IMG/VR virus record: IMGVR_UViG_3300017917_005108
Coordinates: 62,001-126,000 of that record
DNA from: a virus
Reading direction: 5' to 3' (one strand)
DNA length: 64,000 nucleotides
Position 1 is the first letter of the stretch. Each line of letters starts with the position of its first letter. Positions 1-64,000 of this stretch are shown piece after piece. The notes beneath the pieces are model-generated. The model ran no database searches. It was given only the letters and a program-made list of their open reading frames with translations, and was not told the origin of the DNA. Both the position numbers and the translations under genes were made by a program.

Positions 1-2066
1 CTAACATTATTTCCTTCCTCAGTTAGTATTTGGTTTAATTCTGCTATTTTTTCTAAAAGAGTTGTTTGCTTTTTGACTTCAACAGTTGTTTCAAAAGTTC
101 CTTTCTTTTGCTGTTCAACTAACTGTTTAAGAGCTTTTTCTACATTTTTATAACTTTCAGCTATTTGATCCTTCAGTGGATCAAAGACTCCTGCAGATTT
201 AAATGCTAATATATTATCTTCTGAAGAAAACATTATTGGTGGTTGATTAGGTCTAGAGAGAAAGTCTTGTGCGACTCTTGTTTTATTACCAAATAGCTGT
301 CCAAAGGGGCCCTGCTCTTTCCCAGGTTGCGTAGGCGCTGGCACGGAAGCTATATTACCTAATTTATCAAATTTCAATTTGTTTAAGTTTTCTACTGCAT
401 TTTTAACTGAATCTGTACCGCCTGATCCTAAAGCTTTAAATATATGTTCTATAGCTTTAGCATTTCTGTCTAATTTATCCCCATCTATTTTTTCAAAATC
501 TTTAATTATATCTAATGCAGATTTTTGACCGGTTAATTTACCCCAAAAATTAGTAAAAGTATTTGCAAGTGTTTGTGTTACACCAGTAAATGATTGTAAG
601 GTTAGAGCACCAACTAAAGCAGAAATACCACCTGCAACTAATAGTAAATTACTGCCATTCATTTCAGAATATGACTTAAATAAATCTCTCAGCCCCTCAA
701 AACCAGGCATTCCTTCTTCTAATGCTTTACCAATTAAATAAATAGAACCTGCTACCGCAGCACCACCTAAGAAAAATACTCCAAGCCCGGCTAAAACTAA
801 CGGATCTGCTAAAACTGCACCAAATTTTCCCAATGCTACTAAACCGACTCCTAAAGCTCCTAATGCTGTACCAGCCTTTCCTATAGTTTCCCAGTTTATT
901 GTATCCCACCCTTCTAAAGCAGCTTTAATTCCTTTCAAATAAAATATAATGCCTGCTCCTACACCTCCAGCCACTAAAAACGGTTTAATATCATTAAAAG
1001 TTGGGCCCATTTTGGAAGTAAAAAACAACACTCCAAATAAACCACCTATTGCTGCAGTGGCTTTACCTATTGTTTCCCATGAAATTTCCTCTAATGTTTT
1101 AAACGAATTAAAATAATACCCTAACGAATATACCAAAGCTGCAGTTGCAGCAGCATTTAAAACTCTTAGAGGTTTTGTAATAGCAGCAATTGCTGCGATT
1201 AAACCTACCGGTAAAGATAGTGAAAATAAAAATAATAAATTTTGATAAAAACTATTTTCAGATAGTTTTTTACCTAAATCATTCATATCATTTAAAAATC
1301 CAACAATCTCCTGTCTAATAACTGGAATATTTTTAAGCAATAAGTCAAATAAAACAGGTAATTGATTTAAAAGGCTATCTATTGTATCTAGTGTTCTATC
1401 AAAAAAGTATATTGCAGTGTCTGTAAAATCATCCCAAAATGGAAACAAATTCTTTCTCAAAGAGTCTAAGATATCTGGTAAATTTTGTTTTCCTGATTTT
1501 AAAACCATATCAATACTTTTTGCTATTTTTTCTATATTTTTTACAATATAAAATGCTAAGGCTATGCCGCCTGCTGTTAGCAATAAAGGTATTAGCTTAT
1601 TAAATGATCCTAGAAATCCAAATGCACCACCAATTAAATCACCTAGAAATCCTAATACGCCTCCTTTTTTTGCTGTTTTTTCTTTAGTTACTTTACCTAT
1701 TGCTTCAGCAATATCAGGTATAACTTTTTTAATAGTACTCTCTATACCTCTAAAAGTTTTTTTATCAAAAGTTACGGTTAATGCTTTTGATTTTTCAATT
1801 CCTTCTTCTTCTTTATTTGGCTCTAAATTTTCAAATAAATCTTTAAATTCTGTTTTATAAATTTTTGCTATTTTTTGTATTCTTCTTTTTTCGTTGCCCT
1901 GTACCCTTACATCATTCCTGTCCTCTAATAAAGCTTCTTTAACAGAAGATGTTATCCCTGTTTTTTGTTCTTTAGTTAAAGAGGTGTCTTTATTTAAAAA
2001 TGATTCTAAGCCTCTTGATAATTTATCAAGTTTTTCTAAAAGCTTCTCAAATAAAGCCTCATCCAT
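1..2066 (-). CDS. putative tape measure protein, C-terminal end outside window
   Basis: 688 codons are visible from ATG at 2066 to the window edge with no stop, so the gene is partial. The N-terminus is charged and coiled-coil-like (MDEALFEKLLEKL). Several long hydrophobic stretches follow, for example near residues 160-180, 280-300 and 400-470. The central region repeats the segment WETIGKA twice, about 70 residues apart, each time followed by Gly/Ala-rich hydrophobic sequence. The visible C-terminal part is again charged and helical. Hydrophobic segments, internal repeats and a position directly after two gp26/gp51-type hub factors fit a T4 gp29-like tape measure protein, which sets tail length and sits in the tube lumen. 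No sequence signature proves it; another large hub-associated protein is possible. Confidence 0.55.
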   Translation of the reverse strand, partial: MDEALFEKLLEKLDKLSRGLESFLNKDTSLTKEQKTGITSSVKEALLEDRNDVRVQGNEKRRIQKIAKIYKTEFKDLFENLEPNKEEEGIEKSKALTVTFDKKTFRGIESTIKKVIPDIAEAIGKVTKEKTAKKGGVLGFLGDLIGGAFGFLGSFNKLIPLLLTAGGIALAFYIVKNIEKIAKSIDMVLKSGKQNLPDILDSLRKNLFPFWDDFTDTAIYFFDRTLDTIDSLLNQLPVLFDLLLKNIPVIRQEIVGFLNDMNDLGKKLSENSFYQNLLFLFSLSLPVGLIAAIAAITKPLRVLNAAATAALVYSLGYYFNSFKTLEEISWETIGKATAAIGGLFGVLFFTSKMGPTFNDIKPFLVAGGVGAGIIFYLKGIKAALEGWDTINWETIGKAGTALGALGVGLVALGKFGAVLADPLVLAGLGVFFLGGAAVAGSIYLIGKALEEGMPGFEGLRDLFKSYSEMNGSNLLLVAGGISALVGALTLQSFTGVTQTLANTFTNFWGKLTGQKSALDIIKDFEKIDGDKLDRNAKAIEHIFKALGSGGTDSVKNAVENLNKLKFDKLGNIASVPAPTQPGKEQGPFGQLFGNKTRVAQDFLSRPNQPPIMFSSEDNILAFKSAGVFDPLKDQIAESYKNVEKALKQLVEQQKKGTFETTVEVKKQTTLLEKIAELNQILTEEGNNV

Positions 2067-2071
2067 ATTAA

Positions 2072-2079
2072 TACTTATA
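2072..2079 (-). promoter_or_regulatory. late promoter box, variant
   Basis: TATAAGTA on the minus strand, 5 nt before the ATG at 2066. It is one mismatch from the T4 late box TATAAATA. The expected +1 falls on the start codon. Confidence 0.45.
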
Positions 2080-2095
2080 AAGAAGTATTAAGTTA

Positions 2096-2869
2096 TTACT
2101 CTTTAAAAAATAACCCTGAATCAATAACTAAATTAAAAGTATCTTCTCCATTAACAACTTCTAGAAGACGTTTTTCCTCATTGCGCACTATAGTAACAAC
2201 ATCTACTAGCTTATTGTTAATTGACATGGGAAGTGTTTCAAAAGCTTTTGCTTTTTGTTCAAGCGTTAAATCATTAAAATCTATTTTATTTTCTTCTGTA
2301 TCAACTTTAAAGCTAATACTTTTAATAAACTTTAAAAGCTCTACAACAAAAAGTTCACCTATAATTTCTCTTATTTTTTCTTCGTCTTTATACTTTTCAA
2401 ACAGCTTTTTAACTTCAGTATTTATTTTTATATCGTCTTCTATAGTTGGTAGTTTAGTTGATACAGTAATATTGCCTTCAGTCAAATCAGTCTGACATGC
2501 ATTTAAATCTATAGATGGCTTATAATTGTTTATTATATCTGTAATTGTTGTTTGAAATTTTTTATCTCCTTTTAAAAGTGTTATACTATCTCCAACACAG
2601 CTTTTTCTTAGGTTTAATAGTATAAGAGACCTATCTATAACAAGAAAATTATGCTGTGCTGTAGAGTTATTTTTTATAATATTATTAGTAACTATAGAAA
2701 AACTTATTGGAGACAGAATACCATCCATTGCTGTTTTAATTAATTCTTTCTGCTGCTTAATATTGATAGGAACAAAATTTACCTTATTATTTGTAGATAG
2801 AACAAAGCTTTCAACTAAATTTCCAGTAGATGCTTTTTTAAGTTTTTCAAAAATGTTGGTTTCTACCAT
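2096..2869 (-). CDS. baseplate hub / tail assembly factor, gp26-like
   Basis: 257 aa. The pattern matches the T4_baseplate family (PF12322) seen in T4-like phages: an N-terminal stretch with a beta strand of the form KVNFVPINIKQQKELIKTA, then a hydrophobic helix segment FLVIDRSLILLNLRKSCVGDS around residues 75-95, where LILLNLR followed by a polar residue is the most conserved part of the family. The rest is helical and charged. T4 gp26 acts in assembly of the baseplate central hub. The gene lies between another protein of the same type and the tape measure candidate, which fits. Its own late box lies 5 nt before the ATG. Assignment between gp26 and gp51 is not possible by eye. Confidence 0.55.
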   Translation of the reverse strand: MVETNIFEKLKKASTGNLVESFVLSTNNKVNFVPINIKQQKELIKTAMDGILSPISFSIVTNNIIKNNSTAQHNFLVIDRSLILLNLRKSCVGDSITLLKGDKKFQTTITDIINNYKPSIDLNACQTDLTEGNITVSTKLPTIEDDIKINTEVKKLFEKYKDEEKIREIIGELFVVELLKFIKSISFKVDTEENKIDFNDLTLEQKAKAFETLPMSINNKLVDVVTIVRNEEKRLLEVVNGEDTFNLVIDSGLFFKE

Positions 2870-2874
2870 AGAAG

Positions 2875-2882
2875 TATTTAAA
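2875..2882 (-). promoter_or_regulatory. late promoter box
   Basis: TTTAAATA on the minus strand, then CTTCT and the ATG at 2869. The 5-nt gap places the expected start of transcription on the A of ATG. Confidence 0.55.
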
Positions 2883-2887
2883 CAGGG

Positions 2888-3760
2888 CTATTGTTTATCA
2901 ACGTTTTTACCAATAGGTATATTTTTCTGTTCTGAAGCTTTCTTTATATCTTCTTGTTCTTTTAAATAAAAAGATAGTATTAAGGTTGATTCGGCTGGCG
3001 TAAGATTGAAATATTCGGATAAACTAATATTAAGCTTATTACAAAATATATAAATTAAGTTATAAAAATTTAGAAGATTGTCTTTATACAAGCTAGCTAA
3101 AAGTCCAAACCCTGTATTTTTTACTATGCTAAAAATAATTTTATTAATATTAAAGTTTTCATCATTTTCTATTAAAGTAATACTGTTTAAATCATTCTCT
3201 ATCTTATCTAAAAATTCTTTGGATTTTACAAACACGGTTCCTGGTAAGCTTTCTAATAATTTTTGTTGGTCGTATTCAGATTGAGAGTTTAATTCAATTA
3301 CTTCGTTGTTTATATAGATCTTATCAATACAAGATTGTATTAGCTCATCTACAGAAGAAAAATAAAGTTGTTTAGGTAGACAGAAGGTAATCTTTAACTC
3401 ATTATTAATATTAAAAAAATCTGTAGCAGATATATTTTCTAGTTGTTTGTATATCTTGCTAATTGGTATTTTTTTTGCATACTTAAATTGTTTTTTGTTT
3501 TCAAATTCAATATCAGGTGAAATACAAATACTTCTTATGTTTAAAAGGATAATGATTTTATCTATAATGTTAAGTTCATTTAAAATATTTTTATCTACAA
3601 TAATTTCATTTAATAAATTTTCAAAAAATAAATTTAATGTTTTAAAATCTTGATTTTGTATTATTTTTAAAAGATTAAAAAAATGTTTGTTTTTTAATTC
3701 ATAAAAATTTACGGTTCTATTGCCTGTAATTTGTATAGGTATAGAAAAAGCATCTATCAC
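2888..3760 (-). CDS. second gp26/gp51-like hub assembly factor
   Basis: 290 aa from a GTG at 3760; no earlier ATG is in frame, and a late box sits 5 nt upstream. The N-terminal 100 residues follow the same plan as the next gene: strand TVNFYELKNKHFFNLLKII, a helix, then IDKIIILLNIRSICISPDI, equivalent to the LILLNLRKS segment of the neighbour. The C-terminus carries FNLTPAESTLILSFY. Tandem proteins of one fold next to the tape measure suggest a gp26/gp51 pair or a tail-chaperone pair. The evidence is pattern similarity and position only. Confidence 0.45.
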   Translation of the reverse strand: MIDAFSIPIQITGNRTVNFYELKNKHFFNLLKIIQNQDFKTLNLFFENLLNEIIVDKNILNELNIIDKIIILLNIRSICISPDIEFENKKQFKYAKKIPISKIYKQLENISATDFFNINNELKITFCLPKQLYFSSVDELIQSCIDKIYINNEVIELNSQSEYDQQKLLESLPGTVFVKSKEFLDKIENDLNSITLIENDENFNINKIIFSIVKNTGFGLLASLYKDNLLNFYNLIYIFCNKLNISLSEYFNLTPAESTLILSFYLKEQEDIKKASEQKNIPIGKNVDKQ

Positions 3761-3765
3761 AAATA

Positions 3766-3773
3766 TATTTAAA
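3766..3773 (-). promoter_or_regulatory. late promoter box before a GTG start
   Basis: TTTAAATA on the minus strand, then TATTT and GTG at 3760. This supports the GTG as the real start. Confidence 0.5.
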
Positions 3774-3793
3774 AGTAAACTTTGATATTACAA

Positions 3794-4702
3794 TTATAAG
3801 AAGCCAAGCGGGTTTATACTTCCAATTCCATTTTGGAAGCTAGTAATTCTTGGTATTTCACCATTAGAAATTCTATTTACTATATCTGCTACAGGTAGAT
3901 ATAGACTATTTTCAATAGTATAATTACTGTAAGTCCAGTTTGTTGAAATAATCTGCTGTTTCTCTTCTGTATACTCTAATGATTGTGTATTAATTCTATA
4001 CGGTACGCAATTATAAAATGTATATACTTTTCTTGGTATCATAGAAATTGCATTTAAAGTTCTGGTATACTGTAAAAGTGTCATATTACATTTTATATTC
4101 ATTGGATCTTTTCTGTTGTTAATATCTCCAGGTCTTGCAGCAAATCCTAAATGTGAAGCTAGTATTGTCCAAGGCTTTAAAACAAAATCTATAAAAGAAG
4201 TATTTGTTTCGCGAAATTCAATTTGTAAATCATTGCTTGTATTAACTCTTGGCCCTGCTAATGTGCCAGGAAGGTATCCTCTATTATTAGGTACAGATAC
4301 TCTTTCAACTTCATATTCTTCAGAGGGTATAGTTGCACCATAAGCAAATAAACAACCTATTATTTTTTGTAATGGAAAACTAGCTAAAATAGTTTTAGCA
4401 GTAGATACATCAAAACCTTTCTTACCTCCATCAACTCTTTCTAATCCCTGCATAACTTGTGTTCTAATAGCAGCAGGGTAATTATCTATTACCACAATCC
4501 ATTGCGTAGACATGGGAATCGCAGTAAACCAAGATTCCATTTGTACTAAAAAATAATCTCTTGGACTTACTATAGGGACACCAGGAATATTAAATCCAAA
4601 TAAATTAGTAACTTGCGGAGCAAATAGCGGATTAGTACCGTTTCCAATACCTTGAAGGTTATTAGTAAATCCTTGGAGTGCTGAGGAGAACGGATCGTTC
4701 AC
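3794..4702 (-). CDS. tail tube-fold protein, possible gp54/gp48-like baseplate-tube junction protein
   Basis: 302 aa from GTG at 4702, which lies 5 nt after a late box. The N-terminus is Gly/Asn/Pro-rich. The middle has features of the gp19 tube fold: a loop with EYEVERVSVPNNRGYLPG, then LQIEFRETNTSFIDFVLKPWT, where small domains commonly read as strand-helix in tube proteins, and late strands YNCVPYRINTQSLEYTEEKQQIISTNWTYS. T4 gp48 and gp54 have gp19-like folds and cap the baseplate to start tube assembly. Position directly downstream of gp19 and upstream of the hub factors supports such a role. Which of the two it matches is unclear. Confidence 0.45.
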   Translation of the reverse strand: MNDPFSSALQGFTNNLQGIGNGTNPLFAPQVTNLFGFNIPGVPIVSPRDYFLVQMESWFTAIPMSTQWIVVIDNYPAAIRTQVMQGLERVDGGKKGFDVSTAKTILASFPLQKIIGCLFAYGATIPSEEYEVERVSVPNNRGYLPGTLAGPRVNTSNDLQIEFRETNTSFIDFVLKPWTILASHLGFAARPGDINNRKDPMNIKCNMTLLQYTRTLNAISMIPRKVYTFYNCVPYRINTQSLEYTEEKQQIISTNWTYSNYTIENSLYLPVADIVNRISNGEIPRITSFQNGIGSINPLGFL

Positions 4703-4707
4703 CTAAT

Positions 4708-4715
4708 TATTTAAT
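4708..4715 (-). promoter_or_regulatory. late promoter box before a GTG start
   Basis: ATTAAATA on the minus strand, then ATTAG and GTG at 4702. The same string ATTAG-GTG follows the box at 51855, so this is a repeated arrangement. Confidence 0.55.
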
Positions 4716-4726
4716 CCGTAACTATA

Positions 4727-5275
4727 TTATGTTGTGTTTCTCCAGTAATGATAGGAGATAGTAGCGGTAAATTCAACCGTATTACCTGTGCCTTCAGAAA
4801 TATTGAATGTCATAGGTCCAACACTTCTAACGGAAACGCCTACTAATTGATACTGTGCTACTCTGTTCATTTGATTGTCTAGCTGTACAAGATCAATAAC
4901 GGCAGTCTGCTTAGGAGCAAAATAATTACCTGTGCTAGTCCCGTCATTGAAAACAGCTTGTGACCATTGTTCAAATTTTTGACGAATTTGAGATTTTGAG
5001 TCAGCATAGAATGTTAATGTATATGCATCAGAACCAGGATATACAGCGTTACCTGGGACATTAAAATTTAATCCCATATATGGTACTGGAATATTTGTAA
5101 TAGCTCTTTCAGGGAGTGTAGCTGTCTTTACATATACTAAGTCATTATCATCAAATGTAATGTCGCTAACTCCTCCAGTATTAATAGATAATACTCTAAA
5201 GTTATAATCACGTGCAAATTCACGTGTCTGTGCTACTCTATAGAAGTCTTGAATAAGTTGATTTACGTCTGCCAT
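4727..5275 (-). CDS. 19: tail tube protein gp19
   Basis: 182 aa, close to the 163 aa of T4 gp19. It begins with a short helix (VNQLIQDFYRVAQTREFARDYNF), then strands including VKTATLPERAITNIPVPYMG, equivalent to the ATALPAG...PVGFMNRK region of T4 gp19. It ends with alternating strands finishing ATISYHYWR, like the LALDYWE end of T4 gp19. It forms the hexameric rings of the inner tail tube inside the sheath encoded just upstream. It is the best match among three tube-fold proteins in this module. The start is supported by a late box 6 nt upstream. Confidence 0.8.
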   Translation of the reverse strand: MADVNQLIQDFYRVAQTREFARDYNFRVLSINTGGVSDITFDDNDLVYVKTATLPERAITNIPVPYMGLNFNVPGNAVYPGSDAYTLTFYADSKSQIRQKFEQWSQAVFNDGTSTGNYFAPKQTAVIDLVQLDNQMNRVAQYQLVGVSVRSVGPMTFNISEGTGNTVEFTATISYHYWRNTT

Positions 5276-5281
5276 ATAAAT

Positions 5282-5289
5282 TATTTATT
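5282..5289 (-). promoter_or_regulatory. late promoter box of gp19
   Basis: AATAAATA on the minus strand, then 6 nt to the ATG at 5275, so the predicted transcript starts within 1 nt of the start codon. Confidence 0.6.
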
Positions 5290-5290
5290 C

Positions 5291-7576
5291 TTATGAAACA
5301 ATCTCCTGGAAGTTTGTTCCTGTTCTTGTTGCATAGAAGTTAGCTAAGATATATTCAGCTGTTCTTACAGGCTTAATATAAATGTCAACTACTAATGAAT
5401 TGTCATCAATTACAGCAGCTGTATTATTACGTTCATCACATATGATGAGGTAATCATATATACCTTGTGTATTCTTAGCATTTTCAAACAAAGGTGTCAA
5501 TGTATTGACAACTTGTGTTCTTGTAAAGAGTGTATTTGGCTCAAAGACAAACAACTTAACAGTGTCGCGGGTAGCTGTCTCAAGATTTAAGAACAATCTA
5601 CGTACGTTAATTCTGTCAAATGCACTTGGTACTTTCTGTAATGTCTTTTGACCAAAGATTACAAATCCTTCAGCAGGGAAGAATGCAATAGGATTAATAT
5701 TAATCTTGTAAAGATCATCTCTTTGCTTTTGCTTAGGATAATAAGCTGTATCTGTTACACCTTGAATAAGACCGCGTGTAAACCCTGCGGGTGCGTACCA
5801 TGGTTGATAATTTGTATCTGTATTAGCCATTGCAGCTGCTACAAATCCAGAAGATGGTACCCATACCGGTAGGTTAGAAGCAATATCAGTTACTCTTACG
5901 CAAGAACCAAATGTGCAAGCATAGCTTGTATCAATACCTGTAAATTGATTCTTTAATGGCCAGTATATATCAGTAGAGAATGATTTTGTAGGTTCATCAA
6001 TTGTCTTAATACCACCAGATACTAATATATTGGTAAGAGGATCTAGTATAGCAAGATTATCTTTACGCTTTACACCTGCAAAGGATACAAATTCACTTGC
6101 TACTGCAAGATAATTGCTTGCTGCAGCAGGAAGAGAAGTTGCTCTCTGTGCTGTTAGTGCATTAAAGGCAGAATCATAAGTTACCGTATCATCAAAGTAA
6201 CCTGATGTGGCGGGGTTAAATGAGTTTACATAAACTGTACCAAGACCAGCTTCAACAACAAGATTAATTGGATAAATGTCAACATTTTCAACTTTATCAA
6301 ATAGCTTGCTAACCTTAGTAGGTACACTGCCAATTATCTTTGTGGATAGATCAGCATTAGAATAATCACCAATTGCAAACAATGCATCGGTATCACCATA
6401 CTGCGTACGCATTTCATTAACAACGGCTTGTGGTGCACCTACTCTTGCTGTATAGTCTGAACCAGATTCACCGGCAAGAGGAGCTCCTAAGCGAGGTGTT
6501 AGGAAGCGAACCTTCTTTGTTGGTACCCCATCAATGTTAAGCCATGTGTTAGCTCCCTTATTGGAAATATAAGGATTAATTAAAGTAACTACCTGCAAGG
6601 AGCTATCATCCAATGTTTCAATAGAGAAGCTTTGTGCAGGGCCTCCGTTGGTAGAATTTCTTTGTCTATTAGCATCAAAGGAACCAACATAGCTTTCATC
6701 AAGAACATAACCTAATGCAATTGTATCAGGTGAAAATACTGATTGACGTAATTTAAACACTGTTAATATTGCAGTGTCGTCATAATCATTTCCGGAAATA
6801 TCAAAAGAAGGAACATCTTCAATTACTTGAGATATGCTATTACCTGGCCCTGTAGAAGAAGCAGATAGAGTGAAATCTAATCTTGCATCAGGAAGTGTAA
6901 TATAATTTGTAATTGATGCATTAGTAGAATTAATTGATAGTACTCTATTTACATCGTCATATTCTGTAGCAGGATTTAAGTTAGTATTATCAGAAAATCC
7001 TAGATAATACCCTTCATATCTGGTATTAATTGTGGATTGAGATTTGTTTAGAACAATAACGCCTGCAGCACTTAATGAAGTAACACCACTAAATACTTTA
7101 GTTCCAGATGTATTGTTGGACCATGTAAATCCGTCGCCCTTGAGAATACTAATATACTGCTCTTGTGTGAGCTTTAAGTGTGTTGGTTTACCGAAGAAAT
7201 AATTTGCAGAAGGTGCAACTAGGCTTGTTGAAGAAAGCCCGTTGATATAGGAAACAACAGGATAGACTAATGCACTGTAACTATCGGATGTATCTGCCCC
7301 AGCACCAACGCCATATGGTAGTCTATATACTAAAACGTCTGCAGGGCTTTGAAAAGAGGCTTTAACAGAATGATAAAAATATCTTTCAGCGGCATTTGTT
7401 GGTTGGCCGTAAATTTGTTCAAATTCTGATAAGCTGCTAACTTTAATTGGTTCGGAAACAGGACCTTTTGGAGCAAAACCGGGTACTAATATTGTAGTTA
7501 CTGGGTTAGCTGCTGCTCGCAATGAAAGATCTACTTCACTAATTTGTACACCTGGACTTTGTATTTGACGGGCCAT
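5291..7576 (-). CDS. 18: contractile tail sheath protein gp18
   Basis: 761 aa, somewhat longer than T4 gp18 (659 aa). The N-terminus, PGVQISEVDLS followed by TTILVPGFAPKGPV, is the classic start of contractile sheath proteins. The C-terminal domain shows the sheath hallmarks: IDTSYACTFGSCVRV, VWVPSSGFVAAAMANTD, the loop APAGFTRG, NINPIAFFPAEGFVIFGQKTL, and FDRINVRRLFLNLE. Sheath subunits surround the gp19 tube and contract on infection. The gene lies between the two tube-fold genes, with its own late box 6 nt upstream of ATG. Confidence 0.93.
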   Translation of the reverse strand: MARQIQSPGVQISEVDLSLRAAANPVTTILVPGFAPKGPVSEPIKVSSLSEFEQIYGQPTNAAERYFYHSVKASFQSPADVLVYRLPYGVGAGADTSDSYSALVYPVVSYINGLSSTSLVAPSANYFFGKPTHLKLTQEQYISILKGDGFTWSNNTSGTKVFSGVTSLSAAGVIVLNKSQSTINTRYEGYYLGFSDNTNLNPATEYDDVNRVLSINSTNASITNYITLPDARLDFTLSASSTGPGNSISQVIEDVPSFDISGNDYDDTAILTVFKLRQSVFSPDTIALGYVLDESYVGSFDANRQRNSTNGGPAQSFSIETLDDSSLQVVTLINPYISNKGANTWLNIDGVPTKKVRFLTPRLGAPLAGESGSDYTARVGAPQAVVNEMRTQYGDTDALFAIGDYSNADLSTKIIGSVPTKVSKLFDKVENVDIYPINLVVEAGLGTVYVNSFNPATSGYFDDTVTYDSAFNALTAQRATSLPAAASNYLAVASEFVSFAGVKRKDNLAILDPLTNILVSGGIKTIDEPTKSFSTDIYWPLKNQFTGIDTSYACTFGSCVRVTDIASNLPVWVPSSGFVAAAMANTDTNYQPWYAPAGFTRGLIQGVTDTAYYPKQKQRDDLYKININPIAFFPAEGFVIFGQKTLQKVPSAFDRINVRRLFLNLETATRDTVKLFVFEPNTLFTRTQVVNTLTPLFENAKNTQGIYDYLIICDERNNTAAVIDDNSLVVDIYIKPVRTAEYILANFYATRTGTNFQEIVS

Positions 7577-7582
7577 ATAAAA

Positions 7583-7590
7583 TATTTATT
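7583..7590 (-). promoter_or_regulatory. late promoter box of gp18
   Basis: AATAAATA on the minus strand, then TTTTAT and the ATG at 7576. A spacing of 6 nt gives a leader of at most one base. Confidence 0.6.
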
Positions 7591-7619
7591 GAAATCAAGA
7601 TAAAGTTTTTGAAAAAAAA

Positions 7620-8240
7620 TTATAAGCTTTCAACGTTTTCCTGTAAATTTACAACTAATTGTGCAAAAGCAAAGGTAAAAGATGTCTCAACTTCATCGGG
7701 AGTCCTGTAATTAAATGAAATACCGCCTAAAGAAACAGGAAAAGCTTGAATATATTTAAATTCAGCAACTCTCTTATTATATTCATCTAGTGCAAAAATA
7801 GATATATTAGATTTGTATTCAGCATTAAAATCGGTTGTTATTAATTTTCTTTTAGCAGGATCTCTAGTTAATCCATCTTTATCATACATACCAGTCTTTG
7901 CATCGTTAAGTAAATTTAACCAGGAATATATGACCCAGTAATTATTAAATCTGTTGTCTACAGTAAAATTAACTGTAACAGGGTCATAAGGTGGTCTGGT
8001 AAGACTAGATGTAGTAAGTGTTTGACCGGAGTAAGATATGTCTAGTTTAGGAATATTAATATCTGGTACAATGCTTCCAAAAACAGAAAATTGTAGTGTA
8101 TCGGGGTTTACTGTTGAATCTGCCCTTACAAATTTTTTTGAGATAGATTTTAAAGCATCGGGCAAATTTAAAATTAATAAAAATTTATCTTTACGCTGCT
8201 TATTAAAAGGACTTTGAATGTACGGTTCTACATTAGGCAT
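7620..8240 (-). CDS. second tail tube-fold protein (gp19-like)
   Basis: About 206 aa. The ATG at 8240 is preferred over one five codons upstream because it forms a TAATG overlap with the terminase stop. The C-terminal half reads like gp19: ISIFALDEYNKRVAEFKYIQAFPVSLGG, then strands ending TSFTFAFAQLVV, matching the position of the LALDYWE end of T4 gp19. The middle has PYDPVTVNFTVDNRFNNYWVIYSWL. It probably forms a specialised ring of the tail tube or a terminator ring, but no exact T4 counterpart was recognised. It is co-transcribed with terminase. Confidence 0.5.
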   Translation of the reverse strand: MPNVEPYIQSPFNKQRKDKFLLILNLPDALKSISKKFVRADSTVNPDTLQFSVFGSIVPDINIPKLDISYSGQTLTTSSLTRPPYDPVTVNFTVDNRFNNYWVIYSWLNLLNDAKTGMYDKDGLTRDPAKRKLITTDFNAEYKSNISIFALDEYNKRVAEFKYIQAFPVSLGGISFNYRTPDEVETSFTFAFAQLVVNLQENVESL

Positions 8241-9940
8241 TATATTTTTCTCCATCCCTGTGATTCAAGGTCAGCAATGTCATTGAAATCTTGGTTATTA
8301 TTTCCCTGCATAATAATAGGCAGGGGAGTGTATGCTGTTTTATTTCTTTCATTGTTATATATGCTTGCAGGGTTCACATAATATTTAATACCATAATCTA
8401 ATTGTTTTATTTTAAGAGGTTTTTTATTTTCGTCAAATTCTACTACTTCAAAATATTTTTCAGACAGCTCATTTTCAAGTATGATTAAGCTCCATACTAA
8501 ACTCATTACTCTGTCATCCCAGTTATCAGCTCCTGGCTTTGCACCCCATGTGCCATTTGCATAACGTATAAAATTTTTAAGCTCTATTAAAGTGTTTATA
8601 TCATGGAGCTTGACTGCTCTAATTTCATTAATCCAATATCTCATATTAGTAACACCTTTATATTTGGTGTTAGTATGTGCTTGTACACCTATCTTATTAG
8701 CATTAACAGTATTCTTTATGCCATATGAAACAATATTCTCGTAATGATAAGTGTTTTTAAGCTGGTCAACAACTTGCGCACCGCAATTATTTCTTTCTAT
8801 TAATGCTAGTGGTGATCCCCAATGCTGCAGAATATCATTTAATTTAGCAGTAAAATTGTAAGGTGAAATATTTCTATCATGGTAAGTAGCTACCTGCTCA
8901 ATACTTCTTAAATTTGTTATGTCTAATATTTGTACAACGCTTGCAGCTTCACCGACGCCCTCACTTATGTCTACGCCTGCTACATATATATGATCTTGTT
9001 TGTATGAATCCCAAAGTAGATACTTTCCATCTTCGTATACAAAATCAGGATCTCTCACTTCAGTTTTTAATTCTTCAAAAAGTTTTTCATTTATTGAACT
9101 CTCACCTGTCTGTAAAAACTCATTACAAAATTCTTGTTGAAATGCTTCTACGCTGCCAAGTGTTCTAATTGTCTTCTCTTTCCAGTCTTCATCTCTTCCA
9201 GGAACTTCCCACCAATCAACTCTTTCAGGATGCCAGCCATTTTTACCTTCAATAGCTCCTGTATATAACTCATGAAACAAATTTCCTGTACCATTAGGGG
9301 TACTTGCAATAAAAATTTTTGATTTTTTAGAAGATGAAATAATTGGATAAACAGATTTCCAAAACTGCTCTACCAAATGATTATCAATAAATGCCAACTC
9401 GTCCAATATTAAGCAATTAACAGAACTGCCTCTACCTGCATCAGAGGATGTGGTCGAAATACCTATTGAGCTTCCATTACCAAGAGTCATTGATGTCTTA
9501 CCATATTCCACTGCTCCGGGTTTTAGATAATTTGGTAATTGCTCATAAGCTAATCTTATTCTTTTAAAAATATTAATTGCTGTACTCTCTTTATTTGCTA
9601 CAACTAAAATATTTTGATCTTCATTAAAGCATGCAATCCATAATGCATATATGGTCATCATTGTACTTTTACCGCTTTGTCTAGATGATAGTAAAACAAC
9701 AAATCTATTATCTCTTAATGCTCTTAAAATTTTTCTTTGATAATTATGCAGTTTGATCTTTATTCTTCCTTGATCGAGGTTTACAATATAGAAAAAGTTT
9801 TCTGCAAAATATAGAATGTTTTTTCTACATTTATCTATATCTTTTACCCATTGAGGGTTTTCGGCATAATTAAAAGCAGCATCAGGTCTTGGTAGGTTTT
9901 GATTACCTAGATAAAATTGTTTGCTGTTCTTCTCACTCAT
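8240..9940 (-). CDS. 17: large terminase subunit gp17 (ATPase-nuclease)
   Basis: 566 aa (T4 gp17 is 610). Walker A SRQSGKST is at residues 86-93 and Walker B LILDE at 177-181, followed by the coupling motif STPNGTGN near 213-220. The C-terminal RNase H-fold nuclease has its acidic triad in the expected contexts: AGVDISEG (D324), ALIERNNCGAQ (E382) and WDDRVMSLVW (D475/D476). The protein cuts concatemeric DNA and drives ATP-dependent packaging into the prohead at the portal vertex. The stop overlaps the next ATG. The promoter region is shared with the divergent gene at 9957. Confidence 0.95.
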   Translation of the reverse strand: MSEKNSKQFYLGNQNLPRPDAAFNYAENPQWVKDIDKCRKNILYFAENFFYIVNLDQGRIKIKLHNYQRKILRALRDNRFVVLLSSRQSGKSTMMTIYALWIACFNEDQNILVVANKESTAINIFKRIRLAYEQLPNYLKPGAVEYGKTSMTLGNGSSIGISTTSSDAGRGSSVNCLILDELAFIDNHLVEQFWKSVYPIISSSKKSKIFIASTPNGTGNLFHELYTGAIEGKNGWHPERVDWWEVPGRDEDWKEKTIRTLGSVEAFQQEFCNEFLQTGESSINEKLFEELKTEVRDPDFVYEDGKYLLWDSYKQDHIYVAGVDISEGVGEAASVVQILDITNLRSIEQVATYHDRNISPYNFTAKLNDILQHWGSPLALIERNNCGAQVVDQLKNTYHYENIVSYGIKNTVNANKIGVQAHTNTKYKGVTNMRYWINEIRAVKLHDINTLIELKNFIRYANGTWGAKPGADNWDDRVMSLVWSLIILENELSEKYFEVVEFDENKKPLKIKQLDYGIKYYVNPASIYNNERNKTAYTPLPIIMQGNNNQDFNDIADLESQGWRKI

Positions 9941-9943
9941 TAC

Positions 9944-9951
9944 TATAAATA
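9944..9951 (+). promoter_or_regulatory. late promoter box, plus strand
   Basis: A perfect T4 late box TATAAATA, then TTTAC and ATG at 9957. This decides the start at 9957 over the ATG at 9921. Confidence 0.65.
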
Positions 9952-9957
9952 TTTACA
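9950..9957 (-). promoter_or_regulatory. possible late promoter box of gp17
   Basis: TGTAAATA on the minus strand, 9 nt before the ATG at 9940. It overlaps the plus-strand box because TATAAATATTTAC is partly palindromic. It is a weaker match with longer spacing. Confidence 0.35.
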
Positions 9958-10847
9958 TGAATAAATCACGTGAGCTAGTAGAAATGGGAAATCTTTATAC
10001 TGAAAAGGTTACGTTTCCTCCAAAAGGAACGTTTGAACTCGCATCAGATACTAAAGAAAAAAAGAAACCATTTGTTGGTAAAACTTCAGGTCCAGAAGCA
10101 GCTGACGGGTTTAAAAAAGAAGCAGTTACAGATCCTAAGGTTACAAAAAATAAAGAAACCTTTCAAGATGTAAAAAACTTTTCTTCAGAAAAATTTAATG
10201 AAAATGTTGGAAAAAGTGAAACGAAGAATATAAATAATTACATGAGCAACATATTTGATAAACTTTTTGAAGATGTAATGGGTCTATCCCAGGATGATCA
10301 GGATGCAAAAGATCTAGGTCTAACTCCTGAAGTAGGTGGCGAAGTAGCCCCTGAGGTAGGCGGTGAAGAAGTAACTATTACACTTGATAAAGCTACAGCT
10401 CAAAAGCTTCATGATTTGTTAATGGCTGCTATCGGTGGTGAAGAAGAAAAGAAAGAAGATGAAGGTTCTGATGAAGGTGAAGCTTCTGATGAATCAGAAG
10501 ACGCCGAAGAAAATGCCGAAGAAAAGAAGAAACACGGTGAAGATGAAGAAGAAGAAGAGGATGCCGAAGAGATTGCTGGTGAAGCAACTGAATTAAAGGA
10601 AGTTCCTGCCTCTGCTGGTCATTCTTTACAGAGCAAGAATAACAAGGTTGGCGATGTAACAGCTGGTCTTGTTGCTAAAGGTGGCGGTGATGGTAAAGTT
10701 ACCGATAAGGTAGGTAATGACGGTGATAAAGGACATGCACTAGTAGGTGCAGGTGTAAAAGGTGGCGCTCCTACATCACCAAAGGGTAAGGCAAACGTTG
10801 TACCCGGTAAGGCTTCCAACGTTGGTCAGTACATCACACAGAAATAA
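9957..10847 (+). CDS. acidic late protein, probable virion/prohead component
   Basis: 296 aa from ATG at 9957. The N-terminus MNKSRELVEMGNLYTEK is followed by a Lys-rich linker. An internal segment NYMSNIFDKLFEDVMGLS near residue 97 resembles the capsid-targeting starts found elsewhere in this genome. A strand-helix unit EVTITLDKATAQKLHDLLMAAIGG follows, then an extremely acidic Glu/Asp stretch of about 50 residues and a Gly-rich basic tail with several GDV/GKV repeats. Low complexity and a strong late box suggest a scaffold, prohead core or decoration role. No homologue was recognised. An intrinsic terminator follows the gene. Confidence 0.6.
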   Translation: MNKSRELVEMGNLYTEKVTFPPKGTFELASDTKEKKKPFVGKTSGPEAADGFKKEAVTDPKVTKNKETFQDVKNFSSEKFNENVGKSETKNINNYMSNIFDKLFEDVMGLSQDDQDAKDLGLTPEVGGEVAPEVGGEEVTITLDKATAQKLHDLLMAAIGGEEEKKEDEGSDEGEASDESEDAEENAEEKKKHGEDEEEEEDAEEIAGEATELKEVPASAGHSLQSKNNKVGDVTAGLVAKGGGDGKVTDKVGNDGDKGHALVGAGVKGGAPTSPKGKANVVPGKASNVGQYITQK

Positions 10848-10866
10848 TTAAATATTTCTAAATTAA

Positions 10867-10896
10867 AAAGCCTAACGAAAGTTAGGCTTTTTTTTT
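10867..10896 (+). terminator. rho-independent terminator
   Basis: A perfect 10-bp stem AAAGCCTAAC / GTTAGGCTTT closes a GAAA tetraloop and runs into an uninterrupted T tract (10888-10896). It ends the transcript of the acidic gene and is the only textbook intrinsic terminator noticed in the window. Confidence 0.93.
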
Positions 10897-10897
10897 G

Positions 10898-10905
10898 ATT
10901 AAATA
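10898..10905 (+). promoter_or_regulatory. late promoter box
   Basis: ATTAAATA, then ATGTT and ATG at 10911. It begins one base after the T tract of the terminator. Confidence 0.5.
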
Positions 10906-10910
10906 ATGTT

Positions 10911-11219
10911 ATGGACTCTTTTAATAAATTTTTCAATATAAATCTCGGTCCTAAGAAGAGATATATGCATCCAACATTAGATACAAAGAGACCGCATGAA
11001 ACTGTACCTGTTATGCATAGAACTAAACACGACGTATATAAGTTTAAGATATTGAAAGGTAGAAATAAAGGCAAATTTAATATAACAGATAGAGAAGCTT
11101 CTGAATTAATGAAGAAATTTAATGTAAGGTTTTCACAGTCTGAAAGAGCTACTTTAGGTAATACTGGTATTATGCTTTACAAAAACCTTGATGGCGGGGG
11201 TTATATTATACAAAAATGA
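10911..11219 (+). CDS. late hypothetical protein, basic
   Basis: 102 aa. It starts MDSFNKFFNINLG, which resembles the aromatic capsid-targeting starts of this genome but lacks the terminal Glu of a cleavage site. The rest is basic (HRTKHDVYKFKILKGRNKGKF) with a C-terminal beta-like GGGYIIQK. The stop overlaps the start of the neck gene by 4 bp (ATGA), so the two are translationally linked. A virion role is inferred from the late box and the neighbour; no family was recognised. Confidence 0.6.
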   Translation: MDSFNKFFNINLGPKKRYMHPTLDTKRPHETVPVMHRTKHDVYKFKILKGRNKGKFNITDREASELMKKFNVRFSQSERATLGNTGIMLYKNLDGGGYIIQK

Positions 11220-11956
11220 CAAACGAAGATTGTACGAATTATTATAAAGGCAATATTGAGATATTAACATATCCTGCTGCTAATGGTAATACTAATGAAT
11301 GTTTTTCTTTTGTTGATAAAAATCAAAATTCTAGCAATATAACGCTATACGACAATTATTGGAAAGAACAAATTAATCTTTACGGTCAAACGGTTGGTTA
11401 TATTGTTAATAATACAACTACTTTAAGTGCTGATATGTTATATGGTGAACAACCTACACAGGCATATTCACCTCCGGTTTATATTAAGATGTTAGTTGAG
11501 TTAAATGATAATGCATTAATGCTTTCTAAATATGGACTTCAATCTGATGATGAAGTTACTGCCTTCATTCATATATCATCTTTTTATGAAGTTTTTGGTT
11601 ATCCAAACGAACCAAAGTCAGGAGACTTATTTCAATTAACTGAATTTGGTAATGATAGACCAGGCGGTAGAACCGGTAAGATATTTGAAATTACAGAAAG
11701 ATTAGATGAAGATTCAGCTAGAATAAACCAATTGATGGGTCATTATGTATGGTTAGTAAAAGCAAAGAGATTTGAATATAGCTTTGAACCGGGTTTATCT
11801 GGTGGTGAAACAGTAAATCAACAAGTATATGATGATACTAAAAGCCCTGGTGTATCGGGTGCTGATAAGCCATATAATTATGATGTTAACAATGCAGGTA
11901 AGAAAGTGTTTGACTATAGTAAAACTGACTACGGTGGTGTATACGGTGGCTATTAA
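11216..11956 (+). CDS. 14: neck protein, gp14-like
   Basis: 246 aa (T4 gp14 is 256). Order and spacing of conserved segments follow T4 gp14: a YWKEQINLYG start region, then DMLYGEQ (compare DLIFGED), a segment ending MLSKYGLQSDDEVTAFIHI (compare NFGMQVQDEVTLSINP), PKSGDLFQL (compare PKEGDLIYF), FEITERLDED (compare FEINWVEPYD) and a Lys-rich strand AKRFEYSFE (compare AGKFIYSGE). Gp14 joins gp13 in closing the filled head and joining it to the tail. The C-terminus is Gly/Tyr-rich. It is translationally linked to the small gene before it. Confidence 0.65.
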   Translation: MTNEDCTNYYKGNIEILTYPAANGNTNECFSFVDKNQNSSNITLYDNYWKEQINLYGQTVGYIVNNTTTLSADMLYGEQPTQAYSPPVYIKMLVELNDNALMLSKYGLQSDDEVTAFIHISSFYEVFGYPNEPKSGDLFQLTEFGNDRPGGRTGKIFEITERLDEDSARINQLMGHYVWLVKAKRFEYSFEPGLSGGETVNQQVYDDTKSPGVSGADKPYNYDVNNAGKKVFDYSKTDYGGVYGGY

Positions 11957-12207
11957 TCTAAATTAGAAGTATATACAGGCAGTTTCTCATTTCTAATAGA
12001 AGAGATAAAATTATCTGCTTCTTTACAGCTAGTAAATGTTAATACAACTTTACTACCTATCTGATGAAGAAAATGATATTCAAATTTATTATCTACAGGT
12101 TTAATATAGATAAGCTTGTATATACCTTCCTTTAATGGATGATATTTTTTGGTTAACTTAAAATTAGTCTGATCTATTTTAAAATAGGTTCCGATGATGT
12201 AGTGCAT
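11953..12207 (-). CDS. hypothetical protein
   Basis: 84 aa, beta-rich, with a MHYIIGTYFKIDQTNF start. No family was recognised. It is the last gene of a five-gene minus-strand run that begins at 13701. It overlaps the preceding gene by 34 bp, and its stop interlocks with the convergent neck gene stop through the palindrome TTAA at 11953-11956. Confidence 0.55.
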   Translation of the reverse strand: MHYIIGTYFKIDQTNFKLTKKYHPLKEGIYKLIYIKPVDNKFEYHFLHQIGSKVVLTFTSCKEADNFISSIRNEKLPVYTSNLD

Positions 12208-12479
12208 GTTGTAATTTGAGTAAGACCTGTAGTGGTAGGAATATCTTTTTCGTGCATTTCAACTTCATCAACCATAGATTCAAATCGTTCTGTAATATAT
12301 TTTTGAAATGCTAGAGGTTTAATCCAATCAAAATCTTTACTATTATCAAGCTTCATTTGTTGAGCTTTTTTTGTTACTAATTCTATACCTTCAATAAGGC
12401 TTAACCATCTTGCATACTCCTGCAAAGACAGACTATGCTCTTTTGTTTTGGACTTAATGTTAATTACTTTTTTGGACAT
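12174..12479 (-). CDS. hypothetical protein
   Basis: About 101 aa if started at the MSKKVINIKSK methionine; an ATG four codons upstream (12491) is also possible. It is helical, with EYARWLSLIEGIELVTKKAQQMK followed by FQKYITERFESMVDEVEM, and a Thr/Ser-rich tail. No family was recognised. It overlaps both neighbours in the minus-strand late run, so co-expression is likely. Confidence 0.6.
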   Translation of the reverse strand: MSKKVINIKSKTKEHSLSLQEYARWLSLIEGIELVTKKAQQMKLDNSKDFDWIKPLAFQKYITERFESMVDEVEMHEKDIPTTTGLTQITTCTTSSEPILK

Positions 12480-12903
12480 TTGAGATTGCATATCCTATTA
12501 TTATCAGGAAAAGCTTACGGGCGTCAAATACTTTCTTATTTATTTTCAAGATAGTTAGAAAATTATCATAAAGCTTCATGCTACTCTCAAAGCTCTTGCA
12601 AATGTTGTCTAAATTTTCATTAATAATGTCTTGTTTCTCCACTTCAACATATGACTCTTTGAGAGTATTCTTTATAAAGGTGGTATAAAGGTAGAATACA
12701 TTTTTTATAAATGTAGCATCATCATTATTAGACGATTTATAAAAATTAAAGCCAAGATCAAAATACTTCTTGAGATCTGATGGTACTGCATCAGAAACAG
12801 TGTCAAGTAGTTTTGCTGTGTCTAGTACTGGCGGTTTTTGAGGGTTGAGAGGAGATGAAGCAACCTCTGTTGTAATTGCTTCAATACTGTTGTTTGATTG
12901 CAT
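12460..12903 (-). CDS. hypothetical helical protein
   Basis: 147 aa. A Pro/Ser-rich N-terminal 35 residues are followed by amphipathic helices (FIKNVFYLYTTFIKNTLKESY; ICKSFESSMKLYDNFLTILK) and a hydrophobic C-terminal stretch KLFLIIIGYAISNVQ that might contact a membrane. No family was recognised. It overlaps the upstream membrane-protein gene by 23 bp. Confidence 0.6.
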   Translation of the reverse strand: MQSNNSIEAITTEVASSPLNPQKPPVLDTAKLLDTVSDAVPSDLKKYFDLGFNFYKSSNNDDATFIKNVFYLYTTFIKNTLKESYVEVEKQDIINENLDNICKSFESSMKLYDNFLTILKINKKVFDARKLFLIIIGYAISNVQKSN

Positions 12904-13309
12904 TTGTTAAAATATCTGGCTTAGTTGTATCGGTATCAAGAATTGGTTCTGTTGCTATAGCTGTATAAGCATCAGCAAAAACGGATACTGTCTTGTTGCA
13001 TTCTCTACATTTATATTTGTTCTCTGTATTAAATCTAAAGGGTATAATATCTCTAATCTTCTCATGACAAGGGCACTCCACTACAACACCTTGGTAGGAA
13101 AATTCTTTTATCCTTTCGTTTTCTAGCTTTTTGTTTTGAAGGTTTATATATGCATTTACAAACTGTGATATTGCATAACTAAAGATAAATTGAAATGAAG
13201 CACCAAACGCTAATCCAAAAATAAAGTTTAACCCAAAATGGCTGAAAATACAACCAAAGGCAATTGTAAGAAATACAAATAAACTGGCTCTAAATATAAC
13301 TGACCCCAT
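12881..13309 (-). CDS. membrane protein with zinc-ribbon-like domain
   Basis: 142 aa. Two hydrophobic helices at about residues 5-25 and 28-52 form a likely hairpin, so the protein should sit in the inner membrane with both ends on one side. After a charged helix, the cysteines VECPCHEK and KYKCRECNK make a CxC...CxxC arrangement about 25 residues apart, suggesting a zinc ribbon. Function is unknown. Host membrane remodelling, holin-like or superinfection roles are all possible but unsupported. The start overlaps the upstream stop by one base. Confidence 0.6.
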   Translation of the reverse strand: MGSVIFRASLFVFLTIAFGCIFSHFGLNFIFGLAFGASFQFIFSYAISQFVNAYINLQNKKLENERIKEFSYQGVVVECPCHEKIRDIIPFRFNTENKYKCRECNKTVSVFADAYTAIATEPILDTDTTKPDILTNAIKQQY

Positions 13310-13701
13310 TAACTAATATTAACGGTAATTTTTAAATTATCAAGGCTATTTACTGCTTTAGTTATTGATTTGGAAGCATCTTCTAAACTTTTCAAAGCTT
13401 CTTGTAGGTTTTGAGCATTATTGTCTTCACTAAAAATAGGAAAAGAGTTGGAGTTTTTAACCAAACTTAAAGCTATACTTAAATTAGCAATTACTGTTCC
13501 TAAAGAAGGAATTAGATTGGGTAATGGATATGGTAATGCATTATTGTTAACTACTTTATTAGGATACTGATCAGATTCATTTGGTCTTCCTAGCAAATCC
13601 CTTAAAAAAACCTTTTGGGCATTAAATTCTCTTGAAGCTATACCTTGTACCCATTTATTATAATTCATTACAGAATCTTCGTTAATAACGGTATTATTCA
13701 C
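13309..13701 (-). CDS. hypothetical late protein
   Basis: 130 aa from GTG at 13701, chosen because a late box lies exactly 5 nt upstream. The N-terminal part contains VQGIASREFNAQKVFLRDLLGR. A Pro-rich centre follows, and the C-terminal half is a predicted coiled coil (ALKSLEDASKSITKAVNSLDNLK). First gene of the minus-strand late run ending at 11953. No family was recognised. Confidence 0.6.
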   Translation of the reverse strand: MNNTVINEDSVMNYNKWVQGIASREFNAQKVFLRDLLGRPNESDQYPNKVVNNNALPYPLPNLIPSLGTVIANLSIALSLVKNSNSFPIFSEDNNAQNLQEALKSLEDASKSITKAVNSLDNLKITVNIS

Positions 13702-13706
13702 AGAAA

Positions 13707-13714
13707 TATTTAAT
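13707..13714 (-). promoter_or_regulatory. late promoter box before a GTG start
   Basis: ATTAAATA on the minus strand, then TTTCT and GTG at 13701. It faces away from the plus-strand box at 13721; the two start codons are only 32 bp apart. Confidence 0.55.
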
Positions 13715-13720
13715 CAAACA

Positions 13721-13728
13721 AATAAATA
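13721..13728 (+). promoter_or_regulatory. late promoter box
   Basis: AATAAATA, then ATTGT and ATG at 13734. The same 13-base string precedes the ATG at 46579. Confidence 0.6.
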
Positions 13729-13733
13729 ATTGT

Positions 13734-14156
13734 ATGGAATTGTTTAAAAAGGCGTTTAGCCTATCTTTAGAAGCTGTTGATAATGATGTAGAAGATATTG
13801 AAGCTGCTGGTAAAGCAGCAGCACCTTCTAGTGATAAAGAAGCTATGGCACAAAAGCTAGATACAGCAAAGCCAAATGATTTTGATGTAAAAGGAACTAC
13901 AGTTACAAATGTAGATGCTATTAAGAGAGAGCAGCAAGTAAAGCTTAAGAATTGGATAGGAAAGATAGATGAATTTATAGAATACTTGAATGGTACTAAT
14001 AATGATTCTATTCAAACTCAATTGCATTCCGCTGTATGTGAAACAATGTTTCAAGATATAGCTAGAAGTGAGAAAAAGAAAATAGCTAGATTAGCAGCAG
14101 AATTAAGCTCTTTAAGTGAGTCATTAAAGGGCTATCTTATCTCTTCCAACGATTAA
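13734..14156 (+). CDS. late protein with capsid-targeting-like N-terminus
   Basis: 140 aa. The start MELFKKAFSLSLEA has the aromatic-basic pattern and a following Leu-x-Glu/Ala site expected for a T4-type prohead-protease cleaved targeting peptide. The next 45 residues are acidic and Ala-rich. The C-terminal part is helical (LKNWIGKIDEFIEYLNG; KKKIARLAAELSSLSESLK). It is likely a head-internal or core protein; no T4 counterpart was recognised. The 3' end overlaps the convergent primase gene by 20 bp. Confidence 0.6.
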   Translation: MELFKKAFSLSLEAVDNDVEDIEAAGKAAAPSSDKEAMAQKLDTAKPNDFDVKGTTVTNVDAIKREQQVKLKNWIGKIDEFIEYLNGTNNDSIQTQLHSAVCETMFQDIARSEKKKIARLAAELSSLSESLKGYLISSND

Positions 14157-15180
14157 TATCTACCATTAGAAGGTCAGCCTTCAAACCAGAGTAGGAATTC
14201 TCTTTTATAAAGTCTGGTGAAATACTATCTAGGTTTTTTGCTATACAGTATTCATTAATATCCTTAAATGTCTTACCCATTTTTTCTGGCCATATAAAAA
14301 CAGTACACCCTTTATCTATAAGTTTTTTTGTCTTCTTTCTACTAGCACTATCATTCCACTGACTGTCGAGTACCCATATTTTTTTATATAGTTTAAAGTC
14401 ATTAATCTGCTCTTCTTGTATCTTAGTAAAGGTATTAGAACTATTTTCTTGAACACCTGCAACTGCAGTACCATTTTTAATAAAAAATGAATCAATTGGA
14501 CCTTCAAATATAAAAATAGAATCTAAATTTGAACTAATATTGTTGATATTATAGAGAGATTTATCACTATTTACTTTTGAGAGATATTTGGGATAAAGAC
14601 GTGTATCGTCATTTAGTATTGTACGTGATTGATAAAATACAATATTATTATTTTTATCATAGAAAGGTATTACTAGTCTGTTTTTATGAACTCTATCAGT
14701 GAGAGAAATCCAAAGGGTTTTAGGTTTGTTTATAGCAGTATCGAGTCTTCTTTTTTTAATTAGTTTGATAGCTTCACTGACAATAGAGTTATCTTTATAA
14801 TAATTTACTTGCTGTTCATCAAAAAGATTAATTGAGTCTTTAGGAAGGGTATCTGTAATAATTTTCTTTTGGGTATCAGGTTTTTCTAGAAGTAGATCTA
14901 ACGGTAATATATCATAGTTTTTAGATTCTTCATATATTTCTTTTGGTGTTAACCCTGCAACAGTTTCAATCCATTTAGATGGGTTACTATGCCAGCCACA
15001 ATTATGACAGCATATATAATTTTTCTCTATAATAAAATAGCATCTGCGCTTTCTACCCCATGACTTGCCTTCTCTACAGATAGGGCAGCCAGCTTCGTAT
15101 ACATTGGTTATCTTTTTAAATTTTGGATAGCCAGCGTATTGATAGAACTTTTGAACTACATAGTCCTTAGGTAGAATCAC
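14137..15180 (-). CDS. 61: DNA primase, gp61-like (DnaG type)
   Basis: 347 aa from GTG at 15180, which is 6 nt after a TATAAT box. The N-terminal zinc-binding domain has C32, C35, C57/C58 and C61 in the contexts GCPIC and CCHNCGW. The Toprim domain carries IFIFEGPIDSFF (catalytic Glu), VLDSQWND with its two Asp, and KDINEY. T4 gp61 is 342 aa with the same layout. It makes RNA primers for the lagging strand and works with the gp41 helicase at 21412-22737. It is set apart from the other replication genes by sugar and hypothetical genes. Confidence 0.88.
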   Translation of the reverse strand: MILPKDYVVQKFYQYAGYPKFKKITNVYEAGCPICREGKSWGRKRRCYFIIEKNYICCHNCGWHSNPSKWIETVAGLTPKEIYEESKNYDILPLDLLLEKPDTQKKIITDTLPKDSINLFDEQQVNYYKDNSIVSEAIKLIKKRRLDTAINKPKTLWISLTDRVHKNRLVIPFYDKNNNIVFYQSRTILNDDTRLYPKYLSKVNSDKSLYNINNISSNLDSIFIFEGPIDSFFIKNGTAVAGVQENSSNTFTKIQEEQINDFKLYKKIWVLDSQWNDSASRKKTKKLIDKGCTVFIWPEKMGKTFKDINEYCIAKNLDSISPDFIKENSYSGLKADLLMVDINRWKR

Positions 15181-15186
15181 ACTTCT

Positions 15187-15214
15187 ATTATACTAGAAAT
15201 TACAACAAAGTAAA
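15187..15214 (-). promoter_or_regulatory. early promoter of primase
   Basis: TTTACT (15214-15209), 16 bp, TATAAT (15192-15187), then AGAAGT and GTG at 15180. The predicted +1 is the G of GTG. Confidence 0.55.
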
Positions 15215-15215
15215 C

Positions 15216-15404
15216 TTATTTCTTTTCTGGAGGAGGCAAATCTCTCACAGAGACAACGCCTTTTTGAATAAAAGCACCACTTGCTGGATCAATCCATTCA
15301 GCTTCTGTAATTTCCTTCTGTCCGCGAATGTAAGTACGTAGTCTAGGTTTTACAGGCTGACCGCTAATCGGTGAATTTATGATTTTTGGCTGAACCATAT
15401 TCAT
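15216..15404 (-). CDS. small late protein
   Basis: 62 aa, basic and Pro-rich (QPKIINSPISGQPVKPRLRTY), with EWIDPASGAFIQKGVVSVRD resembling a short beta-structured cap. Its late box at 15410 shows it is expressed with virion genes although it lies among early genes. No family was recognised. Confidence 0.6.
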   Translation of the reverse strand: MNMVQPKIINSPISGQPVKPRLRTYIRGQKEITEAEWIDPASGAFIQKGVVSVRDLPPPEKK

Positions 15405-15408
15405 ATAA

Positions 15409-15699
15409 CTATTTACTCTCTAATGCAGGAATTCTATACTCAGAAATGTTTTTATTATATTGTAATTTGCAGATATTATAGACTTTTTTAGGCAATCTTT
15501 CAACTATGTCAATTATTTTGCTATCTAGACCAAGCTTAAATTTGTCTGTAGGTACCGTTCTAATTTTCATATCTGGAAGAGATAGAAAGTAATACATATC
15601 TCCTTTTTTTTCAATATGCACAAAAAGTTCACCTAGGTACGTGCCTTTTGTAATAGCGTACACAGTGCCTTCTTTAGGATGTTTTTTTGAAAAAATCAT
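15409..15699 (-). CDS. hypothetical protein
   Basis: 96 aa, beta-rich, with a GTVYAITKGTYLGELFVHIEKK strand pair followed by YYFLSLPDMKIRTVP, and a helical C-terminus. The start overlaps the stop of the upstream reductase gene by 4 bp, so it belongs to that early operon. No family was recognised. Confidence 0.6.
   Translation of the reverse strand: MIFSKKHPKEGTVYAITKGTYLGELFVHIEKKGDMYYFLSLPDMKIRTVPTDKFKLGLDSKIIDIVERLPKKVYNICKLQYNKNISEYRIPALESK
15410..15417 (-). promoter_or_regulatory. late promoter box
   Basis: AGTAAATA on the minus strand, then GTTAT and ATG at 15404. The GTTAT-ATG junction is identical to that at 47674-47681. Confidence 0.5.
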
Positions 15700-16544
15700 A
15701 AATTAGCTTTAAGCTGTTTTACTGCTTGTTCTACTGAACTAAATGTATCAGATAAACTATAACCTATGTTAGAAATTTTAGTTGAAGATAGTACGCAGTT
15801 TGATCTGCCAGCTATAATATTAAGGTCTTTTATTTCCACAAATCTCCAATTAGGGTTAACAAGATTATTCTTTTTAAATATTTCAATAATTTGTTGAGCA
15901 TTAATTTTCTGTGAATTAACTACATTAAAGATACCTGGATAAAACTTGTTAATCATTTTGTATATAAAGTTGCAAAGATCATTGACATTAGTCAAGCTAT
16001 TATCAAAACTAATTAGATCGTTATACTTATATAATTTATAGAGATAGTTTTTATTCTCAGGGTTACCGTCAAAAGGCATTCTAATTCTAAGTATAGAAGA
16101 GTTTGTGAAGTCAAATATGGTTTCAAGAATATGCTTTGTCTTTGAATAAAAACTTGAATCGGGATTAAAGAGGCCAAAATTAGGAATGTCATTTTCTGTA
16201 AACTGTTTCTCGTACCCAGTATATATACACCCACTAGATACACATATATGATTAATCTTATACTCTGTACAGAGCTTGTTAATTAATAGACCTATTTTTA
16301 CGTTATAATAATAACACAATTCTTTATTTGACTCACATCCATCTACATTAGGCGATCCTGTATATCCACTGCAATTAACTACACAGTCAAAAACACCATT
16401 AGAAAGTATTCTTCTCAATTCAGATTCAGAAGTATAATCTAAGATTTTTTGTGAATATGCTGTTACTACAACATTCTTTTCTTCTAGAAATGTCTTAAGT
16501 TTTGAGCCTATATAGCCAAGGCCTAAAATAAGTACTCGAGGCAT
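15696..16544 (-). CDS. NAD(P)-dependent sugar epimerase/reductase (RmlD/SDR-like)
   Basis: 282 aa. An N-terminal Rossmann motif VLILGLGYIGSKL (GxGxxG) binds the dinucleotide. A Ser-Ser-Gly-Cys strand ICVSSGCIYTGY follows, and the YSKTKHILE segment around residue 150 gives the Tyr-x-x-x-Lys catalytic pair of short-chain dehydrogenases. The overall plan resembles dTDP-4-dehydrorhamnose reductase, which makes a nucleotide sugar. It may feed the phage glycosyltransferases. It starts a short early operon with the 96-aa gene. Confidence 0.7.
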   Translation of the reverse strand: MPRVLILGLGYIGSKLKTFLEEKNVVVTAYSQKILDYTSESELRRILSNGVFDCVVNCSGYTGSPNVDGCESNKELCYYYNVKIGLLINKLCTEYKINHICVSSGCIYTGYEKQFTENDIPNFGLFNPDSSFYSKTKHILETIFDFTNSSILRIRMPFDGNPENKNYLYKLYKYNDLISFDNSLTNVNDLCNFIYKMINKFYPGIFNVVNSQKINAQQIIEIFKKNNLVNPNWRFVEIKDLNIIAGRSNCVLSSTKISNIGYSLSDTFSSVEQAVKQLKANL

Positions 16545-16550
16545 TAGAAT

Positions 16551-16578
16551 AGTTTAAAGTATAAAAAAACTATATCAA
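16551..16578 (-). promoter_or_regulatory. early promoter
   Basis: TTGATA (16578-16573), 16 bp, TAAACT (16556-16551), then ATTCTA and ATG at 16544. The -10 is weak but all spacings match the family exactly. Confidence 0.55.
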
Positions 16579-16895
16579 CTATCTTCTCTATTATTACAAT
16601 GTATAAAGAATTTATTAACTAACGTAGCAAGAGAATCGGCTTCTTGCTGATTGTGTGCAGATATAATATTGATTGGCTCACCGTTTTCAGTATAACCTAA
16701 AATAATAAAACAGTTTAAAAACTCTTGAATAGTGTTAGTTAATGCTTCTAGATCTTTACGCTTCTCAACCTTTTCTTTAAGCTTTCCAGATAGAAAATTA
16801 TAAATCGCTTTGTTTGTAAGTTCTTTTACTTCTTCGTGTTTTGAAGGGTCAAAGTCGTTTAAATCACTTTGCGAGTTCTTTTGGTTCTTCTTCAT
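16575..16895 (-). CDS. conserved T4-like hypothetical protein
   Basis: 106 aa. A charged N-terminus precedes helix KAIYNFLSGKLKEKVEKRKDLEAL, then LNCFIILGYTENGEPINIISAHNQQEADSLATLVNKFF. The same pattern (strand FIILGYD.NG.P followed by a helix with QQ.AD.L...L..F) occurs in small proteins next to the clamp gene of marine T4-like phages, from memory. Function is unknown. It overlaps the upstream gene by 32 bp and shares its operon with gp45. Confidence 0.55.
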   Translation of the reverse strand: MKKNQKNSQSDLNDFDPSKHEEVKELTNKAIYNFLSGKLKEKVEKRKDLEALTNTIQEFLNCFIILGYTENGEPINIISAHNQQEADSLATLVNKFFIHCNNREDS

Positions 16896-17247
16896 TTAAA
16901 GTATTTAATGATCTATTACTGCTATATCTGTTTTTTCCAGGGTAGTCAGAATTACAAATACCATGTTTTATAAGAAAATCTACAACTACTTGCATACTGT
17001 CAGTCTTTAGGTAGAAGTTCTTTGGTATATTAACACCACCGTCATCTAATTCAAAAAGCGTTTCACCAATTTCTGTTTTATTTGTATAACAAGTACAAAT
17101 AACAGAGTTAAAGCTAGGATTTATCATTACTGTCCATCTTCTAGGATCTGCCTTGCTATATACAGAGAATAATCTTATTACAACAAAACCATTATCTCTA
17201 AGTCTTTTGATAAAATACCCTGGTGTTCTTAATTTATTTTTTGACAT
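16864..17247 (-). CDS. conserved hypothetical protein next to sliding clamp
   Basis: 127 aa. The core RTPGYFIKRLRDNGFVVIRLF and ADPRRWTVMINPSFNSVICTCY form an alpha-beta domain. The C-terminus is Ser/Asn-rich and charged. It begins 2 bp after the gp45 stop, so it is almost certainly co-transcribed with the clamp. A role in replication or late transcription is possible by position only. Confidence 0.55.
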   Translation of the reverse strand: MSKNKLRTPGYFIKRLRDNGFVVIRLFSVYSKADPRRWTVMINPSFNSVICTCYTNKTEIGETLFELDDGGVNIPKNFYLKTDSMQVVVDFLIKHGICNSDYPGKNRYSSNRSLNTLNEEEPKELAK

Positions 17248-17248
17248 A

Positions 17249-17980
17249 TTAATTAGCTAATGCTGAAACAATAAACTTAATATCTGTATTAGGTAGGTTT
17301 GTTTCAAACACATATACTCCTATTTTTGTAGAAAATGAACATTTTAAGTCTTTGAATCTCATAGAAGAAATTATTCTAAAAATTTCAAAGTTCAACGGCG
17401 TGGGTATGGCTAGCTGTGGCCCAGTATAATCAGAAGAAATCTGTAGACCATATGAGTCTACATTTGGCCTTGTCTTGTCTGTTAATTCACCAGTAACAAA
17501 ATTATCCTTAAAGCTAAGATATATCTTATTAGTATCTGTGGCTATAGAACTTCCTTTAATTAACTTAATCAAATCTGCATACGTAAGAGTGAATTTACCG
17601 TCAAACTGCAGGTTATTAAGTTTATCCATGCTAAGTTTTGGTACAGTAATAATGCCGTTCTCAAACAAATGGTATTTAAATCTGACATCTGCAGATTTGT
17701 AAGATAGAGAATTATTATCAAGCGTTAACTCAATACTATCTTTATCAATAACTGAAATAATACGTGTAAGCTTTGATAGGTCAGGTATATTAAGCGTTGT
17801 ATCGACTAGCTCGTCTTCTGTGGTATACTGTGCATTTAATATAATTGTATTATCTGAGGTTGAGATAAGTGTTGAGATTTTTTTATCTTTTAGCTTAAAG
17901 ACAGCGCTATTAGTAACCTTGCTTACTGGTATTAGAAAGTTATTTAAAAACCCGTTTCTATCTTTAACTGAAACAATCAT
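17249..17980 (-). CDS. 45: sliding clamp gp45
   Basis: 243 aa (T4 gp45 is 228). Two repeats of the clamp fold can be read: FKLKDKKISTLISTSDNTIILNAQY in the first half and YADLIKLIKGSSIATDTNKIYLSFKDNFVTGELTD in the second, with the C-terminal FEIFRIISSMRFKDLKCSFSTKIGVYVFE typical of T4-like clamps. The trimeric ring tethers gp43 polymerase to DNA and, with gp33 and gp55, activates late promoters in T4. An early promoter overlaps the end of the upstream gene. Confidence 0.85.
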   Translation of the reverse strand: MIVSVKDRNGFLNNFLIPVSKVTNSAVFKLKDKKISTLISTSDNTIILNAQYTTEDELVDTTLNIPDLSKLTRIISVIDKDSIELTLDNNSLSYKSADVRFKYHLFENGIITVPKLSMDKLNNLQFDGKFTLTYADLIKLIKGSSIATDTNKIYLSFKDNFVTGELTDKTRPNVDSYGLQISSDYTGPQLAIPTPLNFEIFRIISSMRFKDLKCSFSTKIGVYVFETNLPNTDIKFIVSALAN

Positions 17981-17987
17981 TTAAACT

Positions 17988-18015
17988 ATTCTAAAATAAA
18001 ATTTTAGAAGATCAA
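17988..18015 (-). promoter_or_regulatory. early promoter of gp45
   Basis: TTGATC (18015-18010), 16 bp, TAGAAT (17993-17988), then AGTTTAA and ATG at 17980. The -35 lies inside the last codons of the upstream gene. Confidence 0.6.
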
Positions 18016-18464
18016 CTGTCTTGATTGCTCAGAATCTTATCCAGCTTGTTCTCTAATGATTCTACTTTAACTAAAAGTTTGTCGACAATATTATAAATTT
18101 TCTGCGCTGTTGCACTGTTATCAAAATCAAACTCCAATTGATTACTATCTACTCCTGGTTGTTGATATGTAATATTAGCGCTTTGTTCTATAATATTATT
18201 ATTTGGTTGTTGATAGATTGTTGCAGCAGGTTGAACGTAAGCTGAGGGTTGAGATTGCTGTCTAGGTACAGAAATCTGTACACTTTGACGGGGTACAGGA
18301 ATAGACTTAACAACCTCTACCGGGTTCATAGTTAACCCTTGTAATGTTGGGTTTTTGTCTATAACTCTACTATCAAGATCTTTAAGAGCACCTAAGTTTT
18401 GACCAATAAATTGAATAGTGGCCAATCTTACTTCTTCAGCTGTAGGTTCTCTAAATGCTGTCAT
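18012..18464 (-). CDS. hypothetical protein with disordered Gln-rich centre
   Basis: 150 aa. A helical N-terminus (EVRLATIQFIGQNLGALKDLD) and a C-terminal helix beginning LEFDFDNSATAQKIYNIVDKLLVKVESLENKLDKIL flank a Gln/Pro/Tyr-rich linker. The C-terminal coiled coil could mediate assembly. Lying between gp32 and gp45, it is a positional candidate for a replication or late-transcription accessory such as gp33, but no motif proves this. Confidence 0.55.
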   Translation of the reverse strand: MTAFREPTAEEVRLATIQFIGQNLGALKDLDSRVIDKNPTLQGLTMNPVEVVKSIPVPRQSVQISVPRQQSQPSAYVQPAATIYQQPNNNIIEQSANITYQQPGVDSNQLEFDFDNSATAQKIYNIVDKLLVKVESLENKLDKILSNQDS

Positions 18465-18466
18465 TA

Positions 18467-19333
18467 TTATAGATCTTCAAGCAGTTTCTGTAAAGATTCA
18501 TCTTCTGCAGTTGAAGTGCTAGATGGCTTAGTAGTCTCAACCTTTACAGCTTCTGTCTTCGGTGTAGGAAGACTAGCATTTTTAGTCTTTGCTGATTCGT
18601 CTTTTTCAACTACATCAACATCTACGTTGCAATGATAATGCTTGCTGAGTAGATCTTTTAATTCATCATACGACTTAACAGTAAGGTATGATTCAAGATC
18701 AAATACACTGTTATAAATCTTGCTATATGAATCTTCATCTAGACCTTCAACTTCTTTAGGGGAGGTAAACTTAGAGGAAACATATGTAGGATAGTCACCC
18801 TGCTTTTCTACCTTAATCTTAAAGTTTACGCCTTTAGGGCTTAAATCAAAAATACGAGGGCCAAGTTCTTCTGCTTCTTCACCCTGCATTGCATCCATAA
18901 TAATCTTATGAAGCTGGCGACCAAAACGAAGAATTTTAACTTTATTGTTATTCTCTTCGTTCACTGGGTCATTGATAACATAACAGTTAACAAGCCAACG
19001 CTCTGTACGTACAATGCCTTTTGCCTTTTCCTTCTCCTTATCAGTACCGTTTCTTAAGATTCTATAACGCTCCTCAGCAATAGGATCACGCTGATTCCAG
19101 GTGGTAGGGCTTACTGCAGTAATAAGCTGACCAGTAGAAAAGCTATTCCAGCCATAGGAATAGTAGTGCAAAAAGGTTTTAGTAGGATCCTTGGTAAAGG
19201 GTAGAAGTCTAACCGTATAAGTATTGCCTACCTCAGTGCGTAAAAAGTCCTTAATCTTATTTGAACTATTGCTAGTTTCTTTAGTGAGAGCCGATCTAAT
19301 GCTTTCAAACATCGAGTTGGTAATGGAATTCAT
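18467..19333 (-). CDS. 32: single-stranded DNA-binding protein gp32, lacking the zinc ligands
   Basis: 288 aa (T4 gp32 is 301). The OB-fold core is recognisable: VRLLPFTKDPTKTFLHYYSYGW, then RYRILRNGTDKEKEKAKGIVRTERWLVNCYVI, KILRFGRQLHKII and FDLSPKGVNFKIKVEKQGDYPTY. T4-type proteins carry a zinc site with a CPxT...CPxC pattern; here the matching stretch is SPTTWNQRDPIAE with no cysteine, so zinc binding is probably lost. The C-terminal tail is Thr/Ser-rich then acidic (EDESLQKLLEDL), as expected for partner contacts. It coats ssDNA in replication and recombination. Confidence 0.88.
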   Translation of the reverse strand: MNSITNSMFESIRSALTKETSNSSNKIKDFLRTEVGNTYTVRLLPFTKDPTKTFLHYYSYGWNSFSTGQLITAVSPTTWNQRDPIAEERYRILRNGTDKEKEKAKGIVRTERWLVNCYVINDPVNEENNNKVKILRFGRQLHKIIMDAMQGEEAEELGPRIFDLSPKGVNFKIKVEKQGDYPTYVSSKFTSPKEVEGLDEDSYSKIYNSVFDLESYLTVKSYDELKDLLSKHYHCNVDVDVVEKDESAKTKNASLPTPKTEAVKVETTKPSSTSTAEDESLQKLLEDL

Positions 19334-19339
19334 ATTAAA

Positions 19340-19367
19340 ATAATAGTATATAGAGAGATAATATCAA
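19340..19367 (-). promoter_or_regulatory. early promoter of gp32
   Basis: TTGATA (19367-19362), 16 bp, TATTAT (19345-19340), then TTTAAT and ATG at 19333, exactly 6 nt. A long leader with autoregulatory pseudoknot, as in T4 gene 32, is therefore unlikely from this promoter. Confidence 0.6.
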
Positions 19368-20005
19368 GCATTTTCTTTAATTTTTTTTATACCTTGTTCT
19401 ACAAAAACTTTACACTTTTTAGAATTTAGAAACTTTACCTTAAAAGTGTCAAAATTATTAACAAAATCCTCACCAAGCATAAATCTAACTACTTCTAAAT
19501 CTGATTTTTTAAAATTTTTTTCAAATGTATTAAAACCAAATAATGAATAAATGTTAATTTTTCTTTCTTTTAAGTGTATTAAGAAATAATGTAAATTGTT
19601 AGATACTTTATCAGTATATAGTTCTAATGGAATGTTTTCTTTACTGCAAAACTCTCTTATAAAAAGAAGAGAATTTTTTGTAAAAGCTAACTGTTCATCT
19701 GAATCGGGGTCAAGCTTTTCTCTTTGTTTTTGTACAATTGTATATGCTTTAGTAGCTTTTAATGTAGAGAAGTGTTTAAGATCTAAAAACGGCGAATCTT
19801 TATACACAATAAATGATGCACTAAAAAAATCTTCAGGCTTAACTTCTTTATTTCTATTGAAGAAATTAACTATCTTTTTCAAATATACAAATGCTTCGTC
19901 GTTTAAAGTAGAAAAATCTTTTCTAAGCTTATAAGGCTTATTATTATTTGATCTTAAGACTTTTAGATATGTGTTGTATATGTACTTGTCGAAATCTGTT
20001 ACCAT
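19364..20005 (-). CDS. 59: helicase loader, gp59-like
   Basis: 213 aa (T4 gp59 is 217). All-helical, with the order of segments seen in gp59: YNTYLKVLRSNNNKPYKLRKDF, a second domain EDFFSASFIVYKDSPFLDL followed by AYTIVQKQREKL, and a C-terminal part with LHYFLIHLKERKINIYSLFGF, comparable to the ISFETFILLD region. It sits immediately upstream of gp32, the same adjacency as in T4. Gp59 loads gp41 helicase onto gp32-coated forks. Similarity is moderate and by eye. Confidence 0.55.
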   Translation of the reverse strand: MVTDFDKYIYNTYLKVLRSNNNKPYKLRKDFSTLNDEAFVYLKKIVNFFNRNKEVKPEDFFSASFIVYKDSPFLDLKHFSTLKATKAYTIVQKQREKLDPDSDEQLAFTKNSLLFIREFCSKENIPLELYTDKVSNNLHYFLIHLKERKINIYSLFGFNTFEKNFKKSDLEVVRFMLGEDFVNNFDTFKVKFLNSKKCKVFVEQGIKKIKENA

Positions 20006-20208
20006 TTATAATACTTCCACTTGTTCCTAAGAACTTGTGGCTTTATCTTTTTCAGCATGCTTGGTTTGAGGTATGTACGTTTAAGGCGAAGCTCTTCCAT
20101 AATAAAAGATCTGCTTACTTCGCTTGAAAACTTTTTTAACATTCTTTCAAAATATTCTTTATCAGAACATCTTTCTTTCTTTAATTTTACTTCGGCTTTT
20201 ATAATCAT
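19999..20208 (-). CDS. ribosomal protein bS21-like
   Basis: 69 aa, basic. The core EYFERMLKKFSSEVSRSFI then EELRLKRTYLKPSMLKKIK follows the bS21 pattern: sF-x-x-aL-x-x-Fkr-x-v-x-x-x-gil-x-E-x-r-x-r-x-x-Y-x-KPS-x-x-rk. The length matches bacterial bS21 (about 70 aa). bS21 sits on the 30S platform near the anti-Shine-Dalgarno end of 16S rRNA and affects start-site choice. Phage-borne bS21 is known in marine phages, including pelagiphages. Here it lies between two replication genes and overlaps both by 4-7 bp. Its possible link to leaderless mRNA is treated as a finding. Confidence 0.72.
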   Translation of the reverse strand: MIIKAEVKLKKERCSDKEYFERMLKKFSSEVSRSFIMEELRLKRTYLKPSMLKKIKPQVLRNKWKYYKW

Positions 20209-20480
20209 ATTGAGTTAAAGTTTTTGGAATTTATAAATTTCATTATATATTTACTCTTATACAATGTTGAATCAAATTGTAAAAAGTACTTAAGAGCATA
20301 GTAGTCATTTTTAAAGTCGCAATAATTCTTTAAAAGATCTCTGAATTTTTTATTTTTTAGTACAAGTAAGAATACATTAGCTAGATTCAATTTTTTTGTA
20401 TCAAGTAGTGTACAGAATGTACAGAAAGACAAGAAAAGATGATTTACTTCGTAGTGTGTTATTTTTTCTGATGGGTCCAT
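20205..20480 (-). CDS. hypothetical protein
   Basis: 91 aa, helical and aromatic-rich (HLFLSFCTFCTLLDTKKLNLANVFLLVLKN; KYIMKFINSKNF). No family was recognised. It overlaps the bS21-like gene by 4 bp and begins 1 bp after the DHH gene stop, so it belongs to the same early transcript. Confidence 0.55.
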   Translation of the reverse strand: MDPSEKITHYEVNHLFLSFCTFCTLLDTKKLNLANVFLLVLKNKKFRDLLKNYCDFKNDYYALKYFLQFDSTLYKSKYIMKFINSKNFNSI

Positions 20481-20481
20481 T

Positions 20482-21384
20482 TTAGTTTACCGGATAAAGA
20501 AGTTTTGTAATGTTAAGGAAGTTATCATTAACAGTTCCACCTGCTACAAATGCATCACCACCTCCATTAAAAAGTTTTTTAGCAAAATTTCCTAAATGAA
20601 CATCTACGCTTTTCTTTTTTCTTATACTTAGATTATTTGTTTTTAAATTTACACTTATTACTATATCACAATTATACTTGTCAATCACCATTCTACATAT
20701 CTCTGAAGGGTGTAGCTCGTTAAATGTACTGCATACAGAATACTGCTTACCGCCAATTTTTAAATCGCCCTTAAAAATTTTCAAAGAATTAAAGTGTTCA
20801 TTTAGTTCATCGGTACATATTTTTACAAGAGACTGCTGACCTGTAGTAAATTTAGTAAAGCCATTACTAAACAAGTTATAAAAAGCTTTTGCTTTTTCAC
20901 CTACTAGTGTCCAATACAAGCAATTAAGCTGTAGTGTTTCAGGAAATTTTAGCTCATAGCTATCATAGTCGTCAATTAAAATTAATAACTTCTTTTGTTC
21001 GGGTGTGAGCGGTGTTTTAAATTTTTCTTTTAATTTTTTATAAATTAAGATAGTACAGCTTGAATATTCCTGTGATTCATTTTTAAGGTTTTTTGTGATT
21101 ATATCTTTTTCAGATGAAATAATTCTGTGGTTAATGTAGACTACATTAGGCAAATCTATAATATCTTTACAGCTTTCAATAACAGCTAAATCGCAAATAT
21201 AAATTTTTTTATATTCGTCTTTATTTTTTAACTGTGAAAATTCGTCTCTAAATTTTTTTTCTGTTGTTTGTATAACTTTAAAATCTTTACCAATAAAATT
21301 TCTAAACACATAGTACACACCTGCGCCATCTAAGTCTATATCTGTAAATAGAACTATACTAGGATTAGATGAGGTCTCCACCAT
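20482..21384 (-). CDS. DHH-type phosphoesterase, degenerate motifs
   Basis: 300 aa. The N-terminal part matches RecJ/nanoRNase-type DHH proteins: motif I LFTDIDLDGAG (DxDxDG), motif II KIYICDLAV, but motif III reads YINHRII instead of DHH. The C-terminal part has VDVHLGNFAKKLFNGGGDAFVAGG, the DHHA1-like GGG motif with the usual His replaced. Such proteins degrade ssDNA or short oligonucleotides with Mn2+. Loss of DHH suggests altered metal use or a non-catalytic role. The start may be the ATG at 21384 or the adjacent in-frame GTG at 21381, which fits the promoter spacing better. Confidence 0.65.
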   Translation of the reverse strand: MVETSSNPSIVLFTDIDLDGAGVYYVFRNFIGKDFKVIQTTEKKFRDEFSQLKNKDEYKKIYICDLAVIESCKDIIDLPNVVYINHRIISSEKDIITKNLKNESQEYSSCTILIYKKLKEKFKTPLTPEQKKLLILIDDYDSYELKFPETLQLNCLYWTLVGEKAKAFYNLFSNGFTKFTTGQQSLVKICTDELNEHFNSLKIFKGDLKIGGKQYSVCSTFNELHPSEICRMVIDKYNCDIVISVNLKTNNLSIRKKKSVDVHLGNFAKKLFNGGGDAFVAGGTVNDNFLNITKLLYPVN

Positions 21385-21387
21385 CTT

Positions 21388-21415
21388 ATCTTATATAAAG
21401 GAAGACCTAAATCAA
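21388..21415 (-). promoter_or_regulatory. early promoter of the DHH operon
   Basis: TTGATT (21415-21410), 16 bp, TAAGAT (21393-21388), then 3 nt to ATG at 21384 or 6 nt to GTG at 21381. It overlaps the helicase stop. Confidence 0.5.
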
Positions 21416-22737
21416 CTCAAGGATAGATTTGTAAGTGTTGATATTGAAGATGTTGAAGCTTCCGTTTCATTATTGATTTCATCTTCAGTTAATGTAAGAG
21501 TTGAGTAGTCAATGCGCATATTAACAGAGCCAAAGTTTGCACCAAATCTATTCTTCATCATACCCATCTTTATTACACCTAATTCTTTATCTGTATCTTC
21601 TTGCCAAATGCTTAATATTACGTCAGCAGTAAAGCCTAATCCCATAGATTCGGATAATGTCTTTAATCCGGGATCACTAACTTCATAGCCTTCTCTATTG
21701 AGCTGTGTAGCAGATATGACAGGAAAATTAAAGACATAGCTCAAAGCTCTCAACTGTTCTGTGACGTATTTAACTCTTTCATATGTGTTATTACCGATAG
21801 TAGTATGAAGAAGATTAACGTAGTCAACAACAAGAGCATCTATTTTAATGCCTTTATTTACAATCTTCTTAATGAATGCTTTTAGGTTATTTGTTGTTAT
21901 AGTCGATGGGGGGAATTCTTTAATAATAATCTTTGATGATGGATTGGTGTTTCTATAGTCCTGTAATTGTTGAAATAGTGTAGTAGATTCACTCTTAAGA
22001 TGGCTAAAAGGTATTTTTGTAATATTAGTACAAAGTCTTTTTGCGTATATCATTTCAGGCATCTCAAGAGATACAAGTAATACTGTCTTACCCTGTGATG
22101 CAATGTTTACTGCAATATTACCTAAGAAGATTGACTTACCGATATTAGTTTCACCTGCAAAAATATAAATAGATCTTCCACTTTCTAGAAAACCACCGCC
22201 AATCTTATCATCAAGCCATTTCCATTTAGAAGATATATAATTCTCTTGCTTATTTAAATCATCAATAATTTGGTTGGTATCTTCAAGCAAATCAAGTCCA
22301 ATATTTGTTGTTAATGATACGTTACAGGCTTTTTCAAATTTATCTAAAACTGCGCTTGTATCTACGGAGTTTTTATTAATATCGTCAACAACCTCAAGCA
22401 TTGTATAGTATACAGATTTCTCTTTTAAGAATGTCTCAGTATTAGAGTTTAATTCATCAGCATTTAAATTTTTATCAAAATTATTAAAACTATTGATTAC
22501 ATTTTTAAAGCTTGTTTTTAATTCTTCTGTAGTAAGATATGTCTTTATTTCTGTTGGTGTAGGCTTCACGCCTCTCTTTTGATAAAATTCTTTTATTACT
22601 GTAAAGATATTCTTTATATCTACATTTTTAAAATAAAGAGGCTTAACATAATCAATAATAGAAGCAAGATAAGTCTCATCAGTAAGAGACTTATACATAA
22701 TGACGTTCTCAAAAAAATCTAAATCAAGCTTCTGCAT
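21412..22737 (-). CDS. 41: replicative helicase gp41 (DnaB/RecA fold)
   Basis: 441 aa (T4 gp41 is 475). The N-terminal helical domain is followed by a RecA-fold motor: Walker A GETNIGKS at 195-202, the H1a-like LLVSLEMPEMIYAKRL, Walker B ALVVDYVNLL, motif H3 VISATQLNR, and an arginine-finger region with MGMMKNRFGANFGSVNMRI. It unwinds DNA 5' to 3' at the fork with the gp61-like primase and gp59-like loader found in this window. A TATAAT box lies 7 nt before ATG. Confidence 0.92.
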   Translation of the reverse strand: MQKLDLDFFENVIMYKSLTDETYLASIIDYVKPLYFKNVDIKNIFTVIKEFYQKRGVKPTPTEIKTYLTTEELKTSFKNVINSFNNFDKNLNADELNSNTETFLKEKSVYYTMLEVVDDINKNSVDTSAVLDKFEKACNVSLTTNIGLDLLEDTNQIIDDLNKQENYISSKWKWLDDKIGGGFLESGRSIYIFAGETNIGKSIFLGNIAVNIASQGKTVLLVSLEMPEMIYAKRLCTNITKIPFSHLKSESTTLFQQLQDYRNTNPSSKIIIKEFPPSTITTNNLKAFIKKIVNKGIKIDALVVDYVNLLHTTIGNNTYERVKYVTEQLRALSYVFNFPVISATQLNREGYEVSDPGLKTLSESMGLGFTADVILSIWQEDTDKELGVIKMGMMKNRFGANFGSVNMRIDYSTLTLTEDEINNETEASTSSISTLTNLSLS

Positions 22738-22744
22738 TATCTTT

Positions 22745-22750
22745 ATTATA
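22745..22750 (-). promoter_or_regulatory. possible -10 box of gp41
   Basis: TATAAT on the minus strand, 7 nt before ATG at 22737. No TTGATA-like -35 lies at the usual distance, so confidence is low. Confidence 0.3.
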
Positions 22751-23441
22751 TACCTAAACTAGAATATTCACTAAGAAATTTTTCCTGGCTCTGTGTAAAA
22801 GATGGGTCATTAGGATTTAATAAACCGGGTGATCTATGAATTACCCATATAGGATGAACACCAAGCTTTAATTTTTTGGAATTTGCATCTAAACTACTTG
22901 CAATATCGTAATGATGGAATTTATAATTTTCATTAAACTTCCATCCAGACTTTTTAATTTTTTTAGTATCAATACTTATAAACAGACCATCTAGAATTGC
23001 TACGCGTGAAGGAGTGGCGCCAAAAGTAGTCATAACTAACGATTCGTTATCTGCAAAATGGGCAACAGCTCCTCTAAGATTACCACTACCAAAGCCACCG
23101 CACATTAAATGCCATAAAGCTGGTCTTATTATTTTTGCATTCACACCGCCAGCAAGACCAACTATATCATATCTTGTATGAGCTGCTACAAGCTTATCTA
23201 CGACATTAAAGTCATCTATATAAACATCATCATGAACAAAAACTATATAATCATAATTTGAAATATTATCAAATAATTCTTTATTATATCTTACACTAAG
23301 GCCATCAGTGTTATTGCAAGCATAGTGTATATCAATATCGTGCTGTGTTTTTACTTTTTCTGTTATTTTAGATATACTGTTGTAGAAAAGAGTATTTTCT
23401 ATGCTTGGGCTTCTAGTAGCGCTAAAAAATGCTATCTTCAT
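22746..23441 (-). CDS. GT2-like glycosyltransferase
   Basis: 231 aa. The N-terminal strand KIAFFSATRSP and an Asn-Asn-Asp sugar-binding region precede YIVFVHDDVYIDD, which holds the DxD-like metal/nucleotide-sugar motif near residue 75. Later, LDGLFISIDTKKIKKSGWKFNE and FHHYDIASSLDANSKKLK resemble the acceptor half of small GT-A enzymes that bind a His-Tyr-Asp segment. It overlaps the amidotransferase gene by 4 bp, suggesting joint action in making or transferring an amino sugar. Acceptor unknown. Confidence 0.55.
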   Translation of the reverse strand: MKIAFFSATRSPSIENTLFYNSISKITEKVKTQHDIDIHYACNNTDGLSVRYNKELFDNISNYDYIVFVHDDVYIDDFNVVDKLVAAHTRYDIVGLAGGVNAKIIRPALWHLMCGGFGSGNLRGAVAHFADNESLVMTTFGATPSRVAILDGLFISIDTKKIKKSGWKFNENYKFHHYDIASSLDANSKKLKLGVHPIWVIHRSPGLLNPNDPSFTQSQEKFLSEYSSLGI

Positions 23442-24124
23442 GCAGTAAAGAAAGGTGAATTTGGTTTAAATTCACCAACAGATGTGAGCCCTTCCACTGT
23501 TTGTAAAAAAAGTGTACCTTCTTCGAGAGGTTTGAATTTATCGTGCGGTATAGATGAGAAATCATTGCTAATATAATCTGCATATAGCGTGCTTCCAGAA
23601 CGAGCTAGATATACGTTACCGGTTTTGCTATTATATATCCAAAGTCCAAATGTTCCTTTTAAAAGTGATAATGCAGTACAAATACAGTCAACTTCTTTCT
23701 TCGACTTCTCGCAGACAGAATGTATCAGTGCAGGTATAACAGATGAATCTACTTCATTAATGCTTTTATATTTTTTAAGCTGCTTTTTAAGCTCATTATG
23801 ATTTGTAAGAACACCATTATGCGCTACATACCATTCCTTCTCATTAAATGGATGAGTTGTATCGTGTTTATAGTCTCTTTGAGATGAGGTCGGTGCTTGC
23901 GTATGGCCAAGGTAATTCTTAAAATCACTCAAAAGCATAGATTTTTTTCCCTTCAATTGAAGGGCTGGTTTTCCAGAAAAATTAAATGTTCCTTTTACTT
24001 TTACAACAGCGTGTAACTTATTGTCAATAAACACACCTCCATAAGAGAAATTACCTCGTTTCTTATTTTTCTTATATAAAGACACATATCTTTTATAATC
24101 CTTTGATCCGAAGATACCGCACAT
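23438..24124 (-). CDS. class II glutamine amidotransferase (Ntn hydrolase)
   Basis: 228 aa. Starts MCGIFG, so Cys2 becomes the N-terminal nucleophile. The glutaminase landmarks are present: YLGHTQAPTS (equivalent of RTH/HTR strand), HPF....WYVAHNGVLTNHNEL (the NG oxyanion pair) and INEVDSSVIP (conserved Asp). No synthase or isomerase domain follows, so it is a stand-alone glutaminase-type protein, shorter than GlmS or AsnB. It may deliver ammonia to an amino-sugar or amidation reaction with a partner; such proteins also occur in cyanophages. It has an early promoter 6 nt upstream of ATG. Confidence 0.75.
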   Translation of the reverse strand: MCGIFGSKDYKRYVSLYKKNKKRGNFSYGGVFIDNKLHAVVKVKGTFNFSGKPALQLKGKKSMLLSDFKNYLGHTQAPTSSQRDYKHDTTHPFNEKEWYVAHNGVLTNHNELKKQLKKYKSINEVDSSVIPALIHSVCEKSKKEVDCICTALSLLKGTFGLWIYNSKTGNVYLARSGSTLYADYISNDFSSIPHDKFKPLEEGTLFLQTVEGLTSVGEFKPNSPFFTA

Positions 24125-24130
24125 TCATAT

Positions 24131-24159
24131 ATTATATGCGATTAGCATAAATAATTCAA
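24131..24159 (-). promoter_or_regulatory. early promoter overlapping a divergent late box
   Basis: TTGAAT (24159-24154), 17 bp, TATAAT (24136-24131), then ATATGA and ATG at 24124. The spacer contains the plus-strand late box 24146-24153. Confidence 0.55.
24146..24153 (+). promoter_or_regulatory. late promoter box
   Basis: CATAAATA, then 7 nt to the ATG at 24161. It is embedded in the early promoter that serves the opposite strand. Confidence 0.5.
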
Positions 24160-24160
24160 G

Positions 24161-25030
24161 ATGAATAATGATAGTAAGTTAATATTTGAAGCATATTTAC
24201 AGAAAAAAATGTTAAATGAAGCACCTCCTGCATATGCAATGGGGGATTTAGATATATCTGAACCTAGTCTTAAATCAGCTCCTGGCGGTGGCTATGGCCT
24301 TAAGAAAGCAGCTGCAAAATCAGGTAAATCTATGAAAGAAGTTTCTGATGAATTGGTTAAAAAGATTCAATCACAGCTCTTTAAGCCTGAATCTCACACA
24401 GTTGATGGTGTTGAATATACCCTCTTTTATCCTGGTAATGAAATGAAGCTCCGTAATGATCTACATAGCTTAATTCAAAAAGAACTTGGATTGGGTAAAA
24501 CAGAAGCGGGTTATACAGCTAGAATTGTAAGAAATATGTTAAACATAGTTGTAAAAGATGAAGTAACAGGTGGTATAGCTGTTGCTCCAGAGAAAGTTAA
24601 AGACGCAGTCAAAGCAGGTGCAGCTAAGCCAGTGAAAACAGAAACTGTTTATGAAATTGAAAAAAGTGTTAAAGTTCCAGATAAATCATTAAGAAAATTT
24701 ATTCTATCATTGCCTGACGAAGATGTACCTGAAAAAGAGATTCTAGGTGTTCTAAAAAATGCTATAAAAGAATATAATGATACACCTGGCTTATCAAAAG
24801 AAGATATGCTAAAAATGAGAAGCTTAGAGCTTGTTGATAAGCTTACAGAGCTGGGTGTTTTAAGGACAAAGCAAGTAGAAGCAAAGCAAAAAGAAGGTGA
24901 AGGTTCTGGAGAAGTTGAGACTATTGAAGATTATCCAGAAACTGATACCGCTGGTTCAGTAGCTAGAGAACTTGGTTACATTGGTCGTGGTAGAGGATTT
25001 GATGCTGGTGGCTTTAGTTATAACGACTAA
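24161..25030 (+). CDS. late virion-type protein with capsid-targeting-like N-terminus
   Basis: 289 aa, isolated on the plus strand inside the early block. The N-terminus has two consecutive candidate prohead-protease sites, LIFEA near residue 10 and MLNEA near residue 20 (pattern Leu/Ile-x-Glu/Ala). The middle contains a compact alpha-beta unit VDGVEYTLFYPGNEMKLRND followed by helices and a second unit SLRKFILSLPDEDVPEKEIL. The end is Gly-rich. It may be an internal head protein; no family was recognised. Confidence 0.55.
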   Translation: MNNDSKLIFEAYLQKKMLNEAPPAYAMGDLDISEPSLKSAPGGGYGLKKAAAKSGKSMKEVSDELVKKIQSQLFKPESHTVDGVEYTLFYPGNEMKLRNDLHSLIQKELGLGKTEAGYTARIVRNMLNIVVKDEVTGGIAVAPEKVKDAVKAGAAKPVKTETVYEIEKSVKVPDKSLRKFILSLPDEDVPEKEILGVLKNAIKEYNDTPGLSKEDMLKMRSLELVDKLTELGVLRTKQVEAKQKEGEGSGEVETIEDYPETDTAGSVARELGYIGRGRGFDAGGFSYND

Positions 25031-25763
25031 TTGATTTACAATTATATTTTTTCCACGGAATTTCCTTACTATAGGGCACTGGATCAATAAAGCCTGCATC
25101 TATAAAACCTTTTATCCTCAAAGAGCATGCAGTACATTCACCGCAAGCTTGCTCTCTTCCTTCATAGCAAGTCCAGGTTTGACTGAAATCTACTCCAAGC
25201 TTAACACCTAATTTTATAATTTCTTCTTTAGATTTATCAATTAATGGTGCTTGAACTGTAATTCTGTTTCTTCTATTAAGAGCTGACACCTTATTAATTT
25301 GCTCAAGAAACTCATCACTCCCGTCCCAAAACCCTGCAACACTATCAGCTTGTGCAGCTCCATGAAAAACAGTACTAGCGCCATAGTTTTCTGCGATTGC
25401 GAGAGAGATACTAAGTAACATTAAGTTTCTGTATGGAACATAGTTTACTGTTTGCGGGTCACCCATTACGTCCTTAGCTTTTGCTACTGCAATCTTACTA
25501 TTAAGAAGTGAAGAGACTTGACATATATCTTTGAAAAACGGTAATTTTATGTGCAAACTGTCGACCGGCATATCAACTGATTCAATCTGAAATGACGCGC
25601 AGTTTATTTCTTTATCACGGTGTTTTTGACCGTAATCATAGTTAACCGTAATTATCTTATCATACCTACTTGCAGCCAAATGAAGTAGGACAGTACTATC
25701 CATGCCCCCAGAAATAGGGACTACTGCTTTACTCGTGTGGTTCTTCTTCTGTTTGCGCTTCAT
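25014..25763 (-). CDS. queC: 7-cyano-7-deazaguanine (preQ0) synthase QueC
   Basis: 249 aa. PP-loop motif VPISGGMDST (residues 15-24) binds ATP. The C-terminal zinc site is visible in TCYEGREQACGECTACSLR, four cysteines as in QueC. VNYDYGQKHRDKE and the VNYVPYRNLMLLSIS region also match the family. It converts 7-carboxy-7-deazaguanine to preQ0 using ammonia and ATP. With FolE, QueD and QueE elsewhere in the window the pathway from GTP to preQ0 is complete. It overlaps the uvsX 3' end by 35 bp and is co-transcribed with it. Confidence 0.92.
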   Translation of the reverse strand: MKRKQKKNHTSKAVVPISGGMDSTVLLHLAASRYDKIITVNYDYGQKHRDKEINCASFQIESVDMPVDSLHIKLPFFKDICQVSSLLNSKIAVAKAKDVMGDPQTVNYVPYRNLMLLSISLAIAENYGASTVFHGAAQADSVAGFWDGSDEFLEQINKVSALNRRNRITVQAPLIDKSKEEIIKLGVKLGVDFSQTWTCYEGREQACGECTACSLRIKGFIDAGFIDPVPYSKEIPWKKYNCKSISRYN

Positions 25764-26847
25764 TTGAATTATACTTGTATTCTTCGGTTAAGCGCTTGTC
25801 GAGTTCAGGTATAATGAATTCCTCGTAGAAAGCGGGGTCTTTTGCAAAACTCTTTGCATACCCTAGTTTATCACCTTTCTTATATTTTCCACTTGTAACA
25901 CCTACAGTATAAGTAGCACCATTTTGTTCAACAATACCTCTTGCTGCAGCCATTCCTAATAACCCACTATACTTGTTAAGTCCTGTCTTAAAGGACAGAT
26001 ACATTTCTGTCTCTAAGAATGGCGGTAAGAAGCGATTCTTTACAGTTAAAGCACGTAATGTTGTACCGCTGTATTTGTTAGCCTCTGCAATCTTTTTATC
26101 TTCTGCATCAATAGAATCACCTTCACCCTCTTTTTCATGACGCTTAGCAAGCTGTACAAGTATACTAGCCATGTATACTGGACCTGAGCCACCAGCTTGA
26201 TTCTTCACAAGACTAGGAAACATTGCAGCTGGGTCATCATATGTATGGTTAGTAAAGAGAATAGTTACACCAGCTTTTGCAGCTTTGAAAGTTAGAGTAC
26301 GGAATAAACTCTTAAGAGACTTTGCCCTAAGTCCCATATCAGCAGCTGATTTATCCTTTGCAACGTCGTCTAGCTCTTTTTGAGAAGCGAGATTACCTAA
26401 ACTATCAATACTAATAATAAATTTACCTTTAGCATTATTTTCTACTACACTATCAAGAAATGCTGCGATTTGGTTACGACACTGATCAATAGTATCTACA
26501 GGTACGTACTTAGTGTTTTCAGGATCTAAGCCAACACCTTTTGTACTATTTTCATCTATAGCAATTTCTGTGTCAAATATGACCGGTGTAATGCCTTTCT
26601 TTTGAGCATTAGCTAGAATCTTATTTACAATAAATGTTTTACCAGTTTGACTTGGTCCAGAGAATCCTGTTATTCTTCCCTTAGGGACACCACCACCGCG
26701 GCAACTGCCACCAAGTATAGCGTTAAGAGCATAACATCCTGTATCAAACCACTCATCAACTTTACTAAGTGCATTTTCGTTTAAAAAGGAAGCTTCGCTA
26801 TTTAGTTTATCTAGACTTGCAAATATTTTACTAAGGTCTTTGCTCAT
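25729..26847 (-). CDS. uvsX: recombinase UvsX (RecA family)
   Basis: 372 aa (T4 UvsX is 391). Walker A GPSQTGKT at 64-71, preceded by GGGVPKGRITGF. The Walker B strand FIISIDSLGNLAS and a loop-2 region FPSLVKNQAGGSGPVYMASILVQLAKR match T4-like UvsX. It forms filaments on ssDNA for strand exchange and recombination-dependent replication with UvsY, gp32 and gp41. Early promoter with an exact 6-nt gap to ATG. Confidence 0.92.
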   Translation of the reverse strand: MSKDLSKIFASLDKLNSEASFLNENALSKVDEWFDTGCYALNAILGGSCRGGGVPKGRITGFSGPSQTGKTFIVNKILANAQKKGITPVIFDTEIAIDENSTKGVGLDPENTKYVPVDTIDQCRNQIAAFLDSVVENNAKGKFIISIDSLGNLASQKELDDVAKDKSAADMGLRAKSLKSLFRTLTFKAAKAGVTILFTNHTYDDPAAMFPSLVKNQAGGSGPVYMASILVQLAKRHEKEGEGDSIDAEDKKIAEANKYSGTTLRALTVKNRFLPPFLETEMYLSFKTGLNKYSGLLGMAAARGIVEQNGATYTVGVTSGKYKKGDKLGYAKSFAKDPAFYEEFIIPELDKRLTEEYKYNSNEAQTEEEPHE

Positions 26848-26853
26848 AGTTCT

Positions 26854-26881
26854 AGTATATTATAATTTGATAATATATCAA
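26854..26881 (-). promoter_or_regulatory. early promoter of uvsX
   Basis: TTGATA (26881-26876), 16 bp, TATACT (26859-26854), then AGAACT and ATG at 26847. Confidence 0.6.
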
Positions 26882-26884
26882 CTA

Positions 26885-27244
26885 TTATTCGTCAAAGAGC
26901 TTGATAACTTTTTCAGGCTGAGGGGCAGCTGCAGGTGCAGGCTGCGCAGTAAACAATCTCTTATACTGCTCTAGAAGACGTTCATCATTCTCAACATCAA
27001 CAGCTTCAACAATAGAAGCTCTGTTAAAATTCCAAGTAGAACCAGCTTCACGGTTCTTTTCTGAAATAAATTCTCTAAAATAGAGAGGGATAGTCTGGAC
27101 ATTAAGTTGTCCCTGGGGTGTAGGCTGTACATGAAGAATAGCAGGATTCTTTACCTTTAGCTTATCCTTTGTCTCATCAACAAGTTCAGCAATAATGGTA
27201 CGGCCAATGTGATCAATAAAAGTTACAATATTTTGGTTACTCAT
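26885..27244 (-). CDS. Sm-like-fold conserved hypothetical protein
   Basis: 119 aa. The first 70 residues alternate strands in an SH3/Sm-like order: NIVTFIDHIGRTIIAELVDE, KLKVKNPAILHVQPTP, LNVQTIPLYFREFISE. The tail is Ala/Pro-rich and ends EKVIKLFDE, which could be a clamp-binding type acidic end. Similar small proteins with this plan occur near uvsX in marine T4-like phages, from memory. RNA or DNA binding is possible but unproven. It has its own early promoter. Confidence 0.5.
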   Translation of the reverse strand: MSNQNIVTFIDHIGRTIIAELVDETKDKLKVKNPAILHVQPTPQGQLNVQTIPLYFREFISEKNREAGSTWNFNRASIVEAVDVENDERLLEQYKRLFTAQPAPAAAPQPEKVIKLFDE

Positions 27245-27250
27245 ACTACA

Positions 27251-27278
27251 ATTTTATTATATTTTATCTAGAAATCAA
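27251..27278 (-). promoter_or_regulatory. early promoter
   Basis: TTGATT (27278-27273), 16 bp, TAAAAT (27256-27251), then TGTAGT and ATG at 27244. The -35 lies inside the coding end of the upstream gene. Confidence 0.55.
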
Positions 27279-28247
27279 CTGTACAATTTCTTTCCAAGCA
27301 CTGTAAGTTTTTTCTTTATCTTTATTATTAACAACTAGGTTATTGTTTTTTAATAACTGCTTTAAATGTGAAAATGAATCAAAATAATTTACACTATACG
27401 TATTGTTATAGAAGTCACATAAACTTAGCCATTTTTCATTTAAAAAATTCTCTCTTTTTCTTCTATCGTCAAATCCTCTAAAAGTTAACTCTGAAAATAA
27501 AGGTATACCTCTATTTGGCCAATTTTGATTGATAAGTTCTAGTATAAACTTCAAACTAGGCATTAAAATAGGTACACCTGCTGTTGTTTGTTCAAACAAA
27601 GACATTGTAGAATTGTGATATGGAAAATGAACGATTGATTTGTAGGAATAAAGATCTTTATATGTATAGTCTCCTAATTTACTTTGATGTATTAGATTTT
27701 CATCCTCTATAAAATTTTTAGAAAAAACTATTGAACTGTTGTGTTTTGGTGTATATTTTTCTTTAGTGTAGTCACATAAGCTTGGTATTAGTTTTATATC
27801 TCTATTAAAAAATAATTTACTGTAGTGTATATCAAATTCATTGTTAGCTATTAAAATGAGATTTTTGTTGTTGTTTAATGACTCTTCTAACCATAATAGT
27901 CTTGATGGGTCATTGTGAAGTGGAAAATCATATCGTATAGGAATAACAACTATTATAGGTTTATTAAACTTTTCGTAGAGTTTTAAAAACGCTGTAGGGT
28001 ATGCTACTATAAATGCATCATATTTGTCTAGTTCATTTTTATGGTGTTTGTAGAAATCATCACACATTTTTTGGTCTATCTTAGACCAGTTGCCATCATT
28101 TATAACTGGAGAGGGGCAAGATGGGTAGTTAAAAATATGTCTATGACCAGAGATTGACCAATGATCAACTTCATGGCCTAAGTGTTCTAGTATATTTTTT
28201 ATATCAGCAATAACAGCAATATGACAATCAATATTAAAAAACTTCAT
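27264..28247 (-). CDS. GT-B-like glycosyltransferase, putative
   Basis: 327 aa. The N-terminal region has Rossmann-like strands (YDAFIVAYPTAFL; KPIIVVIPIRYDF). The C-terminal region has IVHFPYHNSTMSLFEQTTAGVPILMPS near residues 210-235, the layout of the nucleotide-sugar site of GT-B enzymes (Glu, then Gly-Val-Pro-Ile-Leu). It overlaps the aminotransferase gene by 4 bp in an operon with an SDR gene, consistent with making and transferring an unusual amino sugar. Specificity unknown. Confidence 0.5.
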   Translation of the reverse strand: MKFFNIDCHIAVIADIKNILEHLGHEVDHWSISGHRHIFNYPSCPSPVINDGNWSKIDQKMCDDFYKHHKNELDKYDAFIVAYPTAFLKLYEKFNKPIIVVIPIRYDFPLHNDPSRLLWLEESLNNNKNLILIANNEFDIHYSKLFFNRDIKLIPSLCDYTKEKYTPKHNSSIVFSKNFIEDENLIHQSKLGDYTYKDLYSYKSIVHFPYHNSTMSLFEQTTAGVPILMPSLKFILELINQNWPNRGIPLFSELTFRGFDDRRKRENFLNEKWLSLCDFYNNTYSVNYFDSFSHLKQLLKNNNLVVNNKDKEKTYSAWKEIVQLISR

Positions 28248-29413
28248 AGATTTTCATTTACTATTTTAATTACATGATCTAAATCTTTTTTAGATAAACT
28301 ACAGTGATTAGGTACATATAATCCCTTTGTATGAATTACATCTGCATTTGGAAGCGATGTCTTACCGTATAGGTTATACCAAAAAGGTTGTTGACCTATA
28401 GATCCACATATTAGAGGTCTGCATTCAACACCGCTATTTCTAAGAGCTTTTACTAGCCTATCTTTATTAGGTGTAATTATTGGATAGCAAAAATTAGAAA
28501 CAAAATTTTCAGAAAGCGGATTAATTTTCCAGTAAGGGTTAGTAATATTCTTATGATAATATTCGTAATTTTTGTTTCTTGTTTCAATTATTTTATCTAG
28601 TTTATTGAGCTGTATTAAGCCTATTTTAGCTTGTAAGTCTGTAGATCTTATGTTGAATCCTGGATAATAAAACGTGTAGAGAGCATTAAAATCATTTATA
28701 TTATATTTTTTTCTAAGCTTTTGTTGTACGGATGGTTCAAGATCTCTATCCCAGCCATGGCTTCTTATACTTGTTATTAAATTATAAATCTCTCTATCAT
28801 TTGTACAAACCATACCCCCTTCAATAGTAGAAAAATGATGACCAAAAAAGAAAGAGAAGGTACTAAAATCACCAAATGTTCCTAGTTTTTTATTATTAAA
28901 GCTTGATCCAATAGACTCACAAGTATCTTCTATGAGTCTTATATTATTTTTTTTACACAATCTTTGAATATATTCAATATTATTGCATGAAAACCCTAAA
29001 ACATGTACTAGTATTAATAGAGAAGGTTGTTCTTTTTTAATAATTTTTTCTAAATGCTCTATGTCAAGACCGAGATCATTCATATTACAGTCACACATAA
29101 TAGGTTGTAAGCCTAGTTGAATAGCAGGTGCTACTGTAGTAGCCCAAGAAATTGCAGGTACAATAATTTTCTTATTTTTAAGTTTATTTGTTTGTATAAG
29201 ACTATACATTGCAGCAAGATTAGCTGATGATCCAGAATTGACAAATACTGCATATTTGGTACCTAACCATCTAGCAAAACTTTTTTCAAATTCTGCAGTT
29301 CTATCTTTTTTAGTAAGTATAGGCGTTGTTTTCAGCCACTTGATGAGAGTGTTAATATCATGCTTGCTGATAGTGTCTTCAGCTAGCTTTACTTTTAAAA
29401 TTTTTGATGTCAT
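28244..29413 (-). CDS. DegT/DnrJ/EryC1/StrS-type sugar aminotransferase
   Basis: 389 aa, a usual length for the family. Hallmarks: VFVNSGSSANLAA (PLP phosphate loop), VPAISWATTVAPA, LIEDTCESIGSSF with the Asp that contacts the pyridine nitrogen, and DFSTFSFFFGHHFSTIEGGMVCT. In most members the Schiff-base Lys occurs in the context SFFxxKxxxxGEGG; here it reads SFFFGHHFSTIEGG, with His at or near the Lys position. That is the pattern of the ColD/GDP-perosamine-dehydratase type branch, which use His and act as dehydratases. So a 3-dehydratase rather than aminotransferase activity is possible. Confidence 0.72.
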   Translation of the reverse strand: MTSKILKVKLAEDTISKHDINTLIKWLKTTPILTKKDRTAEFEKSFARWLGTKYAVFVNSGSSANLAAMYSLIQTNKLKNKKIIVPAISWATTVAPAIQLGLQPIMCDCNMNDLGLDIEHLEKIIKKEQPSLLILVHVLGFSCNNIEYIQRLCKKNNIRLIEDTCESIGSSFNNKKLGTFGDFSTFSFFFGHHFSTIEGGMVCTNDREIYNLITSIRSHGWDRDLEPSVQQKLRKKYNINDFNALYTFYYPGFNIRSTDLQAKIGLIQLNKLDKIIETRNKNYEYYHKNITNPYWKINPLSENFVSNFCYPIITPNKDRLVKALRNSGVECRPLICGSIGQQPFWYNLYGKTSLPNADVIHTKGLYVPNHCSLSKKDLDHVIKIVNENL

Positions 29414-30164
29414 TAATTGTATCCTGCAGTAGATTGTTGTATCTTATTTTTGTCTTGTGATAGAAGAAATTACTGTGTACAGGCTTTAAATTTTTATCTT
29501 CAAACAAATAATCATCCACATTCATATTAAAATGACTATATAGGTTTGTTATAAATTCTTTTAAATTTACAGGATTACCTGAGCCTACCATTGACATATT
29601 TCGTACAAATTGAGACCTAAAAATCACATACTTAGGATGTACTAGGTCTCTTTTAAAATTTAAATCACCTGTATTAATTTTTTGGCTATTAATAATACTA
29701 TTAAAAATTTTGCTAAATAAAAATCCTTCTTTTCTGTATGGTGTATTAAAGTTGAATGGATGTACGAGATGTATATTGTTTGCTTTTTTATTATCTATAA
29801 ATTCTAATACATTTTCAGTTAAAACATGTTTTGATTTAAGGTAGGGGGAGTATTTATAGTTTATTGGTGTATCTATGGTGACACCGCCTTCATAGTTATT
29901 CCATAAATCGCCAGTACCATATAAATAAAAATCTGTTTTATCGTTATAAAGTTTTTCTAAAATTTCAAAAGTTAAAGCCACGTTTACATTTAGATAATCT
30001 TTCTCTGGTAAATCTAGAAAAGTTCTTTGTTCACAAAAAAAGAAATAAATTTTGTTCGCTTTTTTAGCTATATTATAATCAATGTCATTGGTTGAACAAA
30101 AAACAGTGTTTTCTTTTTCTATATATTGAGCTAGCTGCGAGTTCTTACCTATTACTAAATTCAT
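29379..30164 (-). CDS. NAD-dependent epimerase/reductase-like protein
   Basis: 261 aa. A short Rossmann start MNLVIGKNSQLAQYI lacks the full GxxGxxG but keeps the fold order; FYLYGTGDLWNN and YSPYLKSKHVLTE provide a Ser/Thr and the Tyr...Lys pair. C-terminal FKRDLVHPKYVI and NPVNLKEFITNLY resemble the substrate half of SDR sugar enzymes. It likely acts with the adjacent PLP-family enzyme on a nucleotide sugar. It overlaps that gene by 35 bp and gp43 by 4 bp. Confidence 0.55.
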   Translation of the reverse strand: MNLVIGKNSQLAQYIEKENTVFCSTNDIDYNIAKKANKIYFFFCEQRTFLDLPEKDYLNVNVALTFEILEKLYNDKTDFYLYGTGDLWNNYEGGVTIDTPINYKYSPYLKSKHVLTENVLEFIDNKKANNIHLVHPFNFNTPYRKEGFLFSKIFNSIINSQKINTGDLNFKRDLVHPKYVIFRSQFVRNMSMVGSGNPVNLKEFITNLYSHFNMNVDDYLFEDKNLKPVHSNFFYHKTKIRYNNLLQDTINDIKNFKSKAS

Positions 30165-32746
30165 ACGCCTAATAACTCAAACAAGTCTGCCTGAACTTGG
30201 ACATTTGGTGCTTTGAGCTTCCAGTTAACTGATTCATAGAATCTTTCAATAACAGAGAAAATAATCTTTTCAAACATTTTTTCATGATCTGGTTCAAATA
30301 TGTCAATAAATTCTTTCGGGTAGTAATACTTATAACCTATAATACTAACTCCATATCTATTAGGTTGCTTTACATAAAAATAGCGAACCTTATCACCTGA
30401 TGCCATTTTCTCGTATTTTCTAGCTATTTTAAATTTATCCAAAAGTAAATTATGATAGTAGGCAGCTTTAACATGAATAGGCATATGTTTTGCAACATTA
30501 AAGTTATCACACTGTGCGGCGTATTTTTCGTATCCTTTAATACCCATTACAAAAGCAATATCTTCCACCCCAAGAGTCTTAAACGTTTCGTATGTTTCTT
30601 TAAAAATTTTATTAGTTTCTGCTTGACTCTGTGTCATTAACATTGTTTCTATAATTTTTTTAACATAGGGTTTAATTGGAGTAGGCATCGTAGTTCTAAC
30701 TACTTCTACACCGGTATATTTGAACTTATTACATGGTATTCCCTCCTCATCAAGAATATGTAAAACATATCTCTTTTTCTGTAAGAATAAACCTGTATCT
30801 GCTATTACTTCTCTTTTAAAGTTTAATCTGCAATCTTTAGAATTAAGAGATGAGGAGCCCCATTTTTTAATTTCTTCATTGAGATAATCTTCAATCTGTT
30901 GTACTTCTTTATAATATTCATTGGTTACTTTGCCATGTTTATCTAGCATTTTTAATCCAAGCTTTTTAACGAGATGTTTAATAGAAATATAACTTGAGTC
31001 TGTATCATTATAAATGATGGGTGTGCTCTCTTCAATTTCTTTATCTGTAAGAGCTGCTTTATTTTTGATATAATCTATAAGAAGTTTATTTGACTGCTTA
31101 ATTACAGCTTGACCAGTAAGAGTAATGGATTCAGCTAATTCATCATCACCTAATGGGCTATGCTTATTGCCAAAGTATCCATAAATTGTATTAATGAGAA
31201 TTTTAATGGTATGCTGTTGAATGTTTAAATTGTCTACATGGTGTTTAGTTTCATTGTATTCTGGTGAAGATTTTTCTAGCTGAGACAGTTTTCTTTTTGC
31301 ATTTTTAAGGTGCTTTTTTAATTCTACTCTTTTTGCATAATACCAATCTACTGTTTCAGGAATAATACCTTTCTCCTTCTGTGAGAACAACACCTTTGCT
31401 TTAGAGATAGCAATTTGCTCTTTTTCAACAAATTTTAAAAAATTATTAGTGGTTAGCTTGAATGTCTGTCCATTGACGTGTTTAAGTGTCACTTCATTTT
31501 CATCCTTATCAATAATTGTACCAACCTTAGTTTCAGGAGAGAGATTTAACGTAATCATCACGTTAGGGTACAGGCTGTTAGCATCAAAAGAAACAATATT
31601 TTCTTGAAACCCTTTTACAGGTTCACCTACATAAGCACCTGCATTTTGTTCATCATTTTCTTTACCCTTCTTAAAAGTAGGTATGCGTCTATTACGGTGT
31701 CTTGCTCTAATTGCACATAGTCCAGTAATAACAGATAAAGAACCTAATGCACCTTCAAATGTAGTAAGCCCTGCATATGCTATCATTCTTAACAGCTGTA
31801 GGTATTGTAGCTTTTTTTCCAAATTTACAAGCAAGTTAACGTCTTGAATATTATAATCTACAAACAACTCCCAATTATCATCAGCAAGACTAGTCAGATT
31901 TGTATCGCCATAATCAACTTTTCTCTCACCAAGCTCAGTCTCACCGATAGCGTCTAGTTTATAAGACTCGCGTAATACAGGGCAAAAGCGTTTATAGATA
32001 TCAAGATAATCAACACATGAAACACCCTCGATATGCCAATGGACCTGCTCTTTACCAAACTTACCAGTAAATACAACGGGTCTTATATGACCGACAGGTG
32101 AAAGTTTTTTAGTATAATCTTCACCGAGAATTTTTGTAATTCTATTTACAATATAAGGAATATCGAAAAACTCACTATTCCAGCCAGAAAGAATATCGGG
32201 ATAATCTGATTGAAAATAATTTAAAAACTTCTCTAACAACTCTCTTTCAGTCTTGCAGTGATAATAATATGCACCCTGAGACTTTTTAGTATATGGCTTT
32301 AAGCCCCAGGTAAGAAACTGTTGCTTTAAAGTATCATAAACAGTAATAATGTTTATAGGATGCTCTGGATTAGAGGGAGATGGAAAACTGTCAGGGCTAT
32401 ATGTCTCAATATCAATAAATAATACTTTTAAAGGGTGTTTATTAAAATCTTCATCTTCATTGTTTTTCCAGAAATTGTCTATAAGAAACTGCTGCTGTAC
32501 ATTTAAATTTTCAAATACTCTTGTTACACTATTATCTTTGAGATATCTTGCTCTTTCAGCTTGATTTTTAAACTTCTTCTTTTTTAGCTTTGTATTAAAG
32601 ATACTAAGTACATCTGTTTCAAAATTAGTTTCAAGAAAAATATAAGGCTCAAAAGTAGTATCATAACTAATACGGCTACCAGATTCATCCCAGGTAAAAA
32701 GACGTATTACCTGCTCTCTAGGAATATAGGCTACATTTCTAAACAC
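30161..32746 (-). CDS. 43: family B DNA polymerase gp43
   Basis: 861 aa (T4 gp43 is 898). The 3'-5' exonuclease motifs are FIDIETYS (D112, E114), ILSGWNSEFFDIPY and VDYNIQDVNLL. The polymerase motifs are A FDANSLYP (388-394), B KILINTIYGYFGN (515-527) and C YNDTDSSYI (D581, D583). The C-terminus VQADLFELLGV looks like a clamp-binding tail. The start is a GTG at 32746, 5 nt after a perfect TATAAT box. It replicates the genome with gp45, gp32, gp41 and gp61. The gene is followed by sugar-modification genes that overlap it by 4 bp. Confidence 0.97.
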   Translation of the reverse strand: MFRNVAYIPREQVIRLFTWDESGSRISYDTTFEPYIFLETNFETDVLSIFNTKLKKKKFKNQAERARYLKDNSVTRVFENLNVQQQFLIDNFWKNNEDEDFNKHPLKVLFIDIETYSPDSFPSPSNPEHPINIITVYDTLKQQFLTWGLKPYTKKSQGAYYYHCKTERELLEKFLNYFQSDYPDILSGWNSEFFDIPYIVNRITKILGEDYTKKLSPVGHIRPVVFTGKFGKEQVHWHIEGVSCVDYLDIYKRFCPVLRESYKLDAIGETELGERKVDYGDTNLTSLADDNWELFVDYNIQDVNLLVNLEKKLQYLQLLRMIAYAGLTTFEGALGSLSVITGLCAIRARHRNRRIPTFKKGKENDEQNAGAYVGEPVKGFQENIVSFDANSLYPNVMITLNLSPETKVGTIIDKDENEVTLKHVNGQTFKLTTNNFLKFVEKEQIAISKAKVLFSQKEKGIIPETVDWYYAKRVELKKHLKNAKRKLSQLEKSSPEYNETKHHVDNLNIQQHTIKILINTIYGYFGNKHSPLGDDELAESITLTGQAVIKQSNKLLIDYIKNKAALTDKEIEESTPIIYNDTDSSYISIKHLVKKLGLKMLDKHGKVTNEYYKEVQQIEDYLNEEIKKWGSSSLNSKDCRLNFKREVIADTGLFLQKKRYVLHILDEEGIPCNKFKYTGVEVVRTTMPTPIKPYVKKIIETMLMTQSQAETNKIFKETYETFKTLGVEDIAFVMGIKGYEKYAAQCDNFNVAKHMPIHVKAAYYHNLLLDKFKIARKYEKMASGDKVRYFYVKQPNRYGVSIIGYKYYYPKEFIDIFEPDHEKMFEKIIFSVIERFYESVNWKLKAPNVQVQADLFELLGV

Positions 32747-32751
32747 AAATA

Positions 32752-32779
32752 ATTATAACTTTTTATATAAAGATATCAA
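32752..32779 (-). promoter_or_regulatory. early promoter of gp43
   Basis: TTGATA (32779-32774), 16 bp, TATAAT (32757-32752), then TATTT and GTG at 32746. Strongest consensus match on the minus strand. Confidence 0.65.
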
Positions 32780-33987
32780 TATGTATTAATAGAATTTAAA
32801 TACTTTCTCTCTGAACTATTAACAGGAAAATTATAAAGCTCAAAATATTTCTGAATATTTTCTTCATTTTCAAGCCATCTGCTTTCTGCAACTTTTCTAA
32901 ATTTGGCACACATGTTCATATACTTTCCTTTCTTTGAAAGGGTATCCTCAATACAACCAATCATTTCATCGCCAGTTTTAAACTTAATAGGAGCCTCGCT
33001 ATAGGTGACAAGATCTTGACAAGCAATGGGCAGCCCATAGCAGCAAGCTTCAATATACTTTAAATCACTCTTTGCTTTATTGAAAGTATTATCTTGTAGG
33101 GGAGCAACCATCATATTGACTTTTAGATTATAAATTTTTTCAGGGTATCTGTAAAGCTGTTCCCAAGGGTGAAACTCTACTTTGCGGTCTCTAACAAGAT
33201 GATGCAGGGGTAGAGGAAATGCACCTAGAAATACCCACTGATACTTTTCCCATGTCTTTGATATAACATCACATACATGATGGAAGTCATCATTCTGACC
33301 AACACGATTATCTACGTCAAAGTGAGCACCAGAGCCAGCATATAAAATGCGTGGTTTCTTTTCGCTGATATCATAATTTTCTGATATTCTCTTTTCATTA
33401 TAGAAGTTACCCATCCACCATTTTGGAGGATAATTGGGTATGACTGTTACGTTTTTATTACTTGTCTTTCCTTTATAATAATCGCGCATGAATTCACAAG
33501 TTACTGTTATTTCATCACATAATTCCATTATCTCCTGGCAGTATTTTCTAATACTAGGATCAGTGAATGCAGGCTTAAATTTATTGTAATCTGGAATGTC
33601 CTCACTAAAAACTAAATCATCAATTTCATAAACTATTTTAAAACCAACCTGTCTGCTTATTTCTTTTAAATGCTTAACAAACTTAAGCTGATGTTCTGTA
33701 GCTTGTCTCTGTATTCTTACAGTCTTTACACCTCTATAATAGTTTGGATCTAAAACCATTACCGTACTCCCATGGACTATCATTTTTTGATGTGCGTTTA
33801 AAAGATGTTCTGGCCATATCATTCTCCAAAAACCGCAACCACTATAATCAGCATAGTAGTTTAATGCACGATTTAAACTTAATTCCGGCGGTTGAGGCAA
33901 TTCAGGCTGTTGCTGCACAGGGGCAGGAGCCGGTTGCGCAAAAGGTGATACGAAGGGCGAAGGAAAAGGCAGAGTATTAGAGAACAT
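32776..33987 (-). CDS. GT4-like glycosyltransferase
   Basis: 403 aa. A Pro/Gln-rich N-terminal tail of about 35 residues precedes a GT-B enzyme. VYEIDDLVF is typical of the acceptor domain of phage GT4-like proteins. RILYAGSGAHFD opens the donor domain, and KSDLKYIEACCYGLPIACQD is the nucleotide-sugar site (K...E with Gly-Leu-Pro). It sits between gp46 and gp43 in the early block. Possible targets are host surface glycan, a virion protein or modified DNA; the sequence does not say which. Confidence 0.65.
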   Translation of the reverse strand: MFSNTLPFPSPFVSPFAQPAPAPVQQQPELPQPPELSLNRALNYYADYSGCGFWRMIWPEHLLNAHQKMIVHGSTVMVLDPNYYRGVKTVRIQRQATEHQLKFVKHLKEISRQVGFKIVYEIDDLVFSEDIPDYNKFKPAFTDPSIRKYCQEIMELCDEITVTCEFMRDYYKGKTSNKNVTVIPNYPPKWWMGNFYNEKRISENYDISEKKPRILYAGSGAHFDVDNRVGQNDDFHHVCDVISKTWEKYQWVFLGAFPLPLHHLVRDRKVEFHPWEQLYRYPEKIYNLKVNMMVAPLQDNTFNKAKSDLKYIEACCYGLPIACQDLVTYSEAPIKFKTGDEMIGCIEDTLSKKGKYMNMCAKFRKVAESRWLENEENIQKYFELYNFPVNSSERKYLNSINTY

Positions 33988-34007
33988 ATATAATATAAGA
34001 TTTTATT

Positions 34008-35825
34008 CTATTCTCCTTGATATTCAAGAAAATTTACCCTTTTAGTAATGCCATTTACTTTTTCTAAGAATATGATGTCGCCTGTTGCAGCTTTAATGCT
34101 TTCTTTTCTATGACTAATTACCATAGCGCATTCTTTATATTTTTCAACACGTTCTTTTAATATACCAATAACAAGCTCAACACCCTTTTCATCTAAACTA
34201 GAATCAAATAATTCGTCGTAAATTGAAAAGTTAAAGGATATATCACCTTGTAATCTACGTATATCCATAAATGTAAATAAACATGCTAAATCAATATTCT
34301 TTCTTTCTGCTCCTGAGAAATTAAAATAAGAACATTCCTTGCCTTTATCATCAATAATACTTTCTTCAAAATATTCATTAAATTTACATACACAGTTTGC
34401 ATCCATCTTCTTTAAATAGTAGGCAAGCTTTGTATTGAAAATTTGTAATATTTTCTTTACTATAAATGACTTTACACCTTCTTCTGATAGAACAAACTTA
34501 ACTGCATCTAGTTTTGACAGAGAGCTCTTAATAATCTCTATTTCTTCTAAAATCTTTTTTATCTTATCTTCATGTTCAGTAAGAGACGAATCTGATGTTA
34601 CATTACTAGTTTCTAGATCTTTTAGATCAATTTCCAATTCTTTTTGCCATTTGTTAAGCTGATCTATACGGTGTTTTATATTCTCTTGTTCTTTTTGCTT
34701 TAACTTAAAATCATGAACTCTATTGCGTAAGAGATCAATACCCTGTTGTACTTTCACTTCAAGAGAGTTTTGCTCTTTTTCTTTAGACTGGTTATCTTTT
34801 ATTTCTTTTTCAAATTGAGACATCTCTTCTTTTAATTTTAATTTTTCTGCCTTGATGTATTCTTTATCATGATCTGTAATCGCTTTCAAACAAACAGGGC
34901 ATTTATTTTTATCTGTACCGATTTTTGAAAGATCTTTTTCTTTTATAGTTATTTGTGTTTTAAGAGAGGAGATCTTATCTCTTAGAGATTTTATTTCTAT
35001 ATCAATTTTTTCTAGCTTTTTATTAAGTAATTTAATATCGCTTTCGTTTTTCTCGAAGTCAAATTCTTTGAACTCATTTACTAGCTTGGTGAGTTTTTCT
35101 AGCTCCTTAGTATTATCAGCTTGACGTGTTTGGTATTTCTTTTTCTTTAATTCTCTTTCTTGTCTTAAGTTATCTAATTGCTTCTTTAGAGTGTCTAGGC
35201 TTTTATTAGCTTCATCATATCTTGCAGTAAAAATTTCAAAGTTTTTCTTTTTTTCACTTATGTCATTCTTTACATCAGTTAACATGTCGCTAAAGACAGA
35301 AAGATTAAAAATGTCTTCAATAAATTTTCTTTTTTCTTGCTTCTTCTTTGCCATGAACGGTGTTGTGTTATTGATTGTCATAATAACACAGTTTTGAAAT
35401 ATTTCAGGTGTACAGTCAAACTTCGAAGCTATAAATGAATTGGTATTAGCAATGCTATCGCGTGTTTTATCTTCTTCATTTACGTAGACATAGCATTTAG
35501 AGGGATCGAGAGTTCTTATAATTTGAATATTTTCTTTTGTCTTATTATATCCTACAACTGTAGCGTCTAATATAATTTCACAGGTTTTTTTATTAACGTT
35601 GTTAATAACGTATTCTTTTTTAAGGTCTCTAAGTGTTTCTCCGAAAACAGCGAAATATATTGCATCTGCTATTGTAGATTTACCTACACCGTTGCGCCTG
35701 TCATCTTTATCACGATTTATGCCTGTAATAATATGTAATCCTGGCTTAAACTCTACTACTACTGGTTCATTACCAACAGATAAAAAGTTTTTAATTGTTA
35801 TTTTATTGAATAAAATATTTTTCAT
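34008..35825 (-). CDS. 46: recombination endonuclease subunit gp46 (Rad50/SbcC type)
   Basis: 605 aa (T4 gp46 is 560). Walker A RNGVGKST at 44-51, long antiparallel coiled-coil arms with the zinc hook CPVC in NKCPVCLKAI near the middle, ABC signature FSGAERKN, and Walker B SIYDELFDSSLDEKG. With gp47 it resects DNA ends for recombination-dependent replication and degrades host DNA. The ATG overlaps the gp47 stop by 4 bp. Confidence 0.93.
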   Translation of the reverse strand: MKNILFNKITIKNFLSVGNEPVVVEFKPGLHIITGINRDKDDRRNGVGKSTIADAIYFAVFGETLRDLKKEYVINNVNKKTCEIILDATVVGYNKTKENIQIIRTLDPSKCYVYVNEEDKTRDSIANTNSFIASKFDCTPEIFQNCVIMTINNTTPFMAKKKQEKRKFIEDIFNLSVFSDMLTDVKNDISEKKKNFEIFTARYDEANKSLDTLKKQLDNLRQERELKKKKYQTRQADNTKELEKLTKLVNEFKEFDFEKNESDIKLLNKKLEKIDIEIKSLRDKISSLKTQITIKEKDLSKIGTDKNKCPVCLKAITDHDKEYIKAEKLKLKEEMSQFEKEIKDNQSKEKEQNSLEVKVQQGIDLLRNRVHDFKLKQKEQENIKHRIDQLNKWQKELEIDLKDLETSNVTSDSSLTEHEDKIKKILEEIEIIKSSLSKLDAVKFVLSEEGVKSFIVKKILQIFNTKLAYYLKKMDANCVCKFNEYFEESIIDDKGKECSYFNFSGAERKNIDLACLFTFMDIRRLQGDISFNFSIYDELFDSSLDEKGVELVIGILKERVEKYKECAMVISHRKESIKAATGDIIFLEKVNGITKRVNFLEYQGE

Positions 35826-36937
35826 TTATGCTTTTTATATAGCTCTTGAGCATACTTGATTATATACTCTTTATCGTTGATATCTAGAAGGTTAACAAAC
35901 TCTTCAATGGCTTTTGTAATATCAACACCGGATGCATCAAAATTAACATCATCTGCAATTTGTATATCATTATTCACTAGAGAATAATCTACAGATATAG
36001 AAAACGGTTTATATACAGAAAGTTTTTTTAAGAGTGTGTCTACATGATCCGGGGCTACCTTCATATCAATAATAAGTTTTACAATATTATTCTCTATTTC
36101 AGTTTTTATTTGTTTTATATCTTTTTGGTCTTTTACTACTGCACCCTCTTTTGTATTAGCAATTAAATCTGTCAATAGTATTTTTTTATGTTTTGGTGAT
36201 ATACTATTTTCAAAAAATTCTAAATTGAGTGTGTTGAAATCAAGTATATAGTATCCTTTAGTTGAGCCTGTATCACTAAAATCCATCTCAAATGGGTTAC
36301 CTACGTATAGAATTCTTTTACCACTATAGTTTCTATCATCTCTTAAATGAAAATGACCTGTGAGGATAAGTGATCCCTTACTTAATAGCTCTTCAGTTTT
36401 TGTACCATGATCACAGGTCTTATAGCTGTTCATCTTAAAACTTTCAATTTCAAAATGGCCAAAGATAATATCTGATTCTTTTATATCTTCTAGTTTAAAC
36501 CCCCACGGTACAAAAGAGCATTTTTTTCCTAAAATAGTTGTATTAGTAACTTCTGAAATAATTGTAATGTTCTTCCAGCCGTCAAAAAGAGCTAATGAAT
36601 TTATATCAGCTCGGTCTTTATAGTAAGAATCGTGATTACCAACAATAATAACTATATTAAAATTTTTCCATATTTTGAATATTTCATTAACAACATGTAG
36701 TGTGTTTACAGCAATTTCATCTCTATAGTGAAAAACGTCTCCTAGTATAAAGATGTCTTTGATATCTTGCTTCTCTAAAGATGTCTTAAGCCATTTAGCC
36801 CAAGACAAAGCATTTTCATGCCAGAAAATACTATTCTGGTGAACGCCAATATGAAGGTCTGCAACACAGCAGACTTTATTGGTTTTAACTGTAAATTCTT
36901 TAGTTTCCTGCGGTGTTATAGTTGTCGTCATCTCCAT
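35822..36937 (-). CDS. 47: recombination endonuclease subunit gp47 (Mre11/SbcD type)
   Basis: About 371 aa from the ATG at 36937 (MEMTTTITPQE); a further upstream ATG at 36979 would extend the overlap with gp55. Metallophosphoesterase motifs are in order: VADLHIG, FILGDVFHYRDE, IIVGNHDSYY, GHFEIE and LTGHFHLRD, which supply the two-metal site. It is the nuclease of the gp46/gp47 complex. It overlaps gp55 upstream and gp46 downstream. Confidence 0.92.
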   Translation of the reverse strand: MEMTTTITPQETKEFTVKTNKVCCVADLHIGVHQNSIFWHENALSWAKWLKTSLEKQDIKDIFILGDVFHYRDEIAVNTLHVVNEIFKIWKNFNIVIIVGNHDSYYKDRADINSLALFDGWKNITIISEVTNTTILGKKCSFVPWGFKLEDIKESDIIFGHFEIESFKMNSYKTCDHGTKTEELLSKGSLILTGHFHLRDDRNYSGKRILYVGNPFEMDFSDTGSTKGYYILDFNTLNLEFFENSISPKHKKILLTDLIANTKEGAVVKDQKDIKQIKTEIENNIVKLIIDMKVAPDHVDTLLKKLSVYKPFSISVDYSLVNNDIQIADDVNFDASGVDITKAIEEFVNLLDINDKEYIIKYAQELYKKHK

Positions 36938-37505
36938 TATTGGAAGGGTCAACGTACAGATGGTAGTTAGCATCTTCACTCTTACTCGTCATAATATCAG
37001 TATAAACCCTGTCCTTGTAGTTAGTGACAGTTTCATGATGCTTCTTTTCTTTCTTAATACGGTTAATAAACGCATGAAATGCAATTGTAGTAAAATATGA
37101 AAAAGGACTAAAACCTGAATCTAGCTTAAACTTTTTATTTTTTAATGCTGATACCATCTTTACAATTGCATCGCCGATCATTTCTTCTTTATAGGAGTAA
37201 TTAATAAAATTTGGTGCATAAGATAACCCATGAGCTATCTTAGTGATTGAATCTCCAAGCTTAAGTGAAATGTGATCTGTCTTATAAAAGGTTCTAATTT
37301 CATCTTCAAATTCTTTACCGTTTACATAATGTACTTTTTCTTTTCCTCTTGGTTTTTTACCTTCTTTTAAAAGTTTAGTAGGGTCGGCAACTTTAAGAGC
37401 TTCATCAACGGGAATGTCCTCTGTATCGGTATCTTCCAAGGGAAGATCTACCACATCCTTATTCTTGGACTTCTTTAACTTGGTACGAGATGTTTTCTTT
37501 TTCAT
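36900..37505 (-). CDS. 55: late-transcription sigma factor gp55
   Basis: About 201 aa from MKKKTSRTKLKKS at 37505; an in-frame ATG 18 codons upstream lies deeper in uvsW. The conserved core ISLKLGDSITKIAHGLSYAPNF then YKEEMIGDAIVKMVSALKNKKFKLDSGFSPFSYFTTIAFHAFINRIKKEKK is the sigma region-2-like domain of gp55, here with an added Lys-rich N-terminal extension. It directs RNA polymerase to TATAAATA boxes, many of which precede the virion genes here. The C-terminus lacks an obvious hydrophobic clamp-binding end (it ends NYNTAGN). Confidence 0.85.
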   Translation of the reverse strand: MKKKTSRTKLKKSKNKDVVDLPLEDTDTEDIPVDEALKVADPTKLLKEGKKPRGKEKVHYVNGKEFEDEIRTFYKTDHISLKLGDSITKIAHGLSYAPNFINYSYKEEMIGDAIVKMVSALKNKKFKLDSGFSPFSYFTTIAFHAFINRIKKEKKHHETVTNYKDRVYTDIMTSKSEDANYHLYVDPSNNGDDDNYNTAGN

Positions 37506-38925
37506 AAAGTGCTTTTCTTTTTTGGAAATGCTGATAACCATATTGCAAGTTATCAGCAACGTCTACTATTATAAGCTTATCCTTATCCTTATGCAACCGT
37601 AAACCTCTTCCTATCGACTGTAATATCTTAATTTTTGCTTTTCCGCCGCCTGCAAAAACAATATAGTGAAGATTTTTAATATTAATACCTGTGGAAAATA
37701 TCTTTGAAATAGCTACCACAATAATATTATGATGCTCTTCCATAAGTTTTCTAACTTTTTCTCTCTCTTCTACTTCTACTTCTCCTCTTATATAAAACAC
37801 CTGCTTATCGTTACATTTTTCTTTTATGCTATTATAGAGAATTTCACCGTGTTCAATATAGTCAACAAGAATTAATGTATTTTTTACGGTGCCACAGGAA
37901 AATTTTGACAGTAAGTTATTTCTAAAATTATTTTTTATTAGAAAAGAAATCTCAGCTCTATATCTATCAGAAGCGTTTATTAGTTCCTTAGGATATTGCG
38001 GTAGTGTGGTATAATTTAACTGAAGAACTACAACACTAACATTACTAACATAGTTTTCTAATCTCAGTTGATAGCTAGATTTTTCATATAAAACCTGCCC
38101 AATCTTTCCTATTATATTCCATTGATCTAATAAACACTCAGGCATAGTACCTGTAAATCCAAACCTAACAGGCGTTTTTATTATTTTAAATAATTTGTTT
38201 ACCTCGTTACCTCTTCTTATTTTATGAACTTCATCTACTATCAATACATCTATATTTTCTAGCCAACTTAGGTCACTATTTTTGCTTTGTAAAATTCCAA
38301 GATTGGCAATAATAACGTTTGAGGTATCGTTTTTTCCATCTTCTAATGGATATGACCCCGTCCATCTGCGTGTAGAAAAGGGTACATTATAAGAACTAAA
38401 ATCAGTAAATGTTTGTGTTACTAACCCAAGATCGGGAACTATATACAAACATTTAAATTTTTGGCCATATAGTAAAAATAATTTTGTGAGAAGTGATGCA
38501 GCAGTTAGAGTTTTTCCGCCTGCAGTTGCAAGTACTATAGTACCTCTACCAGTATTATACGCGGTTTTAACTATCTCTTCTTGATAATCTCTTAGAGGTA
38601 GTGCTAATTGAACTATAGATGAATTAAACCTATGGTCTTTTTGCCAGATTCTTGATGGTTTAATAACATTTAAAAGTTCTTCCTCTACTTTGATTTCATC
38701 AGAATATTGATTAGTGATAAAGTATTTTTTAATTTCTACTGCTAAGCAGGGATCAAATCTACCGGTGGCTGTAATAGCATAAGTGCGCTGTGGTGCAAAT
38801 CTTCCATAGCCTCTTATAAACTTTGCTGCTTCATTTTTAATAGAAAAGTGTTCTCTAATTTCTTCTAATCTGTCACTAACAAGCAAACCTACGCCTTTTT
38901 TTGCATCGTATTTTAGTTCTGTCAT
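37459..38925 (-). CDS. uvsW: SF2 helicase UvsW
   Basis: 488 aa (T4 UvsW is about 500). Motif I VLATAGGKTL at 131-140, motif II VLIVDEVHKI, motif III GFTGTMP, motif V/VI region AISKIFSTGINIKN and QSIGRGLRLH. Q-like region LPLRDYQEEIV at 109-119. It remodels branched DNA and R-loops, which in T4 ends origin-dependent replication. The C-terminus overlaps gp55; the ATG overlaps the uvsY stop. Confidence 0.92.
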   Translation of the reverse strand: MTELKYDAKKGVGLLVSDRLEEIREHFSIKNEAAKFIRGYGRFAPQRTYAITATGRFDPCLAVEIKKYFITNQYSDEIKVEEELLNVIKPSRIWQKDHRFNSSIVQLALPLRDYQEEIVKTAYNTGRGTIVLATAGGKTLTAASLLTKLFLLYGQKFKCLYIVPDLGLVTQTFTDFSSYNVPFSTRRWTGSYPLEDGKNDTSNVIIANLGILQSKNSDLSWLENIDVLIVDEVHKIRRGNEVNKLFKIIKTPVRFGFTGTMPECLLDQWNIIGKIGQVLYEKSSYQLRLENYVSNVSVVVLQLNYTTLPQYPKELINASDRYRAEISFLIKNNFRNNLLSKFSCGTVKNTLILVDYIEHGEILYNSIKEKCNDKQVFYIRGEVEVEEREKVRKLMEEHHNIIVVAISKIFSTGINIKNLHYIVFAGGGKAKIKILQSIGRGLRLHKDKDKLIIVDVADNLQYGYQHFQKRKALYEKENISYQVKEVQE

Positions 38926-39311
38926 GTTGTCTCAAGCTTTATAATTTCTAAAACATTTTTTACATCAAAAGATGCACTGCTTAATGTCTTTTCAGCTTTC
39001 TCTAAAAGCTCTACTACTAGTTCTAATTCTTTTATTTTTATATCAAAATCTTTTATTTCATTAGCATTATCTACTGTTTTTTCTAGAACAGGCATTGAAA
39101 GCTTGACAGATGAAGTTTCATTTAATTTTTTTACCAAGTCTGATTTAAGCTTATCTTTATCTTTTTTTAATTTAGAAATTTCTAGCTTGTGTCTAATTAG
39201 TCGTCCTGCCCACTTATGCTTAATTCCAGGTAATTTTAATGCATAATCCTTAAGATAAAGTTCATCAATCTTAAGATCACTTTCTAATTCTTTTATATAA
39301 TTGTCTAGCAC
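38922..39311 (-). CDS. uvsY: recombination mediator UvsY
   Basis: 129 aa (T4 UvsY is 137) from GTG at 39311. The N-terminal half LDNYIKELESDLKIDELYLKDYA, then LPGIKHKWAGRLIRHKLEISKLKKDKDKLKSDL, follows the UvsY pattern (Leu-rich helix, then KW and a Lys-rich coiled coil). Direct adjacency to uvsW is as in T4. It loads UvsX onto gp32-coated DNA. The start is decided by an early promoter with a 6-nt gap. Confidence 0.72.
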   Translation of the reverse strand: MLDNYIKELESDLKIDELYLKDYALKLPGIKHKWAGRLIRHKLEISKLKKDKDKLKSDLVKKLNETSSVKLSMPVLEKTVDNANEIKDFDIKIKELELVVELLEKAEKTLSSASFDVKNVLEIIKLETT

Positions 39312-39317
39312 ACATAA

Positions 39318-39345
39318 ATAATAGTATAAGTTTTTTAATTATCAA
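39318..39345 (-). promoter_or_regulatory. early promoter of the uvsY-uvsW-55-47-46 operon
   Basis: TTGATA (39345-39340), 16 bp, TATTAT (39323-39318), then TTATGT and GTG at 39311. The -35 touches the ATG of the divergent gene. Confidence 0.6.
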
Positions 39346-39575
39346 TGATAACGTTTAAACAATATTTTAATGAGCAAAACGTGGCAGGCGGAACAGGTAG
39401 TGTTTTTGGCCCTGGAAATGCAGCTCCAATAGGAAGTACCGGCGGGTCTTTTCCTGCTACAGGTGATACAGCTTTTGCACCAGGTGATTATAGGCTGCCA
39501 AAAATACTTGGAGCTAAAACATTAAAGAAAAAGAAGAAGTCTTATATTCAGAGAAGACCTTTTATTGGTGTATAG
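39345..39575 (+). CDS. small late protein with capsid-targeting N-terminus
   Basis: 76 aa. Starts MITFKQYFNEQN, nearly the same as the 43-aa protein at 45025 (MKSFKQYFLEKK). After the candidate cleavage site it is Gly/Ala-rich (GGTGSVFGPGNAAPIGS) and ends in a strongly basic tail (LKKKKKSYIQRRPFIGV). Short, basic and processed internal head proteins in T4 have this character. No family was recognised. Confidence 0.6.
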   Translation: MITFKQYFNEQNVAGGTGSVFGPGNAAPIGSTGGSFPATGDTAFAPGDYRLPKILGAKTLKKKKKSYIQRRPFIGV

Positions 39576-39579
39576 GTTG

Positions 39580-39587
39580 TCTAAATA
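39580..39587 (+). promoter_or_regulatory. possible late promoter box before a GTG start
   Basis: TCTAAATA, then GACTT and GTG at 39593. The spacing is the standard 5 nt, with two mismatches to TATAAATA. Confidence 0.4.
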
Positions 39588-39592
39588 GACTT

Positions 39593-40006
39593 GTGGATAC
39601 AGGTCATTGGTTACTAAGAGAAGGAGTTAAAATAGATGAGAATACTTTTGGCTTTATATATGAAATTATAAACAAAATAAATGGAAAGAAGTATATTGGA
39701 AAAAAGCAGTGTAAATCTAAGTTAAAAAGAAAGCCATTAAAGGGTAAGAAGAATAAGAGAATAGAAATAAAAGAATCTGATTGGAAGGATTATACTTCTT
39801 CATCTAAAGAATTAAATGAAGATATACAAAAATACGGAAAAGAAAATTTTGAATTTATTATTATAAGAGAATGCGGTTCAAAGTGGGAATTGGCTTATTT
39901 TGAAATAAAAGAACAGATTGAAAAAAATGTTTTAATGAAGGATGATTATTATAATGGTATAATAAATGTTCGAATTGGAAGGCCGCCGAAGAAATTTCTT
40001 GATTAG
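39593..40006 (+). CDS. GIY-YIG family endonuclease
   Basis: 137 aa from GTG at 39593. FGFIYEIINKINGKKYIGKKQ at about residues 19-39 carries the GIY and YIG signature motifs (here FIY and YIG). WKDYTSSSKELNEDIQKYGKENFEFIIIREC follows, common in T4-like GIY-YIG nucleases, then a family Glu/Tyr region. No separate DNA-recognition domain is visible, so it may be a free-standing nuclease or Seg-type homing enzyme. Confidence 0.68.
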   Translation: MDTGHWLLREGVKIDENTFGFIYEIINKINGKKYIGKKQCKSKLKRKPLKGKKNKRIEIKESDWKDYTSSSKELNEDIQKYGKENFEFIIIRECGSKWELAYFEIKEQIEKNVLMKDDYYNGIINVRIGRPPKKFLD

Positions 40007-40027
40007 GTTAAAGAGGTATTCCATAAT
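39999..40027 (+). promoter_or_regulatory. early promoter
   Basis: TTGATT (39999-40004), 17 bp, CATAAT (40022-40027), then ACAAT and ATG at 40033. It overlaps the end of the GIY-YIG gene. Confidence 0.45.
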
Positions 40028-40032
40028 ACAAT

Positions 40033-40596
40033 ATGCTAAAAGATCTTTTGCTGAAAGAATATAACATTCATATTATAAATTTTAGCTACATTTTTAATAA
40101 CTATATAGAAAAAGATTTGTTAGATGATCTTTATAAGTATGAGCTGTTAGGTGAGAAAAAAGATAAAACTATAAAGCGTTTGTTTTTTCATCATACAATT
40201 TTTAACTTATGTAATTATTTGCTAAAAAATAGTGGTAGAGAAAAGATTGTTGTGTTTTTTGATAGTAATAATGTTTACGATAGTAATATAGCAAAATATA
40301 TGAGTGAAGAGAAGGTAAAAAAGTATTTAGAAATGGTAGTTAAGAAAATAAAAACTATATTGCCTATAAGACTGTTTCACTCAACTTTTACATTTGATTA
40401 TTTTGTATTTAAATTTCTTAAAAAAGATGGTATAGGTAAAGAAACCCTATTTAAAATAAAGAAAGTTATAGATATCAGTGATTTTAATAAGTTTACATTT
40501 GAAAAATGTAAGAAGTTTACTAAAAAAGAAGGTTTATTATTTTTAGATAAACATTATTTTAATACACTCAAATCTAAACAATTACTGCTTGTTTAA
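40033..40596 (+). CDS. hypothetical protein
   Basis: 187 aa, Lys/Phe/Leu-rich. A short strand REKIVVFFDSNNVYDSNIAKYM near residue 70-90 with two Asp resembles PIN or NYN-like nuclease strands but the match is weak. The C-terminal half is helical and basic. It has an early-type promoter although it is embedded in the late cassette. No family was recognised. Confidence 0.5.
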   Translation: MLKDLLLKEYNIHIINFSYIFNNYIEKDLLDDLYKYELLGEKKDKTIKRLFFHHTIFNLCNYLLKNSGREKIVVFFDSNNVYDSNIAKYMSEEKVKKYLEMVVKKIKTILPIRLFHSTFTFDYFVFKFLKKDGIGKETLFKIKKVIDISDFNKFTFEKCKKFTKKEGLLFLDKHYFNTLKSKQLLLV

Positions 40597-40602
40597 TAAA
40601 TA
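40595..40602 (+). promoter_or_regulatory. late promoter box
   Basis: AATAAATA, then CTTCT and ATG at 40608. It heads the four-gene run 40608-43982. Confidence 0.6.
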
Positions 40603-40607
40603 CTTCT

Positions 40608-41078
40608 ATGGGATTTAAAGAAAAGCTTAACGAGTATGTTCTCTCTCTAGAACAAGATAATGCTCAACCAGTTGGACAGCCTCAACAGCAAGATGCTACA
40701 CAGCCTGTTACACAACAAATACCAGTTCCGATGCCAAAGAAAGGTGAAGAAAGTGGCACACAAAAAGTGGCACCCGAGGGATACGTTGAATTAGTGAGAT
40801 TACTAGCAAAAGCTCTTGTTATGAATGTTCCACCGGAGTCTATTGATCAACTTTTTTCAACTGATATAAGTAAAGAAAATGCAGAAGCTGTTGCACAAGG
40901 TCTCCAGGATCTTATAGCAACTACTGGTAATTTTAAAGATAATCCAGAAAGAACAGAAAATAAAAACTTTTTAAAATTCTATAATTCTATTAATGAAAAT
41001 AATTTTTATTCAAAAATGAAGACTATTATTTCTGCAATGAAGAAATATAGTAAAGATGTAGACATTAATTTAAAATGA
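40608..41078 (+). CDS. late protein with capsid-targeting-like N-terminus
   Basis: 156 aa. Starts MGFKEKLNEYVLSLEQD, with candidate Leu-x-Glu cleavage sites at residues 7-9 and 13-15. A Gln/Pro-rich disordered stretch follows (residues 17-50), then a helical domain (YVELVRLLAKALVMN; AVAQGLQDLIATTG). The stop overlaps the nuclease gene start by 4 bp. It may be an internal head protein or a partner of the next three enzymes. Confidence 0.58.
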   Translation: MGFKEKLNEYVLSLEQDNAQPVGQPQQQDATQPVTQQIPVPMPKKGEESGTQKVAPEGYVELVRLLAKALVMNVPPESIDQLFSTDISKENAEAVAQGLQDLIATTGNFKDNPERTENKNFLKFYNSINENNFYSKMKTIISAMKKYSKDVDINLK

Positions 41079-42214
41079 ATAAAAAATATAAACGTTTAGA
41101 TGACGTTTACCTCAATAATACTTTTGGTAAAGTCGTGAAGCCAGTTGTTGGCATGCCTGAAAACTATATGGCTTTTTTTAAAGAATATGCAGAAGTTTTA
41201 ATTCAAAAAGATCCGCCTAAGGGTGAAGTTAAGGACTATAAGGTATCAGATGATACTGCAAAAAAGCTTTCACAAGCTTTAGATGTAAAGGAGCCCAATC
41301 AACAGGTTATAGTATCATACTTAAATCAAAAAGGATATTCAACTAATTCTTTTAAGGGAAAAGGGTTTGATGTAATAGTAGATACAGTTTTAGAAAATAA
41401 CGAACAAGATGTAGCTTCTTTTACTAATTTTATTAAAGGGACAGAAAAACCAAAACTTTTAAACAATTTATCCGGTAATTTAAAGGATATAGGTCAAAAG
41501 TATAATTTAAGTCCTAATATAATTCAGTCCTTAGCTACCTTAAGTTTATTAGATAATACAAGCAATGCAGTAGGTCCCGGTGAAATAGCTATTGGTGTAC
41601 TTTTTGAAGACATAAAAAATAGTTCAACTACAGGTGACTTAGAGCTTAATGGTAAGAAAGTAGAAGTTAAAGGTTCAGGTGGTAGAATGGGATTGCAGCC
41701 TGGTAGATCTCCACAAACAGTAGATTCACTTATTTTTGTTGAACCTTTTTTAAAAAATAAAGAAACTATAGATAATTATAAAAACATAGTACTTAATAGT
41801 AAGTACGGTCAAAGTGTTAGAGAGAAAGCGAATGATTTAATTTATAATTTGGTAGTAAGTTATAACTTTGTAAGTGATAAAAATGCTGTATATGAACACA
41901 TTGTAAAAAAACTTGATGAGCTTTATGGCTATGGTGCAAGGCATGCAAGAGAATATATTACAAAGCCGTTATTACAGAGTGCAGATTATAATGCAATAAA
42001 AAAAGCAATGTTTAAATTGTATGCTAGAGGTTATTTAGAAAAAAATAAAATTGATGGTTATCTTATTAATGTAAATAACAATTTAGATTATATTGTAATT
42101 ACTTTAGAGCAATTACTAGAGAGTGGTACAGGTTATATAGATACAGGTAAGCTAGTTGTTAGTAATTTTAGATTTAAAAATTTATATCCAAGTATTAATA
42201 TAGGAAAAATATAA
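41075..42214 (+). CDS. PD-(D/E)XK nuclease-like late protein
   Basis: 379 aa. After a helical N-terminal 160 residues, GPGEIAIGVLFEDI (E170) is followed by TTGDLELNGKKVEVKGSGGR, giving D188, E197 and K199 in the order and spacing of the PD-(D/E)XK nuclease core, with a trailing Gly-Gly-Arg. The C-terminal 150 residues are helical with a winged-helix-like end. It lacks an obvious capsid-targeting start. It is translationally coupled at both ends (ATGA, TAATG) to genes with such starts. Predicted to cut DNA; target unknown. Similar proteins occur in marine T4-like phages, from memory. Confidence 0.58.
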   Translation: MNKKYKRLDDVYLNNTFGKVVKPVVGMPENYMAFFKEYAEVLIQKDPPKGEVKDYKVSDDTAKKLSQALDVKEPNQQVIVSYLNQKGYSTNSFKGKGFDVIVDTVLENNEQDVASFTNFIKGTEKPKLLNNLSGNLKDIGQKYNLSPNIIQSLATLSLLDNTSNAVGPGEIAIGVLFEDIKNSSTTGDLELNGKKVEVKGSGGRMGLQPGRSPQTVDSLIFVEPFLKNKETIDNYKNIVLNSKYGQSVREKANDLIYNLVVSYNFVSDKNAVYEHIVKKLDELYGYGARHAREYITKPLLQSADYNAIKKAMFKLYARGYLEKNKIDGYLINVNNNLDYIVITLEQLLESGTGYIDTGKLVVSNFRFKNLYPSINIGKI

Positions 42215-43428
42215 TGCAAACGTTTGAAGAGTTTTTAATACTTGAAGGTGGGGCTGCTGGTCATATGGCTCATCCGTTTGACTTAAATAGTGTAAAAACT
42301 GGAAATGATTTAGTAAATTTTTTTAAAAAAGCACTATTGAGTGTTAAAAAACAAAAGACAAGTGTAAAGTTTGATGGTCTTAATATTAGTTTAAAGGTTG
42401 TAGAAGCTGATGGTAAGATGCAGTTTGCACTTGACAGGGGATCAAATAAACCTGCAGATATAAAAGGTATTACTATTGATAAATTAGAAGAAAGATTTGA
42501 TAAAGGTCATGGAATGATACCGGTGGGTAAATTTGTTTTAGGTGTAATGAATAGTTCTATAGAATTAATAATGCCTGAGCTAAAGAAATTAGGTCTATTA
42601 AGATCTAATAAATTTTTAAACACTGAATACGTTACAGGGCAAACTAATGTTACTGAGTATGATAGAAATATGATAGTATTTCATGGTGTTAATGAGTTTT
42701 TTGTAGAAAAGAGCAAACTTAGGGGTACATCTAAAAGAGTATCAAAAGAGGTTTCTTACAACAAGGCTTCTTTAAATGAGATGGTACAAAAATTAAAGCC
42801 AATATTTAAACAACATGAATTTGAAGTTTTTGGCCCTACACAGGCTTCACTAACAGGTGAAGTAGATTTTAGTGGTGCATTAAATTCAACACTAGGTATA
42901 GCTTTTACAAAAAGTGATACAGAAACTAAATCTTTAAAAAATTGGTTATTTCAAGCTAAAAATCCAAAAAGTTTGTTTGTAAGAAGTGCTCAAAATAAAA
43001 AAATACCTGCTATGTCAAAAGCAAATTATTTATATGTTTTATCTGGTAAGCCTATAGATGCTTTGGTAGGTGAGAATAAGCAATATCAAAAAGCAATTGC
43101 AGATGGAGCAATAATTTATCATGCAACAAGAATGCTCGGTAATGAGTTATTGAAAGCTATGGGGTCTGATGCAGGAGAGCTTGCTAAGCATGAAGGTGTT
43201 GTTTTAAGAGATATAAGTCTTGCTTCTGTACCGGTGAAGATAACCGGTGAATTTATTGTTAAAGGAATGGCTAGTCCTTTTCAAAAATCTGAAAATGAAG
43301 AGAATATTGGAGGTTATATAGGTGCAATAAATTATGCAAACACAACTGGAGACTATATGAATATAAAAGATTATGTCACTACTCCAGATTATGGCACCCC
43401 TCCTCGTGTAGGAGGATTTACTACATGA
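42214..43428 (+). CDS. ligase-like nucleotidyltransferase with capsid-targeting N-terminus
   Basis: 404 aa. Starts MQTFEEFLILEGG, a clear T4-type targeting peptide with site Ile-Leu-Glu/Gly. SVKFDGLNISLKV (K52, D54, G55) matches nucleotidyltransferase motif I (KxDG) of DNA/RNA ligases and capping enzymes. FALDRGS may be the following Arg motif; KHEGVVLRDIS (residues 325-335) matches motif IV (EGhVhR) and GEFIVKG (K350) motif V. The order fits a covalent nucleotidyl-transfer domain, also noted in cyanophage proteins of unknown function (DUF6267, from memory). It would join or adenylylate nucleic acid ends after ejection; substrate unproven. Confidence 0.55.
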   Translation: MQTFEEFLILEGGAAGHMAHPFDLNSVKTGNDLVNFFKKALLSVKKQKTSVKFDGLNISLKVVEADGKMQFALDRGSNKPADIKGITIDKLEERFDKGHGMIPVGKFVLGVMNSSIELIMPELKKLGLLRSNKFLNTEYVTGQTNVTEYDRNMIVFHGVNEFFVEKSKLRGTSKRVSKEVSYNKASLNEMVQKLKPIFKQHEFEVFGPTQASLTGEVDFSGALNSTLGIAFTKSDTETKSLKNWLFQAKNPKSLFVRSAQNKKIPAMSKANYLYVLSGKPIDALVGENKQYQKAIADGAIIYHATRMLGNELLKAMGSDAGELAKHEGVVLRDISLASVPVKITGEFIVKGMASPFQKSENEENIGGYIGAINYANTTGDYMNIKDYVTTPDYGTPPRVGGFTT

Positions 43429-43982
43429 CATTTAGAAAATTTTTTTTAGAGCAAGTACATAACTCAATAGTAATACTACCTGGTGGATTTAAGCCACCGC
43501 ATAAAGGTCATTTTGAAGCATTAAAGTTTTTGCTTAAAAATTCAGATGCAAAAAAAGCTATTGTATTAGTAGGTGCAGCAGAAAGAGATGGCATTAACCA
43601 GGATCAATCTATAAAAATATGGAATATATATAAAAAATATATTCCTGCTGAAGTTGAAATTGTTCCGGTTGTTGGTGTAGATAAAGCAGGAAGACCAGCT
43701 ACACCTCTTAGTATGACATATGATTTTATAGAAGATAATCAAAACAGCTATAACAAATTTTATGTTGGTGCAGGTACAGAGGATTTAGCAAGATTTAAAG
43801 GGTTAGAAAAAGATAAAAACAAATATAAAGGTGCATTTATTGTATCCATACCACCACAATTTAGTAGAATATCAGGCACTGAAACTAGAAAACTATTATC
43901 AAAAAAAGATAAAACTGCCCTTAATTTTATACCAGCAGAAGTAAAAGAAAGAGAACAGATAGCTAAAATTTTAGGATTCTAA
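43425..43982 (+). CDS. HIGH-superfamily nucleotidylyltransferase with capsid-targeting N-terminus
   Basis: 185 aa. Starts MTFRKFFLEQ. Then a clean cytidylyl/adenylyl-transferase fold: SIVILPGGFKPPHKGHFEAL with HKGH at 26-29, AIVLVGAAERDGI, and ISGTETRKLL at 149-158, the ISSTxxR motif that closes the active site. NMN adenylyltransferase (NadM/NadR-like) and glycerol-phosphate cytidylyltransferase have this arrangement. It may act in NAD or nucleotide metabolism; a packaged form is unusual. ATG overlaps the ligase-like stop. Confidence 0.72.
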   Translation: MTFRKFFLEQVHNSIVILPGGFKPPHKGHFEALKFLLKNSDAKKAIVLVGAAERDGINQDQSIKIWNIYKKYIPAEVEIVPVVGVDKAGRPATPLSMTYDFIEDNQNSYNKFYVGAGTEDLARFKGLEKDKNKYKGAFIVSIPPQFSRISGTETRKLLSKKDKTALNFIPAEVKEREQIAKILGF

Positions 43983-44678
43983 CTGTTTAATTATTTCTAT
44001 AAAAAGCTTTTCTTTTGTTTCTTTTGATTCCTTAGTGAGTACTTTCTTTAAGTTATCTATTAAAGAATCACCGCCTTTAGCAATAGCGTTATATAAATCA
44101 ATTTCCGTTTCTTCCTGCAGCCCACCAGCAGTTAATAATTGATTTTTAAATTGTTCAAAATCTTTATAGCCAAAAACAGAGTTTAAATTATCATGTGCTT
44201 TAGAAATTTTATCTAATACCCAAGCTTCAACTCCATCGCCACCCCTCATTAAAGGATAAAGCATAGAAGATAGTTTAAAGATTCTAAAAATTAACTGCTT
44301 TGCCATATAAGAATCGGAATCTGTATCTTCATGATCTACGCCACAGCTACCGCCGCACTCTTCACATCCTTCATCTTCTTCTGGAGTTTCTTCTGCTTGA
44401 CCGGGTACAGCGGCCTGGGGGCCAGTTGCTGGTTGTGTTGTTGTGGTTGTACTAGTTTGAGTAGAAGGGGCTAGTATTTGCGCAGTCACCATTCTTTTCA
44501 TAGGTTCAGTTGGTGCTTTTTGAACTACTCCATCTTTAACAATCTTCTTATCTACTTTAGATCTTTTTTCGGGAGATAGACCTTCACTTGGACCATCTTG
44601 AACCATTTGGCCCATATTAAGTTCCATTATGTTTTTTGCATATGCTTCATTAAGAAGCTCAAAATCTTTCTTAAACAT
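43971..44678 (-). CDS. late protein with capsid-targeting N-terminus and Cys cluster
   Basis: 235 aa. Starts MFKKDFELLNEAYAKN, with Leu-Asn-Glu/Ala, an exact T4 gp21-type cleavage site. A disordered Thr/Pro/Gln stretch (about 60-95) leads to EDEGCEECGGSCGVDHED, three Cys in CxxC...C form that may bind a metal. The C-terminal half is helical (AKQLIFRIFKLSSMLYPLM; YKDFEQFKNQLL). It converges with, and overlaps by 12 bp, the nucleotidylyltransferase gene. Probably a head-internal protein. Confidence 0.58.
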   Translation of the reverse strand: MFKKDFELLNEAYAKNIMELNMGQMVQDGPSEGLSPEKRSKVDKKIVKDGVVQKAPTEPMKRMVTAQILAPSTQTSTTTTTQPATGPQAAVPGQAEETPEEDEGCEECGGSCGVDHEDTDSDSYMAKQLIFRIFKLSSMLYPLMRGGDGVEAWVLDKISKAHDNLNSVFGYKDFEQFKNQLLTAGGLQEETEIDLYNAIAKGGDSLIDNLKKVLTKESKETKEKLFIEIIKQLES

Positions 44679-44687
44679 ATCTATTAT

Positions 44688-44695
44688 TATTTATT
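44688..44695 (-). promoter_or_regulatory. late promoter box
   Basis: AATAAATA on the minus strand, 9 nt before ATG at 44678. It is divergent from the box at 44713; the two start codons are 48 bp apart. Confidence 0.45.
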
Positions 44696-44712
44696 AAAAT
44701 TTGAGTTAAACT

Positions 44713-44720
44713 TATAAATA
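44713..44720 (+). promoter_or_regulatory. late promoter box
   Basis: Perfect TATAAATA, then TTATTA and ATG at 44727. It heads a three-gene run to 45551. Confidence 0.6.
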
Positions 44721-44726
44721 TTATTA

Positions 44727-45023
44727 ATGAAATCTTTTGAGACATTGTTTTTAGAATCTATTAATAATGATCTTGTTAGTGAGAAATCTAGCGCTAGATG
44801 CACAAAAGTTACTCAAAAGGCTTCATCCACAAGACCAGGTAAAAAATGGATGAAATGTGTTAAGTCTGGTTCTGGATATAAAAGAATACATTGGGGTCAA
44901 GCAGGAGTAAGAGTAACAGGAAAATCAGGAAATACTAAGCGTAAAAAGTCATTTAGAGCACGTCATAAATGCAGTTCAGCAAAACCAGGTACACCAAGAT
45001 ATCAAGCTTGTAAGGATTGGTAA
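44727..45023 (+). CDS. basic Cys-containing protein with capsid-targeting N-terminus
   Basis: 98 aa. Starts MKSFETLFLESIN (site Phe-Leu-Glu/Ser). The rest is strongly basic, with five Cys-containing short motifs: SARCTKVTQ, KWMKCVKSG, then SFRARHKCSSAKPGTPRYQACKDW. An ARHxC...ARYxxCKxW-type module recurs in cyanophage and other large marine virus proteins of unknown function (DUF6321-like, from memory). Basic charge and the targeting peptide suggest a DNA-associated internal head protein. Confidence 0.62.
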   Translation: MKSFETLFLESINNDLVSEKSSARCTKVTQKASSTRPGKKWMKCVKSGSGYKRIHWGQAGVRVTGKSGNTKRKKSFRARHKCSSAKPGTPRYQACKDW

Positions 45024-45024
45024 T

Positions 45025-45156
45025 ATGAAATCGTTTAAACAATATTTTTTAGAAAAAAAAGTTGCTCCACGTGGTGTATGTTGGAAGGGTTATAAGATGG
45101 TTGGTATGAAGAAAAAAGGTAATAAAGAAGTTCCTAATTGTGTACCAAAAAAATGA
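45025..45156 (+). CDS. 43-aa miniprotein with capsid-targeting N-terminus
   Basis: ATG at 45025, stop TGA at 45154-45156 overlapping the next ATG. Sequence starts MKSFKQYFLEKK and continues with CWKGYKMVGMKKKGNKEVP and NCVPKK. The CWKGYxMVGMKxK...VPNCVPK module is a short Cys motif seen in many marine phage and giant-virus proteins, from memory. After cleavage at the Leu-Glu site only about 33 basic residues would remain. Start and stop overlaps with both neighbours support real translation. Confidence 0.62.
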   Translation: MKSFKQYFLEKKVAPRGVCWKGYKMVGMKKKGNKEVPNCVPKK

Positions 45157-45551
45157 AGACATTTAAAAATTTTTTTATAGAAAAAGTAGTACTGTCTGTT
45201 AAAGAGCCTATAGAAATTATAGGGGCAGGTAAGGCTGATGCTAAGGTAGATACAGGTAATGAAGCTTTCAACGTACTTCATGGTGTAGATATAAAAGAAG
45301 AAAATGGTGAAGCAATCTTTAAAACAATTAATAATAAAGTATTAAAGAAAAAAATAATTGATAGTGTTTCTATTAATATTGGTAGTGGTAATATAGAAAA
45401 AAGACCTGTTGTTGAAGTTGAATTTATCCTACACGGTAAAAACTATAAAAGGCCTTTTAGTTTAGCAGATAGAAGTACAAATGATGAGCCTATTTTATTG
45501 GGAGAAATTTTCTTAAAAGAAATAGATGCTGTTGTTGATGTTAACATCTAG
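45153..45551 (+). CDS. retropepsin-like protease with capsid-targeting N-terminus
   Basis: 132 aa from the ATG at 45153; an ATG at 45138 lies in the preceding gene. Starts MKTFKNFFIEK. Then IEIIGAGKADAKVDTGNEAFNVLHGVDI places D33-T34-G35 in the pattern of PF05618 (retropepsin-like, called ATP-dependent zinc protease): KIDTGAxTSxLHA. VEVEFILHGKNYKRPFSLADRST and EPILLGEIFLKE match the second strand half (LG). Single-domain, so it would act as a homodimer. It could mature packaged proteins or act in the host after ejection. Confidence 0.68.
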   Translation: MKTFKNFFIEKVVLSVKEPIEIIGAGKADAKVDTGNEAFNVLHGVDIKEENGEAIFKTINNKVLKKKIIDSVSINIGSGNIEKRPVVEVEFILHGKNYKRPFSLADRSTNDEPILLGEIFLKEIDAVVDVNI

Positions 45552-45576
45552 TACTTGTAAAACCTATAGATGTTAA
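45541..45576. repeat. inverted repeat at convergent gene ends
   Basis: TTAACATCTA (45541-45550) pairs with TAGATGTTAA (45567-45576), a perfect 10-bp stem with a 16-nt loop. It contains both stops of the convergent frames. There is no long T tract, so terminator function is only possible. Confidence 0.5.
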
Positions 45577-45858
45577 TATTTTGTTGATATTGTAAGCAGT
45601 AATTCTATCTACAACACAGACTGTTGGTGCATAAACCATATCCTGATCTATTCTCATTCCAACTTCCTCACCTAATCTTACTATATCATCAACAAAGTCC
45701 ATAGCGCCTGCTCTTTTTAAAAAACGGTAATAAGGATCTTTTGGCTCAACCTCTATAAGAACGTTAAGTTTACAGAAAGTATGCGCAATAAGTGTTAAAT
45801 CTCTAAAGCATGAAATGCTAGAAGGCGGATTTACTAGCTCTCCTCTTATTATGAGGTT
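45541..45858 (-). other. open reading frame of about 105 codons without ATG/GTG/TTG start (possible gene remnant)
   Basis: Fills the 323-bp gap between the plus gene ending 45551 and folE. A minus-strand frame runs from a TAG just after folE to TAA at 45541-45543. It reads like real protein (CFRDLTLIAHTFCKLNVLIEVEP; FVDDIVRLGEEVGMRIDQD; DRITAYNINKILTSIGF). A Shine-Dalgarno-like AAGAGGAG lies near its beginning, but no standard start codon occurs before ATG at 45702, which would give only 53 aa. Either the N-terminus was lost, a start codon mutated, or a rare start is used. No family was recognised. Confidence 0.5.
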
Positions 45859-45874
45859 ACACTAAATATTTAGG

Positions 45875-46531
45875 CTAAATTAGTTTCCGATTTTGAGCAA
45901 ATTCAATAAACTTATAAAATTCATTTCTTGAATTATCTTTATCATCTAAAAATGCACCAGACATTCTAGCAGTACGCATTGTAGAATCGTGTCTAATACC
46001 ACGATTCGAACAACAAGTATGAGCAGCTTCAATCATAACAGCAACACCCTTATTCTTTTCACATACCTCATCAATATACTTGTGAATTTGCATAGTAAGA
46101 TTTTCTTGTACTTGAGGGCGTCTAGCAAACCAGTCTACAATACGATTCAACTTACTTAACCCAATAACTTTACCATCTTTAGAAGGAATGTAGGCAACAT
46201 GTGCAAATCCCATAAATGGTGCATGGTGATGTGAGCAGAGAGAAGTGACCTTAATATTAGTCTGTGCTACAATACCGTCATACTTATCAACATTATCAAA
46301 AGCTGTAACTTTAGGTGGTTCACTATAACATCCCCAGGCAAAATCTTCAACAAATGCTTTAGCTACTCTATGAGGTGTATTAGAGCTATTAGGGTCATTT
46401 CTCCAATCGTAACCTAGAGCATCCATATAGGCTTCATAAGCCTTAGCGGCCTTTTCTACTATAAGTTTACGTTCTTCCTCAGTATGAGGGTGATTATGAT
46501 TTGCAAAAGCTAGTTTTTTCTTATTAAACAT
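45875..46531 (-). CDS. folE: GTP cyclohydrolase I FolE
   Basis: 218 aa, full length for the family. Hallmarks: VTSLCSHHHAPFMGFAHVAYIP (zinc Cys and catalytic His region), VIGLSKLNRIVDWFARRPQVQENLT, and VMIEAAHTCCSNRGIRHDSTMRT with the second zinc Cys. It converts GTP to 7,8-dihydroneopterin triphosphate, first step to preQ0 with QueD, QueE and QueC, and also to folate. Early promoter 8 nt upstream overlaps the divergent late box of 46579. Confidence 0.95.
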   Translation of the reverse strand: MFNKKKLAFANHNHPHTEEERKLIVEKAAKAYEAYMDALGYDWRNDPNSSNTPHRVAKAFVEDFAWGCYSEPPKVTAFDNVDKYDGIVAQTNIKVTSLCSHHHAPFMGFAHVAYIPSKDGKVIGLSKLNRIVDWFARRPQVQENLTMQIHKYIDEVCEKNKGVAVMIEAAHTCCSNRGIRHDSTMRTARMSGAFLDDKDNSRNEFYKFIEFAQNRKLI

Positions 46532-46539
46532 ATATTTTT

Positions 46540-46567
46540 ATTATAATATATAAGAGTTCAATTTCAA
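46540..46567 (-). promoter_or_regulatory. early promoter of folE
   Basis: TTGAAA (46567-46562), 16 bp, TATAAT (46545-46540), then 8 nt to ATG at 46531. Its -35 overlaps the plus-strand late box by two bases. Confidence 0.55.
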
Positions 46568-46573
46568 TAAATA
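46566..46573 (+). promoter_or_regulatory. late promoter box
   Basis: AATAAATA, then ATTGT and ATG at 46579, identical in sequence to the box, spacer and ATGG at 13721-13737. Confidence 0.6.
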
Positions 46574-46578
46574 ATTGT

Positions 46579-47013
46579 ATGGCATTTCATTCTTTATTAA
46601 GCGAGTCTTTAAAAAGAACCAGTCTTAGAAGAGTAAGAATAAAGACTGATCCTGCATTAGTAGCTAGAAATGAAGATTTTAGAAAAATTGAAGGATATGA
46701 AGGTTATATTCTCGGTGAATCAAAATTAGGATTAAAAGTTTTAGTTTTAAACCCTGAAATGACAATAAGTGATGTACCAGAAGAAGTATTAGAAATAATA
46801 TCACATCAAGGTAATATTGATATGGTTAATGAATTTAAATGTTATGCAAAAAAATGCTTAAAAGAATTAAAGCAAAAAAGTGATAATGACCCTGTCTTTG
46901 CACAAATTGATTCAGCAAATTCTATAGAAGATATTGAATCTTTTATTAAACAGGGTGGTTTAACGGAAGGCGAGCTTAATAATCTTTATAGAGGATTTTT
47001 AAATGACGAATAA
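46579..47013 (+). CDS. late protein with capsid-targeting-like N-terminus
   Basis: 144 aa. Starts MAFHSLLSESLKR with a Leu-Ser-Glu/Ser candidate site, then a basic stretch (TSLRRVRIK). A small alpha-beta domain follows (YEGYILGESKLGLKVLVLNPEMTI) and an acidic helical C-terminus (IDSANSIEDIESFIKQGGL). It overlaps the next gene by 11 bp. No family was recognised. Confidence 0.55.
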   Translation: MAFHSLLSESLKRTSLRRVRIKTDPALVARNEDFRKIEGYEGYILGESKLGLKVLVLNPEMTISDVPEEVLEIISHQGNIDMVNEFKCYAKKCLKELKQKSDNDPVFAQIDSANSIEDIESFIKQGGLTEGELNNLYRGFLNDE

Positions 47014-47674
47014 GTTTGATAGCTACGTAAATTCTATCCTAGAGGAGGGAATTATGGGAAATATTAAAGCTGCAGCAAAAACAGCAGTAAAACTTCCGTT
47101 TAAAGCCGCAGGTGGATTAACAAAGAAAATAGTTAACCCTGCAGCCTGGTTAAGAGGTGCTGCAAATGTTGTTGGAGGTGCAAATAAACTATTATCTGTA
47201 CCAGGTAAAGCTATAGATACTGCCCATCAAATAGTTCAATCAGGAGATGTGGTATCTCCTGTAGCAAATGCTTTGCAGTCAGGCTTACAGGGTGCAGCAA
47301 ATGTAGCTTCAAAAACAGGCCAAGCTATAGCTGGTTATTACCAGAAGCAAAAAACATCTGGTGGATCTAATGCATTAAAAGGTTTGAATTTAGGACTTAA
47401 GAATGCAGTGGGAACTGCTTCAGGAGCTGCAAAAAATGCTACATCTTATGCAAATAGTGTTCTATATAATGTAGGCGCTATGGCTAGGGCAGCAATTGGG
47501 CAAAATTCACCTTTTACATTCCCTAAAGGTATTAGTGATCCAAAAAGACTTAAAGTGGGAGATACTTTTACTCAAATTAACAAAAAAACCGGTCAAGCTA
47601 CAGCTTATACAGTAGTAGATAAGTCAAGAGATGGTCAGAATATAGTAGCAGCACCGGTAGAATTTTATAAATAG
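47003..47674 (+). CDS. Ala/Gly-rich amphipathic late protein with capsid-targeting-like N-terminus
   Basis: 223 aa. Starts MTNKFDSYVNSILEEGIMG with a Leu-Glu-Glu/Gly site. Residues 20-150 are rich in Ala, Gly, Val and Lys (KAAAKTAVKLPFKAAGGLTKK; GLQGAANVASKTGQAIAGYY), suggesting amphipathic or membrane-active helices. The C-terminal 50 residues look like a small beta domain (PKRLKVGDTFTQINKKTGQ). Possible ejected pore or core protein; inference only. Confidence 0.55.
   Translation: MTNKFDSYVNSILEEGIMGNIKAAAKTAVKLPFKAAGGLTKKIVNPAAWLRGAANVVGGANKLLSVPGKAIDTAHQIVQSGDVVSPVANALQSGLQGAANVASKTGQAIAGYYQKQKTSGGSNALKGLNLGLKNAVGTASGAAKNATSYANSVLYNVGAMARAAIGQNSPFTFPKGISDPKRLKVGDTFTQINKKTGQATAYTVVDKSRDGQNIVAAPVEFYK
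47666..47673 (+). promoter_or_regulatory. late promoter box
   Basis: Perfect TATAAATA, then GTTAT and ATG at 47679. It lies over the end of the upstream gene. Confidence 0.6.
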
Positions 47675-47678
47675 TTAT

Positions 47679-47873
47679 ATGCCTGCTAAATCTGAAAAAC
47701 AACGTAAATTCTTTGGCGCAGTAATGGGCGCTAAAAAAGGTCAAAAAGGTGTAACTGGTGCTGCTAAAAAGACAGCTAAAGAAATGCCTAAAAAAGAGAT
47801 AAAGAAATTTCTTAAGAAAGAGTCTTTCGATGATGCAGTCAATAGAGTCTTAAAAGAAATCTCTGGCTTATAA
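47679..47873 (+). CDS. DUF3008-like small basic protein
   Basis: 64 aa. MPAKSEKQRKFFGAVMGAKKGQ matches the start of DUF3008 proteins (MPAKSxxQxRFMG...). The C-terminus ESFDDAVNRVLKEIS resembles the N-terminal targeting motif of the preceding gene (KFDSYVNSILEE). Highly basic, likely virion associated. The last gene of the late cassette. Confidence 0.6.
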   Translation: MPAKSEKQRKFFGAVMGAKKGQKGVTGAAKKTAKEMPKKEIKKFLKKESFDDAVNRVLKEISGL

Positions 47874-47884
47874 AAAAATATCAG

Positions 47885-47912
47885 TTGATTTTTAAAAATT
47901 TTTGGTTATAAT
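47885..47912 (+). promoter_or_regulatory. early promoter with a real leader
   Basis: TTGATT (47885-47890), 16 bp, TATAAT (47907-47912). The ATG is at 47946, leaving a leader of about 27 nt, an exception among the early promoters. An inverted repeat (47915-47921 / 47935-47941) spans the predicted +1. Confidence 0.55.
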
Positions 47913-47945
47913 ATTATAGGTAATAGAAAAGAAAACCTATAGAAC

Positions 47946-48509
47946 ATGGCATTTCATGGTGATACAAGACTAGCAGAGTTAATGTCAAACTTCATAAGAA
48001 GTAATAATGTAGAGTTAATAATAGAAACAGGTACAAGCGTAGGCTATACAACAGAATTCTTCGCAAGACATAATATACCGGTAATAGGTACTGAAATAGG
48101 AAGAGAAGTATTTGATGAAGCAGTAGAAAGATTAAAACAGTACAATAATGTTAAATTGTTATTTGGCGATTCAACTGATAGCTTAAAAGATATACTACCG
48201 CAATATAGAAACAAGAGAGTATTCTTTTTTCTAGATTCTCATTTTGGTGATGACTTATCATTAAATAGAGAATTAGATTTAATTGATGATTCTGGAATTA
48301 TTCCATACATTACAATACATGATTTTAAGGTACCTAATACAACTTTAGGTTACGATAAATGGGATAAAATGGAGTATGATTTTGAAACATTTAAACCGTA
48401 TTTTGACAAGGTATATAAAAAGTTTAAAGGCTATAGATATACATATAATGATGATTCAGCAGTAGGTGCTAGAAGAGGATGTATTTTCTTAAGACCTCTT
48501 GAAAATTAA
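47946..48509 (+). CDS. class I SAM-dependent methyltransferase-like protein
   Basis: 187 aa. LIIETGTSVGYTTEFFARH is the SAM-binding motif I (ExGTxxGxxT). Motif II-like VIGTEIGREVFDEA, motif III-like KLLFGDSTDSL, and VFFFLDSHFGDDL follow, the layout of MTase_24/cephalosporin-hydroxylase-type small-molecule or sugar methyltransferases. Near the end GARRGCIFLRPL. Target not evident; glycan methylation would fit the sugar genes. It is the first gene of a plus-strand early run with queD. Confidence 0.6.
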   Translation: MAFHGDTRLAELMSNFIRSNNVELIIETGTSVGYTTEFFARHNIPVIGTEIGREVFDEAVERLKQYNNVKLLFGDSTDSLKDILPQYRNKRVFFFLDSHFGDDLSLNRELDLIDDSGIIPYITIHDFKVPNTTLGYDKWDKMEYDFETFKPYFDKVYKKFKGYRYTYNDDSAVGARRGCIFLRPLEN

Positions 48510-48526
48510 AATATGGAGGTTACAAT
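48499..48526 (+). promoter_or_regulatory. early promoter of queD
   Basis: TTGAAA (48499-48504), 16 bp, TACAAT (48521-48526), then ACAACT and ATG at 48533. A GGAGG within the spacer lies 14-18 nt upstream of ATG, before the predicted +1, so it would not be in the mRNA from this promoter. Confidence 0.55.
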
Positions 48527-48532
48527 ACAACT

Positions 48533-49219
48533 ATGAGTTATCAAAGTACAAAAGTTTTAGAATTAGGTAGCTGTGCGTTTAGACAATGGAGAGCTGATCA
48601 TAGTCATTGTCATTTTATTCATGGTTATAGATTAATTGCAAAGTTTTGGTTTGGTTGTTCTGAGCTTGACAATAAAAACTGGGTTGTAGATTTTGGCGGT
48701 CTTAAAGAATTAAAAAGGGAACTAGAAAAACAATTTGATCATACATTTTGTGTTGCTGCAGATGATCCTCTTCTAGAAAAATTTAAAGATCTACATAATG
48801 CTGGTGCTTGTGATTTGCGTATTATGGAGAAAGGTGTTGGTATAGAAAGAACTGCAGAATGGTGCTTTAATAAAGCAAGTGAAGTTGTTTCTAGGCTAAC
48901 AAATAATCGTTGTTGGGTAGAAAAAGTTGAAGTATGGGAGCATGAAAAAAACTCTGCAATTTATACATACACTCAGAAAAGTTCACCTTTTTGGAATGAT
49001 GTAGTAAATGTAAAGACAGAAACAACACCAGAAAGTAAGTTTAATGCAAAGCAATTTGAGTTTAATTTTAATCAACCGGTTGCAACTTCTGTAGCTGCAC
49101 CTGCCCCAGAAGTTACAGAAGCAGTAAATAAAGCTGAACAGAAAATACCTGCTAGAGTTGGCGGCAATGTTACACCAGGTTTTAGTAATCTATTTGGTGG
49201 GACATCTTGGGGTAAATGA
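48533..49219 (+). CDS. queD: 6-carboxytetrahydropterin synthase QueD (PTPS family)
   Basis: 228 aa, about 150 of which are the PTPS fold. AFRQWRADHSHCHFIHGYRL holds H23, catalytic-type C26, H30 and a Tyr at the third zinc position (usual pattern HGH, here HGY). WVVDFGGLKELKRELEKQFDHTFCV and a Glu region ...GIERTAEWCFNKA match. This HGY variant is also what I recall in cyanophage QueD-like proteins. The C-terminal 75 residues are a Pro/Ala-rich extension absent from cellular QueD. It makes CPH4 from dihydroneopterin triphosphate. Confidence 0.82.
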   Translation: MSYQSTKVLELGSCAFRQWRADHSHCHFIHGYRLIAKFWFGCSELDNKNWVVDFGGLKELKRELEKQFDHTFCVAADDPLLEKFKDLHNAGACDLRIMEKGVGIERTAEWCFNKASEVVSRLTNNRCWVEKVEVWEHEKNSAIYTYTQKSSPFWNDVVNVKTETTPESKFNAKQFEFNFNQPVATSVAAPAPEVTEAVNKAEQKIPARVGGNVTPGFSNLFGGTSWGK

Positions 49220-49416
49220 TAGATAAAAACAAGCTATCACCTGAAGTAAGGCAACAGCTTTACGGTGGTGAAATATCTGATTATTATAGAGAAATTAAAC
49301 CTACAAACATTAGTGATAATAAAGCATTAGGTGACATCTATGATAGAATTAAGTCGAAAAATAACTTAAGACTTAGACTTAATTCCAGCGATAACCTTAA
49401 CAATAAACTTCAGTAA
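49216..49416 (+). CDS. hypothetical protein
   Basis: 66 aa, charged. MIDKNKLSPEVRQQLYGG then a Lys/Arg/Asn-rich C-terminus. ATG overlaps the queD stop by 4 bp. The 3' end overlaps the convergent phoH gene by 51 bp, an unusually long overlap here. No family was recognised. Confidence 0.5.
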   Translation: MIDKNKLSPEVRQQLYGGEISDYYREIKPTNISDNKALGDIYDRIKSKNNLRLRLNSSDNLNNKLQ

Positions 49417-50109
49417 TTTACTTCTTGTAATATCATCTTCAGTGAAATGAAATGTATTAATACCGTGTTCAACACTATCTTTAGAATCAAAAGCATTCAT
49501 AATTTTTCCAAAACCTGACCTATCAAAAATATCTGATTGTCTTGTATCACCTATAATAAACAATTTACAATTTTTTCCAAACCTTGTTAAAATTGTTACC
49601 AATTCACTATGTTCTAAATTTTGTGCTTCATCTACAATTACAACACTATTTGTAAATGTACTTCCTCTTAAAAAATTAACAGGTATACATTTTAAATAAT
49701 CACTATCAAACAACATATTGGTAACTTGTTTACCTACTAATTCGTCGCATTTTTCAATTAAAGGTATACTCCATGGTTTAAATTTCTCATCTACTTCTCC
49801 AGGCAAGCTACCCAGTTTCTTATGTGCAGATTCTACAATACTTCTAATATAAACAACTTCATCAATTTTTTTATCTTTTAGCATAGATAACGCGACATAT
49901 GTAGCTAGATAGGTTTTAGATGTTCCTGCTGGACCGTCACAAAACATTATTAAAGAAGAGTCATCCATTGCCTTTTCAACAAAGGTTTTATGATGATCGT
50001 TAAGATGAAATTTCTGATCTATTTTAAAATTTAAAAGAATATCAGATCTTATTATCTTATTTTCATCATGCCGGGCAGCTTTCTTAAGCTGTCTCTCCTT
50101 CTTTGACAT
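49366..50109 (-). CDS. phoH: PhoH-like ATPase
   Basis: 247 aa. Walker A FCDGPAGTSKTYLA (59-66 core), VEYIRSIVES...KLGSLPGEVDEKFKPW is the family-specific stretch, Walker B VVIVDEAQNL, and FIIGDTRQSDIF. PhoH-like proteins are common in marine phages; function uncertain, related to the ATPase half of PhoH helicase-nucleases. A late-type box lies 7 nt upstream of ATG, suggesting late expression. Confidence 0.9.
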   Translation of the reverse strand: MSKKERQLKKAARHDENKIIRSDILLNFKIDQKFHLNDHHKTFVEKAMDDSSLIMFCDGPAGTSKTYLATYVALSMLKDKKIDEVVYIRSIVESAHKKLGSLPGEVDEKFKPWSIPLIEKCDELVGKQVTNMLFDSDYLKCIPVNFLRGSTFTNSVVIVDEAQNLEHSELVTILTRFGKNCKLFIIGDTRQSDIFDRSGFGKIMNAFDSKDSVEHGINTFHFTEDDITRSKLLKFIVKVIAGIKSKS

Positions 50110-50116
50110 CTGTAAT

Positions 50117-50124
50117 TATTTATT
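50117..50124 (-). promoter_or_regulatory. late promoter box of phoH
   Basis: AATAAATA on the minus strand, 7 nt before ATG at 50109, divergent from the early promoter of 50161. Confidence 0.5.
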
Positions 50125-50125
50125 C

Positions 50126-50153
50126 TGGAAAAGCTTAAATTACAATATATAAT
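50126..50153 (+). promoter_or_regulatory. possible early promoter, weak -35
   Basis: TGGAAA (50126-50131), 16 bp, TATAAT (50148-50153), then 7 nt to ATG at 50161. Confidence 0.4.
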
Positions 50154-50160
50154 AACGAAA

Positions 50161-50364
50161 ATGAGTAAAAAAATTACAGTAGAACTAACTAATGAAGAGT
50201 TTAAAACACTACACTCTGTTTTAGGTGATTATAAGAGAATAACAAGAGACCAATATTATAGATTTGTAAAAACTAACTATGTTTATTCAGAATGTCCTCT
50301 TAATAAGATTCGTTTTGATGAAGCACAAAGTCTTTTAAAAAAACTAGTTGAAGATCAACAATAA
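50161..50364 (+). CDS. hypothetical protein
   Basis: 67 aa, helical: KKITVELTNEEFKTLHSVLGDYKRI, then NKIRFDEAQSLLKKLVEDQQ. The plan resembles small ribbon-helix or regulatory proteins, but no family was recognised. The -35 of queE lies in its last codons. Confidence 0.5.
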   Translation: MSKKITVELTNEEFKTLHSVLGDYKRITRDQYYRFVKTNYVYSECPLNKIRFDEAQSLLKKLVEDQQ

Positions 50365-50375
50365 TATAATATCAT
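50348..50375 (+). promoter_or_regulatory. early promoter of queE
   Basis: TTGAAG (50348-50353), 16 bp, TATCAT (50370-50375), then 8 nt to ATG at 50384. It decides that start over the ATG at 50348. Confidence 0.5.
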
Positions 50376-50383
50376 CTTTAAAA

Positions 50384-51118
50384 ATGGAAAATACATTATT
50401 CTTAAGTGACGATAAAATCTTTCATACAATAGAAGGGGAGGGTGAGTATGTTGGAAAGCCTTCAGTTTTTATGCGTCTATCTATGTGTAATTTAACTTGT
50501 AAAGGGTTTATTAGTGCTGATGCTCCTTACGGCTGTGATAGTTTTATTAGCTGGTCAATTAAAAACAAAATGACGTTTGATGAGATTAATACTTTACTTG
50601 ATGAGTCGGGGTATGTAAGATGGCTAAATAGAGGCGATATTTTTAAAATTACCGGTGGTGAACCTCTTATACAGCAAAAAAATCTTCTACAATTCATTGA
50701 TTCATTTATATTTAAATTTAAATTTATTCCAAGAATTGATTTTGAAACTAATGCTACTATTATGCCAGATTATCAGTGGTCTGATTGGTGTGCAACGTTT
50801 ACAACATCTCCAAAGCTATCTAATAACGGTGATCCTGAAGAGAAAAGATACAAACCAGAAGTTTTAGCTTGGCATGCCAAAAATGGCTCAGGATTTAAAT
50901 TTGTTGTTTCATCAGAAAAAGATTTAGATGAAATATTTGAAAAATATATTAATAGGTTTAATATTAGAAAAAATAAAGTATGGCTAATGCCCTGCTGTGG
51001 CAGTAGAGAAGAACACAATAAAGTTGCTCCTGTTGTAGCAGAAATATGTAAGAATACAGGTATTAATTTTAGTCCAAGGCTACAACTGGTAATTTGGGAC
51101 AAAGCGCTTAAAGTATAA
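50384..51118 (+). CDS. queE: 7-carboxy-7-deazaguanine synthase QueE (radical SAM)
   Basis: 244 aa from MENTLFLSDDK. IFHTIEGEGEYVGKPSVFMRLSMCNLTCKG begins as in QueE; cluster cysteines are C35, C39 and C51, with an insertion between the second and third (normally CxxxCxxC). ITGGEPL is the SAM-binding GGEP motif; FETNAT and FTTSPKLSNNGD match. It rearranges CPH4 to CDG for QueC. The inserted cluster spacing occurs in some other QueE branches. Confidence 0.87.
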   Translation: MENTLFLSDDKIFHTIEGEGEYVGKPSVFMRLSMCNLTCKGFISADAPYGCDSFISWSIKNKMTFDEINTLLDESGYVRWLNRGDIFKITGGEPLIQQKNLLQFIDSFIFKFKFIPRIDFETNATIMPDYQWSDWCATFTTSPKLSNNGDPEEKRYKPEVLAWHAKNGSGFKFVVSSEKDLDEIFEKYINRFNIRKNKVWLMPCCGSREEHNKVAPVVAEICKNTGINFSPRLQLVIWDKALKV

Positions 51119-51119
51119 T

Positions 51120-51863
51120 ATGAGAATTGCCATATCTGGCACAGCTTGTCAAGGTAAGACAACATTAATAAATGATTTTTTAAAAACCTGGCCTTCTTAT
51201 ACACGTTCTAATGAAAGCTATAGAAAGGTTCTAAAGGAAGAGAAGCTAAAGATTAATAAAGAAGTAACAAAAGATGGGCAATGGAAAATACTAAACTGCC
51301 TGATTAATGATTTACAAAATACTACTAGAGAAGACAAAATTATATTTGATAGATGTCCTTTAGATAATCTAGTATACTCTATGTGGAGTTATGAAAGAGG
51401 TACATCAGACATAGACAAAGAGTTTTTAGATAAATGCATTCCTTTAGTTAGAGAGAGCATGAGAATGCTTGATATTATTTTCTTTTTACCCATAACAAAA
51501 TTTTCACCTATTAAGATTGAAAAGAAAGAAAATAGAGAAATAGATCAAAATTATATTAAAGAAATTGACAATATTTTTAAGGCTATTGGACAACAATACA
51601 ATATTAATGGTGGGTTTCCTTTTTTCGTACATGATGATAAACCAGCTTTAATTGAAATATTCGGCACTCCAGAAGAAAGAATTGAAATGGTTAAGCTTTA
51701 TTTAGATAAAGATGGTGATGTTGTTAGTGAAAAAGAAAGTGTACTTAGTAATGAAAATCTTGAATTAATGGAAACTTTACTAGGTGTTCAAAAGCAAATA
51801 GATAAGAAAGAAAAAGAAGATCAAAGACTTAGAAGTAAATTCATGCTTAAGAAGAATAAATAA
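51120..51863 (+). CDS. P-loop nucleotide kinase / AAA-type ATPase
   Basis: 247 aa. Walker A ISGTACQGKTTL at the very N-terminus (G7-T14). IIFDRCPLDNLVYSMW resembles the DR(Y/C)xxD lid-substrate strand of deoxynucleoside or NadR-type kinases. FFLPITKFSPIKIE and the C-terminal charged coil follow. It begins 1 bp after the queE stop and is probably co-transcribed, so it may supply nucleotides or modified nucleotides; phosphate acceptor unknown. Confidence 0.6.
   Translation: MRIAISGTACQGKTTLINDFLKTWPSYTRSNESYRKVLKEEKLKINKEVTKDGQWKILNCLINDLQNTTREDKIIFDRCPLDNLVYSMWSYERGTSDIDKEFLDKCIPLVRESMRMLDIIFFLPITKFSPIKIEKKENREIDQNYIKEIDNIFKAIGQQYNINGGFPFFVHDDKPALIEIFGTPEERIEMVKLYLDKDGDVVSEKESVLSNENLELMETLLGVQKQIDKKEKEDQRLRSKFMLKKNK
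51855..51862 (+). promoter_or_regulatory. late promoter box before a GTG start
   Basis: AATAAATA, then ATTAG and GTG at 51868. It overlaps the kinase stop. Confidence 0.55.
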
Positions 51864-51867
51864 TTAG

Positions 51868-52083
51868 GTGAGTAAGTTTAATAGTAAGTTTGAAGAACTA
51901 ACAGAAAGCTTTAAATCAATTCTTTACAAGAAAAGAGAATTTTATCCTAAGAATTTTAATTTATCTGAAGAGTTTGTAATCTCTTTTAGAAAAGAATATA
52001 AAAGACTTATTGATGAAGGTATGGAGCCGAAGAAAGCTCTTCTTAAGCTTAACAAAGCATTATTGTTTCACACAAAGTTTTAA
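51868..52083 (+). CDS. small late hypothetical protein
   Basis: 71 aa from GTG, chosen because of the late box 5 nt upstream. Basic and helical (KFEELTESFKSILYKKREFYPK; SFRKEYKRLIDEG). Its stop interlocks with that of the convergent gene at TTAA 52080-52083. No family was recognised. Confidence 0.5.
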   Translation: MSKFNSKFEELTESFKSILYKKREFYPKNFNLSEEFVISFRKEYKRLIDEGMEPKKALLKLNKALLFHTKF

Positions 52084-52802
52084 TTACCTGGTGCGTCTGA
52101 GAATCCGTAGAAGTACAATAATCTCCAGTAAATGTAATTAACATCGTTCTGCACTTGTTTAGCATTTACCACAAAAGTAAGATTTCTAAAAGATGAATTA
52201 TATGTTAATCTATCTATTACAGGTACTGTAGATAATGAGGGTCTGTTTGTTGTAATGTTTAATGGTCCACCGAGACCTGCAGGCTGTAGGGTGAAATGAT
52301 GGGGTTTTAAGTTTGAACCAACATCAGATGGTACATCAGTAAGATAAATTAGCTGTGAAGATAGACCACCTAAAATTGTTGCGTAGCCCCATCGTTCATA
52401 AATGTTACCTATAGCAGAAACAGATTGAATGAGATTATATAAAGAAACATATTCTGGAGATCCTATAGCATAAGATGCAGATGTAGTTACTCCATTTGTA
52501 ACTTCTAATCTATTAGTATAATTTATAGATCTATTTGTACCTTTTACTCCATTAGAAAAAATAGAATCAGCACTTAAAATACTTGTTTGAATTGTACTAA
52601 ATAAACTATCATTACCAGTTAATGCTGCAGGAAGTGCAACATTTCCCTCTAAATCTGTTTTTACAACATTAAAATTATCAAAAGTAATTGTTTGAGTACC
52701 ATCTTGTGTTTGTAAAATCAGTAAATCTGTGCCTAAAGCAAATTGAGATTGCGGAAGACTCTGAATACTTACAAAATTACTGTTAGAGCTGTTATTTGCC
52801 AT
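52080..52802 (-). CDS. late structural protein, possibly tail/baseplate appendage
   Basis: 240 aa, Ser/Asn/Thr-rich. FVSIQSLPQSQFALGTDLLILQTQDGTQTITFDNFNVVK resembles the N-terminal attachment part of marine phage fibre-type proteins. The C-terminal half, from NIYERWGYATILGG to YIYWRLLYFYGFSDAPGN, looks like a compact beta domain. A perfect late box supports a virion role. Position directly before the glycosyltransferase cluster may be chance. No family was recognised. Confidence 0.55.
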   Translation of the reverse strand: MANNSSNSNFVSIQSLPQSQFALGTDLLILQTQDGTQTITFDNFNVVKTDLEGNVALPAALTGNDSLFSTIQTSILSADSIFSNGVKGTNRSINYTNRLEVTNGVTTSASYAIGSPEYVSLYNLIQSVSAIGNIYERWGYATILGGLSSQLIYLTDVPSDVGSNLKPHHFTLQPAGLGGPLNITTNRPSLSTVPVIDRLTYNSSFRNLTFVVNAKQVQNDVNYIYWRLLYFYGFSDAPGN

Positions 52803-52808
52803 TAATGA

Positions 52809-52816
52809 TATTTATA
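52809..52816 (-). promoter_or_regulatory. late promoter box
   Basis: Perfect TATAAATA on the minus strand, then TCATTA and ATG at 52802. Confidence 0.6.
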
Positions 52817-52835
52817 CTAAAATATAAAAGTCAAT

Positions 52836-53651
52836 ATGGATAAAATAGGCGTAGGCATAGTTACATGTAATAGACCTAATTTTTTTATTAAATGCTTTAA
52901 TGCTATACCTAACGATTTAGAGCTAGTTGTTATTAATGATGGTGCTGATTTTGAAGATGTTAAAAAACTTCAAGATAAAAGAAGCTTTACTTACGTACAT
53001 AATAAAGTAAATTTAGGTGTAGGAAAAAGCAAGAATATATTACTAAAAACATTAATACAAAAAGAATGTAATCACTTATTTTTAATTGAGGATGATATTA
53101 TAGTAAAAGATAAGAATGTCTTTAATGAATATATAAAAGCAAGAAATGTAACTGGCATTCAGCATTTTAATTTCGGGTATCATGGACCGGCTAATAAAAA
53201 CGGTATTTCAGGAGGCAAGCCTACACCTCGCTACGTTATAGATTATGGGGAAATAAAAATAGCTATTAATTTTAATAGTGTAGGTGCTTTTTGTTATTAT
53301 ACAAAAGAAGCTCTTGATAAAGTAGGAATGATTGACGAAGAGTACACCAACGCATTTGAACACGTTGATCACGATTATAGACTTTTTAAGGCGGGGTTTT
53401 ATACACCTTACTGGAATTTTGCAGATATAGCTAACAGCTGTGATTATCTAGATGAAATAGAATGTTCTGAAAAAAGCAGTGCAATAAGACCTAGGTCTGA
53501 TTGGAGAGAGAATATACAAAAAGGTGCAGAAATTTTTAGAAAAAGACATGGCTATCTACCAGCTTGGAATGGTGCTGTACCTGATACAAGTGAATCAGAT
53601 TTAAGAAGTATATTAAAAGAGATTTTTAAAAAACATGCTAAACGAAACTGA
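52836..53651 (+). CDS. GT2 family glycosyltransferase
   Basis: 271 aa. VGIVTCNRPNFFIKCFNAIP and LVVINDGADFED form the donor fold start, LFLIEDDIIVKD holds the DxD-type motif near residue 90, and EHVDHDYRLFKAGF gives the catalytic-region ED/HD pattern. It opens a seven-gene plus-strand cluster in which each gene overlaps the next by 1-17 bp, so these enzymes are made together. Likely adds one sugar of a multi-sugar glycan. Confidence 0.78.
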   Translation: MDKIGVGIVTCNRPNFFIKCFNAIPNDLELVVINDGADFEDVKKLQDKRSFTYVHNKVNLGVGKSKNILLKTLIQKECNHLFLIEDDIIVKDKNVFNEYIKARNVTGIQHFNFGYHGPANKNGISGGKPTPRYVIDYGEIKIAINFNSVGAFCYYTKEALDKVGMIDEEYTNAFEHVDHDYRLFKAGFYTPYWNFADIANSCDYLDEIECSEKSSAIRPRSDWRENIQKGAEIFRKRHGYLPAWNGAVPDTSESDLRSILKEIFKKHAKRN

Positions 53652-54390
53652 TTTTATTATTCCAGCTTTTATGGATCATGAAGATAGAAAGAGAAATCTT
53701 TCTATTGTTTTAGCCTATCTTAAAAAGATAGGAGCAAAAAATGTTTATGTACGTGAGTATTATAAAGAACAAAGTAAAATAAAAGATTTAACTGATAGCT
53801 ACCCAGAATTTCATTTCTCTTTTAAAGAAAACAATGAATTATATTTTAATAAAATGCTTTGTATAAATGAGATATTTCTACAATTTTCTAAAAGTAAAGT
53901 TGTTAGTTTCTACGATGTTGATGTTTTATTTTCAAAAAAAGATCTTGTTGAGGCTTCAAATTTAATCTTAAACAAAACATACGATGTTGTCTATCCTTAT
54001 AACGGATATTTTTACGACATACCTGCTAAAACTGTTAATCAACTTGTAACAGATTTTAATACACCTATTAATTTAAGTGAATGCACCTTATTTAATAAGG
54101 GCTCTCATGGCGGTGGCGCTCTCTTTAACAGAGAGGTTTTTTATGAAGGTGGAATGTGTAATCCTAATTTTAAAAATGTAGGGTATGACGACGATGAAAT
54201 AAAATGGAGATTTTCTAAATTAGGTTATAAAATAGGTAGAACATCCGGTGTGCTCTTACATCTAAATCACTTTAGAGGTAACACATCATTTAATTACAAC
54301 GATTTTACAACAAATAACGTTAATGAAGTAGAAAAAGTTAGTAAGATGCCTCCAGAAGAGTTACGTCAGTATATTAAGAGTTGGTTATGA
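53635..54390 (+). CDS. galactosyltransferase-like GT-A enzyme
   Basis: 251 aa. FIIPAFMDHEDRKRNLSIVLAYL is a donor-fold start. VVSFYDVDVLFSKKD contains the DVD motif, GGGALFNREVFYEGGM and VGYDDDEIKWRFSKLGYKIGR match the GW-x-DDD acceptor motif of the GT7/glyco_transf_7C galactosyltransferase type. It overlaps the preceding gene by 17 bp. Confidence 0.65.
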   Translation: MLNETDFIIPAFMDHEDRKRNLSIVLAYLKKIGAKNVYVREYYKEQSKIKDLTDSYPEFHFSFKENNELYFNKMLCINEIFLQFSKSKVVSFYDVDVLFSKKDLVEASNLILNKTYDVVYPYNGYFYDIPAKTVNQLVTDFNTPINLSECTLFNKGSHGGGALFNREVFYEGGMCNPNFKNVGYDDDEIKWRFSKLGYKIGRTSGVLLHLNHFRGNTSFNYNDFTTNNVNEVEKVSKMPPEELRQYIKSWL

Positions 54391-55190
54391 ATGTTCCATT
54401 GCTTAAGGGCGGAGTATGTAATCAGATGTTTCAAATAGCTGCTGTGTATGCTAATTGCTTAAAATATAATAATCAATTAGGAATAAATTACAAACTAAGC
54501 TTTGCTGCACACCAAGGCTTTCATCCTTCAAGATATAGAGAAACACTTTATAGAAATATTCTAGCTACTGAAGAAGTGCCTGAAAAAGTTTTTAGAAATC
54601 TTGGCCATCAATTTGTCGCTATACCTAATGAAAAGGATTTACTTATAGATGGCTATTTTCAGAGTTATAGATTTTTTTCTGAATACAATGAACAAATAAA
54701 AGAATTGTTTTGCTTCCCACAAAGCATAAAAGAAAAAATTAATAAAGTAAAAGAAAAAATTAATAAGTCATTTTGTGTTATTCATATACGTAGAGGTGAT
54801 TACAAGGTATTAGTTCCACATCATTTTGTGTGTACTAAGGAATACTATTTAAAGTGCGTAGATTTAATTAAAAGAGAAGCTGATAATATTAATTTTATTG
54901 TTATAACAGATGATAAGTCTCACGTTTATTCAGAATTTGAACAGCAATTTAATACTGGTGAATTTATAATTTCTAATTCACAAAATGAAATTGAAGATTT
55001 ATACCTCTTAACACAAGCTGACTATATAATTGGTAGTAATAGTTCTTTTTCTTGGTGGGGATCCTTTTTAAATAAAAATAAAAATAAATGCCTATTTCCA
55101 GATGTATGGTTTGGAAAAGAGGGTATAAAAGAGTATGGCCATCCTGAACTATACCTTGATTATATGACTAAGGTTTCAGTGAATGAATAA
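54381..55190 (+). CDS. GT11 alpha-1,2-fucosyltransferase-like
   Basis: 269 aa. KGGVCNQMFQIAAVYA resembles the GG-x-GNQ-x-FQ start of GT11 enzymes; VIHIRRGDYKVL is the HxRRGDY GDP-fucose motif; DYIIGSNSSFSWWGSFLN is the SSFSWW motif. All three landmarks are present, so confidence in the family is high. Contains a short tandem repeat of KEKIN near residue 118. It implies GDP-fucose (or a related GDP-sugar) from the host or elsewhere in the genome. Confidence 0.85.
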   Translation: MVMNVPLLKGGVCNQMFQIAAVYANCLKYNNQLGINYKLSFAAHQGFHPSRYRETLYRNILATEEVPEKVFRNLGHQFVAIPNEKDLLIDGYFQSYRFFSEYNEQIKELFCFPQSIKEKINKVKEKINKSFCVIHIRRGDYKVLVPHHFVCTKEYYLKCVDLIKREADNINFIVITDDKSHVYSEFEQQFNTGEFIISNSQNEIEDLYLLTQADYIIGSNSSFSWWGSFLNKNKNKCLFPDVWFGKEGIKEYGHPELYLDYMTKVSVNE

Positions 55191-56043
55191 ATTAGTTATA
55201 GTAAGGGATGATTCTGCTGTTGGCTTAGGATCAACAATATTAAGAGTTTTACATCATTTATACTATCTAAAGCCTAATACTATTGCTTATTATGAAATGC
55301 AAAACAAATTATATTCAAATTTTGGTAATACATGGAACAAATTTTTAATACAGCCTTTTGAAGATAAAAAAAATATAATAAAAGAAAAGTTTAATAATAA
55401 CGATTATGAGCTAACGACAAGCTGGGGCAATGGTGAAAAATTTTTCTTAAGTTACGGTAAAGATCAAAAAAAAGATCAATTTACTAATGTAGAATTAGTA
55501 ACACCGGTAAGAGATGTTTTTAAAAAATACATTAAGGTAAAACCGTTTATCTACGATATTGCAAAAACGTTTTATCAAAAAAATTTGAATGAAAAAAAAG
55601 TATTATCTGTTCATATAAGAGGTACAGATATGTTTAATAGCCATGCGTCCGGACAACTACATTTAATGGATTATAAAAAATATATTAAGCCTTCTGTAGA
55701 AGAAGCACTTAGTAAAGATAATTATGACTGTATTTTTTTGGCTACCGATAATGCAGAAACAGTTAATAATTTTAAATGTGATTTTGGTAAAATTTTGATT
55801 AAAAGAAATACAGATTTAGTCTCAAAAGATAACCCTTATGGTCTACATTATTCTAATATTAATAGCTCTGATGAACAAAAATTTAAACTTGGAGTTGATA
55901 TGCTGGTAGATGCTATTATTATGTCTATGTGTAAGTATAGTCTTTGCGTAAGAAGTAATGTATCTATACTCAATATATTAATGAGAGATAATTTTAACTA
56001 CAATTTTATTGACGATCATATAGATTATGGGAGAGCTGGATAA
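55183..56043 (+). CDS. fucosyltransferase-like GT-B enzyme
   Basis: 286 aa. GLGSTILRVLHHLYYLKP and LSVHIRGTDMFNSHASG, with the HIRGTD motif close to the GDP-fucose-binding HxRxTD of GT23/O-fucosyltransferase-type proteins. CIFLATDNAETVNNF and SLCVRSNVSILNIL resemble the later GT-B strands. Family assignment is by motif only. Confidence 0.6.
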   Translation: MNKLVIVRDDSAVGLGSTILRVLHHLYYLKPNTIAYYEMQNKLYSNFGNTWNKFLIQPFEDKKNIIKEKFNNNDYELTTSWGNGEKFFLSYGKDQKKDQFTNVELVTPVRDVFKKYIKVKPFIYDIAKTFYQKNLNEKKVLSVHIRGTDMFNSHASGQLHLMDYKKYIKPSVEEALSKDNYDCIFLATDNAETVNNFKCDFGKILIKRNTDLVSKDNPYGLHYSNINSSDEQKFKLGVDMLVDAIIMSMCKYSLCVRSNVSILNILMRDNFNYNFIDDHIDYGRAG

Positions 56044-56885
56044 TGATTGAAGTAAACTTATTTGACGGTACTTTTGCACATTCAAAAGGAGAAAATGGGT
56101 TTCTTACATCTACTAAAGATCGTAAACCATTAGAAATACAGTATACTGAAAGGTTGCTAGATTACGACGGTGTTACAGTCTTTTGTGATGATTTAATGTA
56201 TAGTGAGTTTCCTGATAAAGTAAAATCAAAATATAAAGTTGCTTGGTGTCTAGAGTCTCCAGCGGTAAAGCCATACATTTCTGCGAGTTTACATGGAATA
56301 GCAGATAAATTTGACTATATTATCACTTTTAGAGAAGATTTAATTAAACTAAACCCTAAAAAGTTTCTACCTGCTATTGTAGGTGGTACCTGGATACCAG
56401 AGAGAGATCATTCTCTTTATACAGATCAAAAAACAAAAAAGTGTTCATTACTGCTGTCTGGAAAATCTTTTACTTCAGGTCAATCATTAAGACACCAAAT
56501 TGCACATAGTGTTGCAGGTATTGATATTATGGGTGGCGGATCAAAAACAGGTCATATCAAAAACAAACTAGATTCCTTAAAAAATTACAAATATAGTTTT
56601 ATTATAGAAAATTGTCAACATTATAATTATTTTACTGAAAAATTAATAGACTGCTTAGTCACTGGTACAGTTCCTATTTATTTTGGTTGTCCTAATATTA
56701 GTGATCACTTTAATATAAACGGATTTGTAGTTATAAACAATTTTAGAGACCTAGAAAACATAAAATTAACTAATGCTAAATATGAAGAATATAAACCATA
56801 TATTAAAGAGAATTTTGAAAAAGCTAAAAATTATCTTTCATCTGATGATAGTTTAGCTAAAATAATACAGAAATATATTTTATGA
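56043..56885 (+). CDS. GT10 alpha-1,3-fucosyltransferase-like
   Basis: 280 aa. YKYSFIIENCQHYNYFTEKLIDCLVTGTVPIYFGCPNI is the core GT10 signature (F-x-x-x-x-EN...YxTEK...A/G-x-x-P-x-x-x-G), and FDYIITFREDL precedes it. AWCLESPAVKPY lies at an earlier position usual for the family. It would transfer fucose from GDP-fucose. Third fucosyltransferase-type gene in a row. Confidence 0.83.
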   Translation: MIEVNLFDGTFAHSKGENGFLTSTKDRKPLEIQYTERLLDYDGVTVFCDDLMYSEFPDKVKSKYKVAWCLESPAVKPYISASLHGIADKFDYIITFREDLIKLNPKKFLPAIVGGTWIPERDHSLYTDQKTKKCSLLLSGKSFTSGQSLRHQIAHSVAGIDIMGGGSKTGHIKNKLDSLKNYKYSFIIENCQHYNYFTEKLIDCLVTGTVPIYFGCPNISDHFNINGFVVINNFRDLENIKLTNAKYEEYKPYIKENFEKAKNYLSSDDSLAKIIQKYIL

Positions 56886-57754
56886 GCCAACTTTCAATAA
56901 TTATTGCCTGTAGAGATGATGATTATGGATATAATATTCTCCATAGATTAGAAAAAGGTATTGAAAGCAATATAAGATTCTTAGAAAAATATAATATTTT
57001 TTATGAATATGTTATTGTTGACTGGTGTCCTTTTGATAACAAGAAAAACCTATACCAATTAGACCTTTTTAATAAATTTAAAAATAAAAATATAAAACAT
57101 GTTATTGTTGATAAAAACATAATAGAAGCTGAAAAATTAAACCCAAAAGTTTTTTACGAATTTTTTGCTAAAAATGCAGGTATAGTAAACGCAACAGGTG
57201 AGTATCTTTTGTTGACCAATTGCGATATTGTTCTTTCTAATAGCTTAACAAAAGATATAAAAAATGTTATTGAAAGCAAAAATAAAACAAATTTTTATAG
57301 ACCTAAATTTAGATGGAATATGCAGTTTTTAGAAAACGATGAAGTAAGAGTATTGAGAGAATGGAATCTGCCAGAAAATAGTACTATGGATAGAGAAATA
57401 GTAGGTGCATATTCCGGTGATTTTGTACTCGTAGATAGAAATATTTTTATAGAGAAATGTCAAGGTTACGATGAAGTATTTTATGGTCACAGAGATTTTT
57501 TAAAGTGGCAGACAGGAATGGACAGTGAAGCTTGTTGGAATTTAAAAAATAACAATATAAAATGTATTGTTTTTGATAGCGGATATTATCATATAGATCA
57601 TTCGAATATAATACCTACATCTCCTCATGATATAAAGCTATTAGATGGACATTATAGGGTAGATGTCAAATATACTAATAAGCCAGATTGGGGTTATAAA
57701 AATTACAATTCTATTAAAATAAATGATAATGTTATAAAATACTTTTCAAAATGA
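56882..57754 (+). CDS. GT2-like glycosyltransferase
   Basis: 290 aa. LSIIIACRDDDYGYNI start, EYLLLTNCDIVLS as the DxD region, YSGDFVLVDRNIFIEKCQGYDEVFYGHRDFLKWQTGMDSEACW as acceptor and catalytic part. It resembles galactosyltransferase-type GT2 proteins of marine phages and algal viruses. It overlaps both neighbours by 4 bp. Confidence 0.65.
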   Translation: MSQLSIIIACRDDDYGYNILHRLEKGIESNIRFLEKYNIFYEYVIVDWCPFDNKKNLYQLDLFNKFKNKNIKHVIVDKNIIEAEKLNPKVFYEFFAKNAGIVNATGEYLLLTNCDIVLSNSLTKDIKNVIESKNKTNFYRPKFRWNMQFLENDEVRVLREWNLPENSTMDREIVGAYSGDFVLVDRNIFIEKCQGYDEVFYGHRDFLKWQTGMDSEACWNLKNNNIKCIVFDSGYYHIDHSNIIPTSPHDIKLLDGHYRVDVKYTNKPDWGYKNYNSIKINDNVIKYFSK

Positions 57755-58542
57755 AAAAAGTATTGAGTTTTTGTTTGTGGGGTGACAAGGAAAAATATAA
57801 AGTAGGTTTAAAAGAAAATTTAAAATTAAAAGAATTATTTTATCCGGAATGGGAGTTTTGGCTTTATGTCCCAGAAGCTTATGATCTTTCCTTTTTAGGA
57901 AATGATATTTCTCAAATAGTAGTAAAGAAAGTTGCAGATAAGGAATGTTTTTTCTTTTCAATTTATAGATTTTTACCACCAATAGATCAAAGTGTAGATA
58001 TTTTTCAGGTAAGAGATTTAGATAGTCGACTTACATTGCGAGAAAGGCTTGCAGTAGATCAGTGGATATATTCTGGAAAAGAGCTTCATATAATGAGAGA
58101 TCATCCTCATCATACATTTGTAATAAACGCAGGTATGTGGGGAGCTAAGAGTAATAAGTTACGTAATATTGATTCAATGATTAAGAAAATGAATAGAGTA
58201 GAAACTAATTTTTTTATTGATTCAGAGTTTTTGAAATACGATTTATACCCCATCTTTAACAAAGATGAAATTTTTATTCACGATGAAATTTTTGATGATG
58301 GCAACACTTTTCCAATTAAAAGAAAATATGATGAGTATATAGGGTCACAGTATGATGAAAATAATATTTCAAATCAACAGAATGCTAGCTTACTATTAGG
58401 CTATTGCGATGCAAAAGAAAATACAATAAGAAATAATTTATTGAACAACCAGCACTATATTGAAGGTATTAATACTTTTAGATCATACACAGGCATGCCT
58501 AATAAGAATATGCTTGTTTATAGAAGTATGGTAAGATCTTAA
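57751..58542 (+). CDS. glycosyltransferase-like protein
   Basis: 263 aa. SFCLWGDKEKYKVGLKENLKL start, IFQVRDLDSRLTLRERLAVDQW with a DLD metal motif, and HIMRDHPHHTFVINAGMWG. The RDxDSR...MRDHPxH...GMWG pattern is seen in uncharacterised transferase-like proteins of algae viruses and marine phages, from memory. The stop interlocks with the convergent gene at TTAA 58539-58542. Confidence 0.55.
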   Translation: MKKVLSFCLWGDKEKYKVGLKENLKLKELFYPEWEFWLYVPEAYDLSFLGNDISQIVVKKVADKECFFFSIYRFLPPIDQSVDIFQVRDLDSRLTLRERLAVDQWIYSGKELHIMRDHPHHTFVINAGMWGAKSNKLRNIDSMIKKMNRVETNFFIDSEFLKYDLYPIFNKDEIFIHDEIFDDGNTFPIKRKYDEYIGSQYDENNISNQQNASLLLGYCDAKENTIRNNLLNNQHYIEGINTFRSYTGMPNKNMLVYRSMVRS

Positions 58543-59195
58543 AGATAGCAAAATAACTGTGGCCAAGTAAACTCCATTCCACCGTCTTTTGTACTGCAAT
58601 TATCTACTTTATTTCTATCTTTAAAGTTTTCTATTAAATCCTTATAAACACTCCTAGGCCATTTTTTAATAATATCTTTATGAACACAAAACTGTGCGTT
58701 TATAAAAGCTTCATGGTTTCTCTTATCAATTTCTAACCCTGTAGCTTTCCTTATTACAGAGTTTGCATCTAACCCAGCAGCTTGATTAATATCATAACAA
58801 CCAAAAGGGTGCTGTCCATTTCTATAGACGTTATGAGCACTCTGTTCCTCAGGGAATCCTGAATAGCATATTTTACATTCAGTTAAAAACATTATCTCAG
58901 GTAAATATTTTGAATTTACAAATGATAAAAAGTCTTTAAAGTGTACAAAAGGATCACCATGCACAAAGATTTCAAACGGTCTTAAGTTATCATAATTTTT
59001 AATTATATGAAACAAATAGGTATGACCCTCTCTACCAACATTACATAAGTTTATCTCTTCTCCATTAACATTATAGGAATCATATTCTGCAATATTATTA
59101 TTTTTGTTATATACAATATATTCACATTGAAGCTCTTTTACCCAAGAAATATCTTCTTGATACTTGGAAACAACTACCCTTCTGTTTGCATACAT
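58539..59195 (-). CDS. DUF3431-like protein
   Basis: 218 aa on the opposite strand inside the glycan cluster. NVGREGHTYLFHIIKNYDNL and FEIFVHGDPFVHFKDFLSFV resemble DUF3431, a family found beside glycosyltransferases and with a GT-A-like fold. The rest has YSGFPEEQSAHNVYRNGQHPFG and a C-terminal QFCVHKDIIKKWPRSVYKDLI typical of an acceptor end. Function unknown. Confidence 0.6.
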   Translation of the reverse strand: MYANRRVVVSKYQEDISWVKELQCEYIVYNKNNNIAEYDSYNVNGEEINLCNVGREGHTYLFHIIKNYDNLRPFEIFVHGDPFVHFKDFLSFVNSKYLPEIMFLTECKICYSGFPEEQSAHNVYRNGQHPFGCYDINQAAGLDANSVIRKATGLEIDKRNHEAFINAQFCVHKDIIKKWPRSVYKDLIENFKDRNKVDNCSTKDGGMEFTWPQLFCYL

Positions 59196-59210
59196 AAAAT
59201 AATAATATAA

Positions 59211-59216
59211 TATAAT
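59211..59216 (+). promoter_or_regulatory. possible -10 box of glf
   Basis: TATAAT, then TCAAC and ATG at 59222. No good -35 at 16-17 bp. Confidence 0.35.
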
Positions 59217-59221
59217 TCAAC

Positions 59222-60211
59222 ATGAAAGCAACAATTGTTGGATGCGGACTGTCTGGAATTACCGCAGCAATAATTTTAAAAAATAAAGGCTATAAAGTAG
59301 AAATTTTTGATACAAGAAATCATATAGGCGGTAATTGTTATGACAGTAATGTATGTGGCACTATAGTACACAATTACGGTCCTCATATTTTTCATACTGA
59401 CGATGAAGAGGTGTTTGCATTTCTCTCAAACTATACAGAGTTTTTTCCATTTGAGTATAAACCATTAGGTGATACAGAGCTTGGTCTTATTTCATTACCG
59501 TATAGTAAAAAAACTATTAATGAATTAGGCAGAGAACTTACACAGGATGAAATTGTAAAATATATTTTTAAAGACTATTCTGAGAAGCAGTGGGGAGTAC
59601 CTTTTGAAAAAATACCAAAATCAATTACAAATAGAATACCCAAAACTAAAGATGATTTAGACCCTACATGGTACGGTAATCAAAAATATCAATGTATGCC
59701 TAAATTTGGATATACTAAGATGATGGAAAATATGTTAACTGATATCAAAGTAAATTTAGGAGTAGAAGAAAACACATGGAAAAAATATAATTCAGATTTA
59801 GTAATTTTTACCGGTAAAATAGATCAATATTTTGATTATATTCACGGCTATCTCCCCTATAGATCACTAGAATTTAACCATCACATTACAGATAAAAAAT
59901 TAGAAAGAGTAGTAATAAATCAAAATAATATGCGAAACAAATATACAAGAGTTTATGATCATAGCTATTTTACATACAATCATAAAGGAATAACAGTTGT
60001 AACCAAAGAGTATCCTGTGCAACATAATAATACAAATATACCTTTCTATCCAATTCCTTTTGGAGAAGGTGACAGCATATATAATAATCTATATAAACCC
60101 CTTGGTGAAAAAGAAAAAAATGTAATATTTTTAGGAAGATTGGCAACTTACAAATATTTGGATATGTGGATGGCTATAAAACAAGTCTTTTTAAGACTAA
60201 AAAATATTTGA
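59222..60211 (+). CDS. glf: UDP-galactopyranose mutase
   Basis: 329 aa, somewhat shorter than typical (about 370). FAD Rossmann motif VGCGLSGITAA at 6-16, NHIGGNCYD, the family-defining HNYGPHIFHTDDEEV, and EKQWGVPFEKIP. It converts UDP-Galp to UDP-Galf, so galactofuranose may be part of the glycan made by the cluster. Confidence 0.92.
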   Translation: MKATIVGCGLSGITAAIILKNKGYKVEIFDTRNHIGGNCYDSNVCGTIVHNYGPHIFHTDDEEVFAFLSNYTEFFPFEYKPLGDTELGLISLPYSKKTINELGRELTQDEIVKYIFKDYSEKQWGVPFEKIPKSITNRIPKTKDDLDPTWYGNQKYQCMPKFGYTKMMENMLTDIKVNLGVEENTWKKYNSDLVIFTGKIDQYFDYIHGYLPYRSLEFNHHITDKKLERVVINQNNMRNKYTRVYDHSYFTYNHKGITVVTKEYPVQHNNTNIPFYPIPFGEGDSIYNNLYKPLGEKEKNVIFLGRLATYKYLDMWMAIKQVFLRLKNI

Positions 60212-60235
60212 TATTTTTATTTTTCATTATATAAT
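60208..60235 (+). promoter_or_regulatory. early promoter
   Basis: TTGATA (60208-60213, containing the glf stop), 16 bp, TATAAT (60230-60235), then ACACAC and ATG at 60242. Perfect match to the early consensus on the plus strand. Confidence 0.65.
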
Positions 60236-60241
60236 ACACAC

Positions 60242-60826
60242 ATGATTATAGAGCAAAAAGTTTATGATGGTAAGCTAATACATAGTAGATTTGCATACAA
60301 ATTTTTTAAAGATAAGACTCTTCCTATTGGAAATATTGTAGCATTTAGAGCTCCGATGCACGTTGAATTGGATGGTATGATTGATTCTGAAGATTTAATT
60401 AATAATGATTTTATCTATAGCGACGATGCAATTAATTTTTGCTGGGAAATTCCTTACCTCGATGCATTTGGTGCTGTAGCTTGGCAAAGGCTATTCAATA
60501 CACAAATAGCGCATGTGTTAGGCAACAAATATCTAAAAGCTCCTATTGAAGTAGATGGTGATGATCTAATTGTACATAAAGAGCATGCACAGGGTGGTGT
60601 CACTCAAAAGAAAGGTAAGTGCAGTGTGAGTATTACATATTCAAAAAACAATGTAACGCTCGGTCATACAGGAATTAATATTAATGCTGGTAAAAAAGCT
60701 CCTGCTTTTGCTTACTCTACTAATTTAACAGAAGAGCAGGCAAAAGAATTTATGAAAGATATTATTGACATATTTTATACTCTTAACGATGATATTTTTA
60801 TTGCTACTTCAAAAGTAATTTGCTAA
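60242..60826 (+). CDS. DUF366-like protein
   Basis: 194 aa. VYDGKLIHSRFAYKFFKDK, GNIVAFRAPMHVELDGMID, INFCWEIPYLDAFGAVAWQRLFNTQIAH and APIEVDGDDLIVH match the DUF366 family (PF04017), a protein related in fold to lipoate/biotin ligases. Function is unknown. It is controlled by one of the strongest early promoters and followed by the clamp-loader-like gene (TAATG overlap). Confidence 0.6.
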   Translation: MIIEQKVYDGKLIHSRFAYKFFKDKTLPIGNIVAFRAPMHVELDGMIDSEDLINNDFIYSDDAINFCWEIPYLDAFGAVAWQRLFNTQIAHVLGNKYLKAPIEVDGDDLIVHKEHAQGGVTQKKGKCSVSITYSKNNVTLGHTGININAGKKAPAFAYSTNLTEEQAKEFMKDIIDIFYTLNDDIFIATSKVIC

Positions 60827-61194
60827 TGTCTATTTTTGACTTTTTAAAAGATCTTCTTTTTTTTAAGAGTAAAAGAAGTTTATCAAACATTGATAGTGAG
60901 AGCAGCTTCTCGCCATATATGGTTAATAGATGGGCAAGTATGTATTCAAATACTGTAGCGCTTTATAGTAATATATTAAACAAATATCTTATGTTTAGTC
61001 CAAATAAAGAAGATTTGTTTGGGCTTTTTCTTGCAGTTTTACCTAGAGTGCCGCAAAGAAAAATTACTTATTATAAAAAAAATAAAGAAGAAAAAAGTGA
61101 TAATGATGAAAATATAGTACTTTTAGCTAAATCGTTAGAGCTTTCTACAAAAGAAATAGAAAAGTATATTGATACGTTGAAATGTAATAAATAA
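60826..61194 (+). CDS. 62: clamp-loader small subunit, gp62-like
   Basis: About 122 aa from ATG at 60826 (a TTG two codons upstream is unlikely). YMVNRWASMYSNTVALYSNILNKYL and LFLAVLPRVPQRKITYYKK follow the order of gp62 of marine T4-like phages (MVNR...N..N...vPk.K...). The C-terminus LAKSLELSTKEIEKYIDTLK is helical. T4 gp62 (187 aa) joins gp44 to load gp45; no gp44 gene lies within the window. Moderate confidence. Confidence 0.5.
   Translation: MSIFDFLKDLLFFKSKRSLSNIDSESSFSPYMVNRWASMYSNTVALYSNILNKYLMFSPNKEDLFGLFLAVLPRVPQRKITYYKKNKEEKSDNDENIVLLAKSLELSTKEIEKYIDTLKCNK
61186..61193 (+). promoter_or_regulatory. late-type box with 16-nt gap
   Basis: AATAAATA, 16 nt before ATG at 61210; an early-type TTGAAA (61177-61182) also lies nearby. 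It is unclear which, if either, is used. Confidence 0.3.
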
Positions 61195-61209
61195 AAGCTA
61201 ATTATTATT

Positions 61210-61653
61210 ATGCCTGCTGATATAGACCTCCTACCTACACAAAAAAGTTTAATTGATTTATCTGAATTACCTAAGAATTCATTTAACTCTATGTTCACCG
61301 GATATAACCTTAAGAAGCTCTTAGATGATGTTATGCTTGTTAAGTTTGTTGATGAAACAGATGATGGTAAGTCTATCATGAGAAATGGTATTGTAGTACC
61401 AATTAATGCTGATACACGTGCATGGAGAATCGGTGAAGTTATTCTTGCAGGTCCAAATGTTAAACATACAGCGATTGGTGATTATGTTTGCTTTCCTAAT
61501 AATCTTGGCATACCTGTTGCTAATATAGATGTTGATGGATACGGTACTCTAATTAAGGGTATTTTTCTAAATGAGCAAAGAATATTTGGAATATGCTCTG
61601 TAAGTAAACAAAAAGAAACTATAGCTGCGAACGTCCTCAAGAAGAAAAAATAA
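61210..61653 (+). CDS. 31: GroES-like co-chaperonin, gp31-like
   Basis: 147 aa. After about 40 residues, a GroES beta-barrel can be read: VMLVKFVDETDDGKSIMRNGIVVPI, WRIGEVILAGPNVKHTAIGDYVCFPNN, then YGTLIKGIFLNEQRIFGICSV. The mobile loop would correspond to ETDDGKSIMRNGIVVP. T4 gp31 (111 aa) replaces GroES for folding of major capsid protein gp23 in host GroEL. The N-terminal extension here is longer. Confidence 0.68.
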   Translation: MPADIDLLPTQKSLIDLSELPKNSFNSMFTGYNLKKLLDDVMLVKFVDETDDGKSIMRNGIVVPINADTRAWRIGEVILAGPNVKHTAIGDYVCFPNNLGIPVANIDVDGYGTLIKGIFLNEQRIFGICSVSKQKETIAANVLKKKK

Positions 61654-61656
61654 TAA

Positions 61657-62034
61657 ATGAAGGTGTCTTTGTCTACTTTAAAGACAATTCTTCTTACTAA
61701 CGTAGCAGAAATAAAATTTTTTCGTAAACGCCCTAAACCTGGATTTCCCCCTACAAGACGAATGCTATGTACTAATAGTTTTCCTCTTCTTAATAGCCCT
61801 GAAGGTAGAATAGCACTAAACTTTAGACCAGCAAAATCTTTTCCAACCTTTAATACAGTAGAAAGAAATGTATTAATTGTGTGGGATATTTTTATGCAAA
61901 ATTTTAGGTGTGTCAATATGGCTGCTTGTAATTTAGTATCTGTAATACCTGCCAACAAAGAATTTTGGAAATACTTTAATCAAAAATTAGCTAGACTTTC
62001 AACAGCACAAAAAATAAATTTTATGAACAAATGA
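61657..62034 (+). CDS. conserved T4-like hypothetical protein (SH3-like, DUF2693-type)
   Basis: 125 aa. TNVAEIKFFRKRP, PPTRRMLCTNSFPLLNSPEG, VLIVWDIFMQNFRCVNMAACNLVSVIPA, and FWKYFNQKLARLSTAQKINFMNK. The RRMxCTN...WDxxxQxxRxxN pattern is that of small SH3-barrel proteins of T4-like phages (DUF2693-like, from memory). Function unknown. Confidence 0.55.
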   Translation: MKVSLSTLKTILLTNVAEIKFFRKRPKPGFPPTRRMLCTNSFPLLNSPEGRIALNFRPAKSFPTFNTVERNVLIVWDIFMQNFRCVNMAACNLVSVIPANKEFWKYFNQKLARLSTAQKINFMNK

Positions 62035-62378
62035 TATCACCAGAAATAATAGAAAATGAAGTTTCAAAGAACCTTCAAAAAAAGGTAGACTTTGTTATTG
62101 AAAAAAAAGTCATTAAATCTGGCAAAATACTTTTATTTAGTATAAAAGATTTTTACTGTAACTTTCTTTTATATGTAGAGGAAAAAAAGAAAAAAGTTTT
62201 GTTTGAAATTCCTTATCCATATAGCTACCAGCAGACAGATTCTGGATTAATATTTGATTATACTATTGATACTTTTTTTAAGAATAACCCTCATATGCCT
62301 GAATGCATGAGTATGTTTAGAGGTACAAAGACTTCCAAACTTTTTAATAAAAAGCTTATATTAAAAATTTACATTTAA
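62031..62378 (+). CDS. hypothetical protein
   Basis: 115 aa. Mixed alpha-beta: VDFVIEKKVIKSGKILLFSIKDFYCNFLLYVEEKKKKVLFEIPYPYS. No family was recognised. It overlaps the preceding gene by 4 bp and is followed by an early promoter for the helicase. Confidence 0.5.
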   Translation: MISPEIIENEVSKNLQKKVDFVIEKKVIKSGKILLFSIKDFYCNFLLYVEEKKKKVLFEIPYPYSYQQTDSGLIFDYTIDTFFKNNPHMPECMSMFRGTKTSKLFNKKLILKIYI

Positions 62379-62401
62379 AAGGTACAAATAGGTTATATAA
62401 T
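62374..62401 (+). promoter_or_regulatory. early promoter before a GTG start
   Basis: TTTAAA (62374-62379), 16 bp, TATAAT (62396-62401), then ATATTT and GTG at 62408. Confidence 0.5.
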
Positions 62402-62407
62402 ATATTT

Positions 62408-64000
62408 GTGTTTAGCCGTTATTTAAATCATTTTCCTAAAGACTATAGTCCCTCAGAACAGCAAACAAAACTAATCAAAAGTGTTGAAAGAGCTTTTAAT
62501 AGAGGAAAGAAATTTGTTATAGCTTGTGCACCAACAGGATCAGGAAAAAGCTTTCTATCAAAGACATTATCTGGACTAGGTCAAAAGCCATCAACAGAAT
62601 TTAAAACGCTTATTGAAACATATAAAGCATACAAGCAGGATTATACCGGAAATTATATAAATGAAGTCGACTGTTTAAAGCAACCTCCATTCGGGACATT
62701 TGCTCTTACTATAACCAAATCTTTACAAGACCAGTATCTATCACTCTTTCCAGATACAGACTTATTAAAAGGTAAAACAAATTATGTATGTAATGTAGAT
62801 CAAAATTTTGATGTAGAAACAGCTCCTTGTCTGTTTATAAGCTCTTTAAAAGATGAATGCTGCAGTCAAAAAAAATGCTTATACTATAATGCAAGAAATA
62901 CTGCACTCTTATCTCAATTTTCAGTTCTAAACTATAAGATGTTTCTTTCTCTCCCAAAGCATTTAAAAAGAAAAAATTTTATTATATGTGACGAAGCATC
63001 AGAATTAGAAGAAGAACTCGTTAAACAATTCTCAGCTGAAGTTAACTATGACAAGTTAAAAAATTATGGTATTGTTTGTAGACAGCTGACTACAGAAAGT
63101 TATGAAAAAATTAGAAACTGGATGTATGATCTTCTTCTCAGCATAGGCGAAAAAACAAACACACTTATAGTAAAAGCTAGTAAAAAACAAAATATGCTAT
63201 CACAACCAGATAGAATAAAATTATTATACCTTAAAAACCTATCTAATTCTCTAACCATGATAGATACATTGTGGAAAGAATGTGAATTTATAATTGATAA
63301 AGATTTAAAACGTGCAGTCTTTACTCCTTTAAAGGCAGATAAAATATCAAAACATATATTTGATTATGCTGATAATGTCTTACTAATGTCAGCAACTATT
63401 ATTGATCATAAAAACTTTGCAAAATCTCTTGGTATAACAGATTATGAATATGTTGAAGTTGAGAGTGAATTTAACCCAGAAAGATCTCCAATTTATGTTT
63501 CTTCAAAGCATAAACTAAATTATAAAAATTACAAAGTAATTTTACCAGAGATTGCTACACAAATAAAAAGCTTAACAGAAATGCATAAGAACGACAAAGG
63601 CATTATACATACACATAGTCAAGAGATTACAAATATACTTAAAGATAAGCTAAAGGGCAATAGAAGATTTTTATTTAGAGATGAAACATCTAATAATGAA
63701 GATATTTTAAAGGAGCATTATAACTCAGATTTTCCTACCATATTAGTTTCACCGTCATTATCATATGGTGTCGATCTTAAAGACGACTTAGCAAGATTTC
63801 AAATTATTGTAAAGCTCCCCTATCCACCTCTTTCTGTAAAGCGTGTTAAAAAGCTGTTTGATATTGATAAAGACTGGTATGAGAATAAAATGCTTAATAC
63901 ATTAGTACAAGCATGTGGGAGAGCAACAAGAAGTAAAAATGATTTTTCTACTACGTATATACTTGATGGAAATGTAGTAAACGTTTTAAAAAGAACAAAA
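62408..64000 (+). CDS. Fe-S cluster SF2 helicase (DinG/XPD-like), cut by window end
   Basis: At least 531 aa from GTG at 62408; no stop in the window. Motif I CAPTGSGKSF (residues 40-49), four Cys in the contexts YVCNVD, APCLF, DECCSQKKC that fit the Fe-S insertion of XPD/DinG helicases, motif II FIICDEASEL (DEAS instead of DEAH), LLMSATI as motif III, IHTHSQE, a VDLKDDLA region and QACGRATRS as motif VI. It unwinds DNA 5' to 3', possibly at R-loops or flaps. The spacing of GTG to TATAAT (6 nt) supports the start. Confidence 0.9.
   Translation, partial: MFSRYLNHFPKDYSPSEQQTKLIKSVERAFNRGKKFVIACAPTGSGKSFLSKTLSGLGQKPSTEFKTLIETYKAYKQDYTGNYINEVDCLKQPPFGTFALTITKSLQDQYLSLFPDTDLLKGKTNYVCNVDQNFDVETAPCLFISSLKDECCSQKKCLYYNARNTALLSQFSVLNYKMFLSLPKHLKRKNFIICDEASELEEELVKQFSAEVNYDKLKNYGIVCRQLTTESYEKIRNWMYDLLLSIGEKTNTLIVKASKKQNMLSQPDRIKLLYLKNLSNSLTMIDTLWKECEFIIDKDLKRAVFTPLKADKISKHIFDYADNVLLMSATIIDHKNFAKSLGITDYEYVEVESEFNPERSPIYVSSKHKLNYKNYKVILPEIATQIKSLTEMHKNDKGIIHTHSQEITNILKDKLKGNRRFLFRDETSNNEDILKEHYNSDFPTILVSPSLSYGVDLKDDLARFQIIVKLPYPPLSVKRVKKLFDIDKDWYENKMLNTLVQACGRATRSKNDFSTTYILDGNVVNVLKRTK

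Follow-up and report, generated by a model that had tools for sequence, protein, structure and literature searches.

Promoters set against start codons predict leaderless early and late mRNAs in a T4-like phage and its relatives

The window analysed here, 64,000 nucleotides of IMG/VR virus record IMGVR_UViG_3300017917_005108 (positions 62,001 to 126,000), raises the question of where the mRNAs of a T4-like aquatic phage begin relative to their start codons. Leaderless mRNAs in bacteria are usually regarded as oddities or remnants. In phages, isolated leaderless mRNAs such as that of lambda cI have +1 at the AUG, as is predicted here, but they come from single promoters and follow no genome-wide rule. 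The preliminary description of the window had proposed that its early promoters place +1 on the start codon. All the early promoters that it listed are present, before the genes and at the gaps (from the -10 hexamer to ATG or GTG) that it gave, and they have sigma70 promoter features: a TTGA-like -35, a spacer of 16-17 bp and a TAnnnT -10. On the minus strand, the gap is 6 nt for gp32 (19340..19367; -35 TTGATA, 16 bp, -10 TATTAT; ATG 19333), uvsX (26854..26881; ATG 26847), a 119-aa gene described as Sm-like (27251..27278; ATG 27244), uvsY (39318..39345; GTG 39311), the SDR gene (16551..16578; ATG 16544) and the amidotransferase gene (24131..24159, with a 17-bp spacer; ATG 24124). It is 5 for the gp43 DNA polymerase (32752..32779; GTG 32746), 7 for the gp45 clamp gene (17988..18015; ATG 17980), 8 for folE (46540..46567; ATG 46531), and 3 to the ATG or 6 to the adjacent GTG for the gene called DHH in that description (21388..21415). 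On the plus strand, queD (48499..48526; ATG 48533) and the gene called DUF366 (60208..60235; ATG 60242) have gap 6, and queE (50348..50375) has gap 8. Two entries needed amendment: queE starts at ATG 50384 and not with the TTG-opened ORF at 50348, and the promoter of gene 40033, although found at its gap, has CATAAT as its -10 and not TAnnnT. The weaker -35 boxes of the primase (TTTACT-N16-TATAAT, gap 6) and of the Fe-S helicase were also recovered, and a 142-aa gene absent from the earlier list (13316..13343, minus strand; ATG 13309) has gap 6 as well.

Over the whole 162-kb phage, with starts taken mechanically as the first ATG or GTG of the frame and no other start codon allowed, the early motif TTGA-N18-TAnnnT has 107 matches. 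Forty-three lie no more than 150 nt upstream of a gene start, and of these 21 have gaps of 5-8, including 13 with gap 6; the modal gap is exactly 6 nt, and the departure from a flat distribution is strong (binomial p ~2e-14). When the gap was set against chance, as the preliminary description had proposed, the peak held: independently of gene calls, ATG or GTG stands at offset 6 after the motif in 16 cases, against a mean of 2.1 and a maximum of 5 in 30 second-order Markov genomes, which served as controls for the early and late offsets alike. In the whole phage the peak is absent when N18 is replaced by N16, N17 or N20, and N19 gives only a few gap matches. Position counts show no TG after the -10 box, so the -7 element of TAnnTTTG, the Bacteroidota promoter form, is missing.

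The early genes, however, are only part of the pattern; confined to them, the leaderless reading was too narrow, since late genes share the geometry. The T4-type late box TAAATA ends exactly 5 nt before the start in 34 of the 73 boxes found within 45 nt of one (binomial p ~1e-36 against a flat distribution), a peak sharper than the early one across the phage. Regardless of gene calls, ATG or GTG follows at offset 5 in 40 cases, whereas the Markov genomes give a mean of 12.7 and a maximum of 18. These boxes are TATAAATA-like, with T or A at -13. Within the window, on the minus strand, they include ATTAAATA before a 302-aa late gene (4708..4715; gap 5, GTG 4702) and AATAAATA before both a 182-aa gene (5282..5289; gap 6) and the tail sheath gene gp18 (7583..7590; gap 6). 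A homologue of the late sigma factor gp55 is encoded at 36900..37541 (minus strand; PHROG_234, E=1.6e-27); it was missed by single-sequence comparison and recovered with the PHROG profile. The product of 17249..17980 (minus strand) is a putative gp45 sliding clamp homologue of weak similarity, with a phmmer E of 2e-4 to the phage C48C1 clamp in one comparison only and a weak single-sequence hhalign result.

In T4 the late box spans -13..-6 (PMC1524935), so a gap of 5 puts +1 on the A of ATG; likewise, the early gap matches the distance to +1 from a sigma70 -10 at -12..-7. A start at the start codon is thus expected in both classes. We consider it probable, at roughly 85%, that early and late mRNAs alike are leaderless in this phage and its clade, a prediction made from sequence that held in all the computational tests that could be made. 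Early in infection, a host sigma70-type RNA polymerase would initiate where 6 nt separate the -10 hexamer from the start codon, and later the gp55-directed polymerase would do so where TAAATA ends 5 nt before that codon, +1 being in both geometries the A of AUG or the G of GUG. The first gene of each operon would then be translated from its 5'-terminal AUG or GUG by 70S-type leaderless initiation, most other genes would be reached by translational coupling, and Shine-Dalgarno (SD) pairing would go unused by the phage.

The organisation of gene starts agrees with this scheme. SD motifs occur upstream at background level (9%, with 8% in the control). A strict promoter lies 2-9 nt before the start in 78 of 175 genes, nearly always at 5-8; 63 more are coupled, and 34 fall strictly in neither class. 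Most of the other genes overlap or abut the upstream gene, commonly through ATGA. GTG starts are more frequent in promoter-headed than in coupled genes (18% vs 6%, p=6e-6), as is T at -1 (58% vs 43%, p=1.5e-4), an excess that a Y(-1)R(+1) initiator would produce. Among divergent start pairs, 17 of 21 are at most 55 bp apart, and the frequent distances of 26-52 bp leave little room for leaders. The genes starting at 13701 (minus, GTG) and 13734 (plus, ATG), 32 bp apart, have back-to-back late promoters (13707..13728) with gap 5 each, and opposite the folE early promoter a late AATAAATA (46566..46573, plus strand) stands 5 nt before ATG 46579.

The genome is 69% AT, so single boxes are weak evidence and the argument rests on the ensemble. 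This composition, together with the AU-rich start regions of SD-less bacteria, would favour taking the boxes as translation signals of SD-less genes rather than promoters, with transcription beginning further upstream. We judge this very unlikely. It does not account for the TTGA, resembling a -35, that accompanies the early box at a constant 16-17 bp, for peaks one base wide that differ by class (6 vs 5), or for the lack of boxes at the gap position in coupled genes. TAAATA is, moreover, rarer in the genome than the Markov model predicts (320 vs 517), and closely spaced divergent starts could hardly accommodate separate promoters as well as leaders.

Conservation among relatives bears on the starts themselves. 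In orthologues, low upstream divergence is confined mainly to -12..-7 and a -35 patch (around -34) for early genes and to -13..-6 for late genes, and the -1 base is constrained too. From codon 2 on, both classes show a third-position excess and low second-position divergence. Gap 6 is found in 91 of 135 early upstreams of relatives, and 106 of their 148 late ones have a gap of 5 or 6. Among 22 distinct upstreams of gp32, 20 keep the promoter, 12 of these at gap 6; among 30 of uvsX, 22 do so, every one at gap 6; gp43 starts with GTG (27) or ATG (8), mostly at gap 6. The late promoter of the 302-aa gene is kept in 24 of 28 relatives (gap 5 in 17, gap 6 in 7) and that of the 182-aa gene in all 32 (gap 5 in 25, gap 6 in 6). 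Where ATG and GTG are swapped, the gap and the purine start are retained. SD usage is lacking too in eight further IMG/VR relatives (4-14%), whose late gap peak is sharp in most and broad in two.

Because starts were picked mechanically as the first ATG or GTG of the frame, they might lie too far upstream, the true starts being downstream with ordinary leaders and an SD inside the apparent coding sequence. Coding constraint from codon 2 in both classes makes this most improbable, and PHROG alignments begin near residue 1 (uvsX 1->16, gp18 2->20, uvsY 2->4). In T4, processed identically, SD motifs precede 60-76% of genes and the late box mostly lies 24-28 nt from the start; in the SAR11 phage HTVC008M, starts at gap 5 coincide with the depositors' starts in 12 of 12 cases. 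The T4 late system (gp55, gp33, gp45; TATAAATA at -13..-6) is among the closest known and shares with the phage a TAAATA box whose -13 position is A or T, gp55 (as a homologue), the box before structural genes and, putatively, a clamp of weak similarity; it differs from the phage in its distant box, the phage having neither SD nor room for a leader. A subtler alternative places +1 a few nucleotides upstream, giving leaders of 1-5 nt on many genes, and it is favoured by the sizeable minority of gaps of 7-9 that occurs in early and late genes and again in relatives. We find it rather unlikely, given modes at exactly 6 and 5, a constrained -1 base and a purine at the start, the last being read with only ATG and GTG allowed. 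Under the leaderless reading itself, the choice of +1 can shift by one or two bases, so leaders of 1-3 nt are possible on some transcripts.

Why SD should be lacking is a separate matter. The phage encodes ribosomal protein bS21 (69 aa; 19999..20208, minus strand; PF01165, E=4e-8, 30.8 bits vs a curated cut-off of 27) within the early replication module; its start overlaps the upstream stop and it is probably translationally coupled, its tail reads W-K-(F/Y)-Y, and orthologues were found in relatives. Opposite F. johnsoniae Tyr54, the ungapped comparison places Asn62 of the phage protein, and an invariant Trp stands at 64. A speculative and rather unlikely explanation is that phage bS21 is exchanged into host ribosomes, weakening SD-anti-SD pairing and favouring phage mRNAs with a 5'-terminal AUG or GUG over host mRNAs. 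An in vitro assay with a GFP template found about 5% activity remaining in ribosomes carrying HTVC008M bS21 (PMC6375957), a result compatible with this explanation and no demonstration of it. The data give no support to bS21 as a strict requirement, since G009, G012, G013 and G015, contigs that are possibly incomplete, have no detectable bS21 and also lack SD. No IF3 homologue was found. A phage tRNA with a CAT anticodon (L008:19242-19316) looked promising because leaderless translation profits from additional initiator tRNA (PMC9031893); however, it is paired at 1:72, lacks the three initiator G:C pairs and resembles tRNA-Ile2, and was rejected as an initiator.

Alternatively, a host that makes very little use of SD could have dictated the architecture, bS21 being unrelated, and we give this slightly less than an even chance. 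G013 and G015 (128 and 112 kb), without SD and without a bS21 match, point that way, and some bacterial groups, such as Bacteroidia, do without SD (PMC9976891). Against it, the phage promoters are TTGA/TATAAT-like and lack the Bacteroidota form. A uvsX scan of GTDB contigs for a host gave one distant match only, and the window contains no tRNA. The T4-like isolates HTVC008M and Mosig, which infect SAR11 (Pelagibacter), and Melnitz (OM43) encode bS21, as the phage does, and have TAAATA exactly 5 nt before ATG in 12, 6 and 2 genes, respectively (in HTVC008M, for example, at 6280, 7562, 11972, 19456, 31132 and 49760); unlike in the phage, an early leaderless class is not clearly seen in them. In HTVC008M, SD is retained by about half of the genes alongside an exact gap-5 late subset, so the host alone is no explanation there. 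If the bS21 reading is true, bS21-bearing T4-like phages would have an exact gap-5 late class in common, fully developed in the clade studied and partial in SAR11 and OM43 phages. Freshwater Bacteroidetes phages (Chen et al., 2022, PMC9723584) are likewise aquatic with their own bS21, but there the gene lies beside terminase and capsid genes instead of in an early replication module.

Among bacteria, a close parallel is the leaderless TA-led genes, with a TA-like -10 about 10-12 bp before the start and no SD, a minority in each genome and most frequent in Actinobacteria and Deinococcus-Thermus (Zheng et al., 2011, PMC3160421). The phage has the same near-start -10 and lack of SD, but in nearly all promoter-headed genes of a lytic phage and in two sigma classes. 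If the leaderless reading is true, a lytic T4-like clade would hold a natural, nearly complete leaderless expression system outside archaea, an unusual mode of protein synthesis for a large phage. It would offer a concrete hypothesis as to why aquatic phages carry bS21 and would make start codons easier to call correctly in such phages, and it can be tested in related cultured phages such as those of SAR11. Late boxes adjacent to start codons may also account for the unsatisfactory prediction of late promoters in pelagimyophages (PMC7029224). The sole long leader, which has no Rfam match, is a real one and precedes gene 47946, the exception that the preliminary description had already named.

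The window covers bases 62001-126000 of a 162,497-bp IMG/VR virus record, which was analyzed whole, with 175 genes called by a codon-usage gene finder blind to promoters and to Shine-Dalgarno (SD) sequences; as only ATG and GTG were permitted as start codons, the absence of TTG starts is no evidence. The preliminary description had proposed that transcription of at least 14 early genes begins on the start codon, and all of its early promoters are present at the spacing it gave, apart from small corrections. Across the whole phage, TTGA-N18-TAnnnT has 107 matches, 43 of them no more than 150 nt from a gene start; of these, 21 end 5-8 nt before the start codon, with a mode at 6 that is one base wide (13 matches). 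This peak is absent with spacers of N16, N17 or N20, and N19 (17 bp) gives a few matches near starts. Independently of the gene calls, ATG or GTG lies at offset 6 past the motif 16 times, against 2.1 expected from second-order Markov genomes, in agreement with the gene-based count; the distance distribution proposed as a check is not flat. Since the -10 hexamer of sigma70 promoters occupies -12 to -7, a gap of 6 places +1 on the first base of the start codon.

The late promoters lead to the same position. The T4-type late box TAAATA has 73 matches within 45 nt of starts, 34 at a gap of exactly 5 and 51 at 5-7. In T4, the late box spans -13 to -6 (PMC1524935), so a gap of 5 makes +1 the A of ATG. 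The matching late Sigma factor, gp55, is encoded by the phage and was missing from our first gene list because its ORF overlaps neighbouring genes. That each promoter class shows the gap fitting its own polymerase is the strongest single argument that the start codon would be the transcription start. In tandem late genes, the upstream TAA or TAG stop lies inside or beside the box (e.g., 47666-47679, 40595-40608, 15404-15417).

SD-like tetramers are at background (9% of genes in -18 to -4, 8% at a control position). The same procedure applied to T4 gives 60-76% and places most late boxes 24-28 nt before the start. In 78 of the 175 genes the start is preceded at 2-9 nt, nearly always at 5-8, by a strict early or late promoter, and 63 of the remaining 97 start within -40 to +12 of a same-strand gene end (28 as ATGA overlaps). 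Divergent starts are separated by a median of 48 bp (at most 55 bp in 17 of 21 pairs). The early and late promoters between them stand back to back, and this packing could let early and late firing interfere. At 13701/13734, 24124/24161, 46531/46579 and 52802/52836, for example, the two promoters are squeezed into 32-50 bp, sometimes sharing bases.

Orthologous starts were compared site by site with relatives. Early upstream regions diverge at about 0.6 per site, with dips mainly at -12 to -7, around -34 and at -1; late ones dip at -13 to -6, -4 and -1, and no conserved SD position was found in these regions. From codon 2 on, divergence at third positions averages two to four times that at second positions, which shows that translation starts on the annotated codon or very close to it. 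Of the promoter-bearing orthologues, 91 of 135 early ones have a gap of 6, and 106 of 148 late ones a gap of 5 or 6. ATG and GTG interchange among orthologues (gp43: 27 GTG, 8 ATG). In five related genomes, pooled with relatedness uncorrected, GTG is three times as frequent at promoter-headed starts as at coupled ones (18% vs 6%, p = 6e-6), and T is enriched at -1 (p = 1.5e-4).

Based on these results, we infer the exact +1 position and the mode of initiation: most likely, the first genes of operons would be translated by leaderless initiation at a 5'-terminal AUG or GUG, and downstream genes by coupling. E. coli translates leaderless GUG-led mRNA poorly, but some bacteria translate it well (PMC9031893), so the phage host should tolerate GUG. 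The phage promoters do not have the Bacteroidota form. The window encodes distantly T4-like proteins: the polymerase shares about 31% identity with its best match among isolates, and the terminase up to 40% with the terminase of a Sinorhizobium phage. A paper on phage AR9 notes that transcripts of phages are often leaderless (PMC5312081), so single cases are not new; of a genome-wide leaderless rule, spanning two Sigma classes and without SD, no description was found in the literature searched.

The architecture extends to relatives. In the whole or long records G001, G002, G009, G010, G012, G013, G014 and G015, SD is at background and both promoter classes lie near the start, with broader late gaps in G013 and G015. 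The gap-5 late peak is absent from T4, P-SSM2, C48C1, AG-345-L05, phiM9 and Cr30, of each of which 40-90 kb was analyzed. Intermediates are G016 (14 genes at late gap 5, SD 54%) and the isolates HTVC008M (12 genes, SD 55%), Mosig (6 genes, none at 4, 6 or 7) and Melnitz (2 genes); all 12 HTVC008M starts match the depositors' annotation. Late-promoter prediction was unsatisfactory in a pelagimyophage survey (PMC7029224), and boxes flush with start codons may be one reason.

The phage also encodes ribosomal protein S21 (bS21; 19999-20208, minus strand, PF01165), coupled to the preceding gene in the early replication module and not with the structural genes; its W-K-(F/Y)-Y tail is conserved in the clade. 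bS21 occurs in every long close-clade relative searched (G001-G007) and in G010, G014, G016, HTVC008M, Mosig and Melnitz, and is absent from the six controls lacking the gap-5 peak. It is not detectable in G009, G012, G013 and G015, and this counts against a strict link, although some of these records are fragments. We hypothesize an association of bS21 with leaderless phage transcripts, confounded by common ancestry and habitat. Flavobacterium bS21 contributes to masking of the anti-SD (PMC9976891), and HTVC008M bS21 enters E. coli ribosomes, which when purified kept about 5% activity on a GFP template (PMC6375957). A role of bS21 in initiation on phage mRNAs is conceivable; among the open-licence papers searched, none connects the bS21 of phages with leaderless mRNAs in phages.

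The one clear leadered gene, 47946-48509 (plus strand), which the preliminary description had named as an exception, adjoins queD. In the stretch upstream of it (47907-47945), TATAAT ends 33 nt before the ATG, and a repeat able to form a hairpin (ATAGGT...ACCTAT) comes after it, ending 5 nt before that ATG. This stretch matches no Rfam family and may be a regulatory leader. The genes folE, queD and queE (46531-50384), and a protein resembling DpdA-type transglycosylases (137938-138750 of the whole record), suggest 7-deazaguanine modification of phage DNA. The record ends (158500-162497 and 1-700) have a GC of about 0.4 and ORFs with SD-like AAGGAG, unlike the rest, together with a tmRNA (282-688, minus strand, of L001, one of the pieces covering these ends) and a tRNA-Ile2-like tRNA with a CAT anticodon; they may belong to a separate module or result from a join made in assembly.
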